Shown piece after piece: positions 1-64,000 of a stretch of DNA of 64,000 bases. A model generated the notes under the pieces. The model did not search any database. It was given only the letters and a program-made list of their open reading frames with translations, and was not told where the DNA came from. The position numbers were made by a program, and so were the translations under genes. The DNA comes from Burkholderiales bacterium (GTDB lineage: Bacteria > Pseudomonadota > Gammaproteobacteria > Burkholderiales > Burkholderiaceae_C). The DNA lies in the NCBI GenBank assembly GCA_026932235.1, contig JAIXKR010000082.1, forward strand, positions 1-64,000. The letters are read 5' to 3'. Position 1 is the stretch's first letter, and every line of letters begins with the position of its first letter.

Positions 1-520
1 CGTGCTGGTGGCGCAGGCGCTGGTGCACCGGCCGCCGGTGATCGTGCTCGACGAACCCACCGCCGGCGTCGACGTCGAGCTGCGGCAGACGCTGTGGCAC
101 TTCATCGCGCGCCTGAACCGGCAAGGGCACACGGTGCTGCTGACCACGCACTACCTGGAAGAAGCCGAGGCGCTGTGCGCGCGCATCGCCATGCTCAAGC
201 TCGGCCGCCTGGTGGCGCTGGACCGCACCTCGGCGCTGCTTTCGGGCGCCGCGGGCACGGTGCTCGCGTTCAAGACCGACGCCGCGCTGCCGCCGGCGCT
301 GGCCGCCGCGGCGCGCGTCACCGGCCGCATCGTGCAGCTGCGCGTGCAGGACGCGCAAGGCGTCGAGCAGACGCTGGCCGCGCTGCGCCAGGCGCAGGTG
401 CCGGTGGAGGACCTGGAGATCCGCCGCCCCGACCTCGAGGACGTCTTCGTGCATACCATGAACCAGGGTCTGGTCGAGGCGGCTTCGGCCGCGACGAGCG
501 CGGCCGGAGCGTCGTCATGA
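1..520 (+). CDS. ABC-2 exporter ATP-binding subunit, C-terminal part
   Basis: The gene enters from the left edge, so its start and Walker A motif are missing. The visible 172 residues contain a Walker B segment (IVLDEPTAGVD) followed by the switch histidine segment (LLTTHYLEEAE) and a regulatory tail, typical of the CcmA/NodI-like ATPases that drive two-component ABC-2 exporters. The GTG at position 2 is an internal valine, not a start. Its stop overlaps the start of the permease (ATGA), so the two are translationally coupled and form one exporter. The cargo is not evident. In many betaproteobacteria this pair stands upstream of bolA, murA and hisG. Confidence 0.9.
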   Translation, partial: VLVAQALVHRPPVIVLDEPTAGVDVELRQTLWHFIARLNRQGHTVLLTTHYLEEAEALCARIAMLKLGRLVALDRTSALLSGAAGTVLAFKTDAALPPALAAAARVTGRIVQLRVQDAQGVEQTLAALRQAQVPVEDLEIRRPDLEDVFVHTMNQGLVEAASAATSAAGASS

Positions 521-1341
521 ACGAGCTGCCGCACAGCCCCGCCGCCGGGTGCGCGCACGGCGCCGGCACGTCGACGGCATTCGGCCTGGCCGGCGCGGGC
601 ACGCTTTTTCGCAAGGAGGTGCTGCGCTTCTGGAAGGTCGCCTTCCAGACCGTGGCCGCCCCGGTGCTGACCTCGGTGCTCTACCTGCTGATCTTCGGTC
701 AGGTGCTGGAAGACCGCGTCGAGGTCTTTCCCGGCGTCGGCTACACGAGCTTCCTCATCCCCGGCCTGGTCATGATGAGCGTGCTGCAGAACGCCTTCGC
801 CAACAGCAGCAGCTCGCTCATCCAGAGCAAGATCACCGGCAACCTCGTCTTCCTGCTCGTCACGCCGCTGTCGCACACGGCCTGGTACGTCGCCTACGTC
901 GGCGCGGCGGTGCTGCGGGGCCTCATGGTCGGCATCGGCGTGCTGCTGGTCACCGCCTGGGCCGCACCCATGCAGGTGCAGCAGCCGCAGTGGATCGTCG
1001 TCTTCGTGCTGCTCGGCGCGGCCATCCTCGCCTCGCTCGGGCTCATCGCCGGCCTGTGGGCGGAGAAGTTCGACCAGATGGCCGCCTTCCAGAACTTCAT
1101 CGTCATGCCGATGACGATGCTCTCCGGCGTCTTCTACTCGGTGCAGTCGCTGCCGCCGCTGTGGCTGGCGGTGAGCCACCTCAACCCCTTCTTCTACATG
1201 ATCGACGGCTTTCGCCGCGGCTTCTTCGGCCACAGCGACGTCTCGCCCTGGCTGAGCCTGGCCGTCGTCGGCGGCTGCTTCCTCTTCGTCGCCGCGCTCG
1301 CGCTCGAACTGCTGCGCCGGGGCTACAAGCTGCGGGCCTGA
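517..1341 (+). CDS. ABC-2 type transporter permease
   Basis: 274 residues starting at an ATG that overlaps the ATPase stop codon. A cytoplasmic N-terminus with the segment FRKEVLRFWK is followed by about six hydrophobic helices. The later region carries the FYSVQSLPPLW...NPFFYMIDGFRRG pattern of ABC2_membrane permeases (YadH/NodJ type). It would form the membrane channel of the exporter with the preceding ATPase. Substrate unknown. The family is clear; the physiological role cannot be read here. Confidence 0.9.
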   Translation: MNELPHSPAAGCAHGAGTSTAFGLAGAGTLFRKEVLRFWKVAFQTVAAPVLTSVLYLLIFGQVLEDRVEVFPGVGYTSFLIPGLVMMSVLQNAFANSSSSLIQSKITGNLVFLLVTPLSHTAWYVAYVGAAVLRGLMVGIGVLLVTAWAAPMQVQQPQWIVVFVLLGAAILASLGLIAGLWAEKFDQMAAFQNFIVMPMTMLSGVFYSVQSLPPLWLAVSHLNPFFYMIDGFRRGFFGHSDVSPWLSLAVVGGCFLFVAALALELLRRGYKLRA

Positions 1342-1373
1342 GCGACAATGCCCGCTGCACGAGGAGCCCTGCC

Positions 1374-1982
1374 ATGAGAGAGTTTTCCGCCGGCCGCGCC
1401 GGCGACGACAAGTCGGCCAAGCCCGAGAAGAGCGAACGCGGCGGTCTTTCCGAGCGCCTGGCCCTGGAGTCGCGCTTCGTGCTCGTCTTCGGCGAGATCG
1501 ACGACAAGCTCGCGCGCCAGGTCTGCGAGCGCCTGATCCTGCTCGCGCAGGACAGCGACGCGCCCATCCAGATGCTGATCTCCAGCCCCGGCGGCCACGT
1601 CGAGAGCGGCGACGCCGTGCACGACATGATCCGCTTCGTGCGCGCACCGGTCACCTGCATCGGCACCGGCTGGGTCGCCAGCGCCGCCACGCACATCTTC
1701 CTCGCCGCACCCAAGGCGCGCCGCCTGTGCCTGCCCAACACGCGCTTCATGATCCACCAGCCCGCGGGCGGAGCCGGCGGCCGCGCCACCGACATCGCCA
1801 TCCAGGCCAAGGAGATCATCAAGGTGCGCGAGCGCCTGGCCGGCGTGATCGCGCGCGAGACCGGCCAGCCCGCGGAGAAGGTGCGCGCCGACATGGAGCG
1901 CGACTACTGGATGACGGCCGAGGAGGCGATCGCCTACGGCATCGCCTCGCGCGTCATCGTGAATCAGAAGGAGCTCGGCTGA
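1374..1982 (+). CDS. ClpP-like serine protease (Clp protease proteolytic subunit family)
   Basis: 202 residues with the whole ClpP fold signature: SSPGGHVESGDAVHDMI near residue 65, the catalytic serine in GWVASAATHIF (Ser103), the catalytic histidine in MIHQP (His128) and the aspartate in the ERDYWMTAEEA segment (Asp177). The triad therefore looks intact. The residues after the serine differ from the usual QAASMGA, so this is probably a paralog, not the housekeeping ClpP, and no clpX follows. A GAGG ribosome-binding site precedes the ATG. It sits between an exporter permease and a BolA gene, an unusual place for a ClpP. A soluble peptidase needing a Clp ATPase partner is the family expectation; the partner is unknown. 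Confidence 0.85.
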   Translation: MREFSAGRAGDDKSAKPEKSERGGLSERLALESRFVLVFGEIDDKLARQVCERLILLAQDSDAPIQMLISSPGGHVESGDAVHDMIRFVRAPVTCIGTGWVASAATHIFLAAPKARRLCLPNTRFMIHQPAGGAGGRATDIAIQAKEIIKVRERLAGVIARETGQPAEKVRADMERDYWMTAEEAIAYGIASRVIVNQKELG

Positions 1983-1986
1983 AGCC

Positions 1987-2238
1987 ATGGGTGAGCCCTC
2001 CCCCGACCAGGTGCGCGAGTACATCGCCGCCGCCCTGCCCTGCACGCACGTCGTCGTCGACGGCGACGGACGCCACTTCTTCGCCACCATCGTCTCGGCC
2101 GAGTTCGAGGGCTTGTCGCGCATCCGCCGCCACCAGCGCGTCTACCGGGCGCTGGGCGAGCGCATGCGCGAGGAGATCCACGCGCTGTCGATGACCACGC
2201 TGACGCCGGCGGAACACGAAGCCGGCGGCGACGCGTGA
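1987..2238 (+). CDS. BolA family protein (IbaG/YrbA type)
   Basis: 83 residues matching the BolA fold. An N-terminal helix and strand lead to the motif [19 protein letters not shown], then the conserved end [15 protein letters not shown]. BolA-family proteins pair with monothiol glutaredoxins in Fe-S cluster handling, and IbaG-type members are linked to acid stress and envelope functions. The start lies 4 bases after the protease stop, and its own stop overlaps the GTG start of hisG, so it belongs to the same operon. murA normally separates ibaG from hisG in related genomes and is absent here. Confidence 0.85.
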
Positions 2239-2882
2239 TCACGCTCGCGCTCAGCAAGGGGCGCATCCTCGACGACTCGATGCCGATGCTGCGCAGCGCC
2301 GGCATCGAGCTGCTGGAGGATCCGGAGCAAAGCCGCAAGCTCATCCTCGGCACCAGCCGCAGCGACGTGCGCGTGGTGCTGGTGCGCGCCTCCGACGTGC
2401 CCACCTACGTGCAGCAGGGCGGAGCCGACCTCGGCGTCGCCGGGCTGGACGTGCTGCTCGAGCACGACAGCCACGGCCTGTACCGGCCGCTGGACCTGGG
2501 CATCGCGCGCTGCCGCCTCTCGGTGGCCACGCGCGCGGACTTCGACTACGCCAGCGCCGTGCGCCAGGGCTCGCGCATCCGCGTGGCGACCAAGTACACG
2601 CGGCTGGCGCGCGAGCACTTCGCGGCCAAGGGCGTTCACGTCGACCTCATCAAGCTCTACGGCAGCATGGAGCTGGCGCCGCTCACGGGCCTGGCCGACG
2701 CGATCGTCGACCTCGTCTCCACCGGCGGCACACTGAAGGCAAACAAGCTCGTCGAGGTCGAACGCATCATGGACATCAGCGCACGCCTGGTCGTCAACCA
2801 GGCGGCGCTGAAGGTCAAGCGCGAGCCGCTGCGCGCGCTCATCGAGGCCTTCGCGGGCGCCGTCACGGCGCAGCCGGCATGA
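2235..2882 (+). CDS. hisG: ATP phosphoribosyltransferase, short form
   Basis: Catalyses the first step of histidine synthesis, joining PRPP and ATP to give phosphoribosyl-ATP. The 215-residue protein starts at a GTG overlapping the bolA stop. It shows ALSKGRI at the N-terminus, the [13 protein letters not shown] segment, and the PRPP-binding loop near residue 155 ([19 protein letters not shown]). The length is that of the short HisG form, which lacks the C-terminal histidine-binding domain and needs HisZ as regulatory partner. hisZ is not in this window. The gene is coupled to hisD by a 4-base overlap. Confidence 0.97.
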
Positions 2883-4189
2883 CGCTCGCGCTGCGCCAGC
2901 TCGACACGCGGGCCAGCGGCTTCGAGGACGGGCTCCGGCGCCTGCTCCAGTGGTCGGAGGAAACCGACGCACGGATCGAGGGCCGCGTGGCCGAGATCAT
3001 CGCCGACGTGCGCACGCGCGGCGACGCCGCGCTGCTGGAGCTCACCGCGCAACTGGACGGCCTGCAGGCCGCGAGCATGGCCGCGCTCGAGATCGACGCC
3101 GCCGAACTGCAGGCCGCACTCCGGCAGATCACGCCCGCGCAGCGCGCAGCACTCGAGGCGGCCGCAGCGCGCGTGCGCGACTACCACCAGCGCCAGTTCG
3201 ACGCCTGCTGCCGCAGCTGGAGCTACCGCGACGCCGACGGCACGCTGCTGGGCCAGAAGGTGACGCCGCTCGCGCGCGTGGGCATCTACGTGCCCGGCGG
3301 CAAGGCCGCCTATCCGTCCAGCGTGCTCATGAACGCCATCCCGGCGCAGGTTGCGGGCGTGCAGGAGATCGTCATGGTCGTGCCCACGCCCGGCGGCCAG
3401 CGCAACGCGCTGGTGCTGGCGGCAGCGGCGATCGCCGGCGCCACGCGCGTCTTCACCATCGGCGGTGCGCAGGCGATCGCCGCGCTCGCCTACGGCACGG
3501 CGACGGTGCCGCGCGTGGACAAGATCACCGGCCCGGGCAACGCGTACGTCGCCAGCGCCAAGCGGCGCGTGTTCGGCCAGGTCGGCATCGACATGATCGC
3601 CGGCCCGAGCGAGATCCTCGTGCTCGCCGACGGCACGACGCCGCCGCACTGGGTGGCGATGGACCTCTTCAGCCAGGCCGAGCACGACGAACTCGCGCAA
3701 AGCATCCTGCTCTGCCCGGATGCCAACTACATCGCCCGCGTGCGCGCCGAGATCGAGCGCCTGCTGCCCACGCTGCCGCGCGCGACGATCATCCGCGCCA
3801 GCCTCGAAGGCCGCGGCGCGCTGATCAGGACGCGCAGCATGGAAGAAGCCTGCGCGATCGCCAACCGCATCGCGCCCGAACACCTGGAAGTGAGCGCCGC
3901 CCAGCCCCAGCGCTGGGAGCCGCTGCTGCAGCACGCCGGCGCGATCTTCCTCGGCGCCTTCACCAGCGAGAGCCTGGGCGACTACTGCGCCGGCCCCAAC
4001 CACGTGCTGCCGACCTCGGGCAGCGCGCGCTTTTCCTCGCCGCTGGGCGTGTACGACTTCGTCAAGCGCAGCAGCCTGATCGAGGTCAGTGCCGGCGGTG
4101 CGCAGGCGCTCGGCCCCATCGCCGCCGAACTCGCCTACGGCGAGGGCCTGCAGGCGCACGCGCAGGCGGCGCAGCTGCGCTTGCGCTGA
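2879..4189 (+). CDS. hisD: Histidinol dehydrogenase
   Basis: Performs the last two oxidations of histidine synthesis (histidinol to histidine, NAD-dependent, zinc enzyme). 436 residues, the normal length. Visible motifs are the glycine-rich [11 protein letters not shown], the metal ligands in [12 protein letters not shown] and [17 protein letters not shown], the catalytic pair in RIAPEHLEV, and the C-terminal histidine in [11 protein letters not shown]. The ATG overlaps the hisG stop. hisC and hisB, which commonly follow in betaproteobacteria, do not. A hairpin lies just after the stop and the next gene is on the other strand, so the histidine genes end here. Confidence 0.97.
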
Positions 4190-4199
4190 GCGAGTGCTC

Positions 4200-4218
4200 G
4201 GCGTCCCCTGCGGACGCC
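4200..4218. terminator. Hairpin between convergent hisD and PEP-CTERM gene
   Basis: A perfect 7-base stem (GGCGTCC with GGACGCC) and a 5-base loop fill the 37-base gap between two converging genes. There is no T-run, so it is a bidirectional terminator-like hairpin and not a classical intrinsic terminator. Confidence 0.5.
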
Positions 4219-4226
4219 CTCGCGCC

Positions 4227-5003
4227 TCAGCCTGCCCGGCCCTCGCGGCGCCGCCGCAGCGCCGCACCGACGCCCAGCAGGCCGGCGAGCATCATCACCG
4301 CGCCGGCCGGCTCGGGGACGGGCTGGGGGGATTGCGCATAGGCATACGCTTGGGCCCAAAAATTCCCCCCCATGGCATCGGCCGACAGATTCGCAAAGGT
4401 CAGTCGGACCGTGCCCGAAGCGGAGTTGGACTCGCCCGCACTCGACGCCTCTATGAAACGCTGCGCGTAGTGTTCCTCACTGCCATCGTCGGTGTAGAGG
4501 GAGAACTGCAAATGGGCGCTACCCCGCGCCCATTCCGAGTCCAATGTCGTACTGGCCCAGGCGGTGTAGGGTGCCGTCACGACGATCCCAGTCCAGGGGG
4601 TCACTGTGAACGAGCCACTGAAATAGCCCGAACCATTCGCAGATCGAGAGACTCCGGCAACAGGCGAGCCGCTCACCTCGGCCTCGGCGTCCGCCCCGCC
4701 CCATCCGGTCATTCCGGACGCCAAACTGAAAGAATCAGTCGACATCGCACTGGTGTCCATATACCAGCCGGACGCGGAATCCCAAATCCACCCGCCCGAT
4801 TCGGTGTTGGCGTATGACTGGCTGTACTCGGAGCCGCCCCACATCATCGCGGGGTCGATGCCATCCGAGGGATCGAGATCGATAAGCATGATGTCGAAGC
4901 GCCCGATCTCCGCGCCTGCCGAAGCGGCGGCCTGCGCCGGGCCCGCGGCCATCAGCGCCAGACATGCGCCAGCCAGCGCGCTCGCCATCGTCGTCTTGCC
5001 CAT
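4227..5003 (-). CDS. PEP-CTERM exported protein
   Basis: 258 residues. It has an N-terminal signal peptide (MGKTTMASALAGACLALMAAG, cleavage likely near GPAQAAA) and a C-terminal sorting signal made of PVPEP, a hydrophobic stretch and a basic RRRR tail. This is the PEP-CTERM arrangement recognised by exosortase in exopolysaccharide-producing Gram-negative bacteria. The middle is rich in Ser, Gly, Trp and Tyr with no recognised domain. An AGGAGG ribosome-binding site precedes the ATG. Base composition is visibly less GC-rich than the neighbours, and the gene stands alone in reverse orientation, which suggests a separate acquisition. No exosortase gene is in the window. Function unknown. Confidence 0.88.
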   Translation of the reverse strand: MGKTTMASALAGACLALMAAGPAQAAASAGAEIGRFDIMLIDLDPSDGIDPAMMWGGSEYSQSYANTESGGWIWDSASGWYMDTSAMSTDSFSLASGMTGWGGADAEAEVSGSPVAGVSRSANGSGYFSGSFTVTPWTGIVVTAPYTAWASTTLDSEWARGSAHLQFSLYTDDGSEEHYAQRFIEASSAGESNSASGTVRLTFANLSADAMGGNFWAQAYAYAQSPQPVPEPAGAVMMLAGLLGVGAALRRRREGRAG

Positions 5004-5196
5004 GATCCCTCCTGTGGCTTCTCGCCTCTGCCCGCCCGCTCATTCTTGATCAACCCTCGTCGCCACGCCATCGCCCCCCCTCATTCAAGGGGGAGTGCGC
5101 ATCACCTCCTCGGTCGTCGAAACAGCGCGCCTGCCCGCATCAACCACGAGCAAGCCCGTGACGAACCGGGTTTATCCTCATGCGCTCCGCGCTCAA

Positions 5197-5204
5197 TGTA
5201 TACA
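5197..5204. promoter_or_regulatory. Candidate GntR/FCD operator
   Basis: An isolated AT-rich palindrome, TGTATACA, about 70 bases before the GntR-family start in otherwise GC-rich DNA. FCD-type GntR regulators commonly bind TGTATACA-like sites and often control their own operon. It lies in the 273-base gap 5004-5276, which otherwise holds only the PEP-CTERM leader and the ribosome-binding site (GGAG at 5266-5269) of the regulator. Role inferred from position and shape. Confidence 0.45.
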
Positions 5205-5276
5205 GTATCCACGTGATCGAACCGGCGCGCCCTTGCGCCCTGCGGTGCGCGCCCGGCCCGGTGGTGGAGACTGCTC

Positions 5277-6062
5277 TTGAACCCACGCTCGCTCACCCCG
5301 GTGCAGCGCCCTCGCGCGCTCGCCGACCAGGTCTACCAGGCGCTGCGCGAACAGCTGCGCGCGGGGGCCATCGGTGCCGGCAGCGCCTTGCAGGAGGTGC
5401 AGCTGGCGACGCAGCTGGGCGTCTCGCGCACGCCGGTGCGCGAGGCCCTGGCACGGCTGGCGAGCGAGGGCCTGCTCGCCACGCACGGACGCAGCTTCAC
5501 CGTGCCCTCGCTGACGCTGGCCGACGTCGAGGACATCTACGAGCTGCGCTTCCTCATCGAGCCCGCTGCCGCGCGCCGCGTGGCCCCGCGCACCGTCGAC
5601 CGGCGCACGCGCGCACCCATCGACACTGCCTTGGCCGACGCCGCCGCGGCACACGACCGAGGCGAACTCGCGGCCTTTCACGAAGCCAACGTGCGCTACC
5701 GCGCAGCCTGGCTGGCGCTGGTGCCGAACGCGCGCCTGGTGCGCATGATCGAGCTCTATGCCGACCACATGCAGCACATCCGCGCGCTGACGCTGGGCCA
5801 GCCACGGGTGCGCACCATCGTGCTGCACGGGCTGCAGCGCATCACCGCGGCGCTGGCCTCGGGCGACGCCGATGCCGCGGCCGACGCCGTCCACGCGCAC
5901 CTGAAGAACGCCCGCAAGGCCTTCGTCGAGGCGCTGGGCCTGGACGTCGCGCCCGCAGCGCGCCTGCCCGGCATCGAAGCTGCGCCCGATTCCATGCCGT
6001 CTGCGCCGCGCGCGCCGCGCCGCACACCGCCCCGCATGAGCATGAAGGAGAGCAACGCATGA
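5277..6062 (+). CDS. GntR family regulator with FCD domain, first gene of the iaa-type operon
   Basis: 261 residues starting at TTG, chosen because a GGAG site lies 7 bases upstream and translation runs straight into the DNA-binding domain. An N-terminal winged helix (residues about 10-75, with QLGVSRTPVREALARLASEGLL) is followed by an FCD ligand-binding domain (DVEDIYELRFLIEPAAAR, FHEANVRYR and a C-terminal helical bundle). FCD regulators usually respond to small carboxylates or their CoA esters. The published indoleacetate-degradation cluster of Azoarcus/Aromatoleum also contains a GntR regulator. Its stop overlaps the thiolase start, so it is co-transcribed with the pathway. The inducer is inferred to be indoleacetate or an intermediate. 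Confidence 0.9.
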   Translation: MNPRSLTPVQRPRALADQVYQALREQLRAGAIGAGSALQEVQLATQLGVSRTPVREALARLASEGLLATHGRSFTVPSLTLADVEDIYELRFLIEPAAARRVAPRTVDRRTRAPIDTALADAAAAHDRGELAAFHEANVRYRAAWLALVPNARLVRMIELYADHMQHIRALTLGQPRVRTIVLHGLQRITAALASGDADAAADAVHAHLKNARKAFVEALGLDVAPAARLPGIEAAPDSMPSAPRAPRRTPPRMSMKESNA

Positions 6063-7264
6063 ATCACCGCGCCGTCATTCCGTACGGGGCCTACTGGAGC
6101 ACGCCCTTCGCGCGCTGGCAGGGGGCCTTCGCCACCCTCAACAGCCTCGAGTTCGCGGCGCACGTCGTGCGCGCCGAGCTCGCGCAGCGGCGCATCGACC
6201 CGACGGTCTTCGACCACGGCGTGCTCGGCATCTCGGTGCCGCAGAAGCATTCCTTCTACGGCCTGCCCTGGCTGGCGGGCCTCGCCGGCATTCCGGCACT
6301 GGCCGGACCGACGCTGATGCAGGCCTGCGCCACCGGCGTGCGCACGCTGCTGGCGGGCGCGCAGGAGATCGACGCCGGGCTGGCCAGCACCGTGCTCGTC
6401 GTCAACGCCGACCGCACCAGCAACGGCCCGCACCTCTATTACCCCAACCCCCGCGGCCCCGGCGGCACCGGTGTCGCCGAGGACTGGGTGATGGACAACT
6501 TCGGCTGCGACCCGCTCGGGCACCACTCGATGCTCGCCACCGCCGAGAACGTCGCCAGCCGCCATCGCGTCACCACCGCCGAGCAGCACGAGGTCGTGCT
6601 GGCGCGCGAGGCGCAGTACCAGGAGGCGCTGGCCGACGGCGCGGCCTTCCTCAAGCGCTTCATGACGCTGCCCTTCGCGGTGCCGGCACCGGGCTTCAAG
6701 AAGGTCGCCACCACGCTCGAGGGCGACGAGGGCGTCGGCCGCTCGACCGCCGAGGGTCTGGCGGCGCTGAAGCCGGTGATGCCCGGCGGCAGCGTCACCT
6801 ACGGCGGCCAGACGCACCCGGCCGACGGCAACGCCGGCCTCGTGCTCACCACGCCGGAGCGCGCGCGCGAACTCGCCACCGACCCGAAGATCGCGGTGCG
6901 CCTGCTCGGCTTCGGCCAGGCGCGCGTCGAGCTCGCACTCATGCCCGAGGCGCCTGCCCCGGCCGCGGCGCGCGCGCTCGCGCAGGCGGGGCTGGCCATC
7001 GGCGACATCGACGTCGTGAAGACGCACAACCCCTTCGCGCTCAACGACCTCGTGTTCGCGAAGGTGATGGGCATCCCCTGGCAGCCGATCAACCCGTTCG
7101 GCTGCTCGCTGGTCTGGGGCCATCCGCAGGCGCCTATGGGCACGCGCGCCGTCATCGAGATGATCGAGGCGCTTGCGCTGCGCGGCGGCGGGCGCGGCCT
7201 CTTCACCGGCTGCGCCGCCGGTGACAGCGCGATGGCGGTGGTGATCGAGGTCGGCGACGCCTGA
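6059..7264 (+). CDS. Beta-ketothiolase, probable 2-aminobenzoylacetyl-CoA thiolase
   Basis: 401 residues from an ATG overlapping the regulator stop. The thiolase triad is visible: acylated cysteine in MQACATG (Cys90), histidine in KTHNPFALND (His323) and the C-terminal cysteine in FTGCAAGDS (Cys385). A GHP segment (SLVWGHPQAPMG) lies at the usual place near the end. The surrounding residues depart from the common NEAFA and GHPLGASG motifs, so it is not a standard acetoacetyl-CoA or PhaA-type thiolase. In an iaa-type pathway the last step is thiolytic release of acetyl-CoA from 2-aminobenzoylacetyl-CoA to give 2-aminobenzoyl-CoA, and this gene is the only thiolase in the operon. Substrate is inferred from context. 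Confidence 0.85.
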   Translation: MNHRAVIPYGAYWSTPFARWQGAFATLNSLEFAAHVVRAELAQRRIDPTVFDHGVLGISVPQKHSFYGLPWLAGLAGIPALAGPTLMQACATGVRTLLAGAQEIDAGLASTVLVVNADRTSNGPHLYYPNPRGPGGTGVAEDWVMDNFGCDPLGHHSMLATAENVASRHRVTTAEQHEVVLAREAQYQEALADGAAFLKRFMTLPFAVPAPGFKKVATTLEGDEGVGRSTAEGLAALKPVMPGGSVTYGGQTHPADGNAGLVLTTPERARELATDPKIAVRLLGFGQARVELALMPEAPAPAAARALAQAGLAIGDIDVVKTHNPFALNDLVFAKVMGIPWQPINPFGCSLVWGHPQAPMGTRAVIEMIEALALRGGGRGLFTGCAAGDSAMAVVIEVGDA

Positions 7265-7284
7265 TTGCAGCGCCCGAGCCGGCC

Positions 7285-8856
7285 ATGGACCTGCTGCCCG
7301 CCGACTGGATCCACGCTGCCGCGGCGCGCCACGGCGACCGTTGCGCGCTGCGCTGCGGGCACGAAAGCCTGAGCTACGAAGCGATGGCGCGCGCGATCGA
7401 GGTCCACGAGCGTGCGTTGGCGGCCTGCGGAGTCGGACAAGGCCAGGTGGTCGCCTGGCTGGGCCTCAACAGCGGCGCCATGCTGACGCTGCTGTTCGCC
7501 TGCGCCCGACGCGGCACGCTCTTCGTGCCGCTGAACTGGCGTCTGGCACCACCCGAACACCGCGCGATGCTCGCCGAGTGCCGGCCGGCGCTGCTCTTCG
7601 CCGACGCGCCATTCGCTGCGCCCAGCGACGCCGCAGCGGTGGCTGCCGCGGATACACGCTGCATCGCCGTGGACGCGGCGGACCGGCCGCCGCACTGGAT
7701 GAGTCTGCCGGACTTTCTCGAGGCCGGACAGGGCGGCGAACCGCCGCCGCGCGTGGCCGTCTCGCCGCAATCGCCGCTGCTGCTCTGTTACACCTCGGGC
7801 TCCACCGGCCGCCCGAAGGGCGTGCTGCTCTCGCACGAGGCGCTGTGCGCCAACGCCGACGCCAGCGTCGACATGCACGCCATGGTCGAATCCGACCGCG
7901 TGCTGACGACGCTGCCGCTCTTCCACGTCGGCGGCCTCAACATCCAGACCCTGCCGGCGCTGCGTGAGGGTTGCCGCGTCGAACTGCATCCCAAGTTCGA
8001 CCCGGCGGCGGCGCTCACGGCCATCGAACGGGAGCGCATCACGCTCACCGTGCTCGTGCCGGCGCAGTTGGACGCCGTGATGGCGCTGCCGCAGTGGCCG
8101 AGCACCGACCTCTCCAGCCTGCGCGCCATCTCCACCGGCTCGACGGTGGTCCCCGAGCGCCTGTGCCACGCGGTGCACGCGCGCGGCGTGCCGCTCATTC
8201 AGGTCTGGGGCGCCACCGAGACCTCGCCCATCGCCGCCTGCCAGCACGCCGACGAGGCGGTGCGCACCGCCGGCTCGGCCGGACGCGCGGCGCTCGGCGT
8301 CGAGCTGCGCATCGTCGACGCGGCGGGCGATGATCTGCCCACGGGGCAGTCGGGCGAAATCCTCGTGCGCGGGCGCAACGTGATGAGCGCCTACTGGCAG
8401 GATCCGCAGGCCACGGCACGCGTGCTCGTCGACGGCTGGTTCCACTCCGGCGACCGCGGGCGGCTGGACGCGCAGGGCTTCCTGTGGGTCGACGGCCGGA
8501 TCAAGGACATGATCATCTCCGGCGGCGAGAACGTCAGCCCGGCCGAGGTCGAGATCGCGCTGCAGGAGGACCCGGACGTCGCCGAGGCCGCCGTCGTCGG
8601 CCGCCCCGACGCGCGCTGGGGCGAGCGCGTCGTCGCCGTCGTCGTGCCGCGGCCGGGCGTGCAGATCGCGCCGCGCGAGGTGATGGCGCGCCTGGAAGGC
8701 CGCATCGCGCGCTTCAAGCAACCCAAGCAGGTCTTCGTCGTCGATGCGCTGCCGCGCACGGCGCTGGGCAAGGTGCGCAAGGAAGACGTGCGCAGCCTCG
8801 TCGCGCAGCTCGACGACGGGGCCGCGCGCCCAGCCTCCAGGGAGTCCTCTGCATGA
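7285..8856 (+). CDS. iaaB: AMP-forming acyl-CoA ligase, probable indoleacetate-CoA ligase
   Basis: 523 residues with the full adenylate-forming enzyme signature: P-loop YTSGSTGRPKG near residue 170, GATET near 310, GDRGRLDAQGFLWVDGRIKDMI near 395, and the C-terminal catalytic lysine in PRTALGKVRKE near 498. It activates a carboxylic acid with ATP and CoA. In Aromatoleum the ligase of the iaa cluster (IaaB) is an indoleacetate-CoA ligase, and this gene has the same neighbours. Its stop overlaps the start of the next gene (ATGA). Assignment to indoleacetate rests on context; the family alone would also allow other aryl or medium-chain acids. Confidence 0.85.
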   Translation: MDLLPADWIHAAAARHGDRCALRCGHESLSYEAMARAIEVHERALAACGVGQGQVVAWLGLNSGAMLTLLFACARRGTLFVPLNWRLAPPEHRAMLAECRPALLFADAPFAAPSDAAAVAAADTRCIAVDAADRPPHWMSLPDFLEAGQGGEPPPRVAVSPQSPLLLCYTSGSTGRPKGVLLSHEALCANADASVDMHAMVESDRVLTTLPLFHVGGLNIQTLPALREGCRVELHPKFDPAAALTAIERERITLTVLVPAQLDAVMALPQWPSTDLSSLRAISTGSTVVPERLCHAVHARGVPLIQVWGATETSPIAACQHADEAVRTAGSAGRAALGVELRIVDAAGDDLPTGQSGEILVRGRNVMSAYWQDPQATARVLVDGWFHSGDRGRLDAQGFLWVDGRIKDMIISGGENVSPAEVEIALQEDPDVAEAAVVGRPDARWGERVVAVVVPRPGVQIAPREVMARLEGRIARFKQPKQVFVVDALPRTALGKVRKEDVRSLVAQLDDGAARPASRESSA

Positions 8857-10958
8857 CGCTCAAGATCGGCATCGACGTCGGCGGTACCTTCACCGACTTC
8901 GTCATCACGCAGGACGGCCAGCCGCCGCGCATCCACAAGACGCTGTCGACGCCGGCCGACCCGTCGATTGCCGTCGTGCAGGGCCTGCAGGAGATCGCGC
9001 AGGGCCTGCAGCCGCCGCGCACGCTGCAGCAGCTGGCGCAGGCGCTGGACACCATCGTGCACGGCACGACGGTGGCGACCAACGCGACGCTGACTTCCAC
9101 CGGCGCCAAGACCGCGCTGCTGACCACCGACGGCGTGCGCGACGCGCTCGAGATGCGCCGCGGCATCCGTGAGGAGCAGTACAACAACCGCTACCGCAAC
9201 GTCGTGCCGCTGGTGCCGCGCGCGCGCCGCATCGGCGTGCCCGGCCGGCTCGACAGCCAGGGCCAGGAAGTGCAGCCGCTGGACGAGCAGGCCATCGAGG
9301 CGGCGCTGGCCGCCTGGCGCGACGAAGACGTGCAGGCGGTGGCGATCTGCTTCATGAACGCCTTCGCCAACCCCGCGCACGAGCAGGCCGCCGCCGCCCA
9401 GGTGCGGCGCGCGCTGCCGCGCGCCTACGTCTCGGTCTCGACCGAGGTGCTGCCCTCGATCCGCTTCTACGAGCGCGTCAGCACCACCGTGCTCAACGCC
9501 TACGTCGGCCCCAAGCTCGGCCACTACCTCGACCAGCTCGTCGGTCGACTGCAGGAGATCGGCTTTGGCGGACTGCTGCTCATCATGCAGAGCAACGGCG
9601 GCGTGATCTCGCCGCAGGCCGCGCGCGACAAGGCGGCACTCACGCTGCTCTCGGGGCCGGCCGGCGGCCCGGGCGCCGGGCTCTTCTACGCGCAGGCGCT
9701 CGGGCAGGACCGCTGCATCACCACCGACATGGGCGGCACCAGCTTCGAGACCTCGGTGGCCGTGCGCGCGCCGATGCTCAAGAACGACGGCGAGATCGCC
9801 CGCCACAAGATCGCGCTGCCGATGCTCGACATCCACACCATCGGCGCGGGCGGCGGCTCGATCGGCTGGCTGGACGAAGGCGGCCTGCTGCGCATGGGCC
9901 CGCAGAGCGCGGGTGCCGCGCCGGGGCCCGCGTGCTACGGCAAGGGCGGCACGCTGCCCACGACCACCGACGCCAACGTCGTGCTCGGCTACCTGGACCC
10001 CGGCTACTTCGCCGGCGGCAGCATGAAGCTCGACGCCGAGGCCGCGCGCCGCGCGATCGAAGAGCACATCGCGCAGCCGATGGGCCTGTCGGTCGAGCGT
10101 GCTGCCGCGGGCATGTACCGCGTCGCCTGCAACAACATGGCGCAGGGCGTGCGCGAGGTGACGATCAAGCGCGGCTTCGACCCGCGCGAGTTCCCCATCA
10201 TCCCCGGCGGCGGCGCCGGTCCGATCCACGCCTGCCTGATCTGCACCGAGCTCGGCATCCCGCTCATGATCGTGCCGCGCGAGGCCTCGGTGCTGTGCGC
10301 CTTCGGCATGCTGATGGGCGAGTTGAAGCACGACTTCGTGCGCACCTTCGTGGCGCGCCTGACGCAGCTGGACTGGGCGCGCCTCTCGACCCTGGTCGAC
10401 GAGATGGCGGCCGAAGGCGCGGCCCTGCTCGAGGGCGAGCGCGTGCCGCGCGCGCAGCAGCGCATCGAGCTGCGCCTGGACTGCCGCTACCTGCGCCAGT
10501 ACCACGAGGTCTCGGTGCCGGTGCCGCTGGCGGCGGTGCAGCAGCGCGACGCCGCGGCCATCGCGCGCGCCTTCCACGACGAGCACCAGCGCCTCTTCGG
10601 CTACACGCTGGAGGCCGAGGGCAGCGTGGTCGAGATCATCAACCTGCGCCTGCAGGCCATCGGCGCCACCACGCGCCCGGACATCGCGCGCCAGACCCCG
10701 GGCGCGCCCGACGCCAGCGCCGCGCGCAAGGGCCGGCGCCGCATGTACCTGCCCGAGCGCGACGACTTCGCCGAGGTCGACGTCTACGACGGCCACCGCA
10801 TGCGCGCCGGCCACCGCGTGCCGGGTCCGGCGCTGATCGAGCAGCAGACGACGGCGATCTTCGTCTCCGAAGGCTTCGACAGCCTGGTCGACGGTCTCGG
10901 CTCCTTCGTGCTCTACGCCAAGGGCCGCGAGGATCTCGTCACCGCCGCGATCGCCTGA
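8853..10958 (+). CDS. Hydantoinase/oxoprolinase family subunit A, probable 2-oxoindoleacetate ring-opening enzyme
   Basis: 701 residues with the HyuA arrangement: an N-terminal ATPase-type fold (GIDVGGTFTDFV at residues 6-17, HGTTVATNA near 68), the central GGTSFE segment, the glycine-rich GAGGGSIGW, and PGGGAGPIHA near residue 447. The family comprises ATP-dependent amide hydrolases (N-methylhydantoinase, 5-oxoprolinase) and acetone/acetophenone carboxylases. Opening the lactam ring of 2-oxoindoleacetate (or its CoA ester) is a hydantoinase-like reaction and was proposed for this gene in the iaa cluster. It works with the HyuB-type protein encoded next. No third, small carboxylase subunit is present, which argues against acetone carboxylase. 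Confidence 0.87.
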   Translation: MTLKIGIDVGGTFTDFVITQDGQPPRIHKTLSTPADPSIAVVQGLQEIAQGLQPPRTLQQLAQALDTIVHGTTVATNATLTSTGAKTALLTTDGVRDALEMRRGIREEQYNNRYRNVVPLVPRARRIGVPGRLDSQGQEVQPLDEQAIEAALAAWRDEDVQAVAICFMNAFANPAHEQAAAAQVRRALPRAYVSVSTEVLPSIRFYERVSTTVLNAYVGPKLGHYLDQLVGRLQEIGFGGLLLIMQSNGGVISPQAARDKAALTLLSGPAGGPGAGLFYAQALGQDRCITTDMGGTSFETSVAVRAPMLKNDGEIARHKIALPMLDIHTIGAGGGSIGWLDEGGLLRMGPQSAGAAPGPACYGKGGTLPTTTDANVVLGYLDPGYFAGGSMKLDAEAARRAIEEHIAQPMGLSVERAAAGMYRVACNNMAQGVREVTIKRGFDPREFPIIPGGGAGPIHACLICTELGIPLMIVPREASVLCAFGMLMGELKHDFVRTFVARLTQLDWARLSTLVDEMAAEGAALLEGERVPRAQQRIELRLDCRYLRQYHEVSVPVPLAAVQQRDAAAIARAFHDEHQRLFGYTLEAEGSVVEIINLRLQAIGATTRPDIARQTPGAPDASAARKGRRRMYLPERDDFAEVDVYDGHRMRAGHRVPGPALIEQQTTAIFVSEGFDSLVDGLGSFVLYAKGREDLVTAAIA

Positions 10959-10976
10959 CCCAAAGGACCGACTGCC

Positions 10977-12668
10977 ATGACGACCATCGACCCCATCCTG
11001 CTCTCGGTCTACGCGCGCAGCTTCAAGGCCATCACCGACGAGATGAGCATCTCGATGGAGCGCACGACGCGCAGCCCCATCCTCTGCGAGGCCAAGGACT
11101 ACGTCACCGGCCTCTACGACGCCGAGGGCCGCATGCTCGAGCAGACCGAGAACCTGCCCATCCTCGCGTTCTCGCTCGCGCCGGTGTGCAAGCACATCCG
11201 CAAGACCTTCGAGGGCGACATCCACGACGGCGACGTCTTCTTCCACAACGACGTCTTCAGCCTGGGCAACCAGAACAACGACGTCGCCGTCTTCAAGCCC
11301 GTCTTCTTCGAAGGCGAGCTCGTCGCCTGGACGGCGGTGAAGGGGCACCAGGCCGACATCGGCGGCAACGTCGCCGGCGGCTACAACCCCAACGCCGTCG
11401 AGGTCTGGCAGGAGGCGCTGCGCATCCCCGCGGTGAAGGTGGTCGATCGCGGCAAGCTGCGCCAGGACGTGTGGAACCTGATCTTCGCCAACGTGCGCCT
11501 GGAGATCGTGCAGCACGACATGAAGGCCGAGATGGGCGCCTGCGAGATCGGCGCGCGGCGCATGCTCGAACTGCTCGGCAAGTACGGCGCAGCCAGCTAC
11601 GCGGCGCACAAGCAGGCGCTCTTCGACGCCACGCGCCGCATGATGCAGGCCGAGATCGCGAAGATCCCCAATGGCCGCTACAGCGGCGAGGGCTACGTCT
11701 ACTACGACGGGCGCCACGAGGGCAGCAAGTTCACCATCCGCGTCGACATCGAGGTGCAGGCGCAGTCGATCCGCTTCGACTACTCGCGCACCGACGCGCA
11801 GACCAACGGCTTCGTCAACGGCACCTTCACCTCCAGCGCCTCGGCCACCATCCTCACGCTGCTGCAGATGGTCAACCCCGACATCCCGCACAACGAGGGC
11901 ATGGTCGAGCCCATCGAGATCGTCATCCCCGAAGGCACCATCCTCAACGCCGCCTATCCCAAGGCGACGACCTTCGGCAACCACCTCTGCCCGCCCAACG
12001 CCGACGCCATCCAGCGCGCGCTGGCGCCGGTGCTGCCCGACCGCGTCACCGCCGGCTGGAACAACCTGCTGGCCTCGCTCACCACCGGCATCGACCCGCG
12101 CCACGGCGAGAAGTACGTCGACATCGGCTTCATGGGCCTCAAGGGCGGCTCGGGCGCGCTGCAGGGCTGCGACGGCTACGACCACATCGGCATGATCGAC
12201 GCCTCCGGCGGCGTGCTCGACCAGGACTACGAGATGTTCGAGCAGCAGACGCCGCACCGGCTGAAGAAGCACGAACTGCTCGCCGATTCCGCCGGCCCCG
12301 GGCGCTGGCGCGGCGGCCTGGGCGTGGAGACGATCTTCGAGATCGGCAGCGACGACACGCAGCTCGTCACCTTCGGCGACGGCGACTTCGAAGGCGCGTT
12401 TGGTCTCGCCGGCGGCCAGGGCGCGGGGCTGAACTTCATCCGCCTGCACTACCCCGACGGCCGCACCGTGGTGCCGAAGAACAAGGACCTCATCACCGGC
12501 GTGCCCAAGGGCACCGTCTACCACCAGGTCGCCCACGGCGGCGGCGGCTTCGGCGACCCGCGCCTGCGCGACCGCAGGCTGCTCGCCGAGGAGGTGCGAA
12601 ACGGCGTCATCTCCAAGGAGGCCGCCGTGCGCGACTACGGCGCCACGGCCGCGGAGCTGGAGGCATGA
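10977..12668 (+). CDS. Hydantoinase family subunit B, partner of the ring-opening enzyme
   Basis: 563 residues of the HyuB family. The N-terminal pattern DPILLSVYARSFKAITDEM leads to SITMER-like text (SISMERTTRSPIL), ending with GGGGFGDPRLRDRR, a well-known HyuB C-terminal signature. Conserved GDVFFHNDVFSLGNQNNDV lies near residue 85. An AAAGGA ribosome-binding site lies about 8 bases upstream of the ATG. HyuA and HyuB proteins form a complex that hydrolyses cyclic amides with ATP. Adjacent to hyuA and coupled to the acyl-CoA dehydrogenase by a 4-base overlap. From memory of the literature, the Aromatoleum counterparts are called IaaC and IaaE. Confidence 0.87.
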   Translation: MTTIDPILLSVYARSFKAITDEMSISMERTTRSPILCEAKDYVTGLYDAEGRMLEQTENLPILAFSLAPVCKHIRKTFEGDIHDGDVFFHNDVFSLGNQNNDVAVFKPVFFEGELVAWTAVKGHQADIGGNVAGGYNPNAVEVWQEALRIPAVKVVDRGKLRQDVWNLIFANVRLEIVQHDMKAEMGACEIGARRMLELLGKYGAASYAAHKQALFDATRRMMQAEIAKIPNGRYSGEGYVYYDGRHEGSKFTIRVDIEVQAQSIRFDYSRTDAQTNGFVNGTFTSSASATILTLLQMVNPDIPHNEGMVEPIEIVIPEGTILNAAYPKATTFGNHLCPPNADAIQRALAPVLPDRVTAGWNNLLASLTTGIDPRHGEKYVDIGFMGLKGGSGALQGCDGYDHIGMIDASGGVLDQDYEMFEQQTPHRLKKHELLADSAGPGRWRGGLGVETIFEIGSDDTQLVTFGDGDFEGAFGLAGGQGAGLNFIRLHYPDGRTVVPKNKDLITGVPKGTVYHQVAHGGGGFGDPRLRDRRLLAEEVRNGVISKEAAVRDYGATAAELEA

Positions 12669-13807
12669 ACTTCGAACTCAGCGAAGACCAGCGCGCGATC
12701 CGCGAGGCCTTCGCGCGCTTCGTCGACGAGCGCGTGCTGCCGCAGGCGGCGGCGCTGGACGAGGCGCATGCCTTCCCGCGCGAGCTCTTCCTCGAACTCG
12801 GCCAGCTGGGCTTCTTCGGCATGCGCTACCCCGAGGCGCTGGGCGGCTCGGGCCTGGCGCTGCCGGAGTTCGCGCTCGCGCTGGAAGAGATCGCGCGCGG
12901 CTCGATGGCCCTGGCCGGCGCCGCGGCCATGCAGTCGCTCATGGGCACCAAGTTCCTGCAGCTGCTGGGCAACGCCGACATCCTCGAACGCCTCTTCAAG
13001 CCCGCGCTCACGGGCGCCAGGATCGGCGCCATCTGCATGACCGAACCCGGCGCGGGGTCGGACCTGGGCGGCATCCGCACCACGGCGACGGCGGTCGAGG
13101 GCGGCTGGCGCCTGAACGGGCGCAAGACCTGGATCACCTCGGCGCCGGTGGCCGACTTCTTCACCGTCTTCGCCAAGGTCGGCGGCCCCGGGCCCGAGGG
13201 CAAGCTGAGCATCTTCCTCGTCGAGCGCGACTTCCAGGGCCTGGTCATCGGCCGCGCCATCCACAAGATGGGCGTGTGGGCGCTGCCGACCTCCGAAGTC
13301 GCCTTCGACGACTGCTTCGTTCCCGACACGCACCGCCTCTCGCGCGAGATCGGCGACGGCGAGCAGCACCTGCGCAAGACGCTGGCCGAGATCCGCGTCA
13401 TCACCGGCGCCATGGCGCTGGGCGTGGCGCGCGCGGCGCTGGCCGAGGCGCAGCGCTACGCCGGCGAGCGCGCGCAGTTCGGCAAGCCCATCAACCGCTT
13501 CCAGGCCATCCAGTTCAAGCTCGCCGAGATGGCGACCGCGCTCGAATCGGCGGTGCTCATGGTGCGCCACGCCGCCTGGCTGCACGCGCAGGGCCGGCCG
13601 CACCACAAGGAGGCGGCGATGGCCAAGCTGCACGCCACCGAGACCGCGGCCACGATCTGCGACCAGGCCGCGCGCGTGCTCGCCAGCTACGGCTACGCCA
13701 TGGAGTACCCGGTGCAACGCTATCTGCGCGACGTGCGCTTCACCCTCATCGGTGGCGGCACCAGCGAGATCCTCAAGCTCATCATCGCCAAAGAGGTGGC
13801 ATCTTGA
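12665..13807 (+). CDS. iaaF: Acyl-CoA dehydrogenase, probable decarboxylating (2-aminobenzyl)malonyl-CoA dehydrogenase
   Basis: 380 residues, FAD-dependent acyl-CoA dehydrogenase family. Visible signatures are CMTEPGAGSDLGGI near residue 123, GRKTWITS near 156 and the C-terminal RYLRDVRFTLIGGGTSEI. The usual catalytic glutamate of short/medium-chain enzymes (EGT) is glycine here (GGT). Glu242 in LAEIRVITGAMALG aligns with the catalytic glutamate of isovaleryl-CoA dehydrogenase, so the base has probably moved to that helix. In Aromatoleum the corresponding enzyme IaaF oxidises and decarboxylates benzylmalonyl-CoA to a cinnamoyl-CoA. Stop and TTG start of the next gene overlap. Confidence 0.88.
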   Translation: MNFELSEDQRAIREAFARFVDERVLPQAAALDEAHAFPRELFLELGQLGFFGMRYPEALGGSGLALPEFALALEEIARGSMALAGAAAMQSLMGTKFLQLLGNADILERLFKPALTGARIGAICMTEPGAGSDLGGIRTTATAVEGGWRLNGRKTWITSAPVADFFTVFAKVGGPGPEGKLSIFLVERDFQGLVIGRAIHKMGVWALPTSEVAFDDCFVPDTHRLSREIGDGEQHLRKTLAEIRVITGAMALGVARAALAEAQRYAGERAQFGKPINRFQAIQFKLAEMATALESAVLMVRHAAWLHAQGRPHHKEAAMAKLHATETAATICDQAARVLASYGYAMEYPVQRYLRDVRFTLIGGGTSEILKLIIAKEVAS

Positions 13808-14202
13808 ATTCGAACCGACGCATCAAGATCGTCCTCGCCAAGCCGGGGCTGGACGGCCACGACCAGGGCGCCAAGGTGGTGGCGCGCGCGCTGCTGGACG
13901 CCGGCTTCGACGTGCACTACACGGGTCTGCGCCAGTCGCCGGAGATGGTCGTCGACGCCGCGCGGCGCGAGAACCCGGACGTGATCGCGCTGTCTTCCAT
14001 GGCCGGCGCGCACCTGCCCTTCTGCACGCGGCTCAAGCCCCTGCTGGAAGAAGCGGGAATGGGGGAGCGGCTGTGGATCATCGGGGGCAATATCCCGGTT
14101 GCCGACCACGACGCGCTGCGCGCGCTCGGCTTCAAGGGCGTGTTCGCCACCGGCAGCAAGCTCGACGCCATCTGCGACTTCATACGGGAGAACGTGCGAT
14201 GA
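13804..14202 (+). CDS. Cobalamin-binding subunit of an acyl-CoA mutase
   Basis: 132 residues starting at TTG inside the preceding stop (TTGA). An upstream ATG in frame would give an unsupported extension through the dehydrogenase gene. The protein is a free-standing B12-binding domain: DGHDQG (Asp17, His19, Gly22) is the DxHxxG motif whose histidine becomes the lower cobalt ligand, followed by MAGAHL and IIGGNIP matching the SxL and GG cobalamin-binding loops. It forms a two-subunit mutase with the next gene, as in the split 2-hydroxyisobutyryl- or archaeal methylmalonyl-CoA mutases. Probably the small subunit of the IaaGH-type mutase. Confidence 0.92.
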   Translation: MNSNRRIKIVLAKPGLDGHDQGAKVVARALLDAGFDVHYTGLRQSPEMVVDAARRENPDVIALSSMAGAHLPFCTRLKPLLEEAGMGERLWIIGGNIPVADHDALRALGFKGVFATGSKLDAICDFIRENVR

Positions 14203-15830
14203 ACCTTCCTCCTGGCGTGCGCCCGGTGCGCAACGAATCGGGCATCGAAGTCAAGCCGCTCTACACCGCCGAGGACGTCCAGGCCAGCGGCGGCCTGGCG
14301 ATGCTGGGCCTGCCCGGCGAATACCCGTTCACGCGCGGCATCCATCCGCTCATGTACCGCAAGCAGCCCTTCACGATGCGGCAGTACACGGGCTTCGGCA
14401 ACGCCGCCGACACCAACCGGCGCTTCAAGTTCCTCATCGACAACGGCCAGACCGGGCTCAACGTCGCCTTCGACCTCTCGACGCAGTGCGGCCTCGATTC
14501 CGACGACCCCATGGCCGAGGGCGAGGTCGGACGCGTGGGCATGGCGGTGGACACGCTGCGCGACTTCGAGATCGCCTTCGACGGCATCGACCTCGACAAG
14601 ATCACCGTCTCGCTGACCATCAACGGCGCGGCGGCGATCCTCATCGCCATGTATCTCGCGATGGCCGAGAAGCGCGGCTTCGACCTCAAGACGCTGCGCG
14701 GCACGGCGCAGAACGACATCCTCAAGGAGTTCGTCGGGCGGGGGACGTGGATCTACCCGGTCGAGCCCTCCATCCGCCTCGTCGGCGACACCATCGAGTA
14801 CTGCGCCGAGCACGCGCCCAAGTACAGCCCGGTGTCCGTGTGCGGCTACCACATCCGCGAGTCGGGCGCGACACCGACGCAGGAGATGGCCTACGGCTTC
14901 TGCATCGCGCGCGCCTACGCCGACGAGGTCATCAGGCGCGGCGTGCCGGTGGACGAGTTCGCCGGGCGCCTGTCCTACAACTTCAACATCTTCGGCAACA
15001 TCTTCGAGCAGGTCGCGAAGTTCCGCGCCGGCCGCGGCCTGTGGGCCAAGATCATGAAGGAGGAGTACGGCGCGCAGAAGCCGGGCTCGATGTGGCTGCG
15101 CATGATCGCCGGCGGCGGCGGCGGCGGCCTCACGCTCGAGCAGCCGGAGAACAACATCGTGCGCGGCGCCTACTACGCGCTGCTGGCCGCGCTCTCGGGC
15201 GCGCAGACGATGGCGCTGTGCTGCTACGACGAGGCCTACACGATCCCGAGCGAATACGCACAGCGCATCTCGCTGCGCACCATGCAGCTGCTGGTCGAGG
15301 AGATGGGGCTGGCCGAGACGGTGGACCCGCTGGGCGGCTCCTACTACGTCGAGACGCTGACCAACCAGATGCGCAGCGAGATGGAGCGCATCATCGCCGA
15401 GACCGACGCCGCCGGCGGCATCGTCAAGCTCATCGCCGACGGCAGCATCCAGTCGCGCGTCTCGGCGCAGGCCTACCGCATGGCGCGCGCGATCGAGAGC
15501 GGCGCCTTCCCCAAGGTCGGCGTCAACCGCTACCGCAGCGACGAGGAGGTGCAGCGCCCGGTCGAGCTGCACCCCTATGACGCCGCCGCCGCGCAGGCGC
15601 AGGTGGCGGCGCTGGCACGCGTGCGCGCCGAGCGTGACCGCATGGCCGTCGAGCGCGCGCTGGTGCGCGTGACCGCCGACGCCAAGGCCGGTGCCAACCT
15701 GATGCCGGCCATCGTCGAAGCGGTGAAGGCCTACGCGACGGTAGGCGAGATCACGCAACGCCTGGTCGGCGTCTTCGGCCGCTACCGCGAGCCGGTGCGC
15801 TTCGACCACCGCGAGGAGCAGGCGGCATGA
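14199..15830 (+). CDS. Acyl-CoA mutase large subunit, probable (2-aminobenzyl)malonyl-CoA mutase
   Basis: 543 residues, the substrate-binding TIM barrel of the B12-dependent acyl-CoA mutases without the cobalamin domain. Shared with methylmalonyl-CoA mutase are MRQYTGFG (Tyr63), AQNDILKEF, PSIRL (Arg193), GYHIRESGATPTQEMAY and DPLGGSYYVE. Two active-site stretches differ. The RTHSQTSG-type motif is replaced by RMIA and six glycines (305-310), and the QSLHTN-type motif becomes QTMALCC. Loss of the His/Gln contacts and insertion of glycines would open room for a bulky aromatic substrate. This fits conversion of 2-aminophenylsuccinyl-CoA to (2-aminobenzyl)malonyl-CoA. Not a propionate-pathway mutase. 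Confidence 0.88.
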   Translation: MNLPPGVRPVRNESGIEVKPLYTAEDVQASGGLAMLGLPGEYPFTRGIHPLMYRKQPFTMRQYTGFGNAADTNRRFKFLIDNGQTGLNVAFDLSTQCGLDSDDPMAEGEVGRVGMAVDTLRDFEIAFDGIDLDKITVSLTINGAAAILIAMYLAMAEKRGFDLKTLRGTAQNDILKEFVGRGTWIYPVEPSIRLVGDTIEYCAEHAPKYSPVSVCGYHIRESGATPTQEMAYGFCIARAYADEVIRRGVPVDEFAGRLSYNFNIFGNIFEQVAKFRAGRGLWAKIMKEEYGAQKPGSMWLRMIAGGGGGGLTLEQPENNIVRGAYYALLAALSGAQTMALCCYDEAYTIPSEYAQRISLRTMQLLVEEMGLAETVDPLGGSYYVETLTNQMRSEMERIIAETDAAGGIVKLIADGSIQSRVSAQAYRMARAIESGAFPKVGVNRYRSDEEVQRPVELHPYDAAAAQAQVAALARVRAERDRMAVERALVRVTADAKAGANLMPAIVEAVKAYATVGEITQRLVGVFGRYREPVRFDHREEQAA

Positions 15831-16702
15831 CGACCAGCACCGTGCAGAAGTACCTGGCCCCGACGCGGCTGGAGCCGGCGCTGGCGGCGCTGGCGCTGCC
15901 CGGCGGCGCCACCGTGCTCGCCGGCGGCACCGACCTCGCGCCGCAGACCGAGGCCGGCACGCGCCGCTACGCCGCACAGCTGCTCAACATCCGCCGCGTC
16001 GAGGGCCTGGCCGGCATCCGCGACGAGGGCCAGGCGATACGACTGGGCGCGACGACCACCGTCAGCGAGATCCGCCAGAGCGCACTGCTGGCGCAAGTGG
16101 CGCCGGCGCTGGTGCAGGCCGCCGAGCGCTTCGCCAGCGAGCAGATCCGCAACGCCGCCACCGTCGGCGGCAACCTCTGCAACGCGAGTCCGGCCAGCGA
16201 CCTGAGCCCGCCGCTGCTGGTGCTGGACGCCGAGGTCGAGCTCTGCAGCTGGCGCGGCAACGCCCAGCACACGCGCCGCCTGCCGCTGGCGCAGTTCTTC
16301 CTGGCCCCGGGGCGCACGCTCAAGGAGCCCGACGAGCTGCTCACCGCCGTCGTCTTCGCGCGCCCGGGCGCCGGTTTCGTGTCGCGCTTTCGCAAGGCCG
16401 GGCCGCGGCCGGCGCTCGAGATCTCGACCGTCTCCCTGGCGCTGGGCGCGCGCCTGCAGGACGGCCGGCTGCAGCAGGTGCGCGTGGCGCTGGGCTCGGT
16501 GGCACCGACGCCGCTGCGCGCGCGCCGCGCCGAGGCCGCGCTCGAAGGCCGCGCGCTCGACGAGGCCGCGATCGCCGCGGCCGTTGCGGCCGCGGCCGAG
16601 GACGCGCGGCCCATCGACGACGTGCGCGCCAGCGCCTGGTACCGCGGCCATCTCGTGCGCGTGTTCATGGAAGAGGTGCTTCACGATGTCGCCGAAAACT
16701 GA
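15827..16702 (+). CDS. FAD-binding subunit of a molybdenum hydroxylase (CoxM type)
   Basis: 291 residues of the FAD-binding medium subunit of the xanthine dehydrogenase family. The N-terminal half holds the FAD loop GGATVLAGGTDL (residues about 26-37) and the second flavin motif ATVGGNLCNASPASDLSP near residue 110; the C-terminal CO_deh_flav domain follows. It passes electrons from the Fe-S subunit to an acceptor. The three subunits (flavin, 2Fe-2S, molybdopterin) are encoded consecutively, starting with this one, whose ATG overlaps the mutase stop. In the published iaa pathway a Mo-dehydrogenase hydroxylates C2 of the indole ring with water as oxygen source. Confidence 0.92.
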   Translation: MTTSTVQKYLAPTRLEPALAALALPGGATVLAGGTDLAPQTEAGTRRYAAQLLNIRRVEGLAGIRDEGQAIRLGATTTVSEIRQSALLAQVAPALVQAAERFASEQIRNAATVGGNLCNASPASDLSPPLLVLDAEVELCSWRGNAQHTRRLPLAQFFLAPGRTLKEPDELLTAVVFARPGAGFVSRFRKAGPRPALEISTVSLALGARLQDGRLQQVRVALGSVAPTPLRARRAEAALEGRALDEAAIAAAVAAAAEDARPIDDVRASAWYRGHLVRVFMEEVLHDVAEN

Positions 16703-17159
16703 GATCCGCTTCAAGCTCAACGGCCGCGAGCTCCAGCTCGAGGTGCCGGTGACGATGAAGACCCTGGACCTGCTGCGCGAGCGCCTGGGCCTCACCGGCA
16801 CCAAGTACGCCTGCGGCGAGGGCGAGTGCGGCGCCTGCACGGTGCAGGTCGACGGCAAGACCGTCAACAGCTGCCTCATGTACGCCGTCGACCTGGACGG
16901 CCGCGAGCTGCTCACCATCGAGGGCCTGCGCACGCCGCAGGCCCTGCACCCGGTGCAGCAGGCCTTCGTCGACCACGGCGCCGTGCAGTGCGGCTTCTGC
17001 ATGCCGGGCATGATCATGCAGGCCAACTACCTGATCGAGAACCAGCCCGGGCTCACGCGCGAGCAGGCGAAGCGCGGCCTGGAGGGCAACCTCTGCCGCT
17101 GCACGGGCTACACCAAGGTGCTGGACGCGGTCGAGGCCGTGGTCCAGAGCAAGGCTTGA
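16686..17159 (+). CDS. 2Fe-2S subunit of the molybdenum hydroxylase
   Basis: 157 residues. The ATG at 16686 is chosen over an upstream in-frame start because it begins directly at the ferredoxin domain; it overlaps the flavin-subunit gene by 17 bases. The N-terminal plant-type 2Fe-2S domain is marked by CGEGECGACTVQVDG and NSCL. The C-terminal helical 2Fe-2S domain carries VQCGFCMPGM and NLCRCTGY. This is the small subunit (CoxS/XdhA type) that transfers electrons between the molybdenum centre and FAD. Confidence 0.95.
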   Translation: MSPKTEIRFKLNGRELQLEVPVTMKTLDLLRERLGLTGTKYACGEGECGACTVQVDGKTVNSCLMYAVDLDGRELLTIEGLRTPQALHPVQQAFVDHGAVQCGFCMPGMIMQANYLIENQPGLTREQAKRGLEGNLCRCTGYTKVLDAVEAVVQSKA

Positions 17160-17169
17160 GGAGCGCACC

Positions 17170-19548
17170 ATGGACCCGACCGCCAGCTCGAACCGCAGCT
17201 CGAAGGCCCGCGCGGACGCCGCGCCCAGCCTCATCGGCCAGCGCGTGAAGAAGCCCGACGCGCCCGACAAGGCCACCGGCAAGACGCGCTACATCAACGA
17301 CATGGTGCTGCCGCAGATGCTGATCGGCAAGGTGCTCTTTGCCGGCCGGCCGCACGCGCGCATCGTGCGCATCGACACCACGGCCGCGCGCGCGCTGCCC
17401 GGCGTGCACGCCGTGCTCACCGGCGCCGACGCCGCGGGCCTGAAGTTCGGCTTCGTGCGCGACAACGTCGCGCTCAAGGACCGCGTGCGCTGCGAGCACG
17501 ACGAGGTCGCCGCCGTCGCCGCCGAGAGCGAGGCCATCGCCGCGCGCGCGCTGGCGCTGATCGAGGTCGAGTACGAGGACCTGCCCGGCGTCTTCACCCC
17601 CGAGGCCGGCGCGCGCGACGACGCGCCGCAGATCCACGACAACTTCCCCGGCAACAGGAGCCTGCGCTTCGCCTTCCAGCACGGCGACCTCGCCGCCGCC
17701 GAGGCGGGCTCGGACTTCATCGTCGACAACGTCTTCCGCCCGCACCACGTCACGCACTGCTGCATGGGCACGTCCTGCGCCATTGCCGACTTCGACCACA
17801 ACGGCAAGCTCACCATCTGGACGCAGACGCAGTACCCCTACAACTACAAGATGGACCTGGCGCCGGCGCTTGGCATCGGCCCGGGCGACATCCGCGTCAT
17901 CCAGCCGCCGGTGGGCGGCGCCTTCGGCTCCAAGCTCGACGTCTACCCCTACGAGCCCATCGCCGCGCTGCTGGCGAAGAAGACCGGGCGCCCGGTGAAG
18001 GTGCTCTACACGCGCGGCGAGGAGTTCAAGGCCTCGCCCACGCGCCAGGCGGCCATCATCCACATGCGCACCGGCTGCACGCGCGAGGGCACGCTCACCT
18101 TCCGCAGCGCCGACGTGCTGCTCGACAACGGCGCCTACACCTCCTGGGGGCCGACCATCCCGGTGATCATGATGCGCACCACCTCGGGCCACTACCGCGT
18201 GCCCGTGGTCGACTTCAAGGCGCAGGCGATCTACACCAACAACCCCTACGCCGGCTCCTTCCGCGGCTACGGCAACGTGCAGACGACCTGGGCCACGGCG
18301 CAGCAGATGGACATGCTGGCCGACCTCATCGGCATGGAGCCGCTGGACTTCCACCTCAAGAACGCGCAGCTCTCGGGCGAGGTCACGCCGCAGAAGTCCT
18401 ATCTGCGCGAGTGCGCCCTGGTCGAGTGCCTGCAGACCGCCGCTGCCGCCAGCGACTACAGCCGCAAGCGCCGCGCCTACGCCGCCGCGCGCACGCAGCC
18501 CGGGCGCTTCAAGAAGGGCATCGGCCTGGCCTCGTCGATCCACAACGCCGGCGGCGCCAAGATCCACAAGTCCGACGGCATCGGCACCATCCTCAAGGTC
18601 GACGACTACGCGCGCGTCACCGTCATCACCGGCGCCTCCGAGATCGGCCAGGGCATCGACGCCGTCATCACCCTCATCGTCGCCGAGGAGCTGGGCGTGC
18701 CCACCGAGCACGTCACCCTCGTCAACAACGACTCCGACATCGCCCCCTGGGACGTGGGCGTGCACGCCTCGCGCACGACCTTCATCGCCGGCAACGGCGC
18801 GCGCCGCGCCGCGCTCAAGGCCAAGGCGCAGATCCTGGCCGGCGCCGAGAAGCTGCTCGGCGAGCCCGCGGCCGGCCTGGCCCTGCGCGGCGGCGCCGTC
18901 GTGCGCGCGCAGGACGGCAAGGAGATCATCAAGCTCGAGCGCCTGCTGCGCCAGATGCACTTCCAGGCCGAGCCCGAGCTCGTCATGGTCACCGACTACT
19001 ACGAACCGAAGAGCGAGCCCGAGGGCGCGAGTCACGTCTCCGACCACTCCGCGGCCTACGCGCACGCCGTGCACGTGGCCGAGATCACGGTCGACACCCT
19101 CACCGGCGAGATCAAGGTCGACAAGGTCACGGTGGCGCAGGACGTGGGCCGCGTCATCAACCGCATGGGCCTGGAAGGCCAGATCGAGGGCGGCCTCGCG
19201 ATCGGCCTGGGCTACGCGCTCAGCGAGGACATGCGTATCGAAGAGGGGCGGCTGAAGAACGCCTGCTTCCGCGACTACAAGCTCATCACCGCGCCGGAAA
19301 TGCCGCCCGTCGAGATGCACTTCATCGAGAGCATGTGCGCCGAAGGGCCGTACGGCGCCAAGGGCATCTCCGAGCTGCCGACCATCGTCATCGCGCCGGC
19401 GGTGGCCAATGCGCTCGCCAACGCCACCGGCGTGCGCATCTTCGACCCGCCGATGTCGCCCGAGAAGGTCGCGCGCGCGATCTTCGAGCAGGGCCTGCCG
19501 GGAGCATCCCAGCCGGAGGCCGCAGCGCGGGAAAGCGCGACGGTGTGA
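17170..19548 (+). CDS. Molybdopterin-binding catalytic subunit, probable indoleacetate (or indoleacetyl-CoA) 2-hydroxylase
   Basis: 792 residues, xanthine dehydrogenase/4-hydroxybenzoyl-CoA reductase large subunit. An N-terminal a/b hammerhead (about residues 30-150) precedes the Mo-cofactor domains with PPVGGAFGSKLD near residue 245, NNPYAGSFRGYGNVQTTWA near 357 and the catalytic glutamate in GAKGISELPT (Glu735, replacing the common GVGEPP). The substrate-side residues cannot be judged by eye. Context assigns it to the water-dependent hydroxylation of the pyrrole ring giving 2-oxoindoleacetate. A MoaD-like gene follows 12 bases later. Confidence 0.9.
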   Translation: MDPTASSNRSSKARADAAPSLIGQRVKKPDAPDKATGKTRYINDMVLPQMLIGKVLFAGRPHARIVRIDTTAARALPGVHAVLTGADAAGLKFGFVRDNVALKDRVRCEHDEVAAVAAESEAIAARALALIEVEYEDLPGVFTPEAGARDDAPQIHDNFPGNRSLRFAFQHGDLAAAEAGSDFIVDNVFRPHHVTHCCMGTSCAIADFDHNGKLTIWTQTQYPYNYKMDLAPALGIGPGDIRVIQPPVGGAFGSKLDVYPYEPIAALLAKKTGRPVKVLYTRGEEFKASPTRQAAIIHMRTGCTREGTLTFRSADVLLDNGAYTSWGPTIPVIMMRTTSGHYRVPVVDFKAQAIYTNNPYAGSFRGYGNVQTTWATAQQMDMLADLIGMEPLDFHLKNAQLSGEVTPQKSYLRECALVECLQTAAAASDYSRKRRAYAAARTQPGRFKKGIGLASSIHNAGGAKIHKSDGIGTILKVDDYARVTVITGASEIGQGIDAVITLIVAEELGVPTEHVTLVNNDSDIAPWDVGVHASRTTFIAGNGARRAALKAKAQILAGAEKLLGEPAAGLALRGGAVVRAQDGKEIIKLERLLRQMHFQAEPELVMVTDYYEPKSEPEGASHVSDHSAAYAHAVHVAEITVDTLTGEIKVDKVTVAQDVGRVINRMGLEGQIEGGLAIGLGYALSEDMRIEEGRLKNACFRDYKLITAPEMPPVEMHFIESMCAEGPYGAKGISELPTIVIAPAVANALANATGVRIFDPPMSPEKVARAIFEQGLPGASQPEAAARESATV

Positions 19549-19560
19549 GCGCGGGTGCCG

Positions 19561-19812
19561 ATGAAGCTGAAGTACTTCGCCTGGCTGCGCGACAGCCTCG
19601 GATGCGATGCCGAAGAGATCACGCTGCCCGGCGAGGTCCGCACCGTGGGCCAGTTGCTCGACTGGCTGCCGACACAGGGCGAACGCTTCCGGCGCGCCTT
19701 CGAGTTCATCGACGTCGTTCTGGTCTCGGTCAATGCCGAGTACGCGCATCGCAGCGACCCCGTGCGTGACGGCGACGAGGTCTTCCTGGTGCCGCCGATC
19801 GCCGGCGGCTAG
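19561..19812 (+). CDS. MoaD/ThiS-family sulfur carrier protein
   Basis: 83 residues with the ubiquitin-like fold pattern of MoaD: KLKYFAWLRDSLG at the N-terminus, an EVFLVPPIAGG end, and the terminal Gly-Gly that is adenylated and thiocarboxylated. ATG at 19561 is preferred to a GTG two codons earlier. MoaD donates sulfur for molybdopterin. Here it lies directly after a molybdenum enzyme and may be a dedicated copy that boosts cofactor supply when the operon is on, or a sulfur carrier for another step. No MoaE or MoeB gene is beside it. The role is inferred. Confidence 0.85.
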   Translation: MKLKYFAWLRDSLGCDAEEITLPGEVRTVGQLLDWLPTQGERFRRAFEFIDVVLVSVNAEYAHRSDPVRDGDEVFLVPPIAGG

Positions 19813-19845
19813 GGAGGAGCAAGTGGACGACTGCGGCGAGGGGGC

Positions 19846-21045
19846 ATGAAGAGGCGCACCGTGCTGTCGATGGAGCAGGCGCTGTCGCTGCCTTACGCGA
19901 CGCTGCGCTTTGCGCAGCTGGGATGGCGCGTCATCCGCCTGGAGGCCACGCCCAGCGGCGAGGGCCTGCCCGGCGACCCCAACCGCTACATCGGCAGCCG
20001 CCTCGAAGGCGACGCGCGCGGCGACCGCCGCAGCTACTTCGTCGCTCCCAACGTCGGCAAGGAGGCGATCGCGCTCAACCTGAAGGACGCGCAAGGGCGC
20101 GCGCTGCTGCAGCGGCTGCTGAACGCGCTCGAGGTCGACGTCTTCTGCTGCAACACCGTGCCCTCGCGCTACGCGGCGCTGGGCATCGACGAGGCGACGC
20201 TGCGCGCGGCGCGCCCGGGCCTGATCTGGGCCGGCATCTCGGCGCAGGGGCCGCAGGTGCCCGACGCGCCGGGCTACGACCCGGTCGTGCAGGCCATGGC
20301 CGGCTACATGGAGCTCACCGGCGAGCGCGAGGGGCCGCCCATGCTCACCGGCGTGCCGGTGATCGACCTCAAGGCCGGCGACGAGCTCTACGCCGGCGTG
20401 CTGCGCGCCCTGCTCGAACGCGCCGAGAGCGGCCAGGGCCAGGCCATCCACGTCTCCATGCTGCAGGCCGCGGCCTCGTGGCTGATCACCGTGCTGCCGC
20501 TGCTGGACTTCGGCTGCCGCCCCGACGAGATCACGCGCGCGGGCAACGAGCACCGCAAGTTCATCCCCACCAACGTCTACGCCGCGCGCGACGGCTACGT
20601 CTACCTGGCCATCGGCAGCGACGTGCAGTGGCGCCGCCTCACCGCCGACCCCGCCTTCGCGCCGGTGGCCAGCACCGCGCGCCAGACCAACGAGGGCCGT
20701 CACGCCGAGCGCGCCGCCATCCACCGCGACATGGGCGCCGCCATCGCGCAGTTGACGGTCGACGAGGCGCTGGCGCGCCTGCACGCGGCCACCGTCCCGG
20801 CCACGCGCATCCACGACATCCCGCAGCTGCGCGCGCTGCCGGTGCTGGCCGACAAGCTCACCCACACCACGCTTCCCGACGGCCGCCGCGTCGCCATGCA
20901 GCCCATGGCCTGCGACGTGCCCGGCGCGCGCACCGAACTGCCCTTCCCGCCCGCCTACGGCGCGCACACGCGGGCGCTGCTCGCCGAAGCCGGGCTTGAC
21001 GCCGACGAGATCGAGACGCTGGCGCAAGCCGGCGTCATCGCCTGA
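19846..21045 (+). CDS. iaaL: Class III CoA-transferase (CaiB/BaiF), probable aminophenylsuccinyl-CoA forming
   Basis: 399 residues of the formyl-CoA transferase family. Visible are the early CoA-binding pattern [17 protein letters not shown] near residue 67, [21 protein letters not shown] near 135, the catalytic aspartate in [20 protein letters not shown] (Asp174) and the [13 protein letters not shown] segment. The characterised IaaL of Aromatoleum is a phenylsuccinyl-CoA transferase of this family that moves CoA between acids of the indoleacetate pathway. The N-terminus is unusual in lacking the normal opening (PL.G..V.DL), beginning instead with [20 protein letters not shown]. Family certain; substrate from context. 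Confidence 0.86.
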
Positions 21046-21082
21046 GACCACACCCCGCCCGCATCCGCCACGAGGTCCGCAC

Positions 21083-23143
21083 GTGAATGCCGCCGCCTTC
21101 GCCAACCCGCTGCTCCAGACCCCGACCCGAGGCGCGCCGCGGCGCATCGCCGTCGTCGGCGCCGGCACCATCGGCCCGGACATCGCCTACTACCTGAAGT
21201 CGGCACTGCCGGCACTCGAACTGACGCTGCTGGACGTGCGCCAGGCGGCCATCGATGCCGCGCTGGCGCGGCTGCGCGGCTACGCCGACAAGGCCGTGGC
21301 ACGCCGCAAGATGAGTGCCGAGGCCGCGGCCGCCACTTTGGCTGGCCTCACGGGGAGCAACGACTACGACAGCCTCGCGGGCTGCGACTGGGTGCTGGAA
21401 GCGGCGACCGAGGACCTGGCGCTGAAGCGGCGCATCTTCGCCGACGTCGAGGCCCGCGTCGGCGCGCAGGCGGTGATCACCTCCAACACCAGTTCGCTTC
21501 CGGCCGCGCGCATCTTCCAGGACCTGGCACACCCCGAGCGCGCAACGGTGACGCACTTCTTCGCACCCGCCTGGCGCAACCCGGCGGTGGAGGTCATCGA
21601 CTGGCCGGCGCTGGACCGCGAACTGCTGGCCTGGCTGCGCCGCTTCTTCGCCGAGACGGGCAAGCTGCCGCTGGTGACCAAGGACGCGGCCTGCTTCATG
21701 CTCGACCGCGTCTTCGACAACTGGTGCAACGACGCCGCGCTGCTGCTGGAGCACGCGACCGCGGCGCAGATCGACACCGTGGCAAGCGAGTTCGTGCACG
21801 CCGGACCCTTCTTCGTGCTCAACCTCGCGCACGGCAACCCGATCATCATCGAGACCAACACCCTGCAGGCGGAAGAGGAAGGCGAACACTACCGGCCCGC
21901 GCCCATCTTCGCCTCGGTGCAGACCTGGAAGACCAACGCCCCGGGCGAGCGCGCCGAGCTCACGCCCGAACGGGCCGCGATCGTGCGCGAGCGGCTTCTG
22001 GGCGTGCTCTGGTCGCAGACGGTGGACATCCTCGACCGCGGCATCGGCTCGGCCGCCGACCTGGACCTCGGCTGCCGCGTCGCGCTGGGCTTCAAGGCCG
22101 GCCCGCTCGAGCTGATGGAGCAGTGCGGCGACGACATGGCCGCACGCGTGCTGCAGCGCTACGCCGAAGCGCGCCCCGGAATGCCGATGCCGCGGCGCGC
22201 GCTCCCGGCCTATCGACCCGGCGAGCGCCACGTGCTCGTCGACCGCGTGCACGATCGCGAGGGCGGCGGCGGCGACGACGTCGTCGTCATCACGCTGCGG
22301 CGGCCCGAGGCGCTGAACGCGCTGCACGACGCCATGACCGACGACATCCTGCACGCCATCCGCCGCCACGAGGACGATGCCACCGTCGCCGGCTTCGTCA
22401 TCACCGGCTATGGCCAGAAGGCCTTCTGCGCCGGCGGCGACATCGGCCGCTTCCCGACGCTGCTGGGCAACGCCGATGGCGCGGCGCAGTACGCGCGCGA
22501 CTGCTCGCGCCTGCTCGTGCACCTGGACGCCGCGCGCAAGCCGGTGGTCGCGGCCATCCAGGGCATGGCGCTGGGCGGCGGATTCGAGCTCGCCATGCGC
22601 TGCCACGCGCTGGTGGCGCAGCGCCAGGCCTGGTTCCAGCTGCCCGAGGTGTCGCTGGGCATCCTGCCGGCGATCGGCGCGATGGTCGTCCCCTTCCGAC
22701 GTTGGCCGCAGGCGGCGCCGATCTTCCAGCGCATGCTGACCCGGGCCGAGCGCCTGCGCGCGGCCGACGCACACGCCGCGGGCATCGTCGCCGAACTGGC
22801 CGAGGATTTCGACGACCTCATCGCCCGCGCCGCAGCGCGCGTGCGCCTGCTCGCGCGGCAAGGCCGGCCGCCACGGCCGGCCGAAGCCGCGGTCACGCTG
22901 CCGCCGTTCGCGCCGGCGCCCACCGACGGCCCGCTGCGCGCCGCCGACGGCCGCGTGCTCTCGCCCACCGTGGTGCGCGTGATCGAGCAAGGCGTTCTCG
23001 ACGCCGCAGCGGCGCCCTCGCTCGGCGCGGCGCTGGAGGTCGGCTACCGCGCCTTCGGCGAGGTCTCGTGCACCGACGCGGCGCGCGAAGGCATCCAAGC
23101 CTTCCTCGAGCACCGCGACCCCGATTTCACCCGCACCGGCTGA
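21083..23143 (+). CDS. 3-hydroxyacyl-CoA dehydrogenase / enoyl-CoA hydratase fusion
   Basis: 686 residues starting at GTG 21083; longer in-frame starts would run into the CoA-transferase gene. The N-terminal dehydrogenase domain carries the NAD loop VVGAGTIGPDIA (about residue 23) and the catalytic histidine in VTHFFAPAW. The hydratase domain occupies roughly residues 390-610 with the oxyanion segment FCAGGD and both catalytic glutamates (GGGFELA and LPEVSLGILP). Order is dehydrogenase then hydratase, opposite to FadB. It would hydrate 2-aminocinnamoyl-CoA and oxidise the product to 2-aminobenzoylacetyl-CoA. The published iaa cluster contains such a fusion. Confidence 0.9.
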   Translation: MNAAAFANPLLQTPTRGAPRRIAVVGAGTIGPDIAYYLKSALPALELTLLDVRQAAIDAALARLRGYADKAVARRKMSAEAAAATLAGLTGSNDYDSLAGCDWVLEAATEDLALKRRIFADVEARVGAQAVITSNTSSLPAARIFQDLAHPERATVTHFFAPAWRNPAVEVIDWPALDRELLAWLRRFFAETGKLPLVTKDAACFMLDRVFDNWCNDAALLLEHATAAQIDTVASEFVHAGPFFVLNLAHGNPIIIETNTLQAEEEGEHYRPAPIFASVQTWKTNAPGERAELTPERAAIVRERLLGVLWSQTVDILDRGIGSAADLDLGCRVALGFKAGPLELMEQCGDDMAARVLQRYAEARPGMPMPRRALPAYRPGERHVLVDRVHDREGGGGDDVVVITLRRPEALNALHDAMTDDILHAIRRHEDDATVAGFVITGYGQKAFCAGGDIGRFPTLLGNADGAAQYARDCSRLLVHLDAARKPVVAAIQGMALGGGFELAMRCHALVAQRQAWFQLPEVSLGILPAIGAMVVPFRRWPQAAPIFQRMLTRAERLRAADAHAAGIVAELAEDFDDLIARAAARVRLLARQGRPPRPAEAAVTLPPFAPAPTDGPLRAADGRVLSPTVVRVIEQGVLDAAAAPSLGAALEVGYRAFGEVSCTDAAREGIQAFLEHRDPDFTRTG

Positions 23144-23192
23144 CGCGAGCACGCGCCCGGCCCACTCCGCAACGAGGACCATGCACGAGATC

Positions 23193-23227
23193 GACGACGG
23201 GAGGCAGCGGGGCCGTGCCCCGTCGTC
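23193..23227 (+). other. Hairpin in the gap before the indolepyruvate oxidoreductase gene
   Basis: A perfect 9-base stem (GACGACGGG with CCCGTCGTC) and a 17-base loop sit in the 249-base gap 23144-23392. There is no T-run, so it may be an mRNA-processing or attenuation structure instead of a full terminator. The same gap holds two overlapping small open frames. Confidence 0.4.
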
Positions 23228-23272
23228 CCACGACTCCCGCAAGGCCTGCGCCTGCGCCGAAGGAGCACTGCC

Positions 23273-23368
23273 GTGAAGAAGCTGCGGGTCGAACTCGGGT
23301 TCGCGCTGCCGCAGACGCCGGCCGCGGCGGTGGCGCGGCCGGCGACCACCGGTGCCAGGCCCGGGTAG
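23273..23368 (+). CDS. Possible 31-residue small protein or gene remnant
   Basis: A short frame beginning GTG AAG AAG, with AAGGAG 6 bases upstream, reads MKKLRVELGFALPQT and ends PATTGARPG. A second frame (23181-23276, 31 residues) overlaps its start by 4 bases. The good ribosome-binding site and the coupled arrangement suggest translation, but no family is recognised and there is no hydrophobic segment. It may be a decayed remnant or a leader ahead of the oxidoreductase gene. Confidence 0.25.
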   Translation: MKKLRVELGFALPQTPAAAVARPATTGARPG

Positions 23369-23392
23369 CCGCACCGTCCCACGGAGGCCCGC

Positions 23393-26300
23393 ATGACGCT
23401 CGCCGCAGTCGATCTCGACGACAAGTACCGCCTCGCGCGCGGGCGCGTCTTCCTCACCGGCGTGCAGGCGCTGGTGCGCCTGCCCATGCTGCAGCAGGAG
23501 GCCGACCGCCGCGCCGGCTGGAACACCGCCGGCTACGTCAGCGGCTACCGCGGCTCGCCGCTGGGCGGGCTCGACACCGCACTCACCGAAGCCAAGGCGC
23601 ACCTGGCCGCGCACGACATCCGCTTTCGCCCCGGCGTCAACGAGGATCTCGCGGCGACCGCGGTCTGGGGCACGCAGCAGTTGCAGCTCATGCCCGGCGC
23701 CGACCGCGACGGCATCTTCGCCATGTGGTACGGCAAGGGCCCGGGCGTCGACCGCAGCGCCGACGTCTTCAAGCACGCCAACCACGCCGGCACCTCCCCC
23801 CGCGGCGGCGTGCTCGTGGTCGCCGGCGACGACCACGCCGCGCGCTCCTCGGCGGTGGCGCACCAGAGCGAGCACATCTTCTCCGCCTGCGGCATTCCGG
23901 TGCTCGCGCCCGCGGGCGTGCAGGACATCCTCGACTACGGGCTGCACGGCTGGGCGATGTCGCGCTACGCCGGGCTGTGGGTGGGGCTCAAGCTCTCGGC
24001 CGACATCGTCGAGAGCTCGGCCACGGTCGAGATCGACGCCGCGCGCGTGCAGCCGCGCCTGCCCGACGATTACCGACTGCCGCCCGACGGCGTGCACATC
24101 CGCTGGCCCGACCCGCAGTCGGCGCAGGAACAGCGCATGCAGGCGACGAAGATCTACGCCGCCCTCGCCTACGCGCGCGCCAACGGCCTCAACCGCGTCG
24201 TCGTCGACGGCCCGAACGCGCGCCTGGGGCTGCTGGCCTGCGGCAAGGCCTGGCTCGACCTGCGCCAGGCGATGCACGACCTCGGCCTGAGCGACGAGCG
24301 CGCCGCCACGCTCGGGCTGCGCGTGATGAAGGTGGCGATGCCCTGGCCGCTCGAGGCCGATTCGGTGCGGCGCTTCGCCACCGGCCTGGACGAGATCCTC
24401 GTCGTCGAAGAGAAGCGCCAGATCATCGAGTACCAGTTGAAGGAGATGCTCTACGACTGGCGCGACGACGTGCGCCCGCGCGTGCTCGGCAAGTTCGACG
24501 AAGGCGGCGAGTGGCCCGCACCACCCGGGCAGTGGCTGCTGCCGCCCACCGGCGACCTCACGCCCAGCATCGTCGCACGCGCGCTCGCCTCGCGCCTGGC
24601 GCGTCTGCATCCCGAAGGCGGCTGGACCGCCGCGGGCGGCACGGCCGCAGCCGGCACCGGCAGCGCCACCGCCGAGCGTGCGCCGCTCACGCGCACGCCC
24701 TACTTCTGCTCGGGCTGCCCGCACAACCGCTCGACGCGCGTGCCCGACGGCAGCCACGCGCTCGCCGGCGTCGGCTGCCACCTGATGGCAGTGGCGATGG
24801 AGCGCAACACGCTCACCATCTGCCAGATGGGCGGCGAGGGCGCGACCTGGATCGGCATGGCCGAGCACGCCGGGCCCACGCACGTTTTCGCCAACATGGG
24901 CGACGGCACCTACTTCCACTCCGGCCTGCTCGCGATCCGCGCGGCCGTGGCCGCGGGCGTCAACATCACCTACAAGCTGCTCTACAACGACGCCGTGGCC
25001 ATGACCGGCGGCCAGCCCGTGGACGGCAAGCTCACGGTGCCGCAGATCACGCGCCAGCTCGCCGCCGAAGGCGTGGCGCGCATCGTCGTGCTCGCCGACG
25101 ATCCGGCCAAGTACCACGGACAGCAGGCCGACACCGACTTCGCCCCGGGCGTGCCGGTGCGCCGGCGCGAGGAGCTCGAGGCCGTGCAGCACGAGCTGCG
25201 CGAAGTGCCGGGCACGACGGTTCTGATCTACGACCAGACCTGCGCCACCGAGGCGCGGCGGCGGCGCAAGCGCGGCGTGCTTCCCGCGCCCAAGCGCCAC
25301 GTCGTCATCCACGAGGCGGTGTGCGAGGGCTGCGGCGACTGCGCGCTGCAGTCCAACTGCCTCTCGGTGGTGCCGGTCGAGACCGAGTTCGGCCGCAAGC
25401 GCGCGATCGACCAGTTCAGCTGCAACCTCGACCTCAGTTGCCTGGAGGGCTACTGCCCGGCACTGCTCACCGTCGAAGGCGGCACGCTGCGACGCGCGCA
25501 CGGCCTGCCACCGCCGGCCGACATCGCGCTGCCCGAGCCCGAGTTGCCGGCGCTGGCACAGCCCTATTCGCTGCTCGTGGCCGGCGTCGGCGGCACCGGC
25601 GTGGTGACGATAGGCGCGCTGCTGGGAATGGCCGCTCACCTGGAGGGCAGGGGCGTCACCGTGCTCGACCAGACGGGGCTGGCGCAAAAGGGAGGCGCGG
25701 TGCTCACGCACGTGCGCTTCGCCGCGCGGCAGGACGAACTGCAGGCGCCGCGCATCGTCCGCGCCGACGCCGTACTCGCCTGCGACATGCTGGTGGCCGC
25801 CGGGGTCGACGCCACCGCCCGCATGGCTCGCGCGCACACGCAGGCCATCGTCAACACCGCCGACGTCATCACCGGCGATTTCCTGCGCCACCCGGAAATG
25901 CCGTTCCCGCACGACGCCACGCTCGCCTTCCTCGGCGCGCGCGTGGCGCGGATGCAGGTGCTCGACGCCACGCGGCTGGCGACGCAGCTCGCCGGGCATT
26001 CGATCGCCACCAACATGTTCATGCTCGGCTGGGCCTGGCAGCGCGGCCTGATCCCCGTCGGCCGCGAGGCGATCGTGCGCGCCGTCGAGCTCAACAAGGT
26101 CGCGGTCGACGACAACCTCCGCGCCTTCGCCTGGGGTCGCATCGCCGCGCACGACCCCGAGCGCGCCGAACGCTGCGCGCGCGAAGGCGAACTGCAGCCG
26201 GCGTCGCAGCGCCTTTCGCGCAGCCTGGACGAGATGATCGAGCGCCGCGGCGCGCAGCTGGTCGACTACCAGGGCGCGGCGCTGGCGCAGCGCTACCGCG

Positions 26301-26956
26301 CGCTCGTGCAGCGCGTGCGCGCGGCCGAGCAAGCCGTGAATCCGCAGAGCGAAGCGCTCACGCGCGCGGTCGCGCAGCAGGCCTGGCGGTTGCTGGCGGT
26401 GAAGGACGAGTACGAGGTCGCACGGCTGCTCTCCGACCGCAGCTTCGACGCCGAACTCGCGCAGACCTTCGAGGGCGGCTTCAGCGTCCAGCTGCACCTG
26501 ATGCTGCCCTGGAAGCGGCCCAGGGTACGCGCCGGCAGCACCGACCGGCCACCGCTGGACAAGCGCGCCTTCGGCCCCTGGATGCGGCGCGCGCTCGGCC
26601 TGCTCGCCCACGGCAAGGTCTTGCGCGGGACGGTGCTGGACCCCTTCGGCTACAGCACCGAACGGCGCCTGGAACGCCAGCTCATGGTCGAGTACGAGCA
26701 GGCGCTCGAACGCCTGCTGCGACACCTGAGCCCGGCGCTGCTCGAGGACGCGGCCGAGATCGCCGCGCTGCCCGACGCCATCCGCGGCTTCGGCTGGGTC
26801 AAGCGCGACCATGCCGAGCGAACGCGCAAGCAGATCGCCGAGCGCCTCTCGGCCTACGAAGCCGCGGCGGCGATCGAGACGCAGGGCGGCCGGCCCGCCG
26901 CGAGCGCCGCGCGCGAAGGCGCCAGCCGCCGCAAGCCGACGGCGAGCACGGCATGA
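23393..26956 (+). CDS. Indolepyruvate ferredoxin oxidoreductase, fused single-chain form
   Basis: 1187 residues with an ACGGAGG ribosome-binding site. The N-terminal thiamine-diphosphate-type region includes YRGSPLGGLD and RFRPGVNEDLAATAVWG. A 4Fe-4S cysteine cluster follows in CEGCGDCALQSNC (Cys644, 647, 650, 656) with further cysteines downstream. The C-terminal gamma domain has VGGTGVVTIGALLG and DQTGLAQKGGAVLTHV. The enzyme decarboxylates arylpyruvates oxidatively to arylacetyl-CoA, reducing ferredoxin. Placed after the iaa-type genes it would supply indoleacetyl-CoA from tryptophan-derived indolepyruvate, bypassing the ligase. Fused alpha/beta/gamma forms of this length are typical of proteobacteria. 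Use of phenylpyruvate as well is possible. Confidence 0.92.
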   Translation: MTLAAVDLDDKYRLARGRVFLTGVQALVRLPMLQQEADRRAGWNTAGYVSGYRGSPLGGLDTALTEAKAHLAAHDIRFRPGVNEDLAATAVWGTQQLQLMPGADRDGIFAMWYGKGPGVDRSADVFKHANHAGTSPRGGVLVVAGDDHAARSSAVAHQSEHIFSACGIPVLAPAGVQDILDYGLHGWAMSRYAGLWVGLKLSADIVESSATVEIDAARVQPRLPDDYRLPPDGVHIRWPDPQSAQEQRMQATKIYAALAYARANGLNRVVVDGPNARLGLLACGKAWLDLRQAMHDLGLSDERAATLGLRVMKVAMPWPLEADSVRRFATGLDEILVVEEKRQIIEYQLKEMLYDWRDDVRPRVLGKFDEGGEWPAPPGQWLLPPTGDLTPSIVARALASRLARLHPEGGWTAAGGTAAAGTGSATAERAPLTRTPYFCSGCPHNRSTRVPDGSHALAGVGCHLMAVAMERNTLTICQMGGEGATWIGMAEHAGPTHVFANMGDGTYFHSGLLAIRAAVAAGVNITYKLLYNDAVAMTGGQPVDGKLTVPQITRQLAAEGVARIVVLADDPAKYHGQQADTDFAPGVPVRRREELEAVQHELREVPGTTVLIYDQTCATEARRRRKRGVLPAPKRHVVIHEAVCEGCGDCALQSNCLSVVPVETEFGRKRAIDQFSCNLDLSCLEGYCPALLTVEGGTLRRAHGLPPPADIALPEPELPALAQPYSLLVAGVGGTGVVTIGALLGMAAHLEGRGVTVLDQTGLAQKGGAVLTHVRFAARQDELQAPRIVRADAVLACDMLVAAGVDATARMARAHTQAIVNTADVITGDFLRHPEMPFPHDATLAFLGARVARMQVLDATRLATQLAGHSIATNMFMLGWAWQRGLIPVGREAIVRAVELNKVAVDDNLRAFAWGRIAAHDPERAERCAREGELQPASQRLSRSLDEMIERRGAQLVDYQGAALAQRYRALVQRVRAAEQAVNPQSEALTRAVAQQAWRLLAVKDEYEVARLLSDRSFDAELAQTFEGGFSVQLHLMLPWKRPRVRAGSTDRPPLDKRAFGPWMRRALGLLAHGKVLRGTVLDPFGYSTERRLERQLMVEYEQALERLLRHLSPALLEDAAEIAALPDAIRGFGWVKRDHAERTRKQIAERLSAYEAAAAIETQGGRPAASAAREGASRRKPTASTA

Positions 26957-27037
26957 GCGGGCGGTGAGTGCGGCACTTCTACAATCCCCGGTTTCTGCCG
27001 CGCCCGGCCCGGCCGCCGCTGTGGGAGGAACCCCGCC

Positions 27038-27337
27038 TTGTCATCGCCACCATCCGATTCCGCCCCCGGCCCGGCCGGGAACGCCCCGCTCGAGCGCGAG
27101 CTGGCGCAGCTCTTCGTCGATGCCCTGAACCTGGAAACGCCGGCTGAGGCCCTCGACCCCACTGCGCCGCTGTTCGGCGACGGCCTGGGGCTGGACTCGA
27201 TCGACATCCTCGAGGTCGCGCTCGCGATCTCGCAGCGCTACGGCTTCCAGCTGCGCTCGGACGACGAAGACAACGTGCGCATCTTCCGCTCCATCCGCAG
27301 CCTGGCAGCGCACGTCGCGGAGCGCCGGGTCAAGTAG
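27038..27337 (+). CDS. Acyl carrier protein, first gene of the aryl-polyene-type cluster
   Basis: 99 residues from TTG 27038, supported by GGAGGA 8 bases upstream. The phosphopantetheine site is the serine in GLDSIDILEV (Ser54), and the C-terminal helix ends in LAAHVAERR. The protein carries growing acyl chains for the synthases encoded downstream. A 20-residue proline-rich leader precedes the ACP fold. It is the first of two ACPs in the cluster (the other is at 45224), as in aryl-polyene loci, where two carriers are usual. Confidence 0.9.
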   Translation: MSSPPSDSAPGPAGNAPLERELAQLFVDALNLETPAEALDPTAPLFGDGLGLDSIDILEVALAISQRYGFQLRSDDEDNVRIFRSIRSLAAHVAERRVK

Positions 27338-27339
27338 CG

Positions 27340-27975
27340 ATGCCGGGCTTTGGCCTCGTCGCCGCGGGGCTGGGCCTGGCGGCCTATTCCGCGCTGTCGT
27401 GGTGGCTGATGGCCCACGCGCCCGGGCACGCCTGGACGGTGCTCGCGCTCTTCGGCCCGCTGCTGGCGGGTCTGGCCATCGCCGGACTGCAGCGCCGCCA
27501 CACGCCCACGCTGCTGGCGTGCGCGCTGCTCGGCGCGCTGCTGCTGTGGGTGTGGCGGCGCGGCGGCGTCGACGTGAACCGCCTCTACGTGCTGCAGCAT
27601 GCGGCCATCCACGCGCTGCTGGGCTGGAGCTTCGCGATCACACTGCGCAAGGGCGCCGATCCGCTCGTCACGCTGCTGGCCGAGCGCGTGCACGGCCGGC
27701 CGCTCGAACCGGCGTTGCGCGCCTACACGCGCCGCGTCACGGTCGGCTGGTCGCTCTTCTTCGCGGTGATGATCATCGCCTCGCTGCTGCTCTACGCGCT
27801 CGCACCCTGGACCTGGTGGTCCTTCTTCTGCACCGTGCTGACGCCCATGGCCGCGGTGCTCGCGTTCGTCGGGGAAGCGCTCTGGCGGCGCCGGCGCCAT
27901 CCCGAATTCGAACCGGTCTCGATGCACAGCGCCATGCGCGCCTGGCGCGAGCACGGGCAGCAAGGCCAGGCGTGA
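27340..27975 (+). CDS. COG4648-type membrane protein of the polyene cluster
   Basis: 211 residues with five or six predicted membrane helices, then a basic C-terminal tail (WRRRRHPEFEPVSMHSAMRAWREHG). This matches the membrane proteins regularly found between the carrier protein and the acyl-ACP ligase in aryl-polyene clusters (the ApeG position). The biochemical role is not established. The start lies 2 bases after the ACP stop, and its stop overlaps the next ATG (TGATG). Confidence 0.8.
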   Translation: MPGFGLVAAGLGLAAYSALSWWLMAHAPGHAWTVLALFGPLLAGLAIAGLQRRHTPTLLACALLGALLLWVWRRGGVDVNRLYVLQHAAIHALLGWSFAITLRKGADPLVTLLAERVHGRPLEPALRAYTRRVTVGWSLFFAVMIIASLLLYALAPWTWWSFFCTVLTPMAAVLAFVGEALWRRRRHPEFEPVSMHSAMRAWREHGQQGQA

Positions 27976-29702
27976 TGGCTGCACCTGCGTTTCCCCTGCT
28001 CGGCGCGCGCGATCTTCACGCGCCGCTGGCCTGGCACGCCGGGCAGGCGATCGGCGCGGCGCGCTTCCTCGCCGAAGCGAAGGCGCTGGCGGCGACGCTT
28101 CCCGCCGCGGGTCCGGCCGTCAACCTGTGCCAGGACCGCTATTGTTTCGCGCTCGGCCTGGCCGCGGCGCTGCTGCGCGGGCACACCAGCCTGATGCCGC
28201 CCAACGCACTGCCCGAGACCCTGCGGCGCCTGCGCGAGCTGGGACCCACGCCGTACGCCTTCGTCGATGGCGACGAGGCCGACGCCGCGGAGTTCGCGCG
28301 TGTGCACGTGCAGCACACCAGTCCTCCCGTCCGGGGTGCCGCCGATGGCGACGAAGCCGTGCCGGCGCTCGACCCCGACCTCGTCGCCGTCTGCCTGCTG
28401 ACCTCGGGCTCCACCGGACTGCCGCAGCCGCACGCCAAGCGCTGGGGGCCGCTCGCACGCAACATCGCCGCCGAGGCCGAGCGCCTGGCACAGATGCTCG
28501 GCAAGCCTTCGCTTCAAGGGCTCACCCTCGTCGCCACGGTTCCGGCGCAACACAGCTACGGCTTCGAGTCGAGCGTGCTGCTGGCGCTGCTGGGGGGCGC
28601 GGCCTTCGAGAGCGGGCGCCCCTTCTACCCGGCGGACATCGTCGCCGCGCTGCAGCGCGTGCCGCGTCCGCGCGCGCTGGTGACGACGCCCTTTCACCTG
28701 AAGACGCTGCTGGCTGCGGGCGTCGAGCTGCCGGCGGTCGACCTCGTGCTCTCGGCCACGGCGCCGCTGTCGCCGCAACTCGCGGCCGAGGCCGAGATGC
28801 GGCTCGGTGCGCGCCTGGTGGAGATCTACGGCTGCACCGAGGCCGGCCAGGTGGCGGCGCGACGCACCACCGAGGGCGAGGTGTGGACGGCGCTGGGCGA
28901 ACTGCATCTCTGGCGCGAGCCGTGCGCGGACGGCGGCGAGCGCTTCCTCGTCGAGGGCGGACACGTGGTCGAGCCCACGCCGCTGGCCGACGTTCTCGAG
29001 TTGCTGGACGAGCGACGCTTCAGGCTGCTCGGGCGCGCCAACGACCTCATCCACGTCGCCGGCAAGCGCAGTTCGCTGGCGCACCTGAACTTCCATCTCA
29101 ACCGCGTTCCCGGCGTCGTCGACGGCGCCTTCTGGCTTCCCGGCGAGGTCGCCGACGGCGTCGTGCGCACGGTGGCCTTCGTCGTCGCGCCCGGGCTCAC
29201 GGCGCGCGAGGTCATCGCCGGTCTGCGCGAGCGCCTGGAGCCCGCGTTCATTCCCCGCCGCGTCGTGCTGCTGCCCGAGCTGCCGCGCGAGGCCACCGGC
29301 AAGATCACCGCCGCGACACTGCGCGAACTCGCGGCGCGCCACTTCGGCTCCCCGAAAGAGTCGACGCCCACCCCTGCAGCCGATGCGCGCGACGCCGCCG
29401 GCGTCGTCGAGCACGTCCTGGAGATCGCCGCCGACCACCCCGCCTTCGACGGCCACTTCCCGGGCCTGCCGGTGCTGCCCGGCGCCGTTCTGCTGACCCT
29501 CGTGATGCAGGCACTGCAGGCGCAGCCGGCGCTGCGCCAACGCCTGGGCGCTGCGCCGACGATCGAGCAGGCGAAGTTCACGGCACCCGTGCGTCCCGGT
29601 GCGCGGCTGGCGCTGCGGCTGAGCGCGCAGGCGCACGCAGTCGCCTTCGAGCTGCACGAGGGGACGCGGCTCGTCGCGCGCGGCCGGCTCGCGGCGGGTT
29701 GA
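27975..29702 (+). CDS. Acyl-ACP ligase fused to a hotdog dehydratase
   Basis: 575 residues combining two enzymes. Residues 1-450 are an AMP-forming ligase (P-loop LLTSGSTGLPQPHAKRW near residue 137, YGCTEAGQV near 285, GRANDLIHVAGKR near 352, PREATGKIT near 437). Residues about 470-575 are a FabA/FabZ-like hotdog domain with the HPAFDGHFPGLPVLPG signature. In aryl-polyene systems a ligase (ApeH) loads an aryl starter onto ACP, and a dehydratase (ApeI) removes water during elongation. Here both are one chain. The starter acid cannot be read from sequence; 4-hydroxybenzoate-type acids are known in the family. Confidence 0.87.
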   Translation: MAAPAFPLLGARDLHAPLAWHAGQAIGAARFLAEAKALAATLPAAGPAVNLCQDRYCFALGLAAALLRGHTSLMPPNALPETLRRLRELGPTPYAFVDGDEADAAEFARVHVQHTSPPVRGAADGDEAVPALDPDLVAVCLLTSGSTGLPQPHAKRWGPLARNIAAEAERLAQMLGKPSLQGLTLVATVPAQHSYGFESSVLLALLGGAAFESGRPFYPADIVAALQRVPRPRALVTTPFHLKTLLAAGVELPAVDLVLSATAPLSPQLAAEAEMRLGARLVEIYGCTEAGQVAARRTTEGEVWTALGELHLWREPCADGGERFLVEGGHVVEPTPLADVLELLDERRFRLLGRANDLIHVAGKRSSLAHLNFHLNRVPGVVDGAFWLPGEVADGVVRTVAFVVAPGLTAREVIAGLRERLEPAFIPRRVVLLPELPREATGKITAATLRELAARHFGSPKESTPTPAADARDAAGVVEHVLEIAADHPAFDGHFPGLPVLPGAVLLTLVMQALQAQPALRQRLGAAPTIEQAKFTAPVRPGARLALRLSAQAHAVAFELHEGTRLVARGRLAAG

Positions 29703-29713
29703 AGCGGCAGCGC

Positions 29714-30685
29714 ATGGCGACGATGCCAGAGCGCGATCCCAACCGCGTGCGCCCGGAGCAGGCGGCACCCTGGGCCGAGCAGCAGGAGCGCAGCAACCGC
29801 AGCGCGCTGCGGCTCATGGCCTGGATCGCCGTCAACCTGGGCCGGCCCGTGGCGCGACTGCTGCTGCACCCGATCAGCGCCTACTTCCTGCTCTTCTCGC
29901 CCGGCGCGCGCAGGAACTCGCGGCGCTACCTGCGCCGCGCGCTCGGGCACGCGCCCGGCTGGCGCGATCGTTACCGGCACCTGCATGCCTTCTCCGCGGT
30001 GGTGCTGGACCGCATCTACCTCGCGCGCGGCGGACTGAAGGACTTGTCCGTGCAGGTCCATGGCGGCGACCTCGTCTACCGCACGCTCGAGCAGGGACGC
30101 GGCGCCTTCATGCTCGGTGCGCACATCGGCAGCTTCGAGGCGCTGCACGCCGTCGGCAAGGGCGAGCAGCTGCCGGTGGCGATGGTCATGTACCCGGACA
30201 ACGCGCGCATGATCCAGGGCGTGCTGCAGGCCGTCGCCCCCGAGCTGAAGCTGGAGATCATCGCCATCGGGCGACCGGGCTCGACCCTGGCCATCCGCGA
30301 CTGGCTCGAACGCGGCGGTCTGGTCGGCCTGCTCGGCGATCGGCTGCCGCCGAGCGTGGCCGCCGGCAGCGGCCGCCAGGAGGTGCGCGAACTGCCCTTC
30401 CTGGGCACGCCGGCGCGCTTCGGCAGCGGCCCGTTCCGGCTCGCGCAGATGCTGCGCCGGCCGCTGCTGTTCATGGTCGGGCTCTACCTCGGCGGCGACC
30501 GCTACGAGGTGCGCTTCGAGACGCTGGCCGATTTCAGCGCGCCGCCCGCCGACGCCGCGGCGCGCGAGCAGCAGCTCGACGAGGCCCTGCGCGCCTACGT
30601 CGCGCGGCTCGAAGCCTTGTGCCGCGAGGCGCCGTACAACTGGTTCAACTTCCACGACTTCTGGGGCGAGGATGAAAGGCCTTGA
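29714..30685 (+). CDS. LpxL/HtrB-like acyltransferase
   Basis: 323 residues of the lysophospholipid/lauroyl acyltransferase family. Visible are a hydrophobic segment near residue 40-65 (ARLLLHPISAYFLLFSPGARRNSRRYLRRALG), the catalytic HxxxxE-type motif in GAHIGSFEALHAVG near residue 135, and GLLGDRLPP near 210. The C-terminus is NWFNFHDFW. Such enzymes transfer acyl chains at the inner membrane; in polyene clusters they are thought to attach the polyene to a lipid. ATG 29714 is preferred to an internal ATG three codons later. Overlaps the next gene by 14 bases. Confidence 0.85.
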   Translation: MATMPERDPNRVRPEQAAPWAEQQERSNRSALRLMAWIAVNLGRPVARLLLHPISAYFLLFSPGARRNSRRYLRRALGHAPGWRDRYRHLHAFSAVVLDRIYLARGGLKDLSVQVHGGDLVYRTLEQGRGAFMLGAHIGSFEALHAVGKGEQLPVAMVMYPDNARMIQGVLQAVAPELKLEIIAIGRPGSTLAIRDWLERGGLVGLLGDRLPPSVAAGSGRQEVRELPFLGTPARFGSGPFRLAQMLRRPLLFMVGLYLGGDRYEVRFETLADFSAPPADAAAREQQLDEALRAYVARLEALCREAPYNWFNFHDFWGEDERP

Positions 30686-31283
30686 TCGACGCGCCCTGCT
30701 GATGGCGATGGCGCTTGCCTCGGGCACGGCGATGCCCTTGCACGCCCAGTCCTTGGATCTGGAAGCACTGATGCGGCGCATGGCCGCGCGCAAATCGGGC
30801 CAGGCGCGCTTCACCGAGGAGCGCGTCGTCGGCGGCATCGACGGTCCGCTGCGCAGCAGCGGCACGCTGTCCTTCGCCGCGCCCGACCGCTTCGAGCGCC
30901 GCAACCTGCAACCGGTGCAGGAGACGATGCTGATCCAGGGGCGCACGCTGGTGCTGCGCCGCGGCACCCGCACGCGGCAGATGGACGTCGATGCCGTTCC
31001 CGAGCTCGGCGCGCTGCTCGAGGCGCTGCGCGGAACGCTCACCGGCGACGCCGCGCGGCTGCAGCAGCACTTTCGCACGCAGCTGACCGGCACCGACGCC
31101 AAATGGGTTCTGCTGCTGGAGCCGCTGGACGCGCGGCTGCGGCAACAGCTGGCGCAGATCGAGGTCGTCGGTCGCGCCATCGACGTCCACAGCATCGCGC
31201 TGCAGATGCGCGGGGGCGACCGCTCGCTCATGCTGCTCGAACCGATGGCCGACGCCGCCGAAACGATCGACGCGAAGAGATGA
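30672..31283 (+). CDS. LolA-like periplasmic carrier protein
   Basis: 203 residues with a signal peptide (RRALLMAMALASGTAMPLHAQ) and the LolA-family pattern of a beta-sheet carrier: GQARFTEERVVGG, SSGTLSFAAPDRFERRNLQPVQETMLIQG, then alternating strands to the end. LolA proteins ferry lipoproteins or lipids across the periplasm. In aryl-polyene clusters a LolA-like protein stands next to the MMPL exporter and probably helps move the product to the outer membrane. Start ATG lies inside the preceding gene; the stop overlaps the exporter start. Confidence 0.87.
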   Translation: MKGLDRRALLMAMALASGTAMPLHAQSLDLEALMRRMAARKSGQARFTEERVVGGIDGPLRSSGTLSFAAPDRFERRNLQPVQETMLIQGRTLVLRRGTRTRQMDVDAVPELGALLEALRGTLTGDAARLQQHFRTQLTGTDAKWVLLLEPLDARLRQQLAQIEVVGRAIDVHSIALQMRGGDRSLMLLEPMADAAETIDAKR

Positions 31284-33661
31284 GCCCGGTTGCCGCGCCC
31301 GCGCCGCGGCGCGCTCTCGTGCTCGCGCTGTGGCTGCTGCTGGTGCTGCTGGCGGTGGTGCAGATCGTGCGCACGCCCTTCACCGCCGACCTCGCCGTCT
31401 TCCTGCCCGCGGCGCCGGACGCGCGCCAGCGCCTGCTGATCGAGCAGATCCACAGCGGCGTGCCCTCGCGCACGCTGCTGCTGGCGATCGAGGGTGGCGA
31501 CGCCGCGGCGCGTGCGCAGGCCTCGCGCAGCCTGGCCGCGGCCCTGCGCGACAGCGGCCGCTTCGACCAGGTCGCCAACGGCGAGCATGAGGGCTTTGCC
31601 GGCTTCGGCCAGTGGCTGTTCGAGCACCGCTATCAGCTCAGCCCCGCGGTCACGCCGCAGCACTTCGACGCCGTCGGCCTGCGCGCGGCGATCGCCGAGT
31701 CGACCTCGCTGCTGGGCACGCCCGCCGGCGAAGCCATCAAGCCGCTGCTGGAGCGCGACCCCAGCGGCGAGACGCTGCGCATCGGTGAGGCGCTGATCCC
31801 CGCGCGCACGCCGCGCAGCGAGGACGGCGTGTGGGTCGGCCGGCAGGCGCCGCGCGCCCTGCTGGCCGCTACCGTCAGCGCACCCGGCGCCGACATCGAC
31901 CGTCAGGCGCAGGCCATCGCGCTCGTGCGCACGGCCTTCGCGCCGCTGGCCGCGCAAGGCCTGCAGCTGCGCATCAGCGGCGCGCCCTTCTTCAGCGTCG
32001 ACAGCCGCGCGCGCATCGAGCACGAGGTGCAGCGCCTGGCCCTGGCCGGTGCGCTCATGATGTGCACCCTGCTGCTGCTGGCCTTCGGTTCGCCCAAGGC
32101 GCTGGCGGTGGCGGCGCTGCCGGTGGCCAGCGGCGTGCTGGGCGGCATCGTCGCCGTGAGCCTGGGCTTTGGCAGCGTGCACGGCATGACGCTGGGCTTT
32201 GGCTCCACGCTCATCGGCGAGTCGGTCGACTACGCCATCTACTACCTCGTGCAGTCGCGCGGCGGCGGCGGCGGCGGTGCGCAGGCGCCGGGCTGGCGCG
32301 CCTGGGTGCGCACGAGCTGGCCGACCGTGCGCCTGGGTCTGCTGACCTCGGTGTGCGGCTTTGCCGCGCTGCTGTGGTCGGACTTCCCCGGCCTGGCGCA
32401 ACTGGGCGTGTTCTCGCTTGCGGGGCTGGCGACAGCGGCGCTGACGACGCGCTACCTGCTGCCGGCCTTGCTGCCCGAAGGCGCGCGCGGCAGCGCCCTT
32501 AGCCGGCGCCTGGGGCAGGCCGCGCAGTGGGCGATCGCGCGCCTGCCGCGGCTGCGCGCGCCGGTGCTGCTGCTGGCACTGCTGGCCGCGGGCCTGCTGG
32601 TGCAGCGCGGCGAGCTCTGGCGCGCCGACCTCGCCTCGCTCAGCCCCGTGCCGCACGCCGCCATGCAGCTCGACGCGCAGCTGCGCGCCGACCTGGGCGC
32701 AGGCGAAGGCGGCACGCTGGTGATGGTGCAGGGCGCGGACGTGGAGCAGACGCTGCAGCGCGCCGAGGCCGCCAGCGCGCGCCTGGAAACGCTGATCGAG
32801 CACGGCGCCATCGCCGGCTTCGACAGCGCCACGCGGCTGCTGCCCAGCCTGCGCACGCAGCGGCAACGGCAGGCGGCGCTGCCGCCGCCCGCGGCCTTGC
32901 GCGCGGCGCTGCACGAGGCCACGCAAGGCGGGCCGCTGTCGGCGGCGCGGCTGGCGCCGTTCCTGGACGAGGTCGAGCGCGCGCGGCAGATGCCGGCGCT
33001 GACCTGGGCCTCGCTGCGCGGCAGCGCGGTGGCGCCCACGCTCGACGCCCTGCTGCTGCGCCGCGCCGACGGCAGCGCCGCGGCCCTGCTGCCGGTCTAC
33101 GCGCTCGACGACGGCAGCGTCGACGTCGGCGTCGTCGAAGGCGTCCTGCGCGGCCTGGACGGCACGCAGGTGCTGGACGTGGGCGCCGAGCTGGGCCGGC
33201 TCTACGGCGGCTACCTGGGCGCGGCACAGGCGCAGGCGCTGCTCGGTGCGCTCGGCGTGGTGCTGCTCATGGCCGTCTCGCTGCGCTCCTGGCGGCGCCT
33301 GCTGGCCGTGTGCCAGCCGCTGCTGCTGGCGGTGCTGCTGGCGATGGGCGCCCTCGCCGCGCTGGGCGTGCAGCTGGGCATCCTGCACCTGGTGGGCCTG
33401 CTGCTGGTGGTGGCGATCGGCTCCAACTACGCGCTCTTCTTCGACATGCTGTGCGAACGCGGTGACCGGGGAGAAGAAACCCTGGCCTCGCTGCTGCTGG
33501 CCAATCTCACCACCGTCGGCTCCTTCGCGCTGCTGGCCGCATCGAGCATCCCCGTGCTCTCGGCCATCGGCTCGGTGGTCGCGCCGGGCGCGCTGCTCGG
33601 CCTGCTGCTGGCCGCGATTTTCGTGCGCAGCCAGCCGGTGGCGGAAAATCCGTCGCCGTGA
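31280..33661 (+). CDS. MMPL/RND-type exporter of the polyene cluster
   Basis: 793 residues arranged as two repeats. Each repeat has one helix, a large periplasmic loop and about five more helices: helix at 10-30, loop to about 250, helices to about 400, then helix near 420-440, loop, helices 640-790. Motifs such as GFGSTLIGESVDYAIYYLV in repeat 1 and VAIGSNYALFFDMLCERG in repeat 2 correspond to the proton-relay region of MMPL proteins. It likely exports the polyene lipid, driven by the proton gradient, with the LolA-like protein encoded just upstream. Confidence 0.9.
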   Translation: MSPVAAPAPRRALVLALWLLLVLLAVVQIVRTPFTADLAVFLPAAPDARQRLLIEQIHSGVPSRTLLLAIEGGDAAARAQASRSLAAALRDSGRFDQVANGEHEGFAGFGQWLFEHRYQLSPAVTPQHFDAVGLRAAIAESTSLLGTPAGEAIKPLLERDPSGETLRIGEALIPARTPRSEDGVWVGRQAPRALLAATVSAPGADIDRQAQAIALVRTAFAPLAAQGLQLRISGAPFFSVDSRARIEHEVQRLALAGALMMCTLLLLAFGSPKALAVAALPVASGVLGGIVAVSLGFGSVHGMTLGFGSTLIGESVDYAIYYLVQSRGGGGGGAQAPGWRAWVRTSWPTVRLGLLTSVCGFAALLWSDFPGLAQLGVFSLAGLATAALTTRYLLPALLPEGARGSALSRRLGQAAQWAIARLPRLRAPVLLLALLAAGLLVQRGELWRADLASLSPVPHAAMQLDAQLRADLGAGEGGTLVMVQGADVEQTLQRAEAASARLETLIEHGAIAGFDSATRLLPSLRTQRQRQAALPPPAALRAALHEATQGGPLSAARLAPFLDEVERARQMPALTWASLRGSAVAPTLDALLLRRADGSAAALLPVYALDDGSVDVGVVEGVLRGLDGTQVLDVGAELGRLYGGYLGAAQAQALLGALGVVLLMAVSLRSWRRLLAVCQPLLLAVLLAMGALAALGVQLGILHLVGLLLVVAIGSNYALFFDMLCERGDRGEETLASLLLANLTTVGSFALLAASSIPVLSAIGSVVAPGALLGLLLAAIFVRSQPVAENPSP

Positions 33662-34512
33662 GTGCCGCATTGCCCCTACCCGCCTCGCCGGCCTGGCCCT
33701 GGCCTGCGCTCGTCAAGGCGAGCGCGGCCGTGCACGCCGGCGCCGCAGCGCTGGCACTGATTCCCGGCGGCTGGCCCTGGGCCGCGGGTGCCGTGCTCGC
33801 CAACCAGGCCGTGCTCACCGCCGCCGGCCTGTGGCCGCGCAGCGCCCTGCTCGGGCCCAACGTGCAGCGCCTGCCCGGGGCCTGCGCCGCACGCGGCGAG
33901 ATCGCGATCACCCTCGACGACGGCCCCGACCCCGAAGTCACGCCGGCGGTGCTGGACCAGCTCGACGTTGCCGGCGCCAAGGCGACCTTCTTCTGCATCG
34001 CCGGGCGCGCCGCCGCGCAGCCCGCGCTGGTGCGCGAGATCGCGCGCCGCGGCCACGCGGTGCAGAACCACAGCCATGGCCACCGCCACCACTTCGCACT
34101 CCTCGGCCCGCGCGGCTTCGCCGCCGAAATCGGCCGCGCGCAGGCGGTGCTGGCCGAGCTGACGGGCCGCGTCCCGCACTGCTTTCGCGCCCCGGCGGGC
34201 CTGCGCAACCCGCTGCTGGACCCGGTGCTGCACCGCCTGAACCTGCAGCTCGTGAGCTGGACGCGGCGCGGCTTCGACACCCGCGACCCCGACCCGCAGC
34301 GCGTGCTGCAGCGGCTGCTGAAGAAGCTCGCCGCCGGCGACATCCTGCTCCTGCACGACGGCAACGCCCGCCGCAGCGCCAGCGGCCGCCCGGTCGTCCT
34401 CGACGTGCTGCCCGCGCTGCTGCGGCGGTGCGCCGAGGCGGGCCTGCTGCCGGTGACACTGGACGCGGCCCTGCCGCCGCGGCGCGAGCCGCTCCCGGGG
34501 CCCCTGTCCTGA
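33658..34512 (+). CDS. Polysaccharide deacetylase family protein (NodB domain)
   Basis: 284 residues starting at GTG overlapping the exporter stop. Two hydrophobic segments near the N-terminus (residues about 20-60) are followed by a NodB homology domain: ITLDDGPDPEVTP with the catalytic Asp and metal Asp, NHSHGHRHH with metal histidines, RAPAGLRNP, and DILLLHDGNA. These metal-dependent enzymes remove N- or O-acetyl groups from sugars. Its position inside a polyene cluster suggests action on a sugar or acyl head group of the product. The substrate is unknown. Confidence 0.85.
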   Translation: MSAALPLPASPAWPWPALVKASAAVHAGAAALALIPGGWPWAAGAVLANQAVLTAAGLWPRSALLGPNVQRLPGACAARGEIAITLDDGPDPEVTPAVLDQLDVAGAKATFFCIAGRAAAQPALVREIARRGHAVQNHSHGHRHHFALLGPRGFAAEIGRAQAVLAELTGRVPHCFRAPAGLRNPLLDPVLHRLNLQLVSWTRRGFDTRDPDPQRVLQRLLKKLAAGDILLLHDGNARRSASGRPVVLDVLPALLRRCAEAGLLPVTLDAALPPRREPLPGPLS

Positions 34513-34562
34513 ACCCTGCAGAACGAAACCATGCGCCGGACGACAACGTCCCCTGTCAACGA

Positions 34563-35348
34563 ATGAACCCGAAGCGAGCTGAAGGGACGACGGCCGGCGC
34601 GCGCGAGCCGGAGGCGGCGTGGCGGGGGCTGCACGCGCAGGCCAGCGCGCCCTACCGCGCCGCCGGGCGCTTTGCCTGGCATTTCGCGCGCGGCAAGCTC
34701 GGGCGCGATCCGGTGTTTCGCAGCCTGCTCGAGCGCGGCGAGCTCCGCGGCCGTGCGCGCGTGCTCGACATCGGCTGCGGCCAGGGCCTGCTCGCCAGCC
34801 TGCTGCAGGCCTGCAGCGAAGCCGCGGCGCAAGGCCAATGGCCCGCGGCCTGGGGGGAGGCACCGCAGGCGCGGCAGTACACGGGAATCGAGCTCATGCC
34901 GCGCGACGTGGCGCGCGCGCAGGCGGCGCTGCGCGGCCTGGCGCTGGCGCCGCGCTTCGTCTGCGCCGACATGCGGCAGGCCGAGCTGCCGCCCTGCGAC
35001 CTGGTCGTCATCCTCGACGTGCTGCACTACGTCGATCACGCGGCGCAGGCAGCGCTGCTGGCGCGCGTGCGCGCAGCGCTCGGTGCGCGAGGGCGGCTGC
35101 TGCTGCGCGTGGGCGACGCGGACGACGCGCGCGGCTTTGCCGCGAGCCAGTGGGTCGACCGCGTGGTGACGATGGTGCGCGGGCACCGCGCGCCGCCCAC
35201 CTGGGGCAGAGGCCTGACGCAGTGGTGCGAGCTGCTGCGGGGACTGGGCTTCACGGTGCGGACCGTGCCGATGAGCCGCGGCACGCCCTTCGCCAACGTG
35301 CTGCTGCTGGGAGAGGCCGGCGCGCCGGCCGACGGAGCGGGCGCATGA
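34563..35348 (+). CDS. SAM-dependent methyltransferase
   Basis: 261 residues. The class I methyltransferase signature VLDIGCGQGLLASLLQ lies near residue 67, IEL as the acidic end of the second strand near 114, and VVILDVLHYV near 148. It probably methylates the aromatic head group or another part of the polyene; methylated aryl polyenes are known. The 50 bases between the deacetylase and this ATG hold no other gene. Its stop overlaps the ketosynthase start. Confidence 0.82.
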   Translation: MNPKRAEGTTAGAREPEAAWRGLHAQASAPYRAAGRFAWHFARGKLGRDPVFRSLLERGELRGRARVLDIGCGQGLLASLLQACSEAAAQGQWPAAWGEAPQARQYTGIELMPRDVARAQAALRGLALAPRFVCADMRQAELPPCDLVVILDVLHYVDHAAQAALLARVRAALGARGRLLLRVGDADDARGFAASQWVDRVVTMVRGHRAPPTWGRGLTQWCELLRGLGFTVRTVPMSRGTPFANVLLLGEAGAPADGAGA

Positions 35349-36529
35349 GGCCGCTGGCCGTCAGCGACTTCACGCTGGTCAGCGCGCTCGGCCACGGGCG
35401 CGGCGCGACACTCGCGGCTCTGCGCGAAGGGCGCAGCGGCCTGCGCCGGCGCGACTTCGAGACCGCGGCGCTCGGCACCTGGATCGGCGTCGTCGAAGGC
35501 ATCGAGGCAGTCGCGTGGGACGCCGGCCTCGCCGCCTACGACTGCCGCAACAACCGCCTCGCCGAACTCGGCTTGCGCGCCGACGGCTTCACGGCCAGCG
35601 TCGAGCGCGTGCGCGCGCGCTTCGGCGCCGCGCGCGTGGGCGTCTTCCTCGGCACCAGCACCTCGGGCATCCTGCAGACCGAACTCGCCTACCGGCGACG
35701 CGACGCGGCCAGCGGCGCGCTGCCCGCCGACCTGCACTACGCGCAGACGCACAACACCTATTCGCTCGCGCGCTACGTGCGCGAGCGCTTCGCGCTGCAG
35801 GGGCCGGCGGCGGTGGTGAGCACCGCCTGCTCGTCCAGCGCCAAGGTTTTCGGGCAGGCGGCGCGGATGATCGAGCTCGGCCTCGTCGATGCCGCGCTCG
35901 TCGGTGGCGTCGACAGCCTGTGCCTGACCACGCTCTACGGCTTCAGCGCGCTCGAACTGGTGTCCAGCGACATCTGCCGCCCCTTCGACGCCGCACGCAA
36001 GGGATTGTCGATCGGCGAGGCCGCGGCCTTCGCGCTGGTCGAGCGCGACGCGCCGGTTGCGCAGGGCTGGCTGCTGGGCTGCGGCGAGAGCAGCGACGGC
36101 CACCACATGAGCAGCCCGCATCCGCAAGGCCTGGGCGCGGCGATGGCCATGCGCCAGGCGCTGGCACAGGCCGGCTGCGAGCCTGCGGCGATCGACTACA
36201 TCAACCTGCACGGTACTGGCACGCCGGGCAACGACGCCGCCGAAGCGCAGGCGGTGAACGTGGTCTTCGGCGCCGCCACGCCCTGCAGCAGCACCAAGGG
36301 CCACACCGGCCACACGCTGGGGGCGGCAGGCGGGGTCGAGGCGGCGATTGCGCTGCTCGCGCTGCAGCACGGCATCGCCCCCGCGGGCCTGAACGTGCAG
36401 CAGCTCGACCCGGCGCTGCAGGTCGACTATCTGCTGCAGCCGCGCCACGCGCCGCTCAGGCGCGTGGCGAGCAACAGCTTCGGCTTCGGCGGCAGCAACT
36501 GCTGTCTGGTCTTCGGAGCCGACGCATGA
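35345..36529 (+). CDS. Beta-ketoacyl-ACP synthase (FabF-like)
   Basis: 394 residues with the full condensing-enzyme triad: cysteine in STACSSSAKVF (Cys162), histidine in NLHGTGTPGND and histidine in STKGHTGHTLGAAGG, with the terminal GFGGSNCCLVFG. It extends acyl-ACP by two carbons from malonyl-ACP. The next gene encodes a shorter synthase-like protein lacking the cysteine, as expected of a ketosynthase/chain-length-factor pair in aryl-polyene type II systems. Confidence 0.92.
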   Translation: MRPLAVSDFTLVSALGHGRGATLAALREGRSGLRRRDFETAALGTWIGVVEGIEAVAWDAGLAAYDCRNNRLAELGLRADGFTASVERVRARFGAARVGVFLGTSTSGILQTELAYRRRDAASGALPADLHYAQTHNTYSLARYVRERFALQGPAAVVSTACSSSAKVFGQAARMIELGLVDAALVGGVDSLCLTTLYGFSALELVSSDICRPFDAARKGLSIGEAAAFALVERDAPVAQGWLLGCGESSDGHHMSSPHPQGLGAAMAMRQALAQAGCEPAAIDYINLHGTGTPGNDAAEAQAVNVVFGAATPCSSTKGHTGHTLGAAGGVEAAIALLALQHGIAPAGLNVQQLDPALQVDYLLQPRHAPLRRVASNSFGFGGSNCCLVFGADA

Positions 36530-37338
36530 ACGCACGGCTGCACGTCGGCGTGCAAGGCGTCGCGGTGCTGGGCCCGGGGTTGCCGGACTGGGCCAGCGCC
36601 GCGGCATGCCTGCGCGAAGCCTCGGGTTGGCAGCGCGCCGCCACGGCCGTGCCGGCACCGGAGCTGCTGCCGGCCACCGAGCGCCGCCGTGCCGGCACCG
36701 TCGTCAAGGCGTCGGTGGCGGTTGCCGAGGCCGCCTGCGCCGCCGCGGGTCTGGCGCCGGCGACGCTGGCCACCGTCTTCAGCTCGTCGACCGGCGATCC
36801 CGCCAACTGCCACGCGATGTGCGAAGCGCTGGCGACGCCCGAGCGCGTGGTCTCGCCGACGCGCTTCACGAACTCGGTGCACAACGTCACGGCCGGCATC
36901 TGGCACATCGCGACCCGGGCGATGACCGCTTCGACCAGCCTCGGCGCCTTCGACGCCAGCTTCGCCGTCGGGCTGCTCGAAGCCGCGGTCCAGTGCGTGC
37001 ACGCCAAGGCACCGGTGCTGCTCGTCGCCTGCGACGTGCCCTATCCGGAGCCGCTGCACGGCGTGCGCCCGCTGCCCGACAGTTTCGCGCTGGCGCTCGT
37101 GCTCGTGCCGCAGGGCGGGCGTGCGTTGACGCTGGCGCTGGCCGGCGATGCCCCGCCCACGCGCTGCGCCGACGCCGGCCTGGAAGCGCTGCGCACGCAG
37201 ATCCCGGCAGCGCGCGCACTGCCGCTGCTGCAGGCGCTGGCCGCAAGGGCGGCGGCCTCGATGATCATCGAGGGCCTGCCGATGCAGGCCTTGTCGGCAA
37301 GCGTCGGCGCGGCCGCCGACGCACCTGACGAACCATGA
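36526..37338 (+). CDS. Ketosynthase-like protein without active-site cysteine (probable chain-length factor)
   Basis: 270 residues with the N-terminal half of the ketosynthase fold only. The cysteine position reads TASTSLGA, with Ser136 in place of Cys, and the downstream catalytic histidines are absent. Segments such as FSSSTGDPANCHAMCEAL and VHNVTAGIWHIA are typical of the beta-ketoacyl synthase N-terminal-like family. In aryl-polyene systems such a protein (ApeC type) partners the active ketosynthase. Overlaps both neighbours by 4 bases. Confidence 0.82.
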   Translation: MNARLHVGVQGVAVLGPGLPDWASAAACLREASGWQRAATAVPAPELLPATERRRAGTVVKASVAVAEAACAAAGLAPATLATVFSSSTGDPANCHAMCEALATPERVVSPTRFTNSVHNVTAGIWHIATRAMTASTSLGAFDASFAVGLLEAAVQCVHAKAPVLLVACDVPYPEPLHGVRPLPDSFALALVLVPQGGRALTLALAGDAPPTRCADAGLEALRTQIPAARALPLLQALAARAAASMIIEGLPMQALSASVGAAADAPDEP

Positions 37339-37787
37339 AACCCTTGCCCTCCAACCCGGCGGAGATCGCGCGGCTGATCCCGCACCAGGGCCGCATGTGT
37401 CTGCTGGACGCGGTGCTGGACTGCACGCCGGCGCGCATCCGCTGCCGCGCGCGCAGCCATCGCGACCCCGCCAACCCGCTGGCCAGCGAAGGCGCGCTGC
37501 TGTCGCCGGCAGCGATCGAGTACGCGGCGCAGGCCATGGCGCTGCACGGCGCGCTGAACGTGCGCGCGGGCGTGACCGGGCGCCCCGGCTACATCGCCAG
37601 CGCGCGCGGCGTGACGCTGCACGTGCCGCGACTGGACACCGTCGAAGGCGAGCTGCAGGTCGAGGCAGAGCACCTGGCGGGCGACGAGCGCCAGGTCGCC
37701 TACCGCTTCACGGTGATCACCGAAGGCGGCCAGGCGCTGGTCGACGGCCGCGTCACCGTCGTGCTCGACACGCCGCTGCGCACATGA
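37335..37787 (+). CDS. 3-hydroxyacyl-ACP dehydratase (ApeP-like hotdog)
   Basis: 150 residues of the hotdog fold. IPHQGRMCLLDAV at residues 15-27 carries the catalytic-type histidine, and IEYAAQAMALHGAL near residue 60 carries the glutamate helix. The family removes water from 3-hydroxyacyl-ACP to make the trans double bonds of the polyene. This is the second dehydratase in the cluster; the first is fused to the ligase. Two dehydratases are the rule in aryl-polyene loci. Confidence 0.85.
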   Translation: MKPLPSNPAEIARLIPHQGRMCLLDAVLDCTPARIRCRARSHRDPANPLASEGALLSPAAIEYAAQAMALHGALNVRAGVTGRPGYIASARGVTLHVPRLDTVEGELQVEAEHLAGDERQVAYRFTVITEGGQALVDGRVTVVLDTPLRT

Positions 37788-38527
37788 GCACCGCACCTGC
37801 CCTCTCGGGCAAGCGGGCCCTCGTCACCGGGGCCAGCGGCAGCATCGGCCATGCCATTGCCGCACGCCTTGCGCGCGAGGGCGCGCAGTTGCTGCTGCAC
37901 GCGAATTCACGCGGCGACGCGGTGCAGGCGCTGGCCGAGGCGATCCGCGCCGAAGGCGGGCACGCCGAGCCGGTCGTCTTCGATCTCCGCGACGACGAGG
38001 CGGTGCAGCAGGCCACCGCGGCGATGCTCGCAGGCGGGCCGGTGCAGATCGTCGTCAACAACGCCGGCATCCACGACGACGCCGTCTTCCCCGGCATGCG
38101 ACGCGAGCAGTGGCACCGCGTCATCGACGTCTCGCTGCACGGCTTCTTCCGCGTCACGCAGCCGCTGGTGCTGCCGATGCTGCGCACGCGCTGGGGGCGC
38201 ATCGTCAGCATCTCCTCGGTCGCCGCGCTGGCCGGCAACCGCGGCCAGGTCAACTACGCCGCCGCCAAGGGGGCGCTGCACAGCGCAACCAAGGCGCTGT
38301 CGCTCGAACTGGCCAGCCGCGGCGTCACCGTCAACGCGGTGGCACCGGGCATCATCGAGTCGCCGATGGCCGCCGCTGCCTTCGATGCCGATACCATCAA
38401 GCGCCTCGTCCCGGTGCAGCGAGCCGGTCGCGCGGAGGAAGTCGCCGCGCTCGTCGCCTTTCTCTGCGGACCCGAAGCCGCCTACATCACCGGTCAGGTC
38501 ATCTCGGTCAACGGCGGCATGATCTGA
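37784..38527 (+). CDS. 3-oxoacyl-ACP reductase (FabG-like, ApeQ position)
   Basis: 247 residues, classical short-chain dehydrogenase. TGASGSIGHAIA is the NADP loop, NNAG (near residue 89) the structural motif, and the catalytic Ser-Tyr-Lys lies in SISSVAALAGNRGQVNYAAAKGA. The C-terminus TGQVISVNGGMI is typical FabG. It reduces the keto group after each condensation. It ends the tightly overlapping biosynthetic run. Confidence 0.92.
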   Translation: MSTAPALSGKRALVTGASGSIGHAIAARLAREGAQLLLHANSRGDAVQALAEAIRAEGGHAEPVVFDLRDDEAVQQATAAMLAGGPVQIVVNNAGIHDDAVFPGMRREQWHRVIDVSLHGFFRVTQPLVLPMLRTRWGRIVSISSVAALAGNRGQVNYAAAKGALHSATKALSLELASRGVTVNAVAPGIIESPMAAAAFDADTIKRLVPVQRAGRAEEVAALVAFLCGPEAAYITGQVISVNGGMI

Positions 38528-38597
38528 CGCATTGAAGTACCGCACGCCGCTTCCAGCGCCGACCGCCCTGCCTGCCCCCGATCACCGGAGATTGCCG

Positions 38598-39059
38598 ATG
38601 CTCGCCATCCCCAAGCTGCCCGCCGCCCTTCTTGCCCTGACGCTGCTTGCACCCATTCCCGCCGCGGCGACGGTGGCCACCTCGTCGGCGGTGTCCGACA
38701 GCGTCGACCTCTCGGCGCGCTCGATCACCAACTCGCTCAAGCGCTCGAGCGACAGCTCCTCGGGTACGCCGGTGGCGCAGGGCGACTACCGCGTGACGCA
38801 GATGGCACAGCTGACGCCGGAGCTGCAGGAAGTCACGCTGCAGGCGGTGGCGGGTACGGGCGCGCGCGGCGAGCTCGTGCTGCACATGCCCGAACGCGCG
38901 GTGCAGCAGGGCGACCTCGGCATCGGCCGCGTCGTCAGCGCGCGCACGCGGCCCTACGGCGTCGAACTCGCGCGCGCGGACACGAAGACGCCGTTCTTCC
39001 TGCTGCTGGAAGACCCCTGGTACAAGGAATTGCAGTCGGTCGTCGTGCGGATGATGTAG
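38598..39059 (+). CDS. Exported hypothetical protein
   Basis: 153 residues from ATG 38598, which has a CCGGAG site 7 bases upstream; an upstream TTG would add 22 residues before the signal peptide and is not favoured. The signal peptide is followed by a Ser-rich stretch (TSSAVSDSVDLSARSITNSLKRSSDSS is its character) and a compact beta-rich domain ending PWYKELQSVVVRMM. No family is recognised. It is followed 2 bases later by a DUF2145 gene, so the two exported proteins probably act together. Confidence 0.7.
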   Translation: MLAIPKLPAALLALTLLAPIPAAATVATSSAVSDSVDLSARSITNSLKRSSDSSSGTPVAQGDYRVTQMAQLTPELQEVTLQAVAGTGARGELVLHMPERAVQQGDLGIGRVVSARTRPYGVELARADTKTPFFLLLEDPWYKELQSVVVRMM

Positions 39060-39061
39060 GC

Positions 39062-40039
39062 GTGGCCGGCAGGCTCCACGCGGTCGTGCTGACGCTGGCC
39101 ACCGGGTTGGCGGCGTCCTGCGCGCACGCGGGCAGCAGCGCGTCCTCGCAGGGCCTGTGCCAGGCGGGGCAAGGGATGAGCGCGGTGCAGCAGGACCACC
39201 GGCTGCGGCTGGTGGCGCGCATCCGCGACGAGCTGCAGGCCTCGGGACGCGAGGCGGCGCTGGTCTGGCGCTCGGGACTGGACCTCGAGCGCTTCGGCCA
39301 GCGCTACTCGCATGCCGGGGTCAGCCTGCGCGACAGCGCCAACACGCCATGGTCGGTGCGCCAGCTCTACTACGCCTGCAACGAGGAGCGCCCACGCCTC
39401 TTCGACCAGGGCCTGGCCGGCTTCATGCTCGGGGCCGAAGCGCAGGCCGAGGCGCGCGTCACGCTGCTGCTGCTGCCTGCGGACGCCTCGACGGCGCTGG
39501 CGGCGGCCGCACTCGACGACCGGCAGGCGCTGGCGCTGCTGGGCGGGGATTACAGCGCCAACGCCTACGCGTTCTCGACGCGCTACCAGAACTGCAACCA
39601 GTGGGTCGCCGAGCTCCTGGCCGCCGCCTGGGCCCCGCGCGATGCGGCCGACGGCGACGACCCGACCACGCGCGCGCAGGCGCAATCCTGGCTGCAGCAG
39701 CGCGGCTACGAACCGCACCGCTTCGAGGGCTCGCCCTGGCTCTACCTGGCTTCGCTCTTCGTGCCGCTGCTGCACCAGGCGGACCACCCCGAGGAGGACC
39801 GTGCGGCTGCGCGCTACCGCGTCAGCATGCCCTCGTCGCTGGAAGCCTTCGTGCGCACGCAGGTGCCGGCGGCCGAACGCATCGAGTTCTGCCAGGACGA
39901 GCAGCGGATCACCGTGCGCCGTGGCTGGACGCCCCTGGGTGTCGGCTGCGAGCCCGGCCCCGGCGACGAGAGCCTGCCGCTGGACGACGTGCTTCCGATG
40001 CCGCGCGGAGACGAAAAAGCGGGCACGCGGCCCGCCTGA
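39062..40039 (+). CDS. DUF2145 family exported protein
   Basis: 325 residues starting at GTG, with a signal peptide ending near CAHAGS. The body matches DUF2145: FGQRYSHAGVSLRD, WSVRQLYYACNEERPRLFDQGL, NCNQWVAELLAAAW. The conserved Ser-His, Asn-Cys-Asn and Gln residues are reminiscent of NlpC/CHAP-like cysteine hydrolase folds, but activity is not established. Its last codons contain the intrinsic terminator of the opposing DUF2249 gene. Confidence 0.78.
   Translation: MAGRLHAVVLTLATGLAASCAHAGSSASSQGLCQAGQGMSAVQQDHRLRLVARIRDELQASGREAALVWRSGLDLERFGQRYSHAGVSLRDSANTPWSVRQLYYACNEERPRLFDQGLAGFMLGAEAQAEARVTLLLLPADASTALAAAALDDRQALALLGGDYSANAYAFSTRYQNCNQWVAELLAAAWAPRDAADGDDPTTRAQAQSWLQQRGYEPHRFEGSPWLYLASLFVPLLHQADHPEEDRAAARYRVSMPSSLEAFVRTQVPAAERIEFCQDEQRITVRRGWTPLGVGCEPGPGDESLPLDDVLPMPRGDEKAGTRPA
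40014..40035 (-). terminator. Intrinsic terminator of the nnrS/DUF2249 unit
   Basis: Read on the reverse strand this is a perfect 6-base stem (GCGGGC, loop CGCGT, GCCCGC) followed immediately by five T. It lies 24 bases past the DUF2249 stop and inside the last codons of the opposing DUF2145 gene. Confidence 0.75.
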
Positions 40040-40058
40040 TGCCGGCGCGCAGGCGCCC

Positions 40059-40358
40059 TCAGCCGCCGCTGCAGGCGCCGCCCGAGCAGCAGGAGTCCTC
40101 GCCGTGCGCCTTGGCCTTGGCGGAGTCCTTGGCGATGTTCACACGCCACTCCTGCGGGCCGGATTCGACGTAGGTCCACTGGAAGAGGCCCGGCGTCCGC
40201 GCCTCGAGCTGGTAGCGCAGGGGCTTCGGGTCGTGGTCGTTGATGATCTGCATCGTCTCGCCGTCGCGCAGCGCGTCCAGGCGCGCGAAGATCTGCGCGT
40301 GGCGCTGGCTGGGCTCCAGCGTGCGGACGTCGAGTCGGGATACGGGGTTGGCGCTCAT
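40059..40358 (-). CDS. DUF2249 domain protein
   Basis: 99 residues: LDVRTLEPSQRHAQIFARLDAL, ETMQIINDHDPKPLRYQLEA and WTYVESGPQEWRVNIAK form the DUF2249 (TusA-like) domain. A cysteine- and glycine-rich tail, CCSGGACSGG, follows and could bind metal. DUF2249 genes are repeatedly linked to nitric-oxide and denitrification regulons. It follows nnrS on the same strand after 82 bases and ends at a strong terminator, so the two are probably one transcript. Confidence 0.85.
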   Translation of the reverse strand: MSANPVSRLDVRTLEPSQRHAQIFARLDALRDGETMQIINDHDPKPLRYQLEARTPGLFQWTYVESGPQEWRVNIAKDSAKAKAHGEDSCCSGGACSGG

Positions 40359-40440
40359 GGAAGAACCTCTCGCTCTGAGTGGGAAGGGAAGGAAGAAGTG
40401 GAATCGGGAAGCGGACGGGAACAGGACGATGGCAGGGTGC

Positions 40441-41664
40441 TCAACCGTCCTTGCCGTCGAGGCGCGTGCGCGTGAGCCAGGGCGTGTAGATCGCGAGGTA
40501 GATCAGGAAGGCCAGGCCCCACAGGGCGGCGGCGACGCCCAGGGCCATCACGGTCCATTCGGGGTGCAGCGCCGGCACCAGCACCCGCACCAGCGCCGCG
40601 ACGAGCACGGCGCCGTAGGCAATCGCCTCGCCGCCGGAAGCCTTCAGAGGGCGACCGGTGTGGCCGCGCGCGGTGCGCGTGATCATGCCGATCACGAGCC
40701 CGCCGATGACGCCCACCGCGAACGCGTGCACGGCCAGTGAGGGCGCCACCCAACCCCATTGCGCCAGCGCCAGCAGCAGGAAACCCAGCGGCATCCAGAC
40801 ATACGACAGGTGCAGCACCCACAGGATGGGCCGGCGCAGCGTGGCCCAGGGCTTCCAGCACCACAGGCGCCGCGCGTGCATCACGGCCGCGACCAGACTC
40901 GCGGCACCGACCAGCGACGCCGGCGCTGCCAGCACCCAGAGCGCGAAGGCCGCGCCGGTGACGCCCAGCAGCCAGAGCTCGAAGCGGCGCGAGGGCGGCT
41001 CCAGCACCAGCCCGGGGATGCCGTTGCGCGTGAACATCGGCAGCACGCGCCCGGTCATCACGCTGACGACCATCAGCACCAGCGCCAGCTGCGCGTACAG
41101 CGCCGACATCGCCGGCAGCTCGATCGCGCCCATCACCGAGAGGTGGAAGGCCGCGTTCGCCAGCGCCATCAACAGCAACAGGCCGACGAGCGGGACGTTG
41201 CGCTTGTTGCCCGCGCGCAGCAGCACGCGCAGCAGGACGATCGCCACCGCCGGCAGCAGCAGCAGGTCGAGCACCGCGAAGACACCATAGGGCGCGGCCA
41301 CCGCCGCCACGCGCGCGGCCAGCCACAGCAACGCGAGCGCGCCGAGCAGCGCGCCACGCGCCGTGTCCATGCCGGTCCAGGCGCGCACCGCGGTGAGCAG
41401 AAAGCCCATCACCACGCCCGCAGCGAAGCCGAACAGCATCTCGTGCCCGTGCCAGAGCAGCGCCGGATAGCCCAGCGGCAGCGCCATGTGTCCGAGGAAG
41501 ACGCCGACCCACACCGGCACCGAAAGGCAGGCGAGCAGCGCCGTGCCCAGATAGAAGGGACGAAAGCCCAGGCGCAGCAGGGGCCAGTTCTGCAACGCAG
41601 GCGCGGAGGGCGCGCCCTGGGCGTCCTGGGACAAGGGCGTCGAGGAAGGCAGGGGCTGGTTCAT
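40441..41664 (-). CDS. nnrS: NnrS family membrane protein
   Basis: 407 residues with about twelve hydrophobic helices. The start at the ATG complement of 41664 is chosen because the frame continues upstream into the glycosyltransferase region without support. The protein shows WPLLRLGFRPFYLG near residue 27, LWHGHEMLFGFAAGVVMGFLLTAVRAWTG near 70 and MTGRVLPMFTRNG near 200, all characteristic of NnrS, a haem- and copper-containing protein that relieves nitrosative stress. Co-directional with the DUF2249 gene. A candidate NsrR site lies upstream. Confidence 0.92.
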   Translation of the reverse strand: MNQPLPSSTPLSQDAQGAPSAPALQNWPLLRLGFRPFYLGTALLACLSVPVWVGVFLGHMALPLGYPALLWHGHEMLFGFAAGVVMGFLLTAVRAWTGMDTARGALLGALALLWLAARVAAVAAPYGVFAVLDLLLLPAVAIVLLRVLLRAGNKRNVPLVGLLLLMALANAAFHLSVMGAIELPAMSALYAQLALVLMVVSVMTGRVLPMFTRNGIPGLVLEPPSRRFELWLLGVTGAAFALWVLAAPASLVGAASLVAAVMHARRLWCWKPWATLRRPILWVLHLSYVWMPLGFLLLALAQWGWVAPSLAVHAFAVGVIGGLVIGMITRTARGHTGRPLKASGGEAIAYGAVLVAALVRVLVPALHPEWTVMALGVAAALWGLAFLIYLAIYTPWLTRTRLDGKDG

Positions 41665-41722
41665 GGGTCTTCGTCGGCTCTGCGGCAACGCGGTCCGGTC
41701 CACTTGCGGCGCGGACCACCAA

Positions 41723-41745
41723 AAGACGTATTCTGCATGAATGTT
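41723..41745 (-). promoter_or_regulatory. Candidate NsrR-type operator upstream of nnrS
   Basis: The two 11-base halves AAGACGTATTC and GCATGAATGTT, separated by one base, match the NsrR consensus (AAGATGCATTT-N-AAATGCATCTT) at about 15 of 22 positions by eye. The site is 59 bases before the nnrS start. NsrR is the usual NO-sensing repressor of nnrS in betaproteobacteria. The rest of the 140-base gap 41665-41804 holds the nnrS leader and a GC palindrome (41782-41793) near the glycosyltransferase stop. Confidence 0.45.
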
Positions 41746-41804
41746 TAACCCGGCGGCCGGATTCCGTGCGCCCGGCAGGGCCGGCCCGGGCCGCGGGAAT
41801 GGCG

Positions 41805-42599
41805 TCAGGGTTGGAACGGCGGCCGGCGCGCGGCCCGTCGCCACAGCAGCACCGGCAGGCGCGGCAGGAAAGCGAGCATGAGCCGCAGGTGCATCCAGGT
41901 CAGCAGGAGGTTGTCGCGACCGTAGCGGAAGTGCGAGACGCCACCCTCCGCGGCGCTGAAGTACCTCACCGGCGCATCGAGGTTGATCGGTTTCACGCCG
42001 CGCCAGGCCAGGCGCACGACGGCCTCGGTGTCGAAGTCCATGCGCCGCATCCAGCGGCTGGACCGCATCACCTCCACGAGATCGGCCACGGGGTAGACGC
42101 GAAAGCCGAAAAGCGCGTCTCCGATTCCCGCCCCCAGCGTTTCCAGGTTCGTCCACGCGTTCGAGATCCTGCGTCCGCGCACGCGCAGCAAGGGCGCGCT
42201 GGCGTCGAAGATCGGCCGGCCGAGCACCATCGTCTCCGGCCGCGCGGCCGAGGCCTGCATGAAGACGGGGATCATCGCCGCCGGATGCTGTCCGTCGGCG
42301 TCCATCGCCAGCGCATGCGTGAAACCCGCCGCCTGCGCCTGCACGAGGCCGTGCAGCAGCGCCGCGCCCTTGCCCCGGTTCGTCGGCAGCACGAAGACGC
42401 GCAGGCCGGCGTCGGCCGCGGCGAGCTGCTGCAGGCCCTCCGCGGTGCCGTCGGTGCTGCCGTCGACGACCACCCACACCGGGCACCACTGCGCCCGCGC
42501 CTCGCGCACGGTGCGGTAGACGCGCGGCCCGGTGTCGTAGCTCGGGATGAGGACGAGATGGCTGGCCGAGGGCGGCGGGCCGCTGCCGGGCGCCGTCAT
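41805..42599 (-). CDS. Family 2 glycosyltransferase
   Basis: 264 residues. The GT-A fold begins with LVLIPSYDTGP; VVVDGSTDGTAEGL near residue 45 holds the nucleotide-binding Asp; the DxD-type motif is AMDADGQHP near 98. This is the dolichyl-phosphate-mannose-synthase-like subfamily. The start codon overlaps the acyltransferase stop (4 bases), matching the glycosyltransferase/acyltransferase pair that is a single fused protein in some aryl-polyene clusters. Likely part of the second half of that cluster. Confidence 0.87.
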   Translation of the reverse strand: MTAPGSGPPPSASHLVLIPSYDTGPRVYRTVREARAQWCPVWVVVDGSTDGTAEGLQQLAAADAGLRVFVLPTNRGKGAALLHGLVQAQAAGFTHALAMDADGQHPAAMIPVFMQASAARPETMVLGRPIFDASAPLLRVRGRRISNAWTNLETLGAGIGDALFGFRVYPVADLVEVMRSSRWMRRMDFDTEAVVRLAWRGVKPINLDAPVRYFSAAEGGVSHFRYGRDNLLLTWMHLRLMLAFLPRLPVLLWRRAARRPPFQP

Positions 42600-43420
42600 C
42601 GCCGCGTCCAGCCCGCGGGCCGCGGCAGGTGCTGCAATTCGGCCGTGAAGTAGGCTTCGAGCCCGGCTTCGAAGGCCTTGGCGTCCTGTGGCGGTTCGAA
42701 GCGCCGGCCGAGGCGGACGCGGAAGACGATGGGCAGCGGCGGCAGCCGCCACAGCGGCCAGCCCTTGCCGAGGTAGGGCGAGTCGGTCTCGATCAACACC
42801 GCCTGCACCGGCGCGGCGGCGCGCTTGGCGAGCAGCCCGACCACCGAGTGGAACGGCCCCACCGGCCAGCGCGTGCTGCGCGTGCCCTCGGGGAAGAGCA
42901 CGAGCTGGCCTCCCGTGCGCAGGTCGCCCTCGGCCTGGCGCACCATTTCGTAGGCACTGTCGTTGTGGATGTAGCGCGCCAGCCGCGCCCCGGGGCCGAG
43001 GAAAGGGTTGCGCAGCAGGCTCGCCTTCATCACGCAGGCCGAGCGCGGCAGGCGCGCCACCAGCATCAGCGCGTCGAGCAGGCTCGGATGATTGGCGACG
43101 ATCACCAGCCCCGCCTCCTCGGCCAGCGGCACCAGCGCGTCGGCGTCCATGCGCAAGAGGCCGCTGGCCTGCGCCGCGCGCCAGAAGATCCGGTAGCCCC
43201 GGGAAATGCCGAGGCGCCCGATGCGTCGTCCGCGCTCGCGATCGAGCACAGGCAACAGCGCCAAGGCCACGAGGTTCCAGACGATCGACATCAGCCCCAG
43301 CAGCAACAGCAGGCATTGCAGCGTCATCCACGCCACCGGCCGCATCCAGGCGCGCGCGATCAGCGGCAGCGGCGCCGGTCGCAGCGCGTGCGGTCCGGCC
43401 TCGGGTTCAGCGGAGCTCAT
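42596..43420 (-). CDS. 1-acylglycerol-3-phosphate-type acyltransferase
   Basis: 274 residues from the ATG complement of 43420; a longer frame exists but runs into the upstream gene. One or two N-terminal helices (MTLQCLLLLLGLMSIVWNLVALALL) precede the PlsC motifs: NHPSLLDALML (HX4D), MKASLLRNPFLGP, FPEGTRSTRW and the proline-rich VLIETDSP. Transfers an acyl group at the membrane. Translationally coupled to the glycosyltransferase and overlapping the MipA-like gene by 14 bases. Confidence 0.87.
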   Translation of the reverse strand: MSSAEPEAGPHALRPAPLPLIARAWMRPVAWMTLQCLLLLLGLMSIVWNLVALALLPVLDRERGRRIGRLGISRGYRIFWRAAQASGLLRMDADALVPLAEEAGLVIVANHPSLLDALMLVARLPRSACVMKASLLRNPFLGPGARLARYIHNDSAYEMVRQAEGDLRTGGQLVLFPEGTRSTRWPVGPFHSVVGLLAKRAAAPVQAVLIETDSPYLGKGWPLWRLPPLPIVFRVRLGRRFEPPQDAKAFEAGLEAYFTAELQHLPRPAGWTRR

Positions 43421-44333
43421 CGCGGTCGCGCACGAGCTGCCCGGATTGCAGCAGCACCCAGGACATGCCAATGCCGAAGCTGACGGTGTTCGTGCGCCGC
43501 ACCAGCGGGCTGTGGCGCAGCGCGCTGCCGGCAAGCGAATCGGCACGGACGAAGGCGCCGATCCAGCGCGTGCCGTCGCGGCGCGAGAAGGAAAGCGTCG
43601 CCTGCCAGCCGGCGTGGCCGCCGTCGGCGCGGTAGGCTGCGCGCGCGTGCGTGGCGTCGGCGGCCGCGACGTCGTAGAAGTAGCCGTTCAGTCGCCGGCT
43701 GCCCCAGACCCAGCCGAGCTGCGCCCCCATCGCCCAGCCGCCGACGCGGCGGTCGAGGTTCAGGTTGGGCAGCGCCGACCAGCCGATGGCCCGCGGCCGC
43801 GTGGACAGCGTCAGCGCCGCGCGCACAGGCAGCCGCGCCTCGAGCCGCCAGCCGGGCCCTTGCGCCAGGCGCCAGTTCAGGTTCGGCCCGATCTCGACCG
43901 TACCGTCGAGGTCGGCCATGCCCTGGCGCGCGGGCTCGTCGTCGCTGTCGGCCGGCGCGGTCGCGTTGGCGCTGAGGTCGAAGTGCAGGCGCTCGCGATC
44001 GATCAGCCGCAGCTTCAGGCCCTCGCGGTCGGCGCGCAGGATCTCGCCGCGATAGACGACGTAGGGCAGCGGCAGCAGCCATGCGCGCGACTTCCCGGCG
44101 CCGCGGTAGTGCGGCAGGCTCAGCGCCGTCGCACCCACGCCCAGTTCCCACAGCGGGCGCTCGAGGCCCTGCGGCGCCTGCGCCGCCGCCGCGGCCGAGA
44201 GCAAAGCCAGGAGCAGCGGCGACAGCACCGCGGCAGCCGGGCGCGGACGCGGGCGCGAACCGCGGCATGATGGCCAAGCGCCGTCCGAGCGCGGCCCGGA
44301 TCCACCGGCGAGGCAAGGATTCGAAACAAGCAT
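43407..44333 (-). CDS. MipA/OmpV family outer-membrane protein
   Basis: About 308 residues from the first ATG. The true start may be further in, since a GTG near the hydrophobic stretch LLLALLSAAAAAQ would give a more normal signal peptide. The mature part is a beta-barrel of the MipA/OmpV family: WELGVGATALSLPHYRGA, YVVYRGEILRADREGLKLRL, EIGPNLNWRLAQG, and the C-terminal SFGIGMSWVLLQSG. Such proteins are scaffold or porin-like outer-membrane proteins. In this setting it may help place the polyene lipid or glycolipid. It is read divergently from the PAP2 gene. Confidence 0.8.
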   Translation of the reverse strand: MLVSNPCLAGGSGPRSDGAWPSCRGSRPRPRPAAAVLSPLLLALLSAAAAAQAPQGLERPLWELGVGATALSLPHYRGAGKSRAWLLPLPYVVYRGEILRADREGLKLRLIDRERLHFDLSANATAPADSDDEPARQGMADLDGTVEIGPNLNWRLAQGPGWRLEARLPVRAALTLSTRPRAIGWSALPNLNLDRRVGGWAMGAQLGWVWGSRRLNGYFYDVAAADATHARAAYRADGGHAGWQATLSFSRRDGTRWIGAFVRADSLAGSALRHSPLVRRTNTVSFGIGMSWVLLQSGQLVRDRDELR

Positions 44334-44345
44334 TTCGGGAAGTCG

Positions 44346-45227
44346 GTGGCCGAGCGGCCTTTGCTCTGCGCCGGCGGTGCGGCCTCGGCACAGCAGCGAA
44401 CTTCGATTATCGGTGCGCAGCCCGGGGTGTTACGCTCGGATCCGCCCGAGGCCCAGGCCTCGACTGCCCCTTCGCCACCCGAAACCGAACCGCCCGTGCG
44501 CGAGCCCGGCAACAACCCCGTCGTGCGCACCGCGACGCCGGCCTGGGCCCGGCGGCTGGCGCGGGACTGGTGCTATCGCCCGCTGACGAAGATCGCCGGT
44601 ATCTGCGCCTTCACCTGGCTCTTCTTCATCGTCTATTTCCAGCTCCTGCGTGCGCCCTCGCGCCCGGTGACGGTGATGCCGCTGACGCCGCTGGACGCGC
44701 TGATCCCCTTCCAACCCGGTGCGGTGTGGGCCTATGTCTCGCTGTGGATCTACATCGGCATCGCGCCGGCCCTGCTGCCGACGCTGGGCGCGGGACTGCG
44801 CTACGCCGCCTGGGCAGCCGCGCTCTGCGGCAGCGGCCTGTTGTGCTTCTGGCTCTGGCCGACGATGGTGCCGGCCTCGCTGCACGCCGTGGACGTGCCC
44901 TCGAGCGCGCAGGCGGGCTTCGCGCTCCTGCGCGGCATCGACGCCGCCGGCAACGCCTGCCCCTCGCTGCACGTCGCCAGCGCCGTCTTCAGCGCGATGT
45001 GGATCGCGCGCGTGCTCGGCGCCGCCGGAGCCCCGCGGATCCTGCAGCACTTCAGCTTCGCCTGGCTGCTGGCCATCGTCTGGTCGACGCTCGCCATCCG
45101 CCAGCACGTGGTGCTGGACGTCGTTGCGGGCGCCGTTTTGGGCCTGGCCTTCGGCCTCCTCTCGCCCCGCTGGGCCTCACCGCTGCAGTCTTCCCGCGCC
45201 AAGCCACCGGCTATCATTCCGACATGA
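44346..45227 (+). CDS. PAP2 superfamily membrane phosphatase
   Basis: Up to 293 residues. The upstream GTG at 44346 is the longest option and is only 12 bases from the divergent gene, so a start near GTG 44496 leaving room for a promoter is equally likely. Six hydrophobic helices and the PAP2 motifs are present: SLHVASAVFS near residue 208 and STLAIRQHVVLDVVAGAVLG near 252 (the SxH and SRxxxxxHxxxD positions, with the first Arg replaced). It would remove a phosphate from a lipid. Its stop overlaps the ACP start (ATGA). Confidence 0.8.
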   Translation: MAERPLLCAGGAASAQQRTSIIGAQPGVLRSDPPEAQASTAPSPPETEPPVREPGNNPVVRTATPAWARRLARDWCYRPLTKIAGICAFTWLFFIVYFQLLRAPSRPVTVMPLTPLDALIPFQPGAVWAYVSLWIYIGIAPALLPTLGAGLRYAAWAAALCGSGLLCFWLWPTMVPASLHAVDVPSSAQAGFALLRGIDAAGNACPSLHVASAVFSAMWIARVLGAAGAPRILQHFSFAWLLAIVWSTLAIRQHVVLDVVAGAVLGLAFGLLSPRWASPLQSSRAKPPAIIPT

Positions 45228-45490
45228 GTTCCCTGGCCGAACTGCAGGAGTTGATCGAGCGCAAGTACGGCATCGCGCCGGCGCAGCTCGACCCCCAGGG
45301 CTCGATGCGCGGCAGCGGCATCGACTCCCTCGCGCTCGTCGAGTTCATCTTCGAAGTCGAGGAGCGCTTCGGCATCACGCTGCAGTCCAACCCGGACGTG
45401 GACACCCTGGCCGAGCTCGCGCAGCTGATCGACGAACAGCGGGCCGCCAAGGCTGCGTCCGGTGCAACCAACGCGGCCAGCGAGGCCTGA
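45224..45490 (+). CDS. Acyl carrier protein (second of the cluster)
   Basis: 88 residues. SGIDSLALVEFIFEVEERFGI carries the phosphopantetheine serine (Ser35). An Ala-rich C-terminal tail follows the fourth helix. Coupled to the PAP2 gene by overlap and followed after 51 bases by a ketosynthase, so it likely serves that enzyme. Confidence 0.92.
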   Translation: MSSLAELQELIERKYGIAPAQLDPQGSMRGSGIDSLALVEFIFEVEERFGITLQSNPDVDTLAELAQLIDEQRAAKAASGATNAASEA

Positions 45491-45541
45491 AGCGCCGCCC
45501 CCCGAGCTTGCGCCGGCCACCGTCCCGCGCCTTCGCCGCCG

Positions 45542-46759
45542 ATGATCGCCGTCACCGGACTTGGCCTGCAATCACCGCACGGCGAGGATCCGCAAGCCGT
45601 CTTCGAGGCCCTGTGCCGCGGTGAATCGGCGGTGCACGAGGTGTTCGCCGGCGAGCTGCCGCGGCCGGCGGCGGCAGCCACGGTCGCCTTCGACGAGACG
45701 CGCTGGTTCACCAAGCTGCAGCTGGCCGGCGTCGACCGCGTGAGCCAGCTCGCCGTCGCCGCAGCCGACCTCGCGATGCGCGACGCCGCACTGCCCGAAG
45801 GGTCCGATCCCGCGCGCATCGGCGTCTTCGTCGGTTGCGGCATGGGCGGCGGCGCGGCGATCGAGCACGCCTACCGCGCCGGCATGGCCGGCGGCCGCGT
45901 GCCGCCGCTGACGATCCCGGCCTTCATGCCCAACGCGCCGGCGGCGCACGTGGCGATGCGCCACCGCGCGCAGGGGCCGGTGCTGAGCTACGCCGTGGCC
46001 TGCGCCTCGTCCGCGGTGGCCATCGGCGAGGCTCTGCACGCGCTGAACCGCGGCGAGATCGACCTTGCGCTCGCGGGCGGCAGCGAGGCCTTGATCGTCC
46101 CCGGCGTCGTCGCCGCCTGGCAGGCGATGCAGACGCTGGCCGACTTCGCGCCCGACACACCCGGCGCCGCGGCGCGCGCATGCCGCCCCTTCGCCGCCGA
46201 CCGCTGCGGCTTCGTGCTCGGCGAGGGCGCGGCCTTCCTCGTCCTCGAGCGCGAGGCGCAAGCCAGGACGCGCGGCGCGCGCGTGCACGGGCGATTGCTC
46301 GGCTACGGCACCAGCTGCGACGCCGCCCACCTCACCAAGCCCGACGCCGCAGGGCAGGCGCGCGCGCTTGCTGCGGCGCTGCACATGGCGGGGCTGCAGC
46401 CGCGAGACGTGGGCTACTGCAACGCGCACGGCACGGCCACGAGAATCGGCGACCTCGTCGAAGCACAGGCCCTCGCCGCGGTCTGGGGCAGCGCGCTGCC
46501 GCACCTGCGCGTGAGCTCGACCAAGGCCTTGCACGGCCACCTGCTGGGCGCGGCCGGCGCGCTGGAGGCGATCGTCACGCTGCTCGCGCTGCAGCAGCAG
46601 CGGCTGCCGCCGAACATGCACGGCGACGCCGCCGAGCCGCAGTGCGCACTGAACCTGGTGCGCGCGGCCGACATCGCCGCACCCGGGCTGCAGGCGGCCG
46701 TCAGCAGTTCCTTCGCCTTCGGCGGCACGAACGCGGTGCTGGTCTTCGGGCCTGCCTGA
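45542..46759 (+). CDS. Beta-ketoacyl-ACP synthase (FabF-like, second of the cluster)
   Basis: 405 residues. Catalytic cysteine in VACASSAVAIGEAL (Cys154), histidines in CNAHGTATRIGD and STKALHGHLLGAAGA, and the terminal SSFAFGGTNAVLVFG. All three catalytic residues are present. A small hairpin (46769-46788) lies after the stop. It is the last gene before the unrelated glnS, and with the ACP and PAP2 genes it forms the right-hand end of the polyene-type locus. Confidence 0.9.
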   Translation: MIAVTGLGLQSPHGEDPQAVFEALCRGESAVHEVFAGELPRPAAAATVAFDETRWFTKLQLAGVDRVSQLAVAAADLAMRDAALPEGSDPARIGVFVGCGMGGGAAIEHAYRAGMAGGRVPPLTIPAFMPNAPAAHVAMRHRAQGPVLSYAVACASSAVAIGEALHALNRGEIDLALAGGSEALIVPGVVAAWQAMQTLADFAPDTPGAAARACRPFAADRCGFVLGEGAAFLVLEREAQARTRGARVHGRLLGYGTSCDAAHLTKPDAAGQARALAAALHMAGLQPRDVGYCNAHGTATRIGDLVEAQALAAVWGSALPHLRVSSTKALHGHLLGAAGALEAIVTLLALQQQRLPPNMHGDAAEPQCALNLVRAADIAAPGLQAAVSSSFAFGGTNAVLVFGPA

Positions 46760-46811
46760 GCGCTCGCCGCAGCGACACATGCCGCTGCAGGGCCGGCCGA
46801 TAATCCCCTGC

Positions 46812-48863
46812 ATGGCCACCCCTGCGAACGAAGACCCCAAGCCGAGCAACTTCCTGCGCACGATCATCGAGCGCGACCTCGCGCGCGGCACGCACAGCGG
46901 CTGGCGCTTCGCCGGCACCCCCGGTGACGGCACGCACCACGAGGCCGGGCCCATCGACCCGGCCCGCATCCGCACGCGCTTTCCGCCGGAGCCCAACGGC
47001 CATCTGCACATCGGCCACGCGAAGAGCATCTGCCTGAACTTCGGCCTCGCGCGCGACTACGGCGGCGTCTGCCACCTGCGCTTCGACGACACCAACCCCG
47101 AGAAGGAGGAGCAGGAGTACGTCGACGCCATCGTCGAGATGGTGCACTGGCTGGGCTGGAGCTGGGACGCGCACGGCCGCTCGCACCTCTTCTACGCCAG
47201 CGACGACTTCGACTTCATGTACCGCGCCGCCGAGTACCTGGTGCAAAGCGGCCACGCCTACGTCGACGAGCAGAGCGCCGAACAGATCAAGGCCACGCGC
47301 GGCGACTTCACGACGCCCGGGCGCGACAGCCCATTCCGCACCCGCTCGCCGGACGAGAACCTCACGCGCCTGCGCGAGATGAAGGACGGCCGCCACGCCG
47401 ACGGCGCCATGGTGCTGCGCGCCAAGATCGACATGGCCAGCCCCAACATCAACCTGCGCGACCCCGCGCTCTACCGCATCAAGCGCGCCACGCACCACAA
47501 CACCGGCGACCGCTGGTGCATCTACCCGATGTACGCCTTCGCGCACCCGATCGAGGACGCGCTGGAGCAAATCACGCACAGCATCTGCACGCTGGAGTTC
47601 GAGGACCAGCGCCCCTTCTACGACTGGACGCTGGAGCGCATCGTCCCCATCCTGCGCGCGCCGCAGTTCGCGCGCGCCAGGGCCCTCGTCGAGGACATCG
47701 CCACGCAGGGCGTGGAGGCCGGCAAGGAGTTCGCGCTGCACTGCCACAACCACGCGCACAAGCTCTTCGCGAGCGAACCCGAAGCGCGCATGCGCGCGCT
47801 CTTTTCGCGCTGGGAACACGCGCCCGACGCGGTGCTGCACGACCTGCCGGCCTTCTTCGCGCTGCTGCGCGGGGAGACCGCGCAGTTCACGCCGCTGCTC
47901 GCGCACGCGCTCGAGGAGCGCCATCCCAACATCTTCCAGCTCCCGCACCAGCACGAGTTCGGGCGCCTGAACCTCACCAGCGTCATGACCAGCAAGCGCA
48001 AGCTCAAGGCGCTGGTCGACGAAGGCCGGGTCAGCGGCTGGGACGACCCGCGCATGCCCACGCTGGCGGGCCTGCGCCGGCGCGGCTACACGCCGGCCTC
48101 GATCCGCAACATGGCCGAGGCCACGGGGGCGAGCAAGACCAACATCTGGATCGACTACGGCGTGCTCGAGGGCGCGTTGCGCGAGGATCTCGAAGGCCAG
48201 GCGGCGCGCGCCATGGCCGTGCTCGACCCGCTGCGCCTGACGCTCACCAACTGGGCCGAGGTCTTCGGCAGCGCCGCGCACCGCGAACCCTGCCAGGCGC
48301 CGGCGCACCCGCAGCGCCCGGAGCTGGGCACGCGCCGCTTCGAGCTCGGCCCCGAGCTCTGGATCGAACGCGAGGACTTCGCCGAAACCCCGCCCAAGGG
48401 CTTCTTCCGCCTCTACCCCGGCAACAAGGTGCGGCTCAAGTACGGCGTCGTCGTCGCCTGCACGGGCTGCGAGAAGAACGAGGCCGGCGAAGTCACGGCC
48501 GTGCGCGCCGAGGTCGTCCCCGACACCAAGAGCGGCACCCCCGGCGCCGACGCGGTCAAGGTCAAGGGCACCATCACCTGGGTCGCCGCGCACGACGCGC
48601 TGGGCGCCGAGCTGCGCCTCTTCGAGCGCCTGTTCGCCACCGACCAGCCCGAGGAAGGCGGCCGCGACTTCCGCGACAACCTGAACCCGGCCAGCCGCCG
48701 CGTGCAGCAGGGCTTCGTCGAACCCTCGCTGGCCGCCGTCGAAGCCGACACGCGGCTGCAGTTCGAGCGCCACGGCTACTTCGTCGCCGACCGCGTCGAG
48801 CACGCCCCCGGGCGCATGATCTTCAACCGCATCACCACGCTGAAGGACTCGCGCGGGCGCTGA
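46812..48863 (+). CDS. glnS: Glutaminyl-tRNA synthetase with internal insertion
   Basis: Charges tRNA-Gln with glutamine. 683 residues from ATG 46812; an in-frame ATG 11 codons earlier is not favoured. Class I signatures are PPEPNGHLHIGHAKSI (HIGH) near residue 57 and MTSKRKL (KMSKS-like) near 394, and the C-terminal anticodon-binding barrels are complete (DTKSGTPGADAVKVKGTITWV). Between the conserved YDWTLER (about residue 270) and LPHQHEFGRLNL (about 377) there are roughly 90 extra residues compared with other betaproteobacterial enzymes, in frame and alpha-helical in character. This accounts for the length above the usual 560-600. GlnRS rather than GluRS from the conserved C-terminal domain. 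Confidence 0.95.
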   Translation: MATPANEDPKPSNFLRTIIERDLARGTHSGWRFAGTPGDGTHHEAGPIDPARIRTRFPPEPNGHLHIGHAKSICLNFGLARDYGGVCHLRFDDTNPEKEEQEYVDAIVEMVHWLGWSWDAHGRSHLFYASDDFDFMYRAAEYLVQSGHAYVDEQSAEQIKATRGDFTTPGRDSPFRTRSPDENLTRLREMKDGRHADGAMVLRAKIDMASPNINLRDPALYRIKRATHHNTGDRWCIYPMYAFAHPIEDALEQITHSICTLEFEDQRPFYDWTLERIVPILRAPQFARARALVEDIATQGVEAGKEFALHCHNHAHKLFASEPEARMRALFSRWEHAPDAVLHDLPAFFALLRGETAQFTPLLAHALEERHPNIFQLPHQHEFGRLNLTSVMTSKRKLKALVDEGRVSGWDDPRMPTLAGLRRRGYTPASIRNMAEATGASKTNIWIDYGVLEGALREDLEGQAARAMAVLDPLRLTLTNWAEVFGSAAHREPCQAPAHPQRPELGTRRFELGPELWIEREDFAETPPKGFFRLYPGNKVRLKYGVVVACTGCEKNEAGEVTAVRAEVVPDTKSGTPGADAVKVKGTITWVAAHDALGAELRLFERLFATDQPEEGGRDFRDNLNPASRRVQQGFVEPSLAAVEADTRLQFERHGYFVADRVEHAPGRMIFNRITTLKDSRGR

Positions 48864-48929
48864 GCGCCCCACCGGGGCCCCGAATCGATGGTTTCGTCGA
48901 CAGCGCGGAATGCGCAACGAATGACCCCC

Positions 48930-49430
48930 ATGCGCAGTCCTACCCTGAAGCTCGCCCTCGTCTCCGTCCTCGCGCTGGCCGCGCCCCTGGCGCTGGCCGC
49001 AGGCGAGGTGCAGCTGAGCATGAAGCCGGCCGATCAGTTGCGCGACGTCGGCCGCGGCCTGGACCGCGCCCGCAACGTCCAGGCCCTGCAGGCCCGGTTC
49101 CAGGCCCTGGCGAAGCGCCTGCAGGCGGACGAAGTGCTGACGATCGAAGTGCTCGACGTCGACCTGGCCGGCGAGGTGCTTCCCGTGCGCGCCGGCGAGG
49201 AGCTGCGCGTGCTCAAGGGCGGTGCCGACTGGCCCAGGCTCGAATTCAAGTGGACGCTCACGCGCGGAACGCAGACGCTGGCCTCCGGCCACGAGCATCT
49301 GGCCGACATGAACTACCTGAACGAGCCGCTACGCCCCGGCCAGGACGGCGGCCTGCCATACGAAGGTCGGATGATCGAACGCTGGTTCAGCGAACGCGTG
49401 GCGCCGACAGCGGCGGCCGCCAGGCGCTGA
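48930..49430 (+). CDS. DUF3016 family exported protein
   Basis: 166 residues from ATG 48930, giving a clean signal peptide (LALVSVLALAAPLALA). In-frame starts at 48888 and 48921 are possible. The DUF3016 pattern is visible near the end: EFKWTLTRG, ADMNYLNEPLRPGQDGGLPYEGRMIERWFSERV. Proteins of this family are small periplasmic proteins of unknown function. It is followed by an 8-base-stem hairpin. Confidence 0.78.
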   Translation: MRSPTLKLALVSVLALAAPLALAAGEVQLSMKPADQLRDVGRGLDRARNVQALQARFQALAKRLQADEVLTIEVLDVDLAGEVLPVRAGEELRVLKGGADWPRLEFKWTLTRGTQTLASGHEHLADMNYLNEPLRPGQDGGLPYEGRMIERWFSERVAPTAAAARR

Positions 49431-49447
49431 GCCGTCCGCCACGGGCG

Positions 49448-49468
49448 CGGGCTGCTGCGCGCAGCCCG
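49448..49468. terminator. Bidirectional hairpin between DUF3016 and transporter genes
   Basis: A perfect 8-base stem (CGGGCTGC with GCAGCCCG) and 5-base loop lie in the 55-base gap between two converging genes. No T-run follows on either strand. Confidence 0.55.
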
Positions 49469-49485
49469 GCCCCGGAGCAACACCC

Positions 49486-50763
49486 TCACGGCGCTGCGCC
49501 GTGCAGCCACAGCGCCACCACCGCCAGCGAGGCGAGCGTGACCGGCACGCCGATGCGCGCGTGGCGCCGCCAGTCGATCTCGATGCCGTAGCGCCGAGCC
49601 GCGTCGACGACGATGATGTTGGCGATCGAGCCGACGATGAGCAGGTTGCCGGCCAGCGTGCTGACGAGGGCGAGCACGGTGCCGGCGTCGCGGGCGCCCG
49701 GGCCCGCGGCGGCGGGCAACAGCAGCATCACCGCGGGGACGTTGCTCACGAGGTTGGACAGGCCGAGCGTGGCGGCAAAGAGCGTCGCGGTGTCGTTCAG
49801 GTCCACCCCCGCCCGGGCCAGCCCTTGCAGCGCCTGGCCGGCCAGGCCGCTTTGCTGCAGCGCGTGGTTGACGACGAACAGGCCCATGAAGAGCACCAGC
49901 AGCGGCCAGTCGATGAGCGCCAGCATGCGCGAGGAATGGAAGCGCTCGCTCAGCAGCAGCACGGCGGCGCCGACGAGCGCGGCCACATCGTGCCGCCAGT
50001 CGGTGGCCAGGAAGATCACCATCAGCGCCGCCGACACCGCGAGCCCCTTGGTGGTCTGCCAGGCATCGAATGGCTCGGGCTCGGCGGACGCGGCCGGACG
50101 GCGCCCCGGCGGTTCGCCGCGCGGCACCGCCGGGACCGGCGCCGCCGCGCCCGCGCGGCGAAGCGGCACCACCAGCAGCAGCCACAGCAGCGCCAGGCTC
50201 GCAAGCACCGGCCCGATCGCGTCGAGCGCGTAGCCCGCGAAGGGCAGTTGCAGCGCCTGGCCGATCAGCATGTTCTGCGGATTGCCGATCAGCGTGGCCG
50301 CCGAGCCGATGTTGCTCGCGCAGGCGAGCGCGAGCAGGTAGGGCACGGGATCGAGGCGCCGACGCAGGCATGCCTCGACCAGCACCGGCGTCATCGCCAG
50401 GCAGACGATGTCGTTGGTGAACACCGCGGAGAGCAGCGCGGCCACGGCGATCACCAGGGCCAGCAGCACCCCCGGCCCCACCGGCAGCGCGTCGAGCCCG
50501 CGCGTGACGGCGACGTAGAAGCCGCCCAGGCGCATCTGCGCCGAGATGACCATGAACGAGAACAGCAGCAGGATCGTCGGCAGATCGATGCCGCGCGCGG
50601 CCTCCTCGACGGTGAGCACGCCGCCGCCCACGAGCGCGATCGCACCGAGCAGCGCGATCCCCGTGCGGTCCAGCTTCAGCCAGGGCAGGCCGCCCAGGAT
50701 CATGCCGAGATAGACCGTGCCGAAGACGAGCAGGACGAAGACGTGTTGCGGAATCTCGGGCAT
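49486..50763 (-). CDS. ArsB/NhaD-type (SLC13/ion transporter superfamily) permease
   Basis: 425 residues with about twelve helices. The start is set at the complement of 50763 (PEIPQHVFVLLVFG); a longer frame adds seven residues. Motifs are SAVFTNDIVCLAMTPVL near residue 115 and a second, related GLSNLVSNVPAVMLL near 340, the inverted-repeat transport hairpins of the ion transporter superfamily. NIGSAATLIGNPQN near 150 is shared with ArsB and NhaD-like carriers. Whether the substrate is arsenite, sodium or a carboxylate cannot be told. No arsR or arsC is adjacent. Confidence 0.82.
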   Translation of the reverse strand: MPEIPQHVFVLLVFGTVYLGMILGGLPWLKLDRTGIALLGAIALVGGGVLTVEEAARGIDLPTILLLFSFMVISAQMRLGGFYVAVTRGLDALPVGPGVLLALVIAVAALLSAVFTNDIVCLAMTPVLVEACLRRRLDPVPYLLALACASNIGSAATLIGNPQNMLIGQALQLPFAGYALDAIGPVLASLALLWLLLVVPLRRAGAAAPVPAVPRGEPPGRRPAASAEPEPFDAWQTTKGLAVSAALMVIFLATDWRHDVAALVGAAVLLLSERFHSSRMLALIDWPLLVLFMGLFVVNHALQQSGLAGQALQGLARAGVDLNDTATLFAATLGLSNLVSNVPAVMLLLPAAAGPGARDAGTVLALVSTLAGNLLIVGSIANIIVVDAARRYGIEIDWRRHARIGVPVTLASLAVVALWLHGAAP

Positions 50764-50904
50764 CACGGATCTCGGGCATCGCACGCTTCGAGCGGCACGA
50801 AGGCAGGCAACACGCGACGGAACGCGGTCGGCGATTGCCGCGTGGCGGGTTTGCCGCCTGCTGCGATGATCGCACCCTCTTCACTGCTCCCGGAGCCTTC
50901 GCCC

Positions 50905-51372
50905 GTGCCTTCCGCCACCCCGCACCTGCTTCCCGTCGCGCGCATGCTTTCCGTCCTGCCCCTGCTTGCCGCCCTGACCCTGCCTGCTGCCGCGCAGACC
51001 GACCCCTTGAAGGCCGCGGCCGCCGAAGCCGGGGCGACCGTGACGGCCAGCGGCCTCGTCTACCGCTCGCTGCAGGAAGGCAGCGGGCCATCCCCCGCGG
51101 CCAGCGACACCGTGCGCGTGCACTACCGCGGCAGCTTCCCGGACGGCAAGGAGTTCGACAGCTCCTACGCGCGCGGGCAGCCCACCGAGTTCCCGCTCGA
51201 GCGCGTCATCAAGTGCTGGACCGAGGGTGTGCAGAAGATGAAGGTCGGCGGCAAGGCCAAGCTCACCTGCCCGGCCGCGATCGCCTACGGCGCGCGCGGC
51301 GCCGGCGGCGTGATTCCGCCCAACGCCGTGCTGCAATTCGAGGTCGAGTTGCTCGGCATCGCCGGCAAGTAG
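50905..51372 (+). CDS. FKBP-type peptidyl-prolyl isomerase, exported
   Basis: 155 residues from GTG 50905, chosen because GGAG lies 9 bases upstream. ATG 50866 and ATG 50944 are alternatives. A signal peptide ends at PAAAQ. The FKBP domain has VRVHYRGSFPDGKEFDSSYARG, the VIKCWTEGVQKMKVGGKAKLTCP core and the C-terminal GVIPPNAVLQFEVELL. It catalyses proline cis-trans isomerisation in the periplasm. One FKBP domain and no dimerisation domain. Confidence 0.92.
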   Translation: MPSATPHLLPVARMLSVLPLLAALTLPAAAQTDPLKAAAAEAGATVTASGLVYRSLQEGSGPSPAASDTVRVHYRGSFPDGKEFDSSYARGQPTEFPLERVIKCWTEGVQKMKVGGKAKLTCPAAIAYGARGAGGVIPPNAVLQFEVELLGIAGK

Positions 51373-51380
51373 ACGCGCCC

Positions 51381-52334
51381 TCAGGCCTGCGCCTTGGCCT
51401 CGCGGCGCAGCAGCCGCTTGGTCAGCAGCACGGCGGCGAGCACGATGCTGCCGCCGACCATGCCCACCAGCGCGTCCCCCAGCGCCGACAGCAGCGTGGC
51501 CGCCAGGCCTTGTGCGGGCTGCACCAGCGCCTCGATGGCGTGGTGCAGCGCCGGCAGTCCGTGCACCAGGATGCCGCCGCCGACGAGGAACATCGCCGCC
51601 GTGCCCAGCACCGAGAGCGCCTTCATGAGCCAGGGCGCGAAGACGAGGATGGCGCGGCCGAGCCCGCGCGCCGCCGCGCCCTCGCGCCGGCTGAGCCAGA
51701 GCCCGGCATCGTCGAGCTTGACGATGCCGGCGACGAAGCCGTAGACGCCCACCGTCATCAGCAGCGCGATGCCGCTGAGCACCATCACCTGCGTCGCGAA
51801 GGCGGCACCGGCCACGGTGCCCAGGGTGATGGCGATGATCTCGGCCGAGAGCACGAAGTCGGTGCGCACGGCGCCCTTGATCTTCTCCTTCTCCAGCGCC
51901 TCGAGATCGCCCTCCACCGGAGCGGAGCCTGCGGCTTGCGCGCCCGTGCCGGCGCCTTGCGCGTCGTCGCCCTCGTCCGCCGCCGGCGGCGGCTCGCGGT
52001 GCAGGAAGCGGTGCGCGAGCTTCTCCACGCCTTCGAAGCACAGGAAGGCGCCGCCGATCATCAGCAGCGGCGTCACCGCCCACGAGGCGACCGCGCTGAT
52101 GAGCAGCGCCGCGGGCACGAGGATGGCCTTGTTGACGAGCGAACCCCTGGCCACCGCCAGCACCACCGGGATCTCGCGGCTGGCGAGCACGCCGGCCACC
52201 TGCTGGGCGTTGAGCGCCAGGTCGTCGCCCAGCACCCCGGACGTCTTCTTGGCGGCGAGCTTGGTGAGCACCGCCACGTCGTCGAGGACGGAAGCGATGT
52301 CGTCGATGAGGGCGAGAAGGCTGCCGCCGGCCAT
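51381..52334 (-). CDS. DUF808 family membrane protein
   Basis: 317 residues. The N-terminus [43 protein letters not shown] is diagnostic for the DUF808 (YedI) family, followed by about seven hydrophobic helices and a charged linker (about residues 115-150). Function unknown; the family occurs widely in proteobacterial inner membranes. It converges with the FKBP gene, with an 8-base gap. Confidence 0.87.
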
Positions 52335-52417
52335 GGGAGGGCGCGTGGGTCGGGAAAGCGCCTATCGTCTCACGTCTCAGGGCAGGCGCGCGGGCTGCCT
52401 GTAGGATCGGAACGGCC

Positions 52418-53320
52418 ATGAGCACGCCTCACGCCCTCACCCCGCGCGCCTTCCTGATGCTGCTGCTGATCGCGGCCATGTTCGGCGGCAACCACGTCGC
52501 GGCGCGCTTCGCATTCAACGACGGCGTCGACGTCGCCACCGCGGTGATGGTGCGCAGCAGCGTGACGGCACTCGTCGCCGGCGCGCTCGTGTGGGGCCAG
52601 CGGGCGCTGTGGACGATGCAGGCACGCGAGCGCAAGGTGCTCGCCGGCGTTTCGCTGCTGCTGGCGGTGCAGAGCCTGGCGCTGTATTCGGCGGTCGCGC
52701 GGCTGCCGGTGGCGCTGGCGCTGCTGGCCTTCAACATGTGGCCGATGTTCACCGCCGTCTGGGCCGGCCTGATCTACCGCCAGCGGCCGTCGCGCCGCGT
52801 CCTGCTCGTCACACCGGTGCTGCTGATCGGCCTGGCGCTGGCGCTGGACGTCTTCGGCGCCGCCTCGGGCCTGGGCGCGCAGGCGCAATGGGGGCGCATC
52901 GGCGCCGGCGTCGCGTTCGCCGTCACCGCCGCGGCGGCCTTCGCGCTGCTGATGGTGATCACCCAGCACGAGATCGGCCGGCTCGACGGCCGCGTGCGCA
53001 GCGCGGTCACGATGGGCGTCGTCGGCGTGCTCGCCTTCGTCGTCACGCAGGCACAGGGCGGCATGCATCTGCCGCAGTCGGCCAGCGGCGCCTGGGGGCT
53101 GGCGATGCTGACCGCTCTCTACGGCACCGCCTTCGTCGTCATGTACACGCTGCTGCCGCGCTTGGGCGTCGTCGGCTCGTCGCCCATCCTCAACATCGAA
53201 CCGGTGCTGGCGATGATCATGGCCTGGGCGCTGCTCGGCCAGCGCATCGCACCGATCCAGGTCGTCGGCGCGCTCATCGTCGTCGGCGCGGTGATGGTGC
53301 TGGGGCTGAAGAAGCGCTGA
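52418..53320 (+). CDS. EamA/DMT family transporter
   Basis: 300 residues with ten predicted helices in two EamA repeats: residues 10-140 with FGGNHVAARFAFNDGVDVATAVMVRS, and 155-295 ending in ILNIEPVLAMIMAWALLGQRIAPIQVVGALIVVGAVMVLGL. Typical exporters of amino acids or other metabolites, substrate unknown. Divergent from the DUF808 gene, with 83 bases between. The stop lies inside an imperfect hairpin shared with the opposing hpaH stop. Confidence 0.88.
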   Translation: MSTPHALTPRAFLMLLLIAAMFGGNHVAARFAFNDGVDVATAVMVRSSVTALVAGALVWGQRALWTMQARERKVLAGVSLLLAVQSLALYSAVARLPVALALLAFNMWPMFTAVWAGLIYRQRPSRRVLLVTPVLLIGLALALDVFGAASGLGAQAQWGRIGAGVAFAVTAAAAFALLMVITQHEIGRLDGRVRSAVTMGVVGVLAFVVTQAQGGMHLPQSASGAWGLAMLTALYGTAFVVMYTLLPRLGVVGSSPILNIEPVLAMIMAWALLGQRIAPIQVVGALIVVGAVMVLGLKKR

Positions 53321-53345
53321 GGCCGGCGCGCGACCCGGCGCCTCA
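53318..53345. terminator. Imperfect hairpin spanning two convergent stop codons
   Basis: TGAGGC and GCCTCA, plus inner GCCGG/CCGGC pairing, form a hairpin that begins with the EamA stop codon and ends with the complement of the hpaH stop. No T-run, so terminator activity is only a possibility. Confidence 0.3.
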
Positions 53346-54146
53346 GACGAAGCGGAAGGCGACCGCCCCCAGCGGCCCGTAGTCGACGTGGAAGCTGTCG
53401 CCTGCCACGGCGTTGACCGGGCGCGTGAAGGAGCCGGCGAGCACCACCTGGCCCGCTTCGAGCGCCTCGCCGTGCGGCGCGATCTTGTCGGCCAGCCAGG
53501 CCACGCCGGTGGCCGGGTGGTTGAGCACCGCCGCGGCCAGGCCCGTCTCCTCGATGACGCCGTTCTTGAAGAGCATGGCGCCGACCCAGCGCAGGTCCAC
53601 GTCCAGCGGCCGCACCGGGCGCCCGCCGAGCACGATGCCGGCGTTGGCGGCGAAGTCGCTGATCGTGTCGACGACCTTGCGCATCTGCTTGCTGTCGCGG
53701 TCGAACTGCTCGATGCGCGCGTCGATGATCTCGATCGCCGGGCACACGTAGTCGGTGGCGGCGAGCACGTCGAAGAGGCTCACGCCCGGGCCCTTTAGCG
53801 GCTTGCCGAGGATGAAGGCGAGTTCGACCTCGACGCGCGGGGCGATGAAGCGCTCGATCGGGATGTCGCCGCCCTGCGCGAAGAACATGTCGTCCATGAG
53901 CGGCGCGTAGTCGGGCTCGGTGATCTGGCTGGCGATCTGCATGGCGCGCGAGGTGAGGCCGATCTTGCGCCCCCTGATCGTGCGGCCGTCGGCGCGTTCG
54001 AGCTTCACCCATTCGCGCTGGATGGCGTAGCCGTCGTCGATCGTCATGCCCGGGTACTGGCGCGAGAACTGGCGCAGCGGCGTGCGCGTCTTGCGCGCCT
54101 CGTAGAGCCGGCGGGCGAGCGTCTGCGTGGTGGCGTGGTCGAGCAT
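53343..54146 (-). CDS. hpaH: 2-oxo-hept-4-ene-1,7-dioate hydratase
   Basis: 267 residues from the ATG complement of 54146; a TTG two codons earlier is possible. It belongs to the MhpD/HpaH hydratase family, shown by [31 protein letters not shown], the Mg-binding ExE pattern in [16 protein letters not shown] near residue 105, and [14 protein letters not shown] near 135. It adds water to 2-oxohept-4-ene-1,7-dioate in homoprotocatechuate degradation. It is the last gene of the reverse operon. HpaI aldolase, the final step, is not in the window. Confidence 0.92.
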
Positions 54147-54148
54147 CG

Positions 54149-54553
54149 TCAAGGCCTGGCGAAAAGGGGGTGGAGGTTGCCGAACTTGGCGTCGAAGACC
54201 TCGGCGCCGACGTCGACCTGCAGCGTCAGGCCCACGTGCCGCTGCTGCAGAAGCGGCGCGAAGTGCGCCTTCGCGGCCGCGGCCAGGGCCTGGCCGGCGG
54301 CCTGCTGCACGGCCTCGCTGCGGCCGCGGCCCATGCGCAGGTTGAACCAGCAGAAGCCGTAGTCGTCCGCGCCGTCGGCGACCGCGAAATGCGCCGCCGG
54401 GTAGGCGAGCACGCGCGTGCCGCCGGTGGGAAAGACCTGCGCGCCGCGCTCGTCCTTCACCGTCAGCATGGCGTCGGCGAGCTTGCGGCAGAGGCCGCCG
54501 ATGTCGGCCTCGGGCTCGAGGTTGCCCGTGTAGAGCAGCACCAGGTGCGGCAT
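54149..54553 (-). CDS. hpaF: 5-carboxymethyl-2-hydroxymuconate delta-isomerase
   Basis: 134 residues, the normal size of the trimeric CHMI isomerase of the tautomerase superfamily. The protein starts [13 protein letters not shown], so Pro2 becomes the N-terminal catalytic base. [25 protein letters not shown] and the C-terminal FGNLHPLF are also family features. It isomerises 5-carboxymethyl-2-hydroxymuconate to its oxo form. It lies between hpaD and hpaH with minimal spacing. Confidence 0.93.
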
Positions 54554-54575
54554 GGCGCGTCGATGCCGTGACGGA

Positions 54576-55502
54576 TCAGAGGCGCACCGAAACCGGCGTG
54601 TAGCCCTCGGCGGCCGAGGCTACGGGCTTCGGAATCGCGTGCCCGTCCTGCGGCGTGACCGGGAAGACGGCGTTGAGCTGGCCCGTGCCGCTGGCGCCGA
54701 AGTAGGGCGTGATGATCTCGGCCTGGCCGTCGTAGGCCGACCAGCCCAGCGCCCCGAGCAGCATGGCGGTGTCGTGCATGAAGCCCTCGCCGTGACCCTT
54801 GACGGCGTACTCGGGCAGCATGGCGCAGAACTCGGCCCACTCGCCCTTCTTCCACATCTCGATGACGTCGCGGTCCATGCGCTCGAGCAGCGGGCTCCAG
54901 ATCTTGAAGCCGAACTCGGGCGCGAGGCCGTTCTGCGCGAAGCGGTGGCTGAGCGAGCCGCTGGCGAGGATGGCGACCTTGCCGTCGTAGCGCTCCTCGA
55001 TCGCGCGGCGGATGGCCCAGCCCAGGCGCGCGCTGTCGTCGAGGTAGTGCACGGTGCACAGCGCCGAGACGGAGACCGTCTTGAAGTGCTGGTCCTCGTT
55101 CATGTAGCGCATCGGCACCAGCGTGCCGTACTCGGGCGCGAGCGTGGTGCGGTCGTGCGCCAGCGCCTCGACACCCATCTCGTTGGCCACCTCGGCCAGC
55201 AGCTTGCCGAGCCTGGGGTTGCCCGGGAACTCGTAGCCCATGTTCGAGATGAAGTGCGGCAGCTCGGGGCTGGTGTAGAGGCCCTTGAAGTGCGCGCCGC
55301 AGTTGATGTGGTAGTTGGCGTTGACGAGCCAGTGCGTGTCGAAGACGACGATGGTGTCCACGCCCAGTTCGCGGCAGCGGCGGCCGATCTCCTTGTGGCC
55401 GTCGATGGCGTCCTGGCGCGTGCCCTTGCGCGCGCCGGGCTGCTCGCTCAGGTAGAGGGAAGGAACGTGGGTGATCTTGGCGGCAAGGGCGAGTTGGCCC
55501 AT
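54576..55502 (-). CDS. hpaD: 3,4-dihydroxyphenylacetate 2,3-dioxygenase (LigB type)
   Basis: 308 residues from the ATG complement of 55502; the longer frame upstream enters the hpaE gene. Class III extradiol dioxygenase: ITHVPSLYLSE at residue 10 and VVFDTHWLVN near 51 carry metal ligands, with GSLSHRFA and GFMHDTAMLLGAL further on. It opens the aromatic ring of homoprotocatechuate next to the hydroxyls. A GGAG site precedes the start. Ring-opening enzyme of the operon. Confidence 0.94.
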   Translation of the reverse strand: MGQLALAAKITHVPSLYLSEQPGARKGTRQDAIDGHKEIGRRCRELGVDTIVVFDTHWLVNANYHINCGAHFKGLYTSPELPHFISNMGYEFPGNPRLGKLLAEVANEMGVEALAHDRTTLAPEYGTLVPMRYMNEDQHFKTVSVSALCTVHYLDDSARLGWAIRRAIEERYDGKVAILASGSLSHRFAQNGLAPEFGFKIWSPLLERMDRDVIEMWKKGEWAEFCAMLPEYAVKGHGEGFMHDTAMLLGALGWSAYDGQAEIITPYFGASGTGQLNAVFPVTPQDGHAIPKPVASAAEGYTPVSVRL

Positions 55503-55554
55503 GACAGTCTCCTGGTGACGAGGGGGTGTGCTGGGCGTGCGCGGCGCTGCGGCC

Positions 55555-57012
55555 TCACGCGCCCCAGCGTGGGATAGGGTGCGAGCCCAGGCTGACGCAG
55601 ACGTTCTTGGGCTCGAGGAAGACCTCGTAGCTCCAGGTGCCGCCTTCGCGGCCGGTGCCGCTGGCCTTGGTGCCGCCGAAGGGCTGGCGCAGGTCGCGCA
55701 CGTTCTGGCTGTTGACGAAGCACATGCCGGCCTCGATGCCGGCGGCCACACGGTGCGCGCGACCGAGGTTCTCGGTCCAGACGTAGCTGGAGAGGCCGTA
55801 GGCGATGTCGTTGGCGATGCGCACGGCGTCGGCCTCGTCCTCGAAGGGGATCAGGCAGGCCACCGGGCCGAAGATCTCCTCCTGCGCGATCTTCATGCGG
55901 TTGTCGACGTCGGCGAAGACCGTGGGCTGCACGAAGTTGCCCTTGGCCAGCTCGCCGGCCAGCGCGGGCGCGTCGAGCCCGCCGCACAGCAGCGTCGCGC
56001 CCTCCCTGGGCCCGAGCTCGATGTAGCGGCGCACCTTGGCGAGGTGGTCGGCGCTGATCATGGGGCCGACGATGGTGGTCTCGTCCATCGGGTCGCCGAC
56101 CTTGATCTTCTTCGCGCGCTCGACGAAGCGCGCGACGAAGTCGGCGTAGATCGACTTCTGCACCAGGATGCGGCTGCCGGCGGTGCAGCGCTCGCCGTTG
56201 TTGCTGAAGATCATGAACACCGCGGCATCGAGCGAGCGCGCGGGATCGGCGTCGTCGAAGATCACGAAGGGGCTCTTGCCGCCGAGCTCCATGCTGAACT
56301 TCTTCATGCCCGCGGTCTGCACGATGCGGTTGCCGGTCGCGGTGGAGCCGGTGAACGAGATCGCGCGCACGTCCGGGTGCGCGCAGAGCGCCTCGCCCGC
56401 GGTCTTGCCGTAGCCGTGCACGACGTTGAGCACGCCCTTGGGGATGCCGGCCTCCAGCGCCAGCTCGCCCAGGCGCGCCGCGGTCATGGGCGAGAGCTCG
56501 CTCATCTTCAGCACCGCGGTGTTGCCGAAGGCCAGGCAGGGCGCGACCTTCCAGGTCGCGGTCATGAAGGGCACGTTCCAGGGGCTGATGAGCGCGCACA
56601 CGCCCACCGGGTGGTAGAGCGTGTAGTTCAGGTGCGTGGGCGTGGGGTAGGTGTGGCCGTCCACGCGCGTGCACATCTCGGCGAAGTAGTGGAAGTTGTC
56701 GGCCGCGCGCGGGATGAGCTGCTTGCCGGTCTGCGCGATCACCTGCCCGGTGTCCGCCGTCTCGGTGCGTGCGATCTCGGCGACGTGGCGACTGATCAGC
56801 TCGCCGAGCGCGCGGATGCGTTTGGCGCGCTCAAGCGCCGCCATGCCTGCCCAGGCCGGGAAGGCCGCCTTGGCGGCGGCCACGGCGGCGTTGACCTCCT
56901 CGGCGCCGCCGCTGGCCACGGTGGCCAGCACCTGCTGGTTCGCCGGGTTGAGGGTCTCGAAGCGGTCGCGGCTGTCGACGGCCTCGCCGTTGATCAGGTG
57001 TCGGATGTGCAT
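55555..57012 (-). CDS. hpaE: 5-carboxymethyl-2-hydroxymuconate semialdehyde dehydrogenase
   Basis: 485 residues, aldehyde dehydrogenase superfamily. PWNVPFMTATWK near residue 143, the NAD loop FTGSTATGNRI near 220, the catalytic glutamate in MELGGKSP near 242 and the catalytic cysteine in NNGERCTAGSR near 280. It oxidises the ring-cleavage semialdehyde to the dicarboxylate with NAD. Its place between hpaD and the remaining genes fixes the specificity within this large family. Confidence 0.93.
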   Translation of the reverse strand: MHIRHLINGEAVDSRDRFETLNPANQQVLATVASGGAEEVNAAVAAAKAAFPAWAGMAALERAKRIRALGELISRHVAEIARTETADTGQVIAQTGKQLIPRAADNFHYFAEMCTRVDGHTYPTPTHLNYTLYHPVGVCALISPWNVPFMTATWKVAPCLAFGNTAVLKMSELSPMTAARLGELALEAGIPKGVLNVVHGYGKTAGEALCAHPDVRAISFTGSTATGNRIVQTAGMKKFSMELGGKSPFVIFDDADPARSLDAAVFMIFSNNGERCTAGSRILVQKSIYADFVARFVERAKKIKVGDPMDETTIVGPMISADHLAKVRRYIELGPREGATLLCGGLDAPALAGELAKGNFVQPTVFADVDNRMKIAQEEIFGPVACLIPFEDEADAVRIANDIAYGLSSYVWTENLGRAHRVAAGIEAGMCFVNSQNVRDLRQPFGGTKASGTGREGGTWSYEVFLEPKNVCVSLGSHPIPRWGA

Positions 57013-57027
57013 GTGCGGCTCCTTGGT

Positions 57028-58386
57028 TCAGGCGGCGAGGACGGCATCGGTCGCGCGCCCAAGACGGGTCCAGATCTCGTCGACCCACTCGCGGTGCTCG
57101 GGCTTCATCAGGCACGAGCGCAGGCAGGTGACGCGCTCGGCGTCCCACTGCAGCGGCCAGTGCGGGAACATCGCGCGCGGGAAGCTCGCCACCGCCAGGT
57201 GCAGGTCCTCGCGCGCGGCGGCCTCGAACACCGCCTGCGTGCGCGCCGAGACTTCGCTAGCGCTGGCGCCGCGCGGCGCCCAGACGACGATGTCCAGCTC
57301 CGGCTGCGGGCCGCTGAGGAAGCGCGCGTCGGCCTCGATGCGGCGCTGCAGCTCGAGCGCGGCCTCGCGGCAGGCCTCCAGGCCCTGCGCGAAAGCGCCG
57401 CCGCGCTGCAGCGGCAGGCACTGCTGCGTGGCCCACAGCGCCACCGCGGCGGCGCCGGCGCGCGAGCATTCGAGGCTGATCTCGCCCAGGTGCAGCTCCT
57501 TGGAGCTGAAGTAGGTGTAGGGCGAATCGTGGCGGTAGAAGCGGCCCACCGTCGGGTCCTTGAACAGCACGCAGCCGCAGCCATAGGGCTGCAGGCCGTG
57601 CTTGTGCGGGTCGACGACGATGGAGTCGGCCGCGCCGATGGCCTCGTAGGCGGCGCTGGCCTCGGGCCCGAGGTTGCGCGCTAGGCGGTAGTAGCCGCCG
57701 TAGGCCGAGTCGACGTGCACGCGAAAGCCGTAGCGCTCGCGCAGGCGCAGGATCTGCGGCAGCGGGTCGACGGCGCCGGCGGCCGTGGTGCCCAGCGTGG
57801 CGACGACGGTGCCGACTTCGCCGGCATCCAGCGCCACCTGCAGCGCGCCCAGGTCCATGCGCGCGCGTGCGTCGTGGGCGACGGATGCGAAAGGAATCTT
57901 CAGCACCTCGGTGATGCGCGCATGCGTGTAGTGCGCCTGCTCCGAGGCGAGGATGCGCCGCCCCGGCTGCGAGAGCCCGGCCACCCACAGCGCCTCCAGG
58001 TTGGCCATGGTGCCGCCGCTGGTGAGGTGGCCCAGGTGCGCGTCCCAGCCGAACATGGCGGCAATCTCGGCCACCGCCTCGCGCTCCATCGCCGAACTGG
58101 CACGGCCGCCGTCGAGCGCATGGTTGTTGGGGTTGACGAAGCTCGCCAGCGCATAGGCCAGGCGCGCCACCGGGTGCGGCGGCTTCATCATCTGGCCGGC
58201 GTAGAGCGGGTGCGCGTAGGGGAAGTTGTCCTGCATGCGCTCGGCCGCGCGCCGCAGCACCGCGGCGATCTGCGCCTGCCCGACCTCGGGCTGCGCCGCG
58301 GTGTCGAGCGCCGGCAGGCCCGCCTGGCCTTGCGCCATGCGTTGCACGGCCGGCGCCAGCAGCGCCAGGGTCTGGATGTCGAACAT
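57028..58386 (-). CDS. PLP-dependent group II decarboxylase of uncertain substrate
   Basis: 452 residues from the ATG complement of 58386. Group II (glutamate/aromatic amino acid decarboxylase-like) fold: LTSGGTMANLEAL near residue 122, HVDSAYGGYYRLA near 227, and the PLP lysine in VDPHKHGLQPYGCG (Lys262). It is shorter and more divergent than Pseudomonas DOPA decarboxylase. Inserted between hpaE and hpaG, it may make an aromatic amine from tyrosine or DOPA that feeds homoprotocatechuate formation, or carry out an unrelated cleavage such as an aldolase-type reaction. It is not part of the standard hpa operon. Confidence 0.82.
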   Translation of the reverse strand: MFDIQTLALLAPAVQRMAQGQAGLPALDTAAQPEVGQAQIAAVLRRAAERMQDNFPYAHPLYAGQMMKPPHPVARLAYALASFVNPNNHALDGGRASSAMEREAVAEIAAMFGWDAHLGHLTSGGTMANLEALWVAGLSQPGRRILASEQAHYTHARITEVLKIPFASVAHDARARMDLGALQVALDAGEVGTVVATLGTTAAGAVDPLPQILRLRERYGFRVHVDSAYGGYYRLARNLGPEASAAYEAIGAADSIVVDPHKHGLQPYGCGCVLFKDPTVGRFYRHDSPYTYFSSKELHLGEISLECSRAGAAAVALWATQQCLPLQRGGAFAQGLEACREAALELQRRIEADARFLSGPQPELDIVVWAPRGASASEVSARTQAVFEAAAREDLHLAVASFPRAMFPHWPLQWDAERVTCLRSCLMKPEHREWVDEIWTRLGRATDAVLAA

Positions 58387-58402
58387 GAAGTTGCCTCGTG
58401 CC

Positions 58403-59173
58403 TCAGCTTGCTGCCGGCGCATCCGCCACCAGCGTGTTGACCAGGCGCCCGATGCCGTCGATCTCGCACACGACCTGCTCGCCGGCCTGGCAGTTCACGG
58501 TGCCCTCGGGCGTTCCGGTGAGGATGATGTCACCGGGCTCGAGCGTCATGAAGTCGCTGAGGTACTCGATCAGCGCCGCCACCGAGTGGATCATGTTGGC
58601 GGTCGTGCCCTGCTGCACGAGGCGGCCGTCGACCGTGGTGCGCAGCGACAGGCGCTGCGGGTCGGGCACCTCGTCGGCGCTCACCAGCCAGGGGCCGAGC
58701 ACGGTGGCGCCGTCGCGGTTCTTCACGCGCAGGTTGGGGCGGTACCAGTTCTCGAGGTAGTCGCGGATGGCGTAGTCGTTGCAGACGGTGTAGCCCTGCA
58801 CGTGCGCAAGCGCGTCGGCGGCGCGCACGCGGCGCGCGCGCCGCCCGATGACGACCGCCAGCTCGCACTCGTAGTGCATGAAGCCCGCATCCAGCGGCCG
58901 CCGCGTGTGCGCGCGGTGGCCGATGAGGCTGCCCGGCGTCTTCAGGAACACGAGCGGCTCGTCCTGGTTCGTGCGCGTGAGCTCCTTGGAGAGCTCCTGC
59001 ACGTGGTCGGCGTAGTTCAGGCCGAGCGCGATCACGGTGCCCACCTGCGCCAGCGGCGGCAGCCAGACCACGGCGTCCTCGGCGAGCAAGCGCCCGTCGG
59101 CCAGCTGCAGGCCGTCGAGATGTGGCACGGCGTCGTGGATGGCGCCGTCGTAGGCCACGCGTGCGCTTCTCAT
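58403..59173 (-). CDS. hpaG2: HpaG C-terminal-type isomerase/decarboxylase subunit (FAH family)
   Basis: 256 residues, fumarylacetoacetate hydrolase family. GLNYADHVQELSKEL near residue 50, the metal-binding MHYECELAVVIGRRARRV (ExE) near 100, and GDIILTGTPEGTV near 218. It corresponds to the half of HpaG that decarboxylates 5-oxopent-3-ene-1,2,5-tricarboxylate. Start ATG overlaps the stop of the sister gene. The hpa pathway uses two such FAH domains, fused in some bacteria and split here. Confidence 0.88.
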   Translation of the reverse strand: MRSARVAYDGAIHDAVPHLDGLQLADGRLLAEDAVVWLPPLAQVGTVIALGLNYADHVQELSKELTRTNQDEPLVFLKTPGSLIGHRAHTRRPLDAGFMHYECELAVVIGRRARRVRAADALAHVQGYTVCNDYAIRDYLENWYRPNLRVKNRDGATVLGPWLVSADEVPDPQRLSLRTTVDGRLVQQGTTANMIHSVAALIEYLSDFMTLEPGDIILTGTPEGTVNCQAGEQVVCEIDGIGRLVNTLVADAPAAS

Positions 59174-59850
59174 GACAACTCCTCGCGGACGAGATCGAAG
59201 GACAGCGTGCCCAGGCCCTCGAGGCTCACGCCCACCGTGTGCCCAGGCTCGACGTGGGGCGCGCCGGCGGCGACACCGGTCATGAGCACGTCGCCGGGCG
59301 CGAGCGTCATGAAGGCCGAGACATCGGCCAGCAGCTGCGCCGCGCCGCGCACGCGCTCGCCGGTCGTGCTCTCGTGCACGCTGCGGCCGTCGACCGTCAC
59401 CTGCAGCTCGAGCGCGTCGGGCGCGGGCACGGCCTGCAGCGGCCACACGCGCGGGCCCAAAGGACAGAAGCCGTCGCGCGCCTTCAGCCGCACCGAGGGG
59501 CGATAGAAGCTCTCGTGCGGCACCGAGAGGTCGGCGACGATGACGAGGCCGGCGACGAAGGAGAGCGCCTCCTCGGCGCGCACGCGGCAGGCGCTGCGGC
59601 CGATCACCAGGCCCAGCGCCGCGCCGACTTCCAGCGCCGGCACGCCCGCGGGCACGGCCACACGCGCGCCCGCGCCGACCTGCGTGTTGCGCGGCTTCAC
59701 GTAGAGCACCGGCGCCTTGGGCGGCGCCTTGTAGGGCGCGGCGTGCACGGCATCGCCGAGGGCGGCCAGCGCCGGGCGGTGGTTGAGCAGCACGCCCAGC
59801 ACGGTGCCGGAGAGCCGCCAGGGGGCGAAGTCGAAGCTCAGGACGGACAT
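59170..59850 (-). CDS. hpaG1: HpaG N-terminal-type subunit (FAH family)
   Basis: 226 residues: PVLYVKPRNTQVGAG, the metal site ALEVGAALGLVIGRSACRV (ExE-like) and GDVLMTGVAAGAPHVEPG. This is the other FAH-family half of the HpaG isomerase/decarboxylase. It is the first gene of the reverse hpa operon, with a candidate promoter about 40 bases upstream facing the HpaR gene. Confidence 0.87.
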   Translation of the reverse strand: MSVLSFDFAPWRLSGTVLGVLLNHRPALAALGDAVHAAPYKAPPKAPVLYVKPRNTQVGAGARVAVPAGVPALEVGAALGLVIGRSACRVRAEEALSFVAGLVIVADLSVPHESFYRPSVRLKARDGFCPLGPRVWPLQAVPAPDALELQVTVDGRSVHESTTGERVRGAAQLLADVSAFMTLAPGDVLMTGVAAGAPHVEPGHTVGVSLEGLGTLSFDLVREELS

Positions 59851-59891
59851 GACGGCAGCATTCGTTCGACGGCAGTGACTGGCTGGGCCGC

Positions 59892-59921
59892 ACTGTAATT
59901 GCTAATATGTGAGTAAGTCAA
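59892..59921 (-). promoter_or_regulatory. Candidate promoter/operator for the hpa operon
   Basis: On the reverse strand TTGACT (complement of 59916-59921), an 18-base spacer and TACAGT (complement of 59892-59897) resemble a sigma-70 promoter in the only AT-rich patch of the hpaG1-hpaR gap. TAATAT at 59903-59908 could serve the divergent regulator. The patch is a likely HpaR binding region; no exact palindrome was found. Confidence 0.4.
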
Positions 59922-60011
59922 GTCGGATTGCGGCGCTCCACGCCGGCACTGCGGCCATTGCTAGCATCGCAACGACTGCGCCCGACCTCGCTCGCCCTCT
60001 GCCCGCCCCCG

Positions 60012-60509
60012 ATGAGCCCGACTCCTTCTTCGCCCGCCGTCGCCGACGCGAACGTCTTTGGCCACCGCAACCTGCCGCTGCTGCTGCTGCAGGCGCGCGA
60101 GCGCGTGATCACGCGCTTCCGCCCGGCGCTGCAGGCCGCCGGCGTCACCGAGCAGCAGTGGCGCATCGTGCGCTGCGTGGCCGAGGCCGGGCCGCTGGAG
60201 CCGCGCCAGCTCGTCACCCTGTGCGCCATCAGCAGCCCGAGCCTGGCCGGCGTGCTCGCGCGCATGGACGACCTCGGCCTCGTCACGCGCAAGCGCCTGG
60301 GGCACGACGCGCGCCGGCTGCAGGTCGCGCTCACGCCCAAGGGGCGCGCGCTGGCGCGGCGCCTGGCGCCACGCATCGAAGCCATCTACGCCGAGATCGA
60401 GGCCGGCATCGGCAGCGAGTTCGCGCGCGACTTCTACCGTGCGCTCGACACGCTCATCCAGCGCCTGGACAGCGTCAGCGGCGACGAAGGCGAAGCCGAG
60501 GGCGCATGA
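60012..60509 (+). CDS. hpaR: MarR family regulator, HpaR type
   Basis: 165 residues from ATG 60012; an upstream in-frame ATG adds 28 residues without similarity. The winged-helix MarR core shows QQWRIVRCVAEAGPLEPRQLVTLCAISSPSLAGVLARMDDLGLVTRKR and a basic wing (GHDARRLQVALTPKG). HpaR represses the homoprotocatechuate operon and is relieved by the aromatic substrate; here it is divergent from hpaG1. It converges with the cyclase gene with 13 bases between. Confidence 0.9.
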   Translation: MSPTPSSPAVADANVFGHRNLPLLLLQARERVITRFRPALQAAGVTEQQWRIVRCVAEAGPLEPRQLVTLCAISSPSLAGVLARMDDLGLVTRKRLGHDARRLQVALTPKGRALARRLAPRIEAIYAEIEAGIGSEFARDFYRALDTLIQRLDSVSGDEGEAEGA

Positions 60510-60522
60510 GCCGACCCGGCGT

Positions 60523-61503
60523 TCACAGCACCATCGTCTGCTCCCCGCGGCGATCGCCGGGGGCCGCGGGGCCGAGCAGCTCCAGCGTCACCACGCTCGA
60601 GAGCACGGCCACGCTGCCGGGGCCGACGGCCACCTCCTCGCCGCGCTGCAGCGCGCGCCCGTCGACGACGGTCGAGTGCGAGCTGACCGCGCGCAGCACG
60701 TAGCCGTCGCGGCCGCGGCGCAGCTCGACGTGCCAGCGGCTGATCTGGCGCGTGGCGGTGGCGTCGGGCAGGCTGAGCACGATGTCGTTGGCCGGCATGC
60801 CCTCGATCACGTCCAGGCGGCCGAAGGCGACGACGTCCTGCTCGGGCAGCGCGATGCAGGCGCCCGTTTCGCGCACGCGCACCGCCACCGGGTGGCGCTC
60901 GCCTTCGACCCAGGCCAGCGCCAGCAGCTCGAGCGGCCGGCCCACGCCTTCGAGGGCGACTTCGCCCAGCGGTCGGCAGCGCAGCCGCGCGTCGAGGTCG
61001 AGCTCGCGAAAGCACGCGCGCGAAAGGCGGATCTGCCCCGGCTCGGCCGAAGCCGCGATGCGCGCGCACACGTTCATCACCTCGCCCGTGACCTGCACGC
61101 CGTCGGTGAGCACGCGGCCCCAGTGCACGCCGATGCGCAGCACGAGCTGGTGCTCGCGAGCACGATGCATGTTCTCGGCGCTCACGCCCTGCGCCAGCGC
61201 GCACATCGCCGCGGCGGCGGCGCCGGCAGCCGGGAAGATGCAGGCCGCACCGTCGCCCGCGGTGTCGACGAGCCGTCCGTCGTGCATCGCGAGCACGCGC
61301 GCCAGCAGGTCGAAGTGCAACTGCTGCAGCTGGCGCCCGACGACATCGCCGAAGCGCGCGAAGTAGGCCGTCGAGCCGACGATGTCGCTGAAGCAGATCG
61401 CCGCGTCCGTCTCGAAGCGCCGCGACAGCTCCTGCGACAGCAGGTTCTGCAGGCGGACGATCTCCGTCATCGAGAGCGCGGCGAGGTCGAGTTCGGATGC
61501 CAT
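60523..61503 (-). CDS. Class III nucleotide cyclase with C-terminal FHA domain
   Basis: 326 residues. After a short helical N-terminus the cyclase homology domain (about residues 32-190) shows the two metal aspartates in FSDIVGST (Asp40) and DTAGDGAACIF (Asp84) and the LRIGVHWGRVL...VTGEVMNVCARI segment. An FHA domain at about residues 210-310 has VAFGRLDVIEGM and ISRWHVELRRGRDGYVLRAVSSHSTVVDG, the phosphothreonine-binding SxxH/N pattern. It probably makes cAMP (or cGMP) under control of a phosphoprotein partner. It is divergent from the ABC transporter genes. Confidence 0.88.
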   Translation of the reverse strand: MASELDLAALSMTEIVRLQNLLSQELSRRFETDAAICFSDIVGSTAYFARFGDVVGRQLQQLHFDLLARVLAMHDGRLVDTAGDGAACIFPAAGAAAAAMCALAQGVSAENMHRAREHQLVLRIGVHWGRVLTDGVQVTGEVMNVCARIAASAEPGQIRLSRACFRELDLDARLRCRPLGEVALEGVGRPLELLALAWVEGERHPVAVRVRETGACIALPEQDVVAFGRLDVIEGMPANDIVLSLPDATATRQISRWHVELRRGRDGYVLRAVSSHSTVVDGRALQRGEEVAVGPGSVAVLSSVVTLELLGPAAPGDRRGEQTMVL

Positions 61504-61568
61504 GGGCTGCGGCGCGGGCAGCGGTGCCCGCCAGCCGCGATGCTAGGGTGATTCGCGCCGCCGGGACA

Positions 61569-61598
61569 GCGGCAGCGACGCGCTGGCCACGCTGCCGC
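61569..61598. repeat. 9-base inverted repeat in a divergent intergenic region
   Basis: GCGGCAGCG and CGCTGCCGC form a perfect 9-base inverted repeat with a 12-base spacer, 66 bases upstream of the cyclase start, in the 249-base gap 61504-61752. It may be an operator or a leader hairpin. The remainder of the gap shows CTAGGG (61543) and its inverted copy CCCTAG (61645), and the AAGGAAG ribosome-binding site of the next gene. Confidence 0.35.
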
Positions 61599-61752
61599 AG
61601 CGGAGGACGCAGGGCGCCACCGCGCACCCGCGGCCGGTGTTTGCCCTAGTAAGACATGCCGGGACGCCGCGCAGAATCGAACGGACTCGACAACGCAGGC
61701 GGTTCGAGCAGACTGCTCCGCGATCGCCGCAACCGACACGAAGGAAGACCCG

Positions 61753-63354
61753 ATGATCTCGATGAACGCTCGCCGCCGTGCACTCGCTGCCCTCGGCACG
61801 ATCGCCGTCGCCGGCCTGCTCGCCACCCCCGGCGCCCGCGCGCAGGACACCCAGGTGCTGCGCATCGTGCCGCACTCGAACCTGGCCATCCTCGATCCGA
61901 TCTGGACCACGGCCTACATGAGCCGCAACCACGGCTACATGATCTACGACACGCTCTTCGGCACCGACGAGAACGGCAAGGTCAAGCCGCAGATGGTCGA
62001 GAGCTGGACCGAGAGCCCCGACCACCGGCTGTGGACCTTCAAGCTGCGCAAGGGCCTCGAGTTCCACGACGGCAAACCCGTAACCGGTGAGGATGTCATC
62101 GCCAGCCTCCAGCGCTGGGGCAAGCGCGACGCCATGGGCAGCGCGCTGATGCAATTCGTTTCCAAGATGGACGCGCCCACGCCCGACACTTTCCGCATCT
62201 TCCTGGGCGAGGCCTGCGGCTTCATGCTCGAAGCGCTCGGAAAGCCCGGCGCCAACGTACCCTTCATCATGCCCAAGCGCGTCGCCGACACCGACGCCTT
62301 CAAGCAGATCGACGACTACACCGGTTCCGGTCCCTATGTCTTCAAGCGCGACGAGTTCAAGCCCGGCGACAAGGCCGTCTACCTGAAGAACGCCAGGTAC
62401 GTGCCGCGCAACGAGCCGCCTTCGGGCACGGCCGGCGGCAAGCGCGTGTATGTCGATCGCGTCGAGTGGAACCTCGCGCTGCGCGACGCGCAGGCGCAGG
62501 TCAACGCGCTCAAGAAGGGCGAGGTCGACATCGTCGAGCAGTTGGGCTTCGACTTCTACGAAAGCGCCAAGACCGACCCCGACCTCCAGATCCCCCGCTA
62601 CACCAACGCGGGCCTGCAGTACATGGCACGCTTCAATCACCTGCACAAGCCCTTCGACAACCCGAAGGTGCGGCAGGCGGCGCTCGCCGCGTTCCAGCAG
62701 GAGCCCTTCCTGCGCGCGCAGGTCGGCGTCAAGAGCCTTTACAAGCCCTGCTACTCGATGTTCATCTGCAACACACCCTACGGCACGACCGCCGGCAGCG
62801 AGGTGCAGGCCAAGGGCAACATGCGAAAGGCGCAGGAGCTGCTCAAGGCCAGCGGCTACGACGGCACGCCCGTCGTGCTGATGAAGCCCACCGACCTGCC
62901 GAGCATCCAGAAGCTCCCGGACGTGGCGGCGCAGCTGCTGCGCCAGGCCGGATTCAAGGTCGATCTGCAGGCGATGGACTGGCAGACGCTGGTGAGCCGC
63001 CGCGCGAAGAAGGACGGCCCGGACAAGGGCGGCTGGAACATGTTCCTGACCGCCTTCAATACCTTCGACGTCTGGAGTCCGATCGCCAATCCGACCGCCG
63101 ACACGCGCGGCGAGAAGTCCGGCTGGTTCGGCTGGGCCAGCGACGACAAGGTGCAGGAACTGCGCAACCAGTTCATGCGCGCCACCGACGAGGCCACGAA
63201 GAAGGACCTCGCCGACAAGATCCACGTCCGCATGTACGAAATCGGCACGCACGCACCAGTGGGCGAGTTCGACCAGCCGATGGCCGCGCGCAAGAACATC
63301 AGCGGCTTCTTCATCACCAACAACAACCTCTACTGGAACCTGAAGAAGAACTGA
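61753..63354 (+). CDS. Peptide/nickel-type ABC transporter substrate-binding protein
   Basis: 533 residues, family 5 periplasmic binding protein. Signal peptide MNARRRALAALGTIAVAGLLA, cleaved near ARAQ. The family signature region AYMSRNHGYMIYDTLFG and SPDHRLWTFKLRKGLEFHDGKPVTGEDVIASLQRW is present. Typical ligands are oligopeptides, glutathione or other small molecules. AAGGAAG lies 5 bases upstream of the ATG. It is followed by a permease gene after a very strong hairpin. No lipobox cysteine, so a soluble periplasmic protein. Confidence 0.93.
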   Translation: MISMNARRRALAALGTIAVAGLLATPGARAQDTQVLRIVPHSNLAILDPIWTTAYMSRNHGYMIYDTLFGTDENGKVKPQMVESWTESPDHRLWTFKLRKGLEFHDGKPVTGEDVIASLQRWGKRDAMGSALMQFVSKMDAPTPDTFRIFLGEACGFMLEALGKPGANVPFIMPKRVADTDAFKQIDDYTGSGPYVFKRDEFKPGDKAVYLKNARYVPRNEPPSGTAGGKRVYVDRVEWNLALRDAQAQVNALKKGEVDIVEQLGFDFYESAKTDPDLQIPRYTNAGLQYMARFNHLHKPFDNPKVRQAALAAFQQEPFLRAQVGVKSLYKPCYSMFICNTPYGTTAGSEVQAKGNMRKAQELLKASGYDGTPVVLMKPTDLPSIQKLPDVAAQLLRQAGFKVDLQAMDWQTLVSRRAKKDGPDKGGWNMFLTAFNTFDVWSPIANPTADTRGEKSGWFGWASDDKVQELRNQFMRATDEATKKDLADKIHVRMYEIGTHAPVGEFDQPMAARKNISGFFITNNNLYWNLKKN

Positions 63355-63366
63355 CCACCAGAAGCG

Positions 63367-63402
63367 CCGCGACCATCGCCGCCGCGGTGCCGATGGTCGC
63401 GG
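63367..63402 (+). promoter_or_regulatory. Strong intercistronic hairpin before the permease start
   Basis: A perfect 12-base stem (CCGCGACCATCG with CGATGGTCGCGG) and a 12-base loop fill most of the gap between the binding-protein and permease genes; the 3' arm ends 7 bases before the permease ATG. It would protect the upstream mRNA and cover the permease ribosome-binding region, a known way to make binding protein exceed permease. Confidence 0.6.
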
Positions 63403-63409
63403 ATGATCC

Positions 63410-64000
63410 ATGCTCCAGTTCCTTTCACGCCGCCTGCTGTCGACGATTCCGGTGCTGCTGATCGTCGCGGTGCTGGTGTTCCTGGTGTTGCGCCTGACGC
63501 CGGGCGACCCGGCAGCGGTTCTCGCCGGGGATGCCGCCAGCACCGAGCAGATCGCTCAGATCCGCAAGAGCCTGGGCCTCGACAAGTCGGTGCCCGAGCA
63601 GTTCCTCATCTGGTTCGGCCGCATGCTGACCGGCGACCTCGGCGAGAGCTACTACTACAAGACCGAGGTCACGACGCTCATCGGCCAGCGCCTGGAGCCC
63701 ACGCTGTCGCTGGCGCTGATCACCATCACCATCGCCGTGCTCGTCGCGGTGCCGCTCGGGGTGATGGCCGCCTGGCGCTTCGGCAGCTGGCTGGACCGCG
63801 CGCTGATGAGTTTTTCGGTGCTCGGCTTCTCGATCCCGGTGTTCGTGCTCGCCTACATGCTGATCTGGCTCGTGAGCCTCAAGCTCGGCTGGCTGCCGGT
63901 GCAGGGCTACAAGCCGCTGGCCGAAGGCGTCGGCGGCTGGCTCTACCAGCTCATCCTGCCCTCGCTCACGCTCTCGGTGATCTACATCGCGCTGATCGCG
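63410..64000 (+). CDS. ABC transporter permease (DppB/OppB type), N-terminal part
   Basis: The first 197 residues of a permease that leaves the window still open. The N-terminal helix (RRLLSTIPVLLIVAVLVFLVLRLTPGDPAAVLAG) is characteristic of DppB/OppB/GsiC proteins and is followed by an extracytoplasmic segment with GLDKSVPEQFLIWFGRMLTGDLGESYYY, then at least three further helices. It is the first of the two permeases expected for the importer whose binding protein is encoded just upstream. Confidence 0.93.
   Translation, partial: MLQFLSRRLLSTIPVLLIVAVLVFLVLRLTPGDPAAVLAGDAASTEQIAQIRKSLGLDKSVPEQFLIWFGRMLTGDLGESYYYKTEVTTLIGQRLEPTLSLALITITIAVLVAVPLGVMAAWRFGSWLDRALMSFSVLGFSIPVFVLAYMLIWLVSLKLGWLPVQGYKPLAEGVGGWLYQLILPSLTLSVIYIALIA

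What the first reader, a model, noticed from the sequence alone, without database searches (positions are those of the whole stretch)
5277..23143. Complete indole-3-acetate (auxin) degradation operon of the anaerobic iaa type
Seen: GntR/FCD regulator, thiolase, AMP ligase, HyuA, HyuB, acyl-CoA dehydrogenase, split B12 mutase, three-subunit Mo hydroxylase, CoA-transferase and a dehydrogenase/hydratase fusion, in one tightly overlapping run. Known: exactly this set was described as the indoleacetate-induced cluster of Azoarcus evansii/Aromatoleum aromaticum, with IaaB, IaaF and IaaL characterised biochemically. Inference: this organism turns indoleacetate into 2-aminobenzoyl-CoA and acetyl-CoA by an oxygen-independent route, and may do so in plant-associated or denitrifying conditions.
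Basis: partly seen in the sequence, partly recalled or inferred. Interest (0 to 1): 0.78.

Follow-up and report, generated by a model that had tools for sequence, protein, structure and literature searches.

The report
Auxin-degradation operon with swapped molybdenum enzyme
This is a complete bacterial gene set of a known kind for breaking down the plant hormone auxin without oxygen, but its molybdenum enzyme is a different version that has been swapped into place, and a neighbouring gene suggests that the pathway may also be fed from tryptophan.

Summary
In detail: 5277-23143 carries an unbroken same-strand run of 14 genes matching the anaerobic indoleacetate (iaa) operon, with the GGG signature of IaaF. 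The order recurs in Aromatoleum toluclasticum and many other genomes. The pathway is known.

"Exactly this set" is overstated. (1) The three Mo-hydroxylase subunits are 52-62% identical to those of A. toluclasticum, while HyuAB, IaaF and the mutase are 70-87%. (2) A fused indolepyruvate:ferredoxin oxidoreductase (IOR) gene follows 249 bases later. It falls in a clade of iaa-linked IORs; 14 of 28 testable relatives have a fused IOR within 10 kb downstream. This suggests, but does not prove, that indoleacetyl-CoA can also come from tryptophan. (3) No transporter gene lies beside the operon.

The genome holds BcrCBAD, two NirS-like genes and a 2-aminobenzoyl/salicylyl-CoA monooxygenase-type gene, so both anaerobic and aerobic completion look possible. 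Intact narG was not found. New variant of a known kind.

The parts
5277..6062 (+). GntR/FCD regulator (IaaR/IaaQ-like); true start may be one of several later GTG/TTG codons
   Evidence: PF00392 and PF07729; a relative was found in 29 of 65 loci, 42-73% identical in 27 of them
6059..7264 (+). IaaA-like thiolase: releases acetyl-CoA and 2-aminobenzoyl-CoA (inferred)
   Evidence: PF00108/PF02803; 71% to A. toluclasticum L006
7285..8856 (+). IaaB-like indoleacetate-CoA ligase, AMP-forming
   Evidence: AMP-ligase families; 55% to L006, same place
8853..10958 (+). HyuA-like ATP-dependent lactamase subunit: ring opening (inferred)
   Evidence: below the cut-offs of caprolactamase and acetophenone carboxylase; 74% to L006; nearest solved chain 6yra 5-oxoprolinase
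10977..12668 (+). HyuB-like lactamase subunit
   Evidence: 87% to L006
12665..13807 (+). IaaF-like decarboxylating (2-aminobenzyl)malonyl-CoA dehydrogenase with GGG motif
   Evidence: GGG at residues 363-365, as in 62 of 63 aligned rows, the other cut off before it; motif defined in PMC8360864; 79% to L006
13804..14202 (+). B12-binding small subunit of the acyl-CoA mutase (IaaG/H)
   Evidence: TIGR00640 over cut-off
14199..15830 (+). large subunit of the acyl-CoA mutase (IaaG/H)
   Evidence: TIGR00641 over cut-off; 80% to L006
15827..16702 (+). FAD subunit of the Mo hydroxylase, type 2 (swapped cassette starts here)
   Evidence: 52% to L006 but 74% to L016
16686..17159 (+). 2Fe-2S subunit of the Mo hydroxylase, type 2
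   Evidence: 62% to L006 but 83% to L016
17170..19548 (+). Mo-binding catalytic subunit of the Mo hydroxylase, type 2
   Evidence: PF01315, PF02738, PF20256; nearest solved chain 4-hydroxybenzoyl-CoA reductase 1rm6; tree; signature differences
19561..19812 (+). MoaD-like molybdopterin synthase sulphur carrier with C-terminal Gly-Gly, part of the swapped cassette
   Evidence: TIGR01682 over cut-off; present in 6 of 6 type-2 betaproteobacterial loci that reach the place, window included
19846..21045 (+). IaaL-like family-III CoA-transferase
   Evidence: PF02515; 66% to L006
21083..23143 (+). IaaP-like 3-hydroxyacyl-CoA dehydrogenase/enoyl-CoA hydratase fusion
   Evidence: PF02737, PF00725, PF00378; 64-68% in L012, L016, L060
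23393..26956 (+). fused indolepyruvate:ferredoxin oxidoreductase (IOR) of an iaa-linked clade
   Evidence: NF009588 over cut-off; linkage; tree

Best explanation
The locus encodes the iaa pathway, which turns indoleacetate into 2-aminobenzoyl-CoA plus acetyl-CoA. Steps, with their basis: the ligase makes indoleacetyl-CoA (IaaB, reported in print); the Mo hydroxylase adds a water-derived oxygen at C2 of the indole ring (inferred); HyuA/HyuB open the resulting lactam using ATP (inferred); the CoA-transferase moves CoA between the two carboxyls (IaaL, reported in print); the B12 mutase makes (2-aminobenzyl)malonyl-CoA (proposed in print); IaaF oxidises and decarboxylates it (shown in print with benzylmalonyl-CoA); the fusion protein and thiolase finish a beta-oxidation round (inferred). 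Two things set this copy apart. The Mo-hydroxylase cassette, with its own MoaD, is a second, non-orthologous form that has repeatedly replaced the usual one at the same operon position. And an IOR beside the operon, of a clade that goes with iaa operons, probably supplies indoleacetyl-CoA directly from tryptophan-derived indolepyruvate, without ATP and with reduced ferredoxin as by-product. The product can then go to benzoyl-CoA reductase without oxygen or, possibly, to the monooxygenase-type enzyme with oxygen.
For: Synteny and identity with A. toluclasticum and other iaa loci; GGG motif in 62 of 63 rows as defined in PMC8360864. Swap: Mo-subunit tree joins window, L011, L016, L060 and L065 (SH-aLRT 100), while the mutase+dehydrogenase tree scatters window, L011, L016 and L065 (AU p 1.1e-11, minimum 4 changes); L016/L022 proteins 82-96% from regulator to mutase, 49/62/55% for the three Mo subunits, 87% for the CoA-transferase, with the DNA dropping at the same borders. 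IOR: 14 of 28 testable loci within 10 kb downstream; clade of 16 IORs; other oxoacid:ferredoxin oxidoreductases directly after the CoA-transferase in L059, L061, L062, L064. Genome: BcrCBAD over cut-offs, NirS-like genes at about 500 bits, NF006101 at 1355 bits. BcrB over cut-off in 35 of 51 iaa genomes against 7 of 300 of the window's order (own genome in both).
Against: No aminotransferase was seen beside the operon, so the tryptophan route is incomplete at the locus; IOR-family enzymes also act on other aryl pyruvates (recalled). 10 of the 28 testable loci have neither a fused IOR within 10 kb downstream nor the other oxidoreductase after the CoA-transferase (L006, L025, L028, L032, L035, L048, L053, L055, L063, L065), A. 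toluclasticum among them; L055 has only a weak 23% match upstream on the other strand. In L040, one of the 14, the gap holds mostly opposite-strand genes. That type 1 and type 2 Mo enzymes do the same reaction is inferred from position only. narG was not found intact. The genome is 81% complete with 5.8% contamination, so bcr, nirS and the monooxygenase, on other contigs, could be mis-binned.
Confidence: 0.78

Rival explanations
1. It is the ordinary iaa operon for external indoleacetate only; the IOR next door is a general amino-acid catabolic enzyme and its adjacency has no pathway meaning.
For: A. toluclasticum has the operon without an IOR within 10 kb downstream; IOR relatives are common: 46 of 50 searched genomes have a match at E up to 1e-10, some of them weak, and many have several; the window's own genome has two further copies.
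Against: The adjacent IORs of betaproteobacteria form one clade apart from 21 other sampled IORs of iaa genomes; in L049 the IOR begins 62 bases after the CoA-transferase while no ligase or thiolase was matched in that 21 kb locus; unrelated oxoacid oxidoreductases sit at the same place in L059, L061, L062 and L064.
Confidence: 0.3
2. Because its Mo hydroxylase is non-orthologous, the operon acts on a related compound (another indolic or aryl acid) rather than indoleacetate.
For: Type 1 and type 2 differ consistently in conserved motifs of the Mo subunit, e.g. GAKGVGEAPA against GAKGISELPT, ASEIGQGSE against ASEIGQGID; the ligase is also the least conserved enzyme outside the Mo module (55% to L006).
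Against: HyuAB, IaaF, the mutase and the CoA-transferase are conserved, and the cassette replaces type 1 at the same place in otherwise very similar operons (L016/L022), which implies the same step. Ligases are also poorly conserved between operons that share type 1 (62% for L006/L012).
Confidence: 0.15
3. The pathway runs mainly with oxygen present: IaaF passes electrons to oxygen and the product is finished by the monooxygenase-type enzyme.
For: IaaF of A. aromaticum used only oxygen among the acceptors tested (PMC8360864); NF006101 over cut-off in 38 of 51 iaa genomes against 41 of 300 of the order.
Against: BcrB over cut-off in 35 of 51 against 7 of 300, 26 of the 51 having both by my reading of the two lists; BcrCBAD and NirS-like genes in this genome. 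The family model does not separate 2-aminobenzoyl-CoA from salicylyl-CoA enzymes.
Confidence: 0.25

Closest known systems
iaa operon of Aromatoleum aromaticum EbN1 / A. evansii (anaerobic indoleacetate degradation)
   Same: regulator, thiolase, ligase, HyuA/HyuB-like pair, IaaF with GGG motif, split B12 mutase, Mo hydroxylase, CoA-transferase, dehydrogenase/hydratase fusion; order as in A. toluclasticum L006 except that L006 has the fusion upstream on the other strand
   Different: Mo subunits non-orthologous (52-62% to L006), MoaD added, IOR adjacent, no binding-protein gene (IaaM) and only one regulator adjacent; EbN1 itself was not compared, A. toluclasticum stood in for it
iac and iad operons (aerobic auxin degradation)
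   Same: same substrate; indolepyruvate ferredoxin oxidoreductase genes are named among the genes of auxin loci in a figure legend of PMC9613470
   Different: described in print as sharing limited homology with iaa (passages); I did not search the genome for iac or iad genes
4-hydroxybenzoyl-CoA reductase (1rm6)
   Same: closest solved relative of the Mo subunit, the only one at E up to 1e-100
   Different: NCBIfam TIGR03194 score 558 against a cut-off of 995, so not a member of that equivalog

Membership tests
iaa operon (anaerobic indoleacetate degradation) | Full enzyme set in one same-strand run | tested here: met
iaa operon (anaerobic indoleacetate degradation) | IaaF subclass GGG in place of the YEG motif | tested here: met
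   motif from PMC8360864
iaa operon (anaerobic indoleacetate degradation) | Gene order shared with an Aromatoleum species | tested here: met
   L006; the fusion gene sits elsewhere there
iaa operon (anaerobic indoleacetate degradation) | Mo hydroxylase orthologous to the Aromatoleum one (my own test, not stated as defining in the papers seen) | tested here: not met
   a second, non-orthologous form at the same position; the step is still covered
iaa operon (anaerobic indoleacetate degradation) | Adjacent binding protein IaaM | tested here: not met
   none seen beside the operon in the window; best match in the genome to the L090 protein 42% on another contig. Not needed for the chemistry
iaa operon (anaerobic indoleacetate degradation) | Induction by indoleacetate, activities of the enzymes | not testable with these tools
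   needs culture or purified enzymes
Caprolactamase / acetophenone carboxylase cluster | HyuA/HyuB over the curated cut-off | tested here: not met
   686 of 1000 and 379 of 1000 bits for caprolactamase; 342 of 1500 and 99 of 1500 for the nearest acetophenone carboxylase subunits
Fused indolepyruvate:ferredoxin oxidoreductase | Over the NF009588 cut-off, full length | tested here: met
   1632 bits against a cut-off of 952, residues 2-1161

The most novel reading that the evidence does not exclude
The iaa operon is modular: its ring-hydroxylating Mo enzyme travels between operons as a separate cassette with its own MoaD, and together with the iaa-linked IOR this locus is a tryptophan-to-aminobenzoyl-CoA pathway in which IOR both bypasses the ATP-using ligase and yields reduced ferredoxin that can drive the ferredoxin-dependent benzoyl-CoA reductase downstream.
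Probability: 0.35. Interest if true: 0.65.

Novelty: new variant of a known kind. Interest (0 to 1): 0.45.

Why it matters
The papers I could see treat iaa as a pathway for auxin itself. If the swap and the IOR link hold, the first ring attack is done by two interchangeable enzymes, giving a natural pair to study how Mo hydroxylases choose an indole ring, and the pathway joins tryptophan breakdown to anaerobic aromatic degradation with a possible saving of ATP and a ready source of ferredoxin electrons. Presence of the operon could then not be read simply as a sign of contact with plants.

Tried and rejected
Rejected: that the Mo subunits look divergent only because the whole operon is divergent (in the pair L016/L022 the genes on both sides are 82-96% and 87% identical, the Mo subunits 49-62%). 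Rejected: that the type-2 operons share one ancestor operon (AU p 1.1e-11 for the four that were in the core tree; L060 was left out because its dehydrogenase match covers only 70%). Rejected: another hydantoinase or acetophenone cluster. Led nowhere: literature on iaa plus IOR (one search listed 8 papers, none of whose listings joins iaa genes and IOR; one search listed none); promoter and terminator scan of 5000-24500 (no promoter-like site, 6 terminator-like sites against 5.2 in shuffles, none between 23143 and 23393); an aminotransferase near IOR was looked for only by eye in the ORF lists. The 2012 and 2016 iaa papers were not read: the 2012 paper is not held, the 2016 one was not looked up; what I say of IaaB and IaaL comes from passages of PMC8360864.

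Limits: the 41-row IOR tree used the window, all 16 linked copies and 24 others that I picked by hand from the longer list, which was itself cut at the weak end. 50 of the 65 loci with a dehydrogenase of 50% identity or more were given to the handle searches, and 13 of them. Trees are quick ones (SH-aLRT only).
Full report
What is there. The window is high in G+C, 69-75% in 4-kb steps, and lies on contig 135 of a genome of 3.86 Mb in 169 contigs, 80.9% complete and 5.8% contaminated. From 5277 to 23143 all genes of the run are on the + strand, with 4-base overlaps at six junctions, one 17-base overlap and gaps of 10-37 bases at the others. Two genes were missed: a MoaD-like gene at 19561-19812, over the TIGR01682 cut-off and ending in Gly-Gly, and a fused indolepyruvate:ferredoxin oxidoreductase (IOR) at 23393-26956, over the NF009588 cut-off. 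The nearest named record is a short contig of a MAG called Rubrivivax sp. (L005), 90-93% identical over the four genes it holds.

It is an iaa operon. Of 65 loci with a dehydrogenase of 50% identity or more, 61 hold the small and 60 the large mutase subunit, 52 a HyuA and 57 a HyuB relative, 45 the CoA-transferase, 44 a Mo subunit, 41 a thiolase, 36 a ligase, 29 a regulator and 16 a relative of the fusion protein; many contigs are short. The order regulator-thiolase-ligase-HyuA-HyuB-IaaF-mutase-Mo hydroxylase-CoA-transferase recurs in the fuller betaproteobacterial loci, among them A. toluclasticum L006 and Ca. Desulfobacillus denitrificans L012. The GGG motif that PMC8360864 gives as the mark of the IaaF subclass (section 15) is present in 62 of 63 aligned rows, window included; the remaining row is cut off before the motif. 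PMC8360864 reports IaaF as a benzylmalonyl-CoA dehydrogenase that decarboxylates and that used oxygen but none of the other acceptors tested, and cites IaaB and IaaL work (abstract, section 3 and part 1 of section 15 read). PMC9613470 lists iaaABCDEFGHIJKLMPQR for the Aromatoleum locus (passage).

The Mo-hydroxylase cassette has been swapped. The window's FAD, FeS and Mo subunits are 52, 62 and 55% identical to those of A. toluclasticum, while HyuA, HyuB, IaaF and the two mutase subunits are 74, 87, 79, 70 and 80%; the ligase (55%), regulator (61%) and CoA-transferase (66%) are also less conserved, so identity to L006 alone does not prove a swap. The trees do. In a tree of 41 Mo subunits the window joins L011, L016, L060 and L065 (SH-aLRT 100), and this group is sister to alphaproteobacterial copies (L036, L038, L039), not to the 25 common (type 1) copies. 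In a tree of mutase plus dehydrogenase (40 rows) the window sits with L009 and L017, L016 with L020 and L022, and L065 with the Sulfuritalea group, all of which carry type 1, while L011 sits beside the Rubrivivax/Ramlibacter group. The cassette type needs at least 4 changes on that tree, and one clade for window, L011, L016 and L065 is rejected (AU p 1.1e-11). The cleanest pair is L016 against L022: proteins 92, 94, 82, 91, 96, 94, 94, 95% from regulator to mutase, then 49, 62, 55% for the three Mo subunits, then 87% for the CoA-transferase; L016 against L060, both type 2, stays at 91-97% in the genes that could be compared. DNA identity along L016/L022 falls and recovers at the same borders. 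L031 carries type 2 after the CoA-transferase instead of before it. The MoaD gene was found in 6 of 6 type-2 betaproteobacterial loci that reach the place (window, L011, L016, L060, L065, L097) and in none of the 25 type-1 and 9 alphaproteobacterial loci of the tree, nor in L098-L101; the search used the window's MoaD and could miss a very different one. Several conserved motifs of the Mo subunit differ consistently between the types, while the glutamate at window residue 735 is kept in 38 of 41 rows, the other 3 having no letter there (its catalytic role is recalled from the xanthine oxidase family). In 399 genomes of the same order only 6, own included, have a Mo subunit at E up to 1e-200; the five others lie between mutase and CoA-transferase genes, so both types look tied to iaa operons there.

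An IOR belongs to the neighbourhood. One of these, L040, has mostly opposite-strand genes in between and should count for little. L051 has an IOR about 7 kb upstream of its ligase, and L067 has one 0.9 kb downstream but too little contig to enter the 28. In L059, L062 and L064, and in L061 which was outside the 28, a different oxoacid:ferredoxin oxidoreductase (thiamine-binding domain, with a POR domain in the same or the next gene where the contig stretch shows it) follows the CoA-transferase directly. The remaining 10 of the 28 (L006, L025, L028, L032, L035, L048, L053, L055, L063, L065) showed neither; L055 has a weak 23% match upstream on the other strand. In a 41-row tree the window's IOR falls in a clade of 16 (SH-aLRT 99): 13 linked copies, window included, and three (L009, L011, L022) whose iaa contigs end 0.4-4.7 kb after the last operon gene seen, so that linkage cannot be tested; 21 other IORs lie outside. 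The four linked alphaproteobacterial copies lie outside too, so linkage probably arose more than once. L049 and L067 have the IOR and no matched ligase or thiolase within their 21 kb. In L012, L016, L018 and L060 a binding-protein gene (the query itself in L012, 75-81% identical in the others) lies directly before the IOR; the window has none beside the operon, and the best match in its genome is 42% on another contig. I read the IOR as a second entry into the pathway, from indolepyruvate to indoleacetyl-CoA. That is inference: no aminotransferase was seen nearby and no activity was measured.

What the genome could do with the product. BcrC, B, A and D are all over their cut-offs on contig 166. 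BcrB is over cut-off in 35 of 51 iaa genomes and in 7 of 300 genomes of the order (own genome in both); the 51 are not all of that order, so this is a rough control. A. toluclasticum itself is not over the cut-off with this model, presumably because it has another reductase subtype (recalled). A full-length member of NF006101, named for salicylyl-CoA 5-hydroxylase and, as I recall, close to 2-aminobenzoyl-CoA monooxygenase/reductase, lies on contig 91 (1355 bits against 1078); 38 of 51 iaa genomes have one over cut-off, against 41 of 300. Reading the two lists together, 26 of 51 have both. Two NirS-like genes of about 500 bits lie on contig 131, beside a NapC/NirT-like gene just under its cut-off (308.3 against 310.6). 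narG gave no match over cut-off; one short match to its first 39 positions may be a gene cut by a contig end. So anaerobic use with nitrite is plausible, with nitrate undecided, and aerobic completion is possible as well.

Verdict. The finding is right in substance and the pathway is already known. The parts that I did not find in print (searches; term searches inside four papers, of which one search returned nothing) are the repeatedly swapped Mo cassette with its MoaD and the iaa-linked clade of IORs. The library lacks most subscription papers, the 2012 iaa paper among them.

Noticed in passing
L025, L029, L037, L042 and L033, L035, L041, L047, L050, L053: iaa-like loci where no HyuB was matched although the contig covers its usual place (first four), or only a distant one of 28-32% (the others); L035, L050 and L053 also lack a Mo hydroxylase next to the mutase. 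They may open the ring otherwise or use other substrates.
   Followed up: no
L059:16877-20320, L061:13155-16580: An IorA-like protein of about 1145 residues fused to a pyridine-nucleotide oxidoreductase domain and ferredoxin domains, followed by a separate POR-domain gene, inside iaa-like operons of non-proteobacteria; this could link the oxidation directly to NAD(P).
   Followed up: partly
L031:13230-17111: The type-2 Mo cassette lies after the CoA-transferase instead of before it, as if inserted at another place.
   Followed up: no
window 4227-5003, strand -: A protein whose C-terminal end (VPEPAGAVMMLAGLLGVGAALRRRREG) looks like a PEP-CTERM sorting signal; seen by eye in the translation, label recalled.
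   Followed up: no
window 2235-4189: HisG-like and HisD-like proteins upstream, recognised by eye from the translations, not scanned.
   Followed up: no
window 27038-46759: Carrier protein, MMPL-type exporter, ketoacyl synthase and PAP2 genes, possibly an aryl polyene or fatty-acid type cluster.
   Followed up: no
window 57028-58422, strand -: Pyridoxal-dependent decarboxylase (PF00282), about 30 kb from the operon; substrate unknown.
   Followed up: no
L066 (Ramlibacter monticola KACC 19175): A named isolate carries the operon, an IOR 8.4 kb after the CoA-transferase, BcrB and the monooxygenase-type gene, so it could serve for growth tests.
   Followed up: partly
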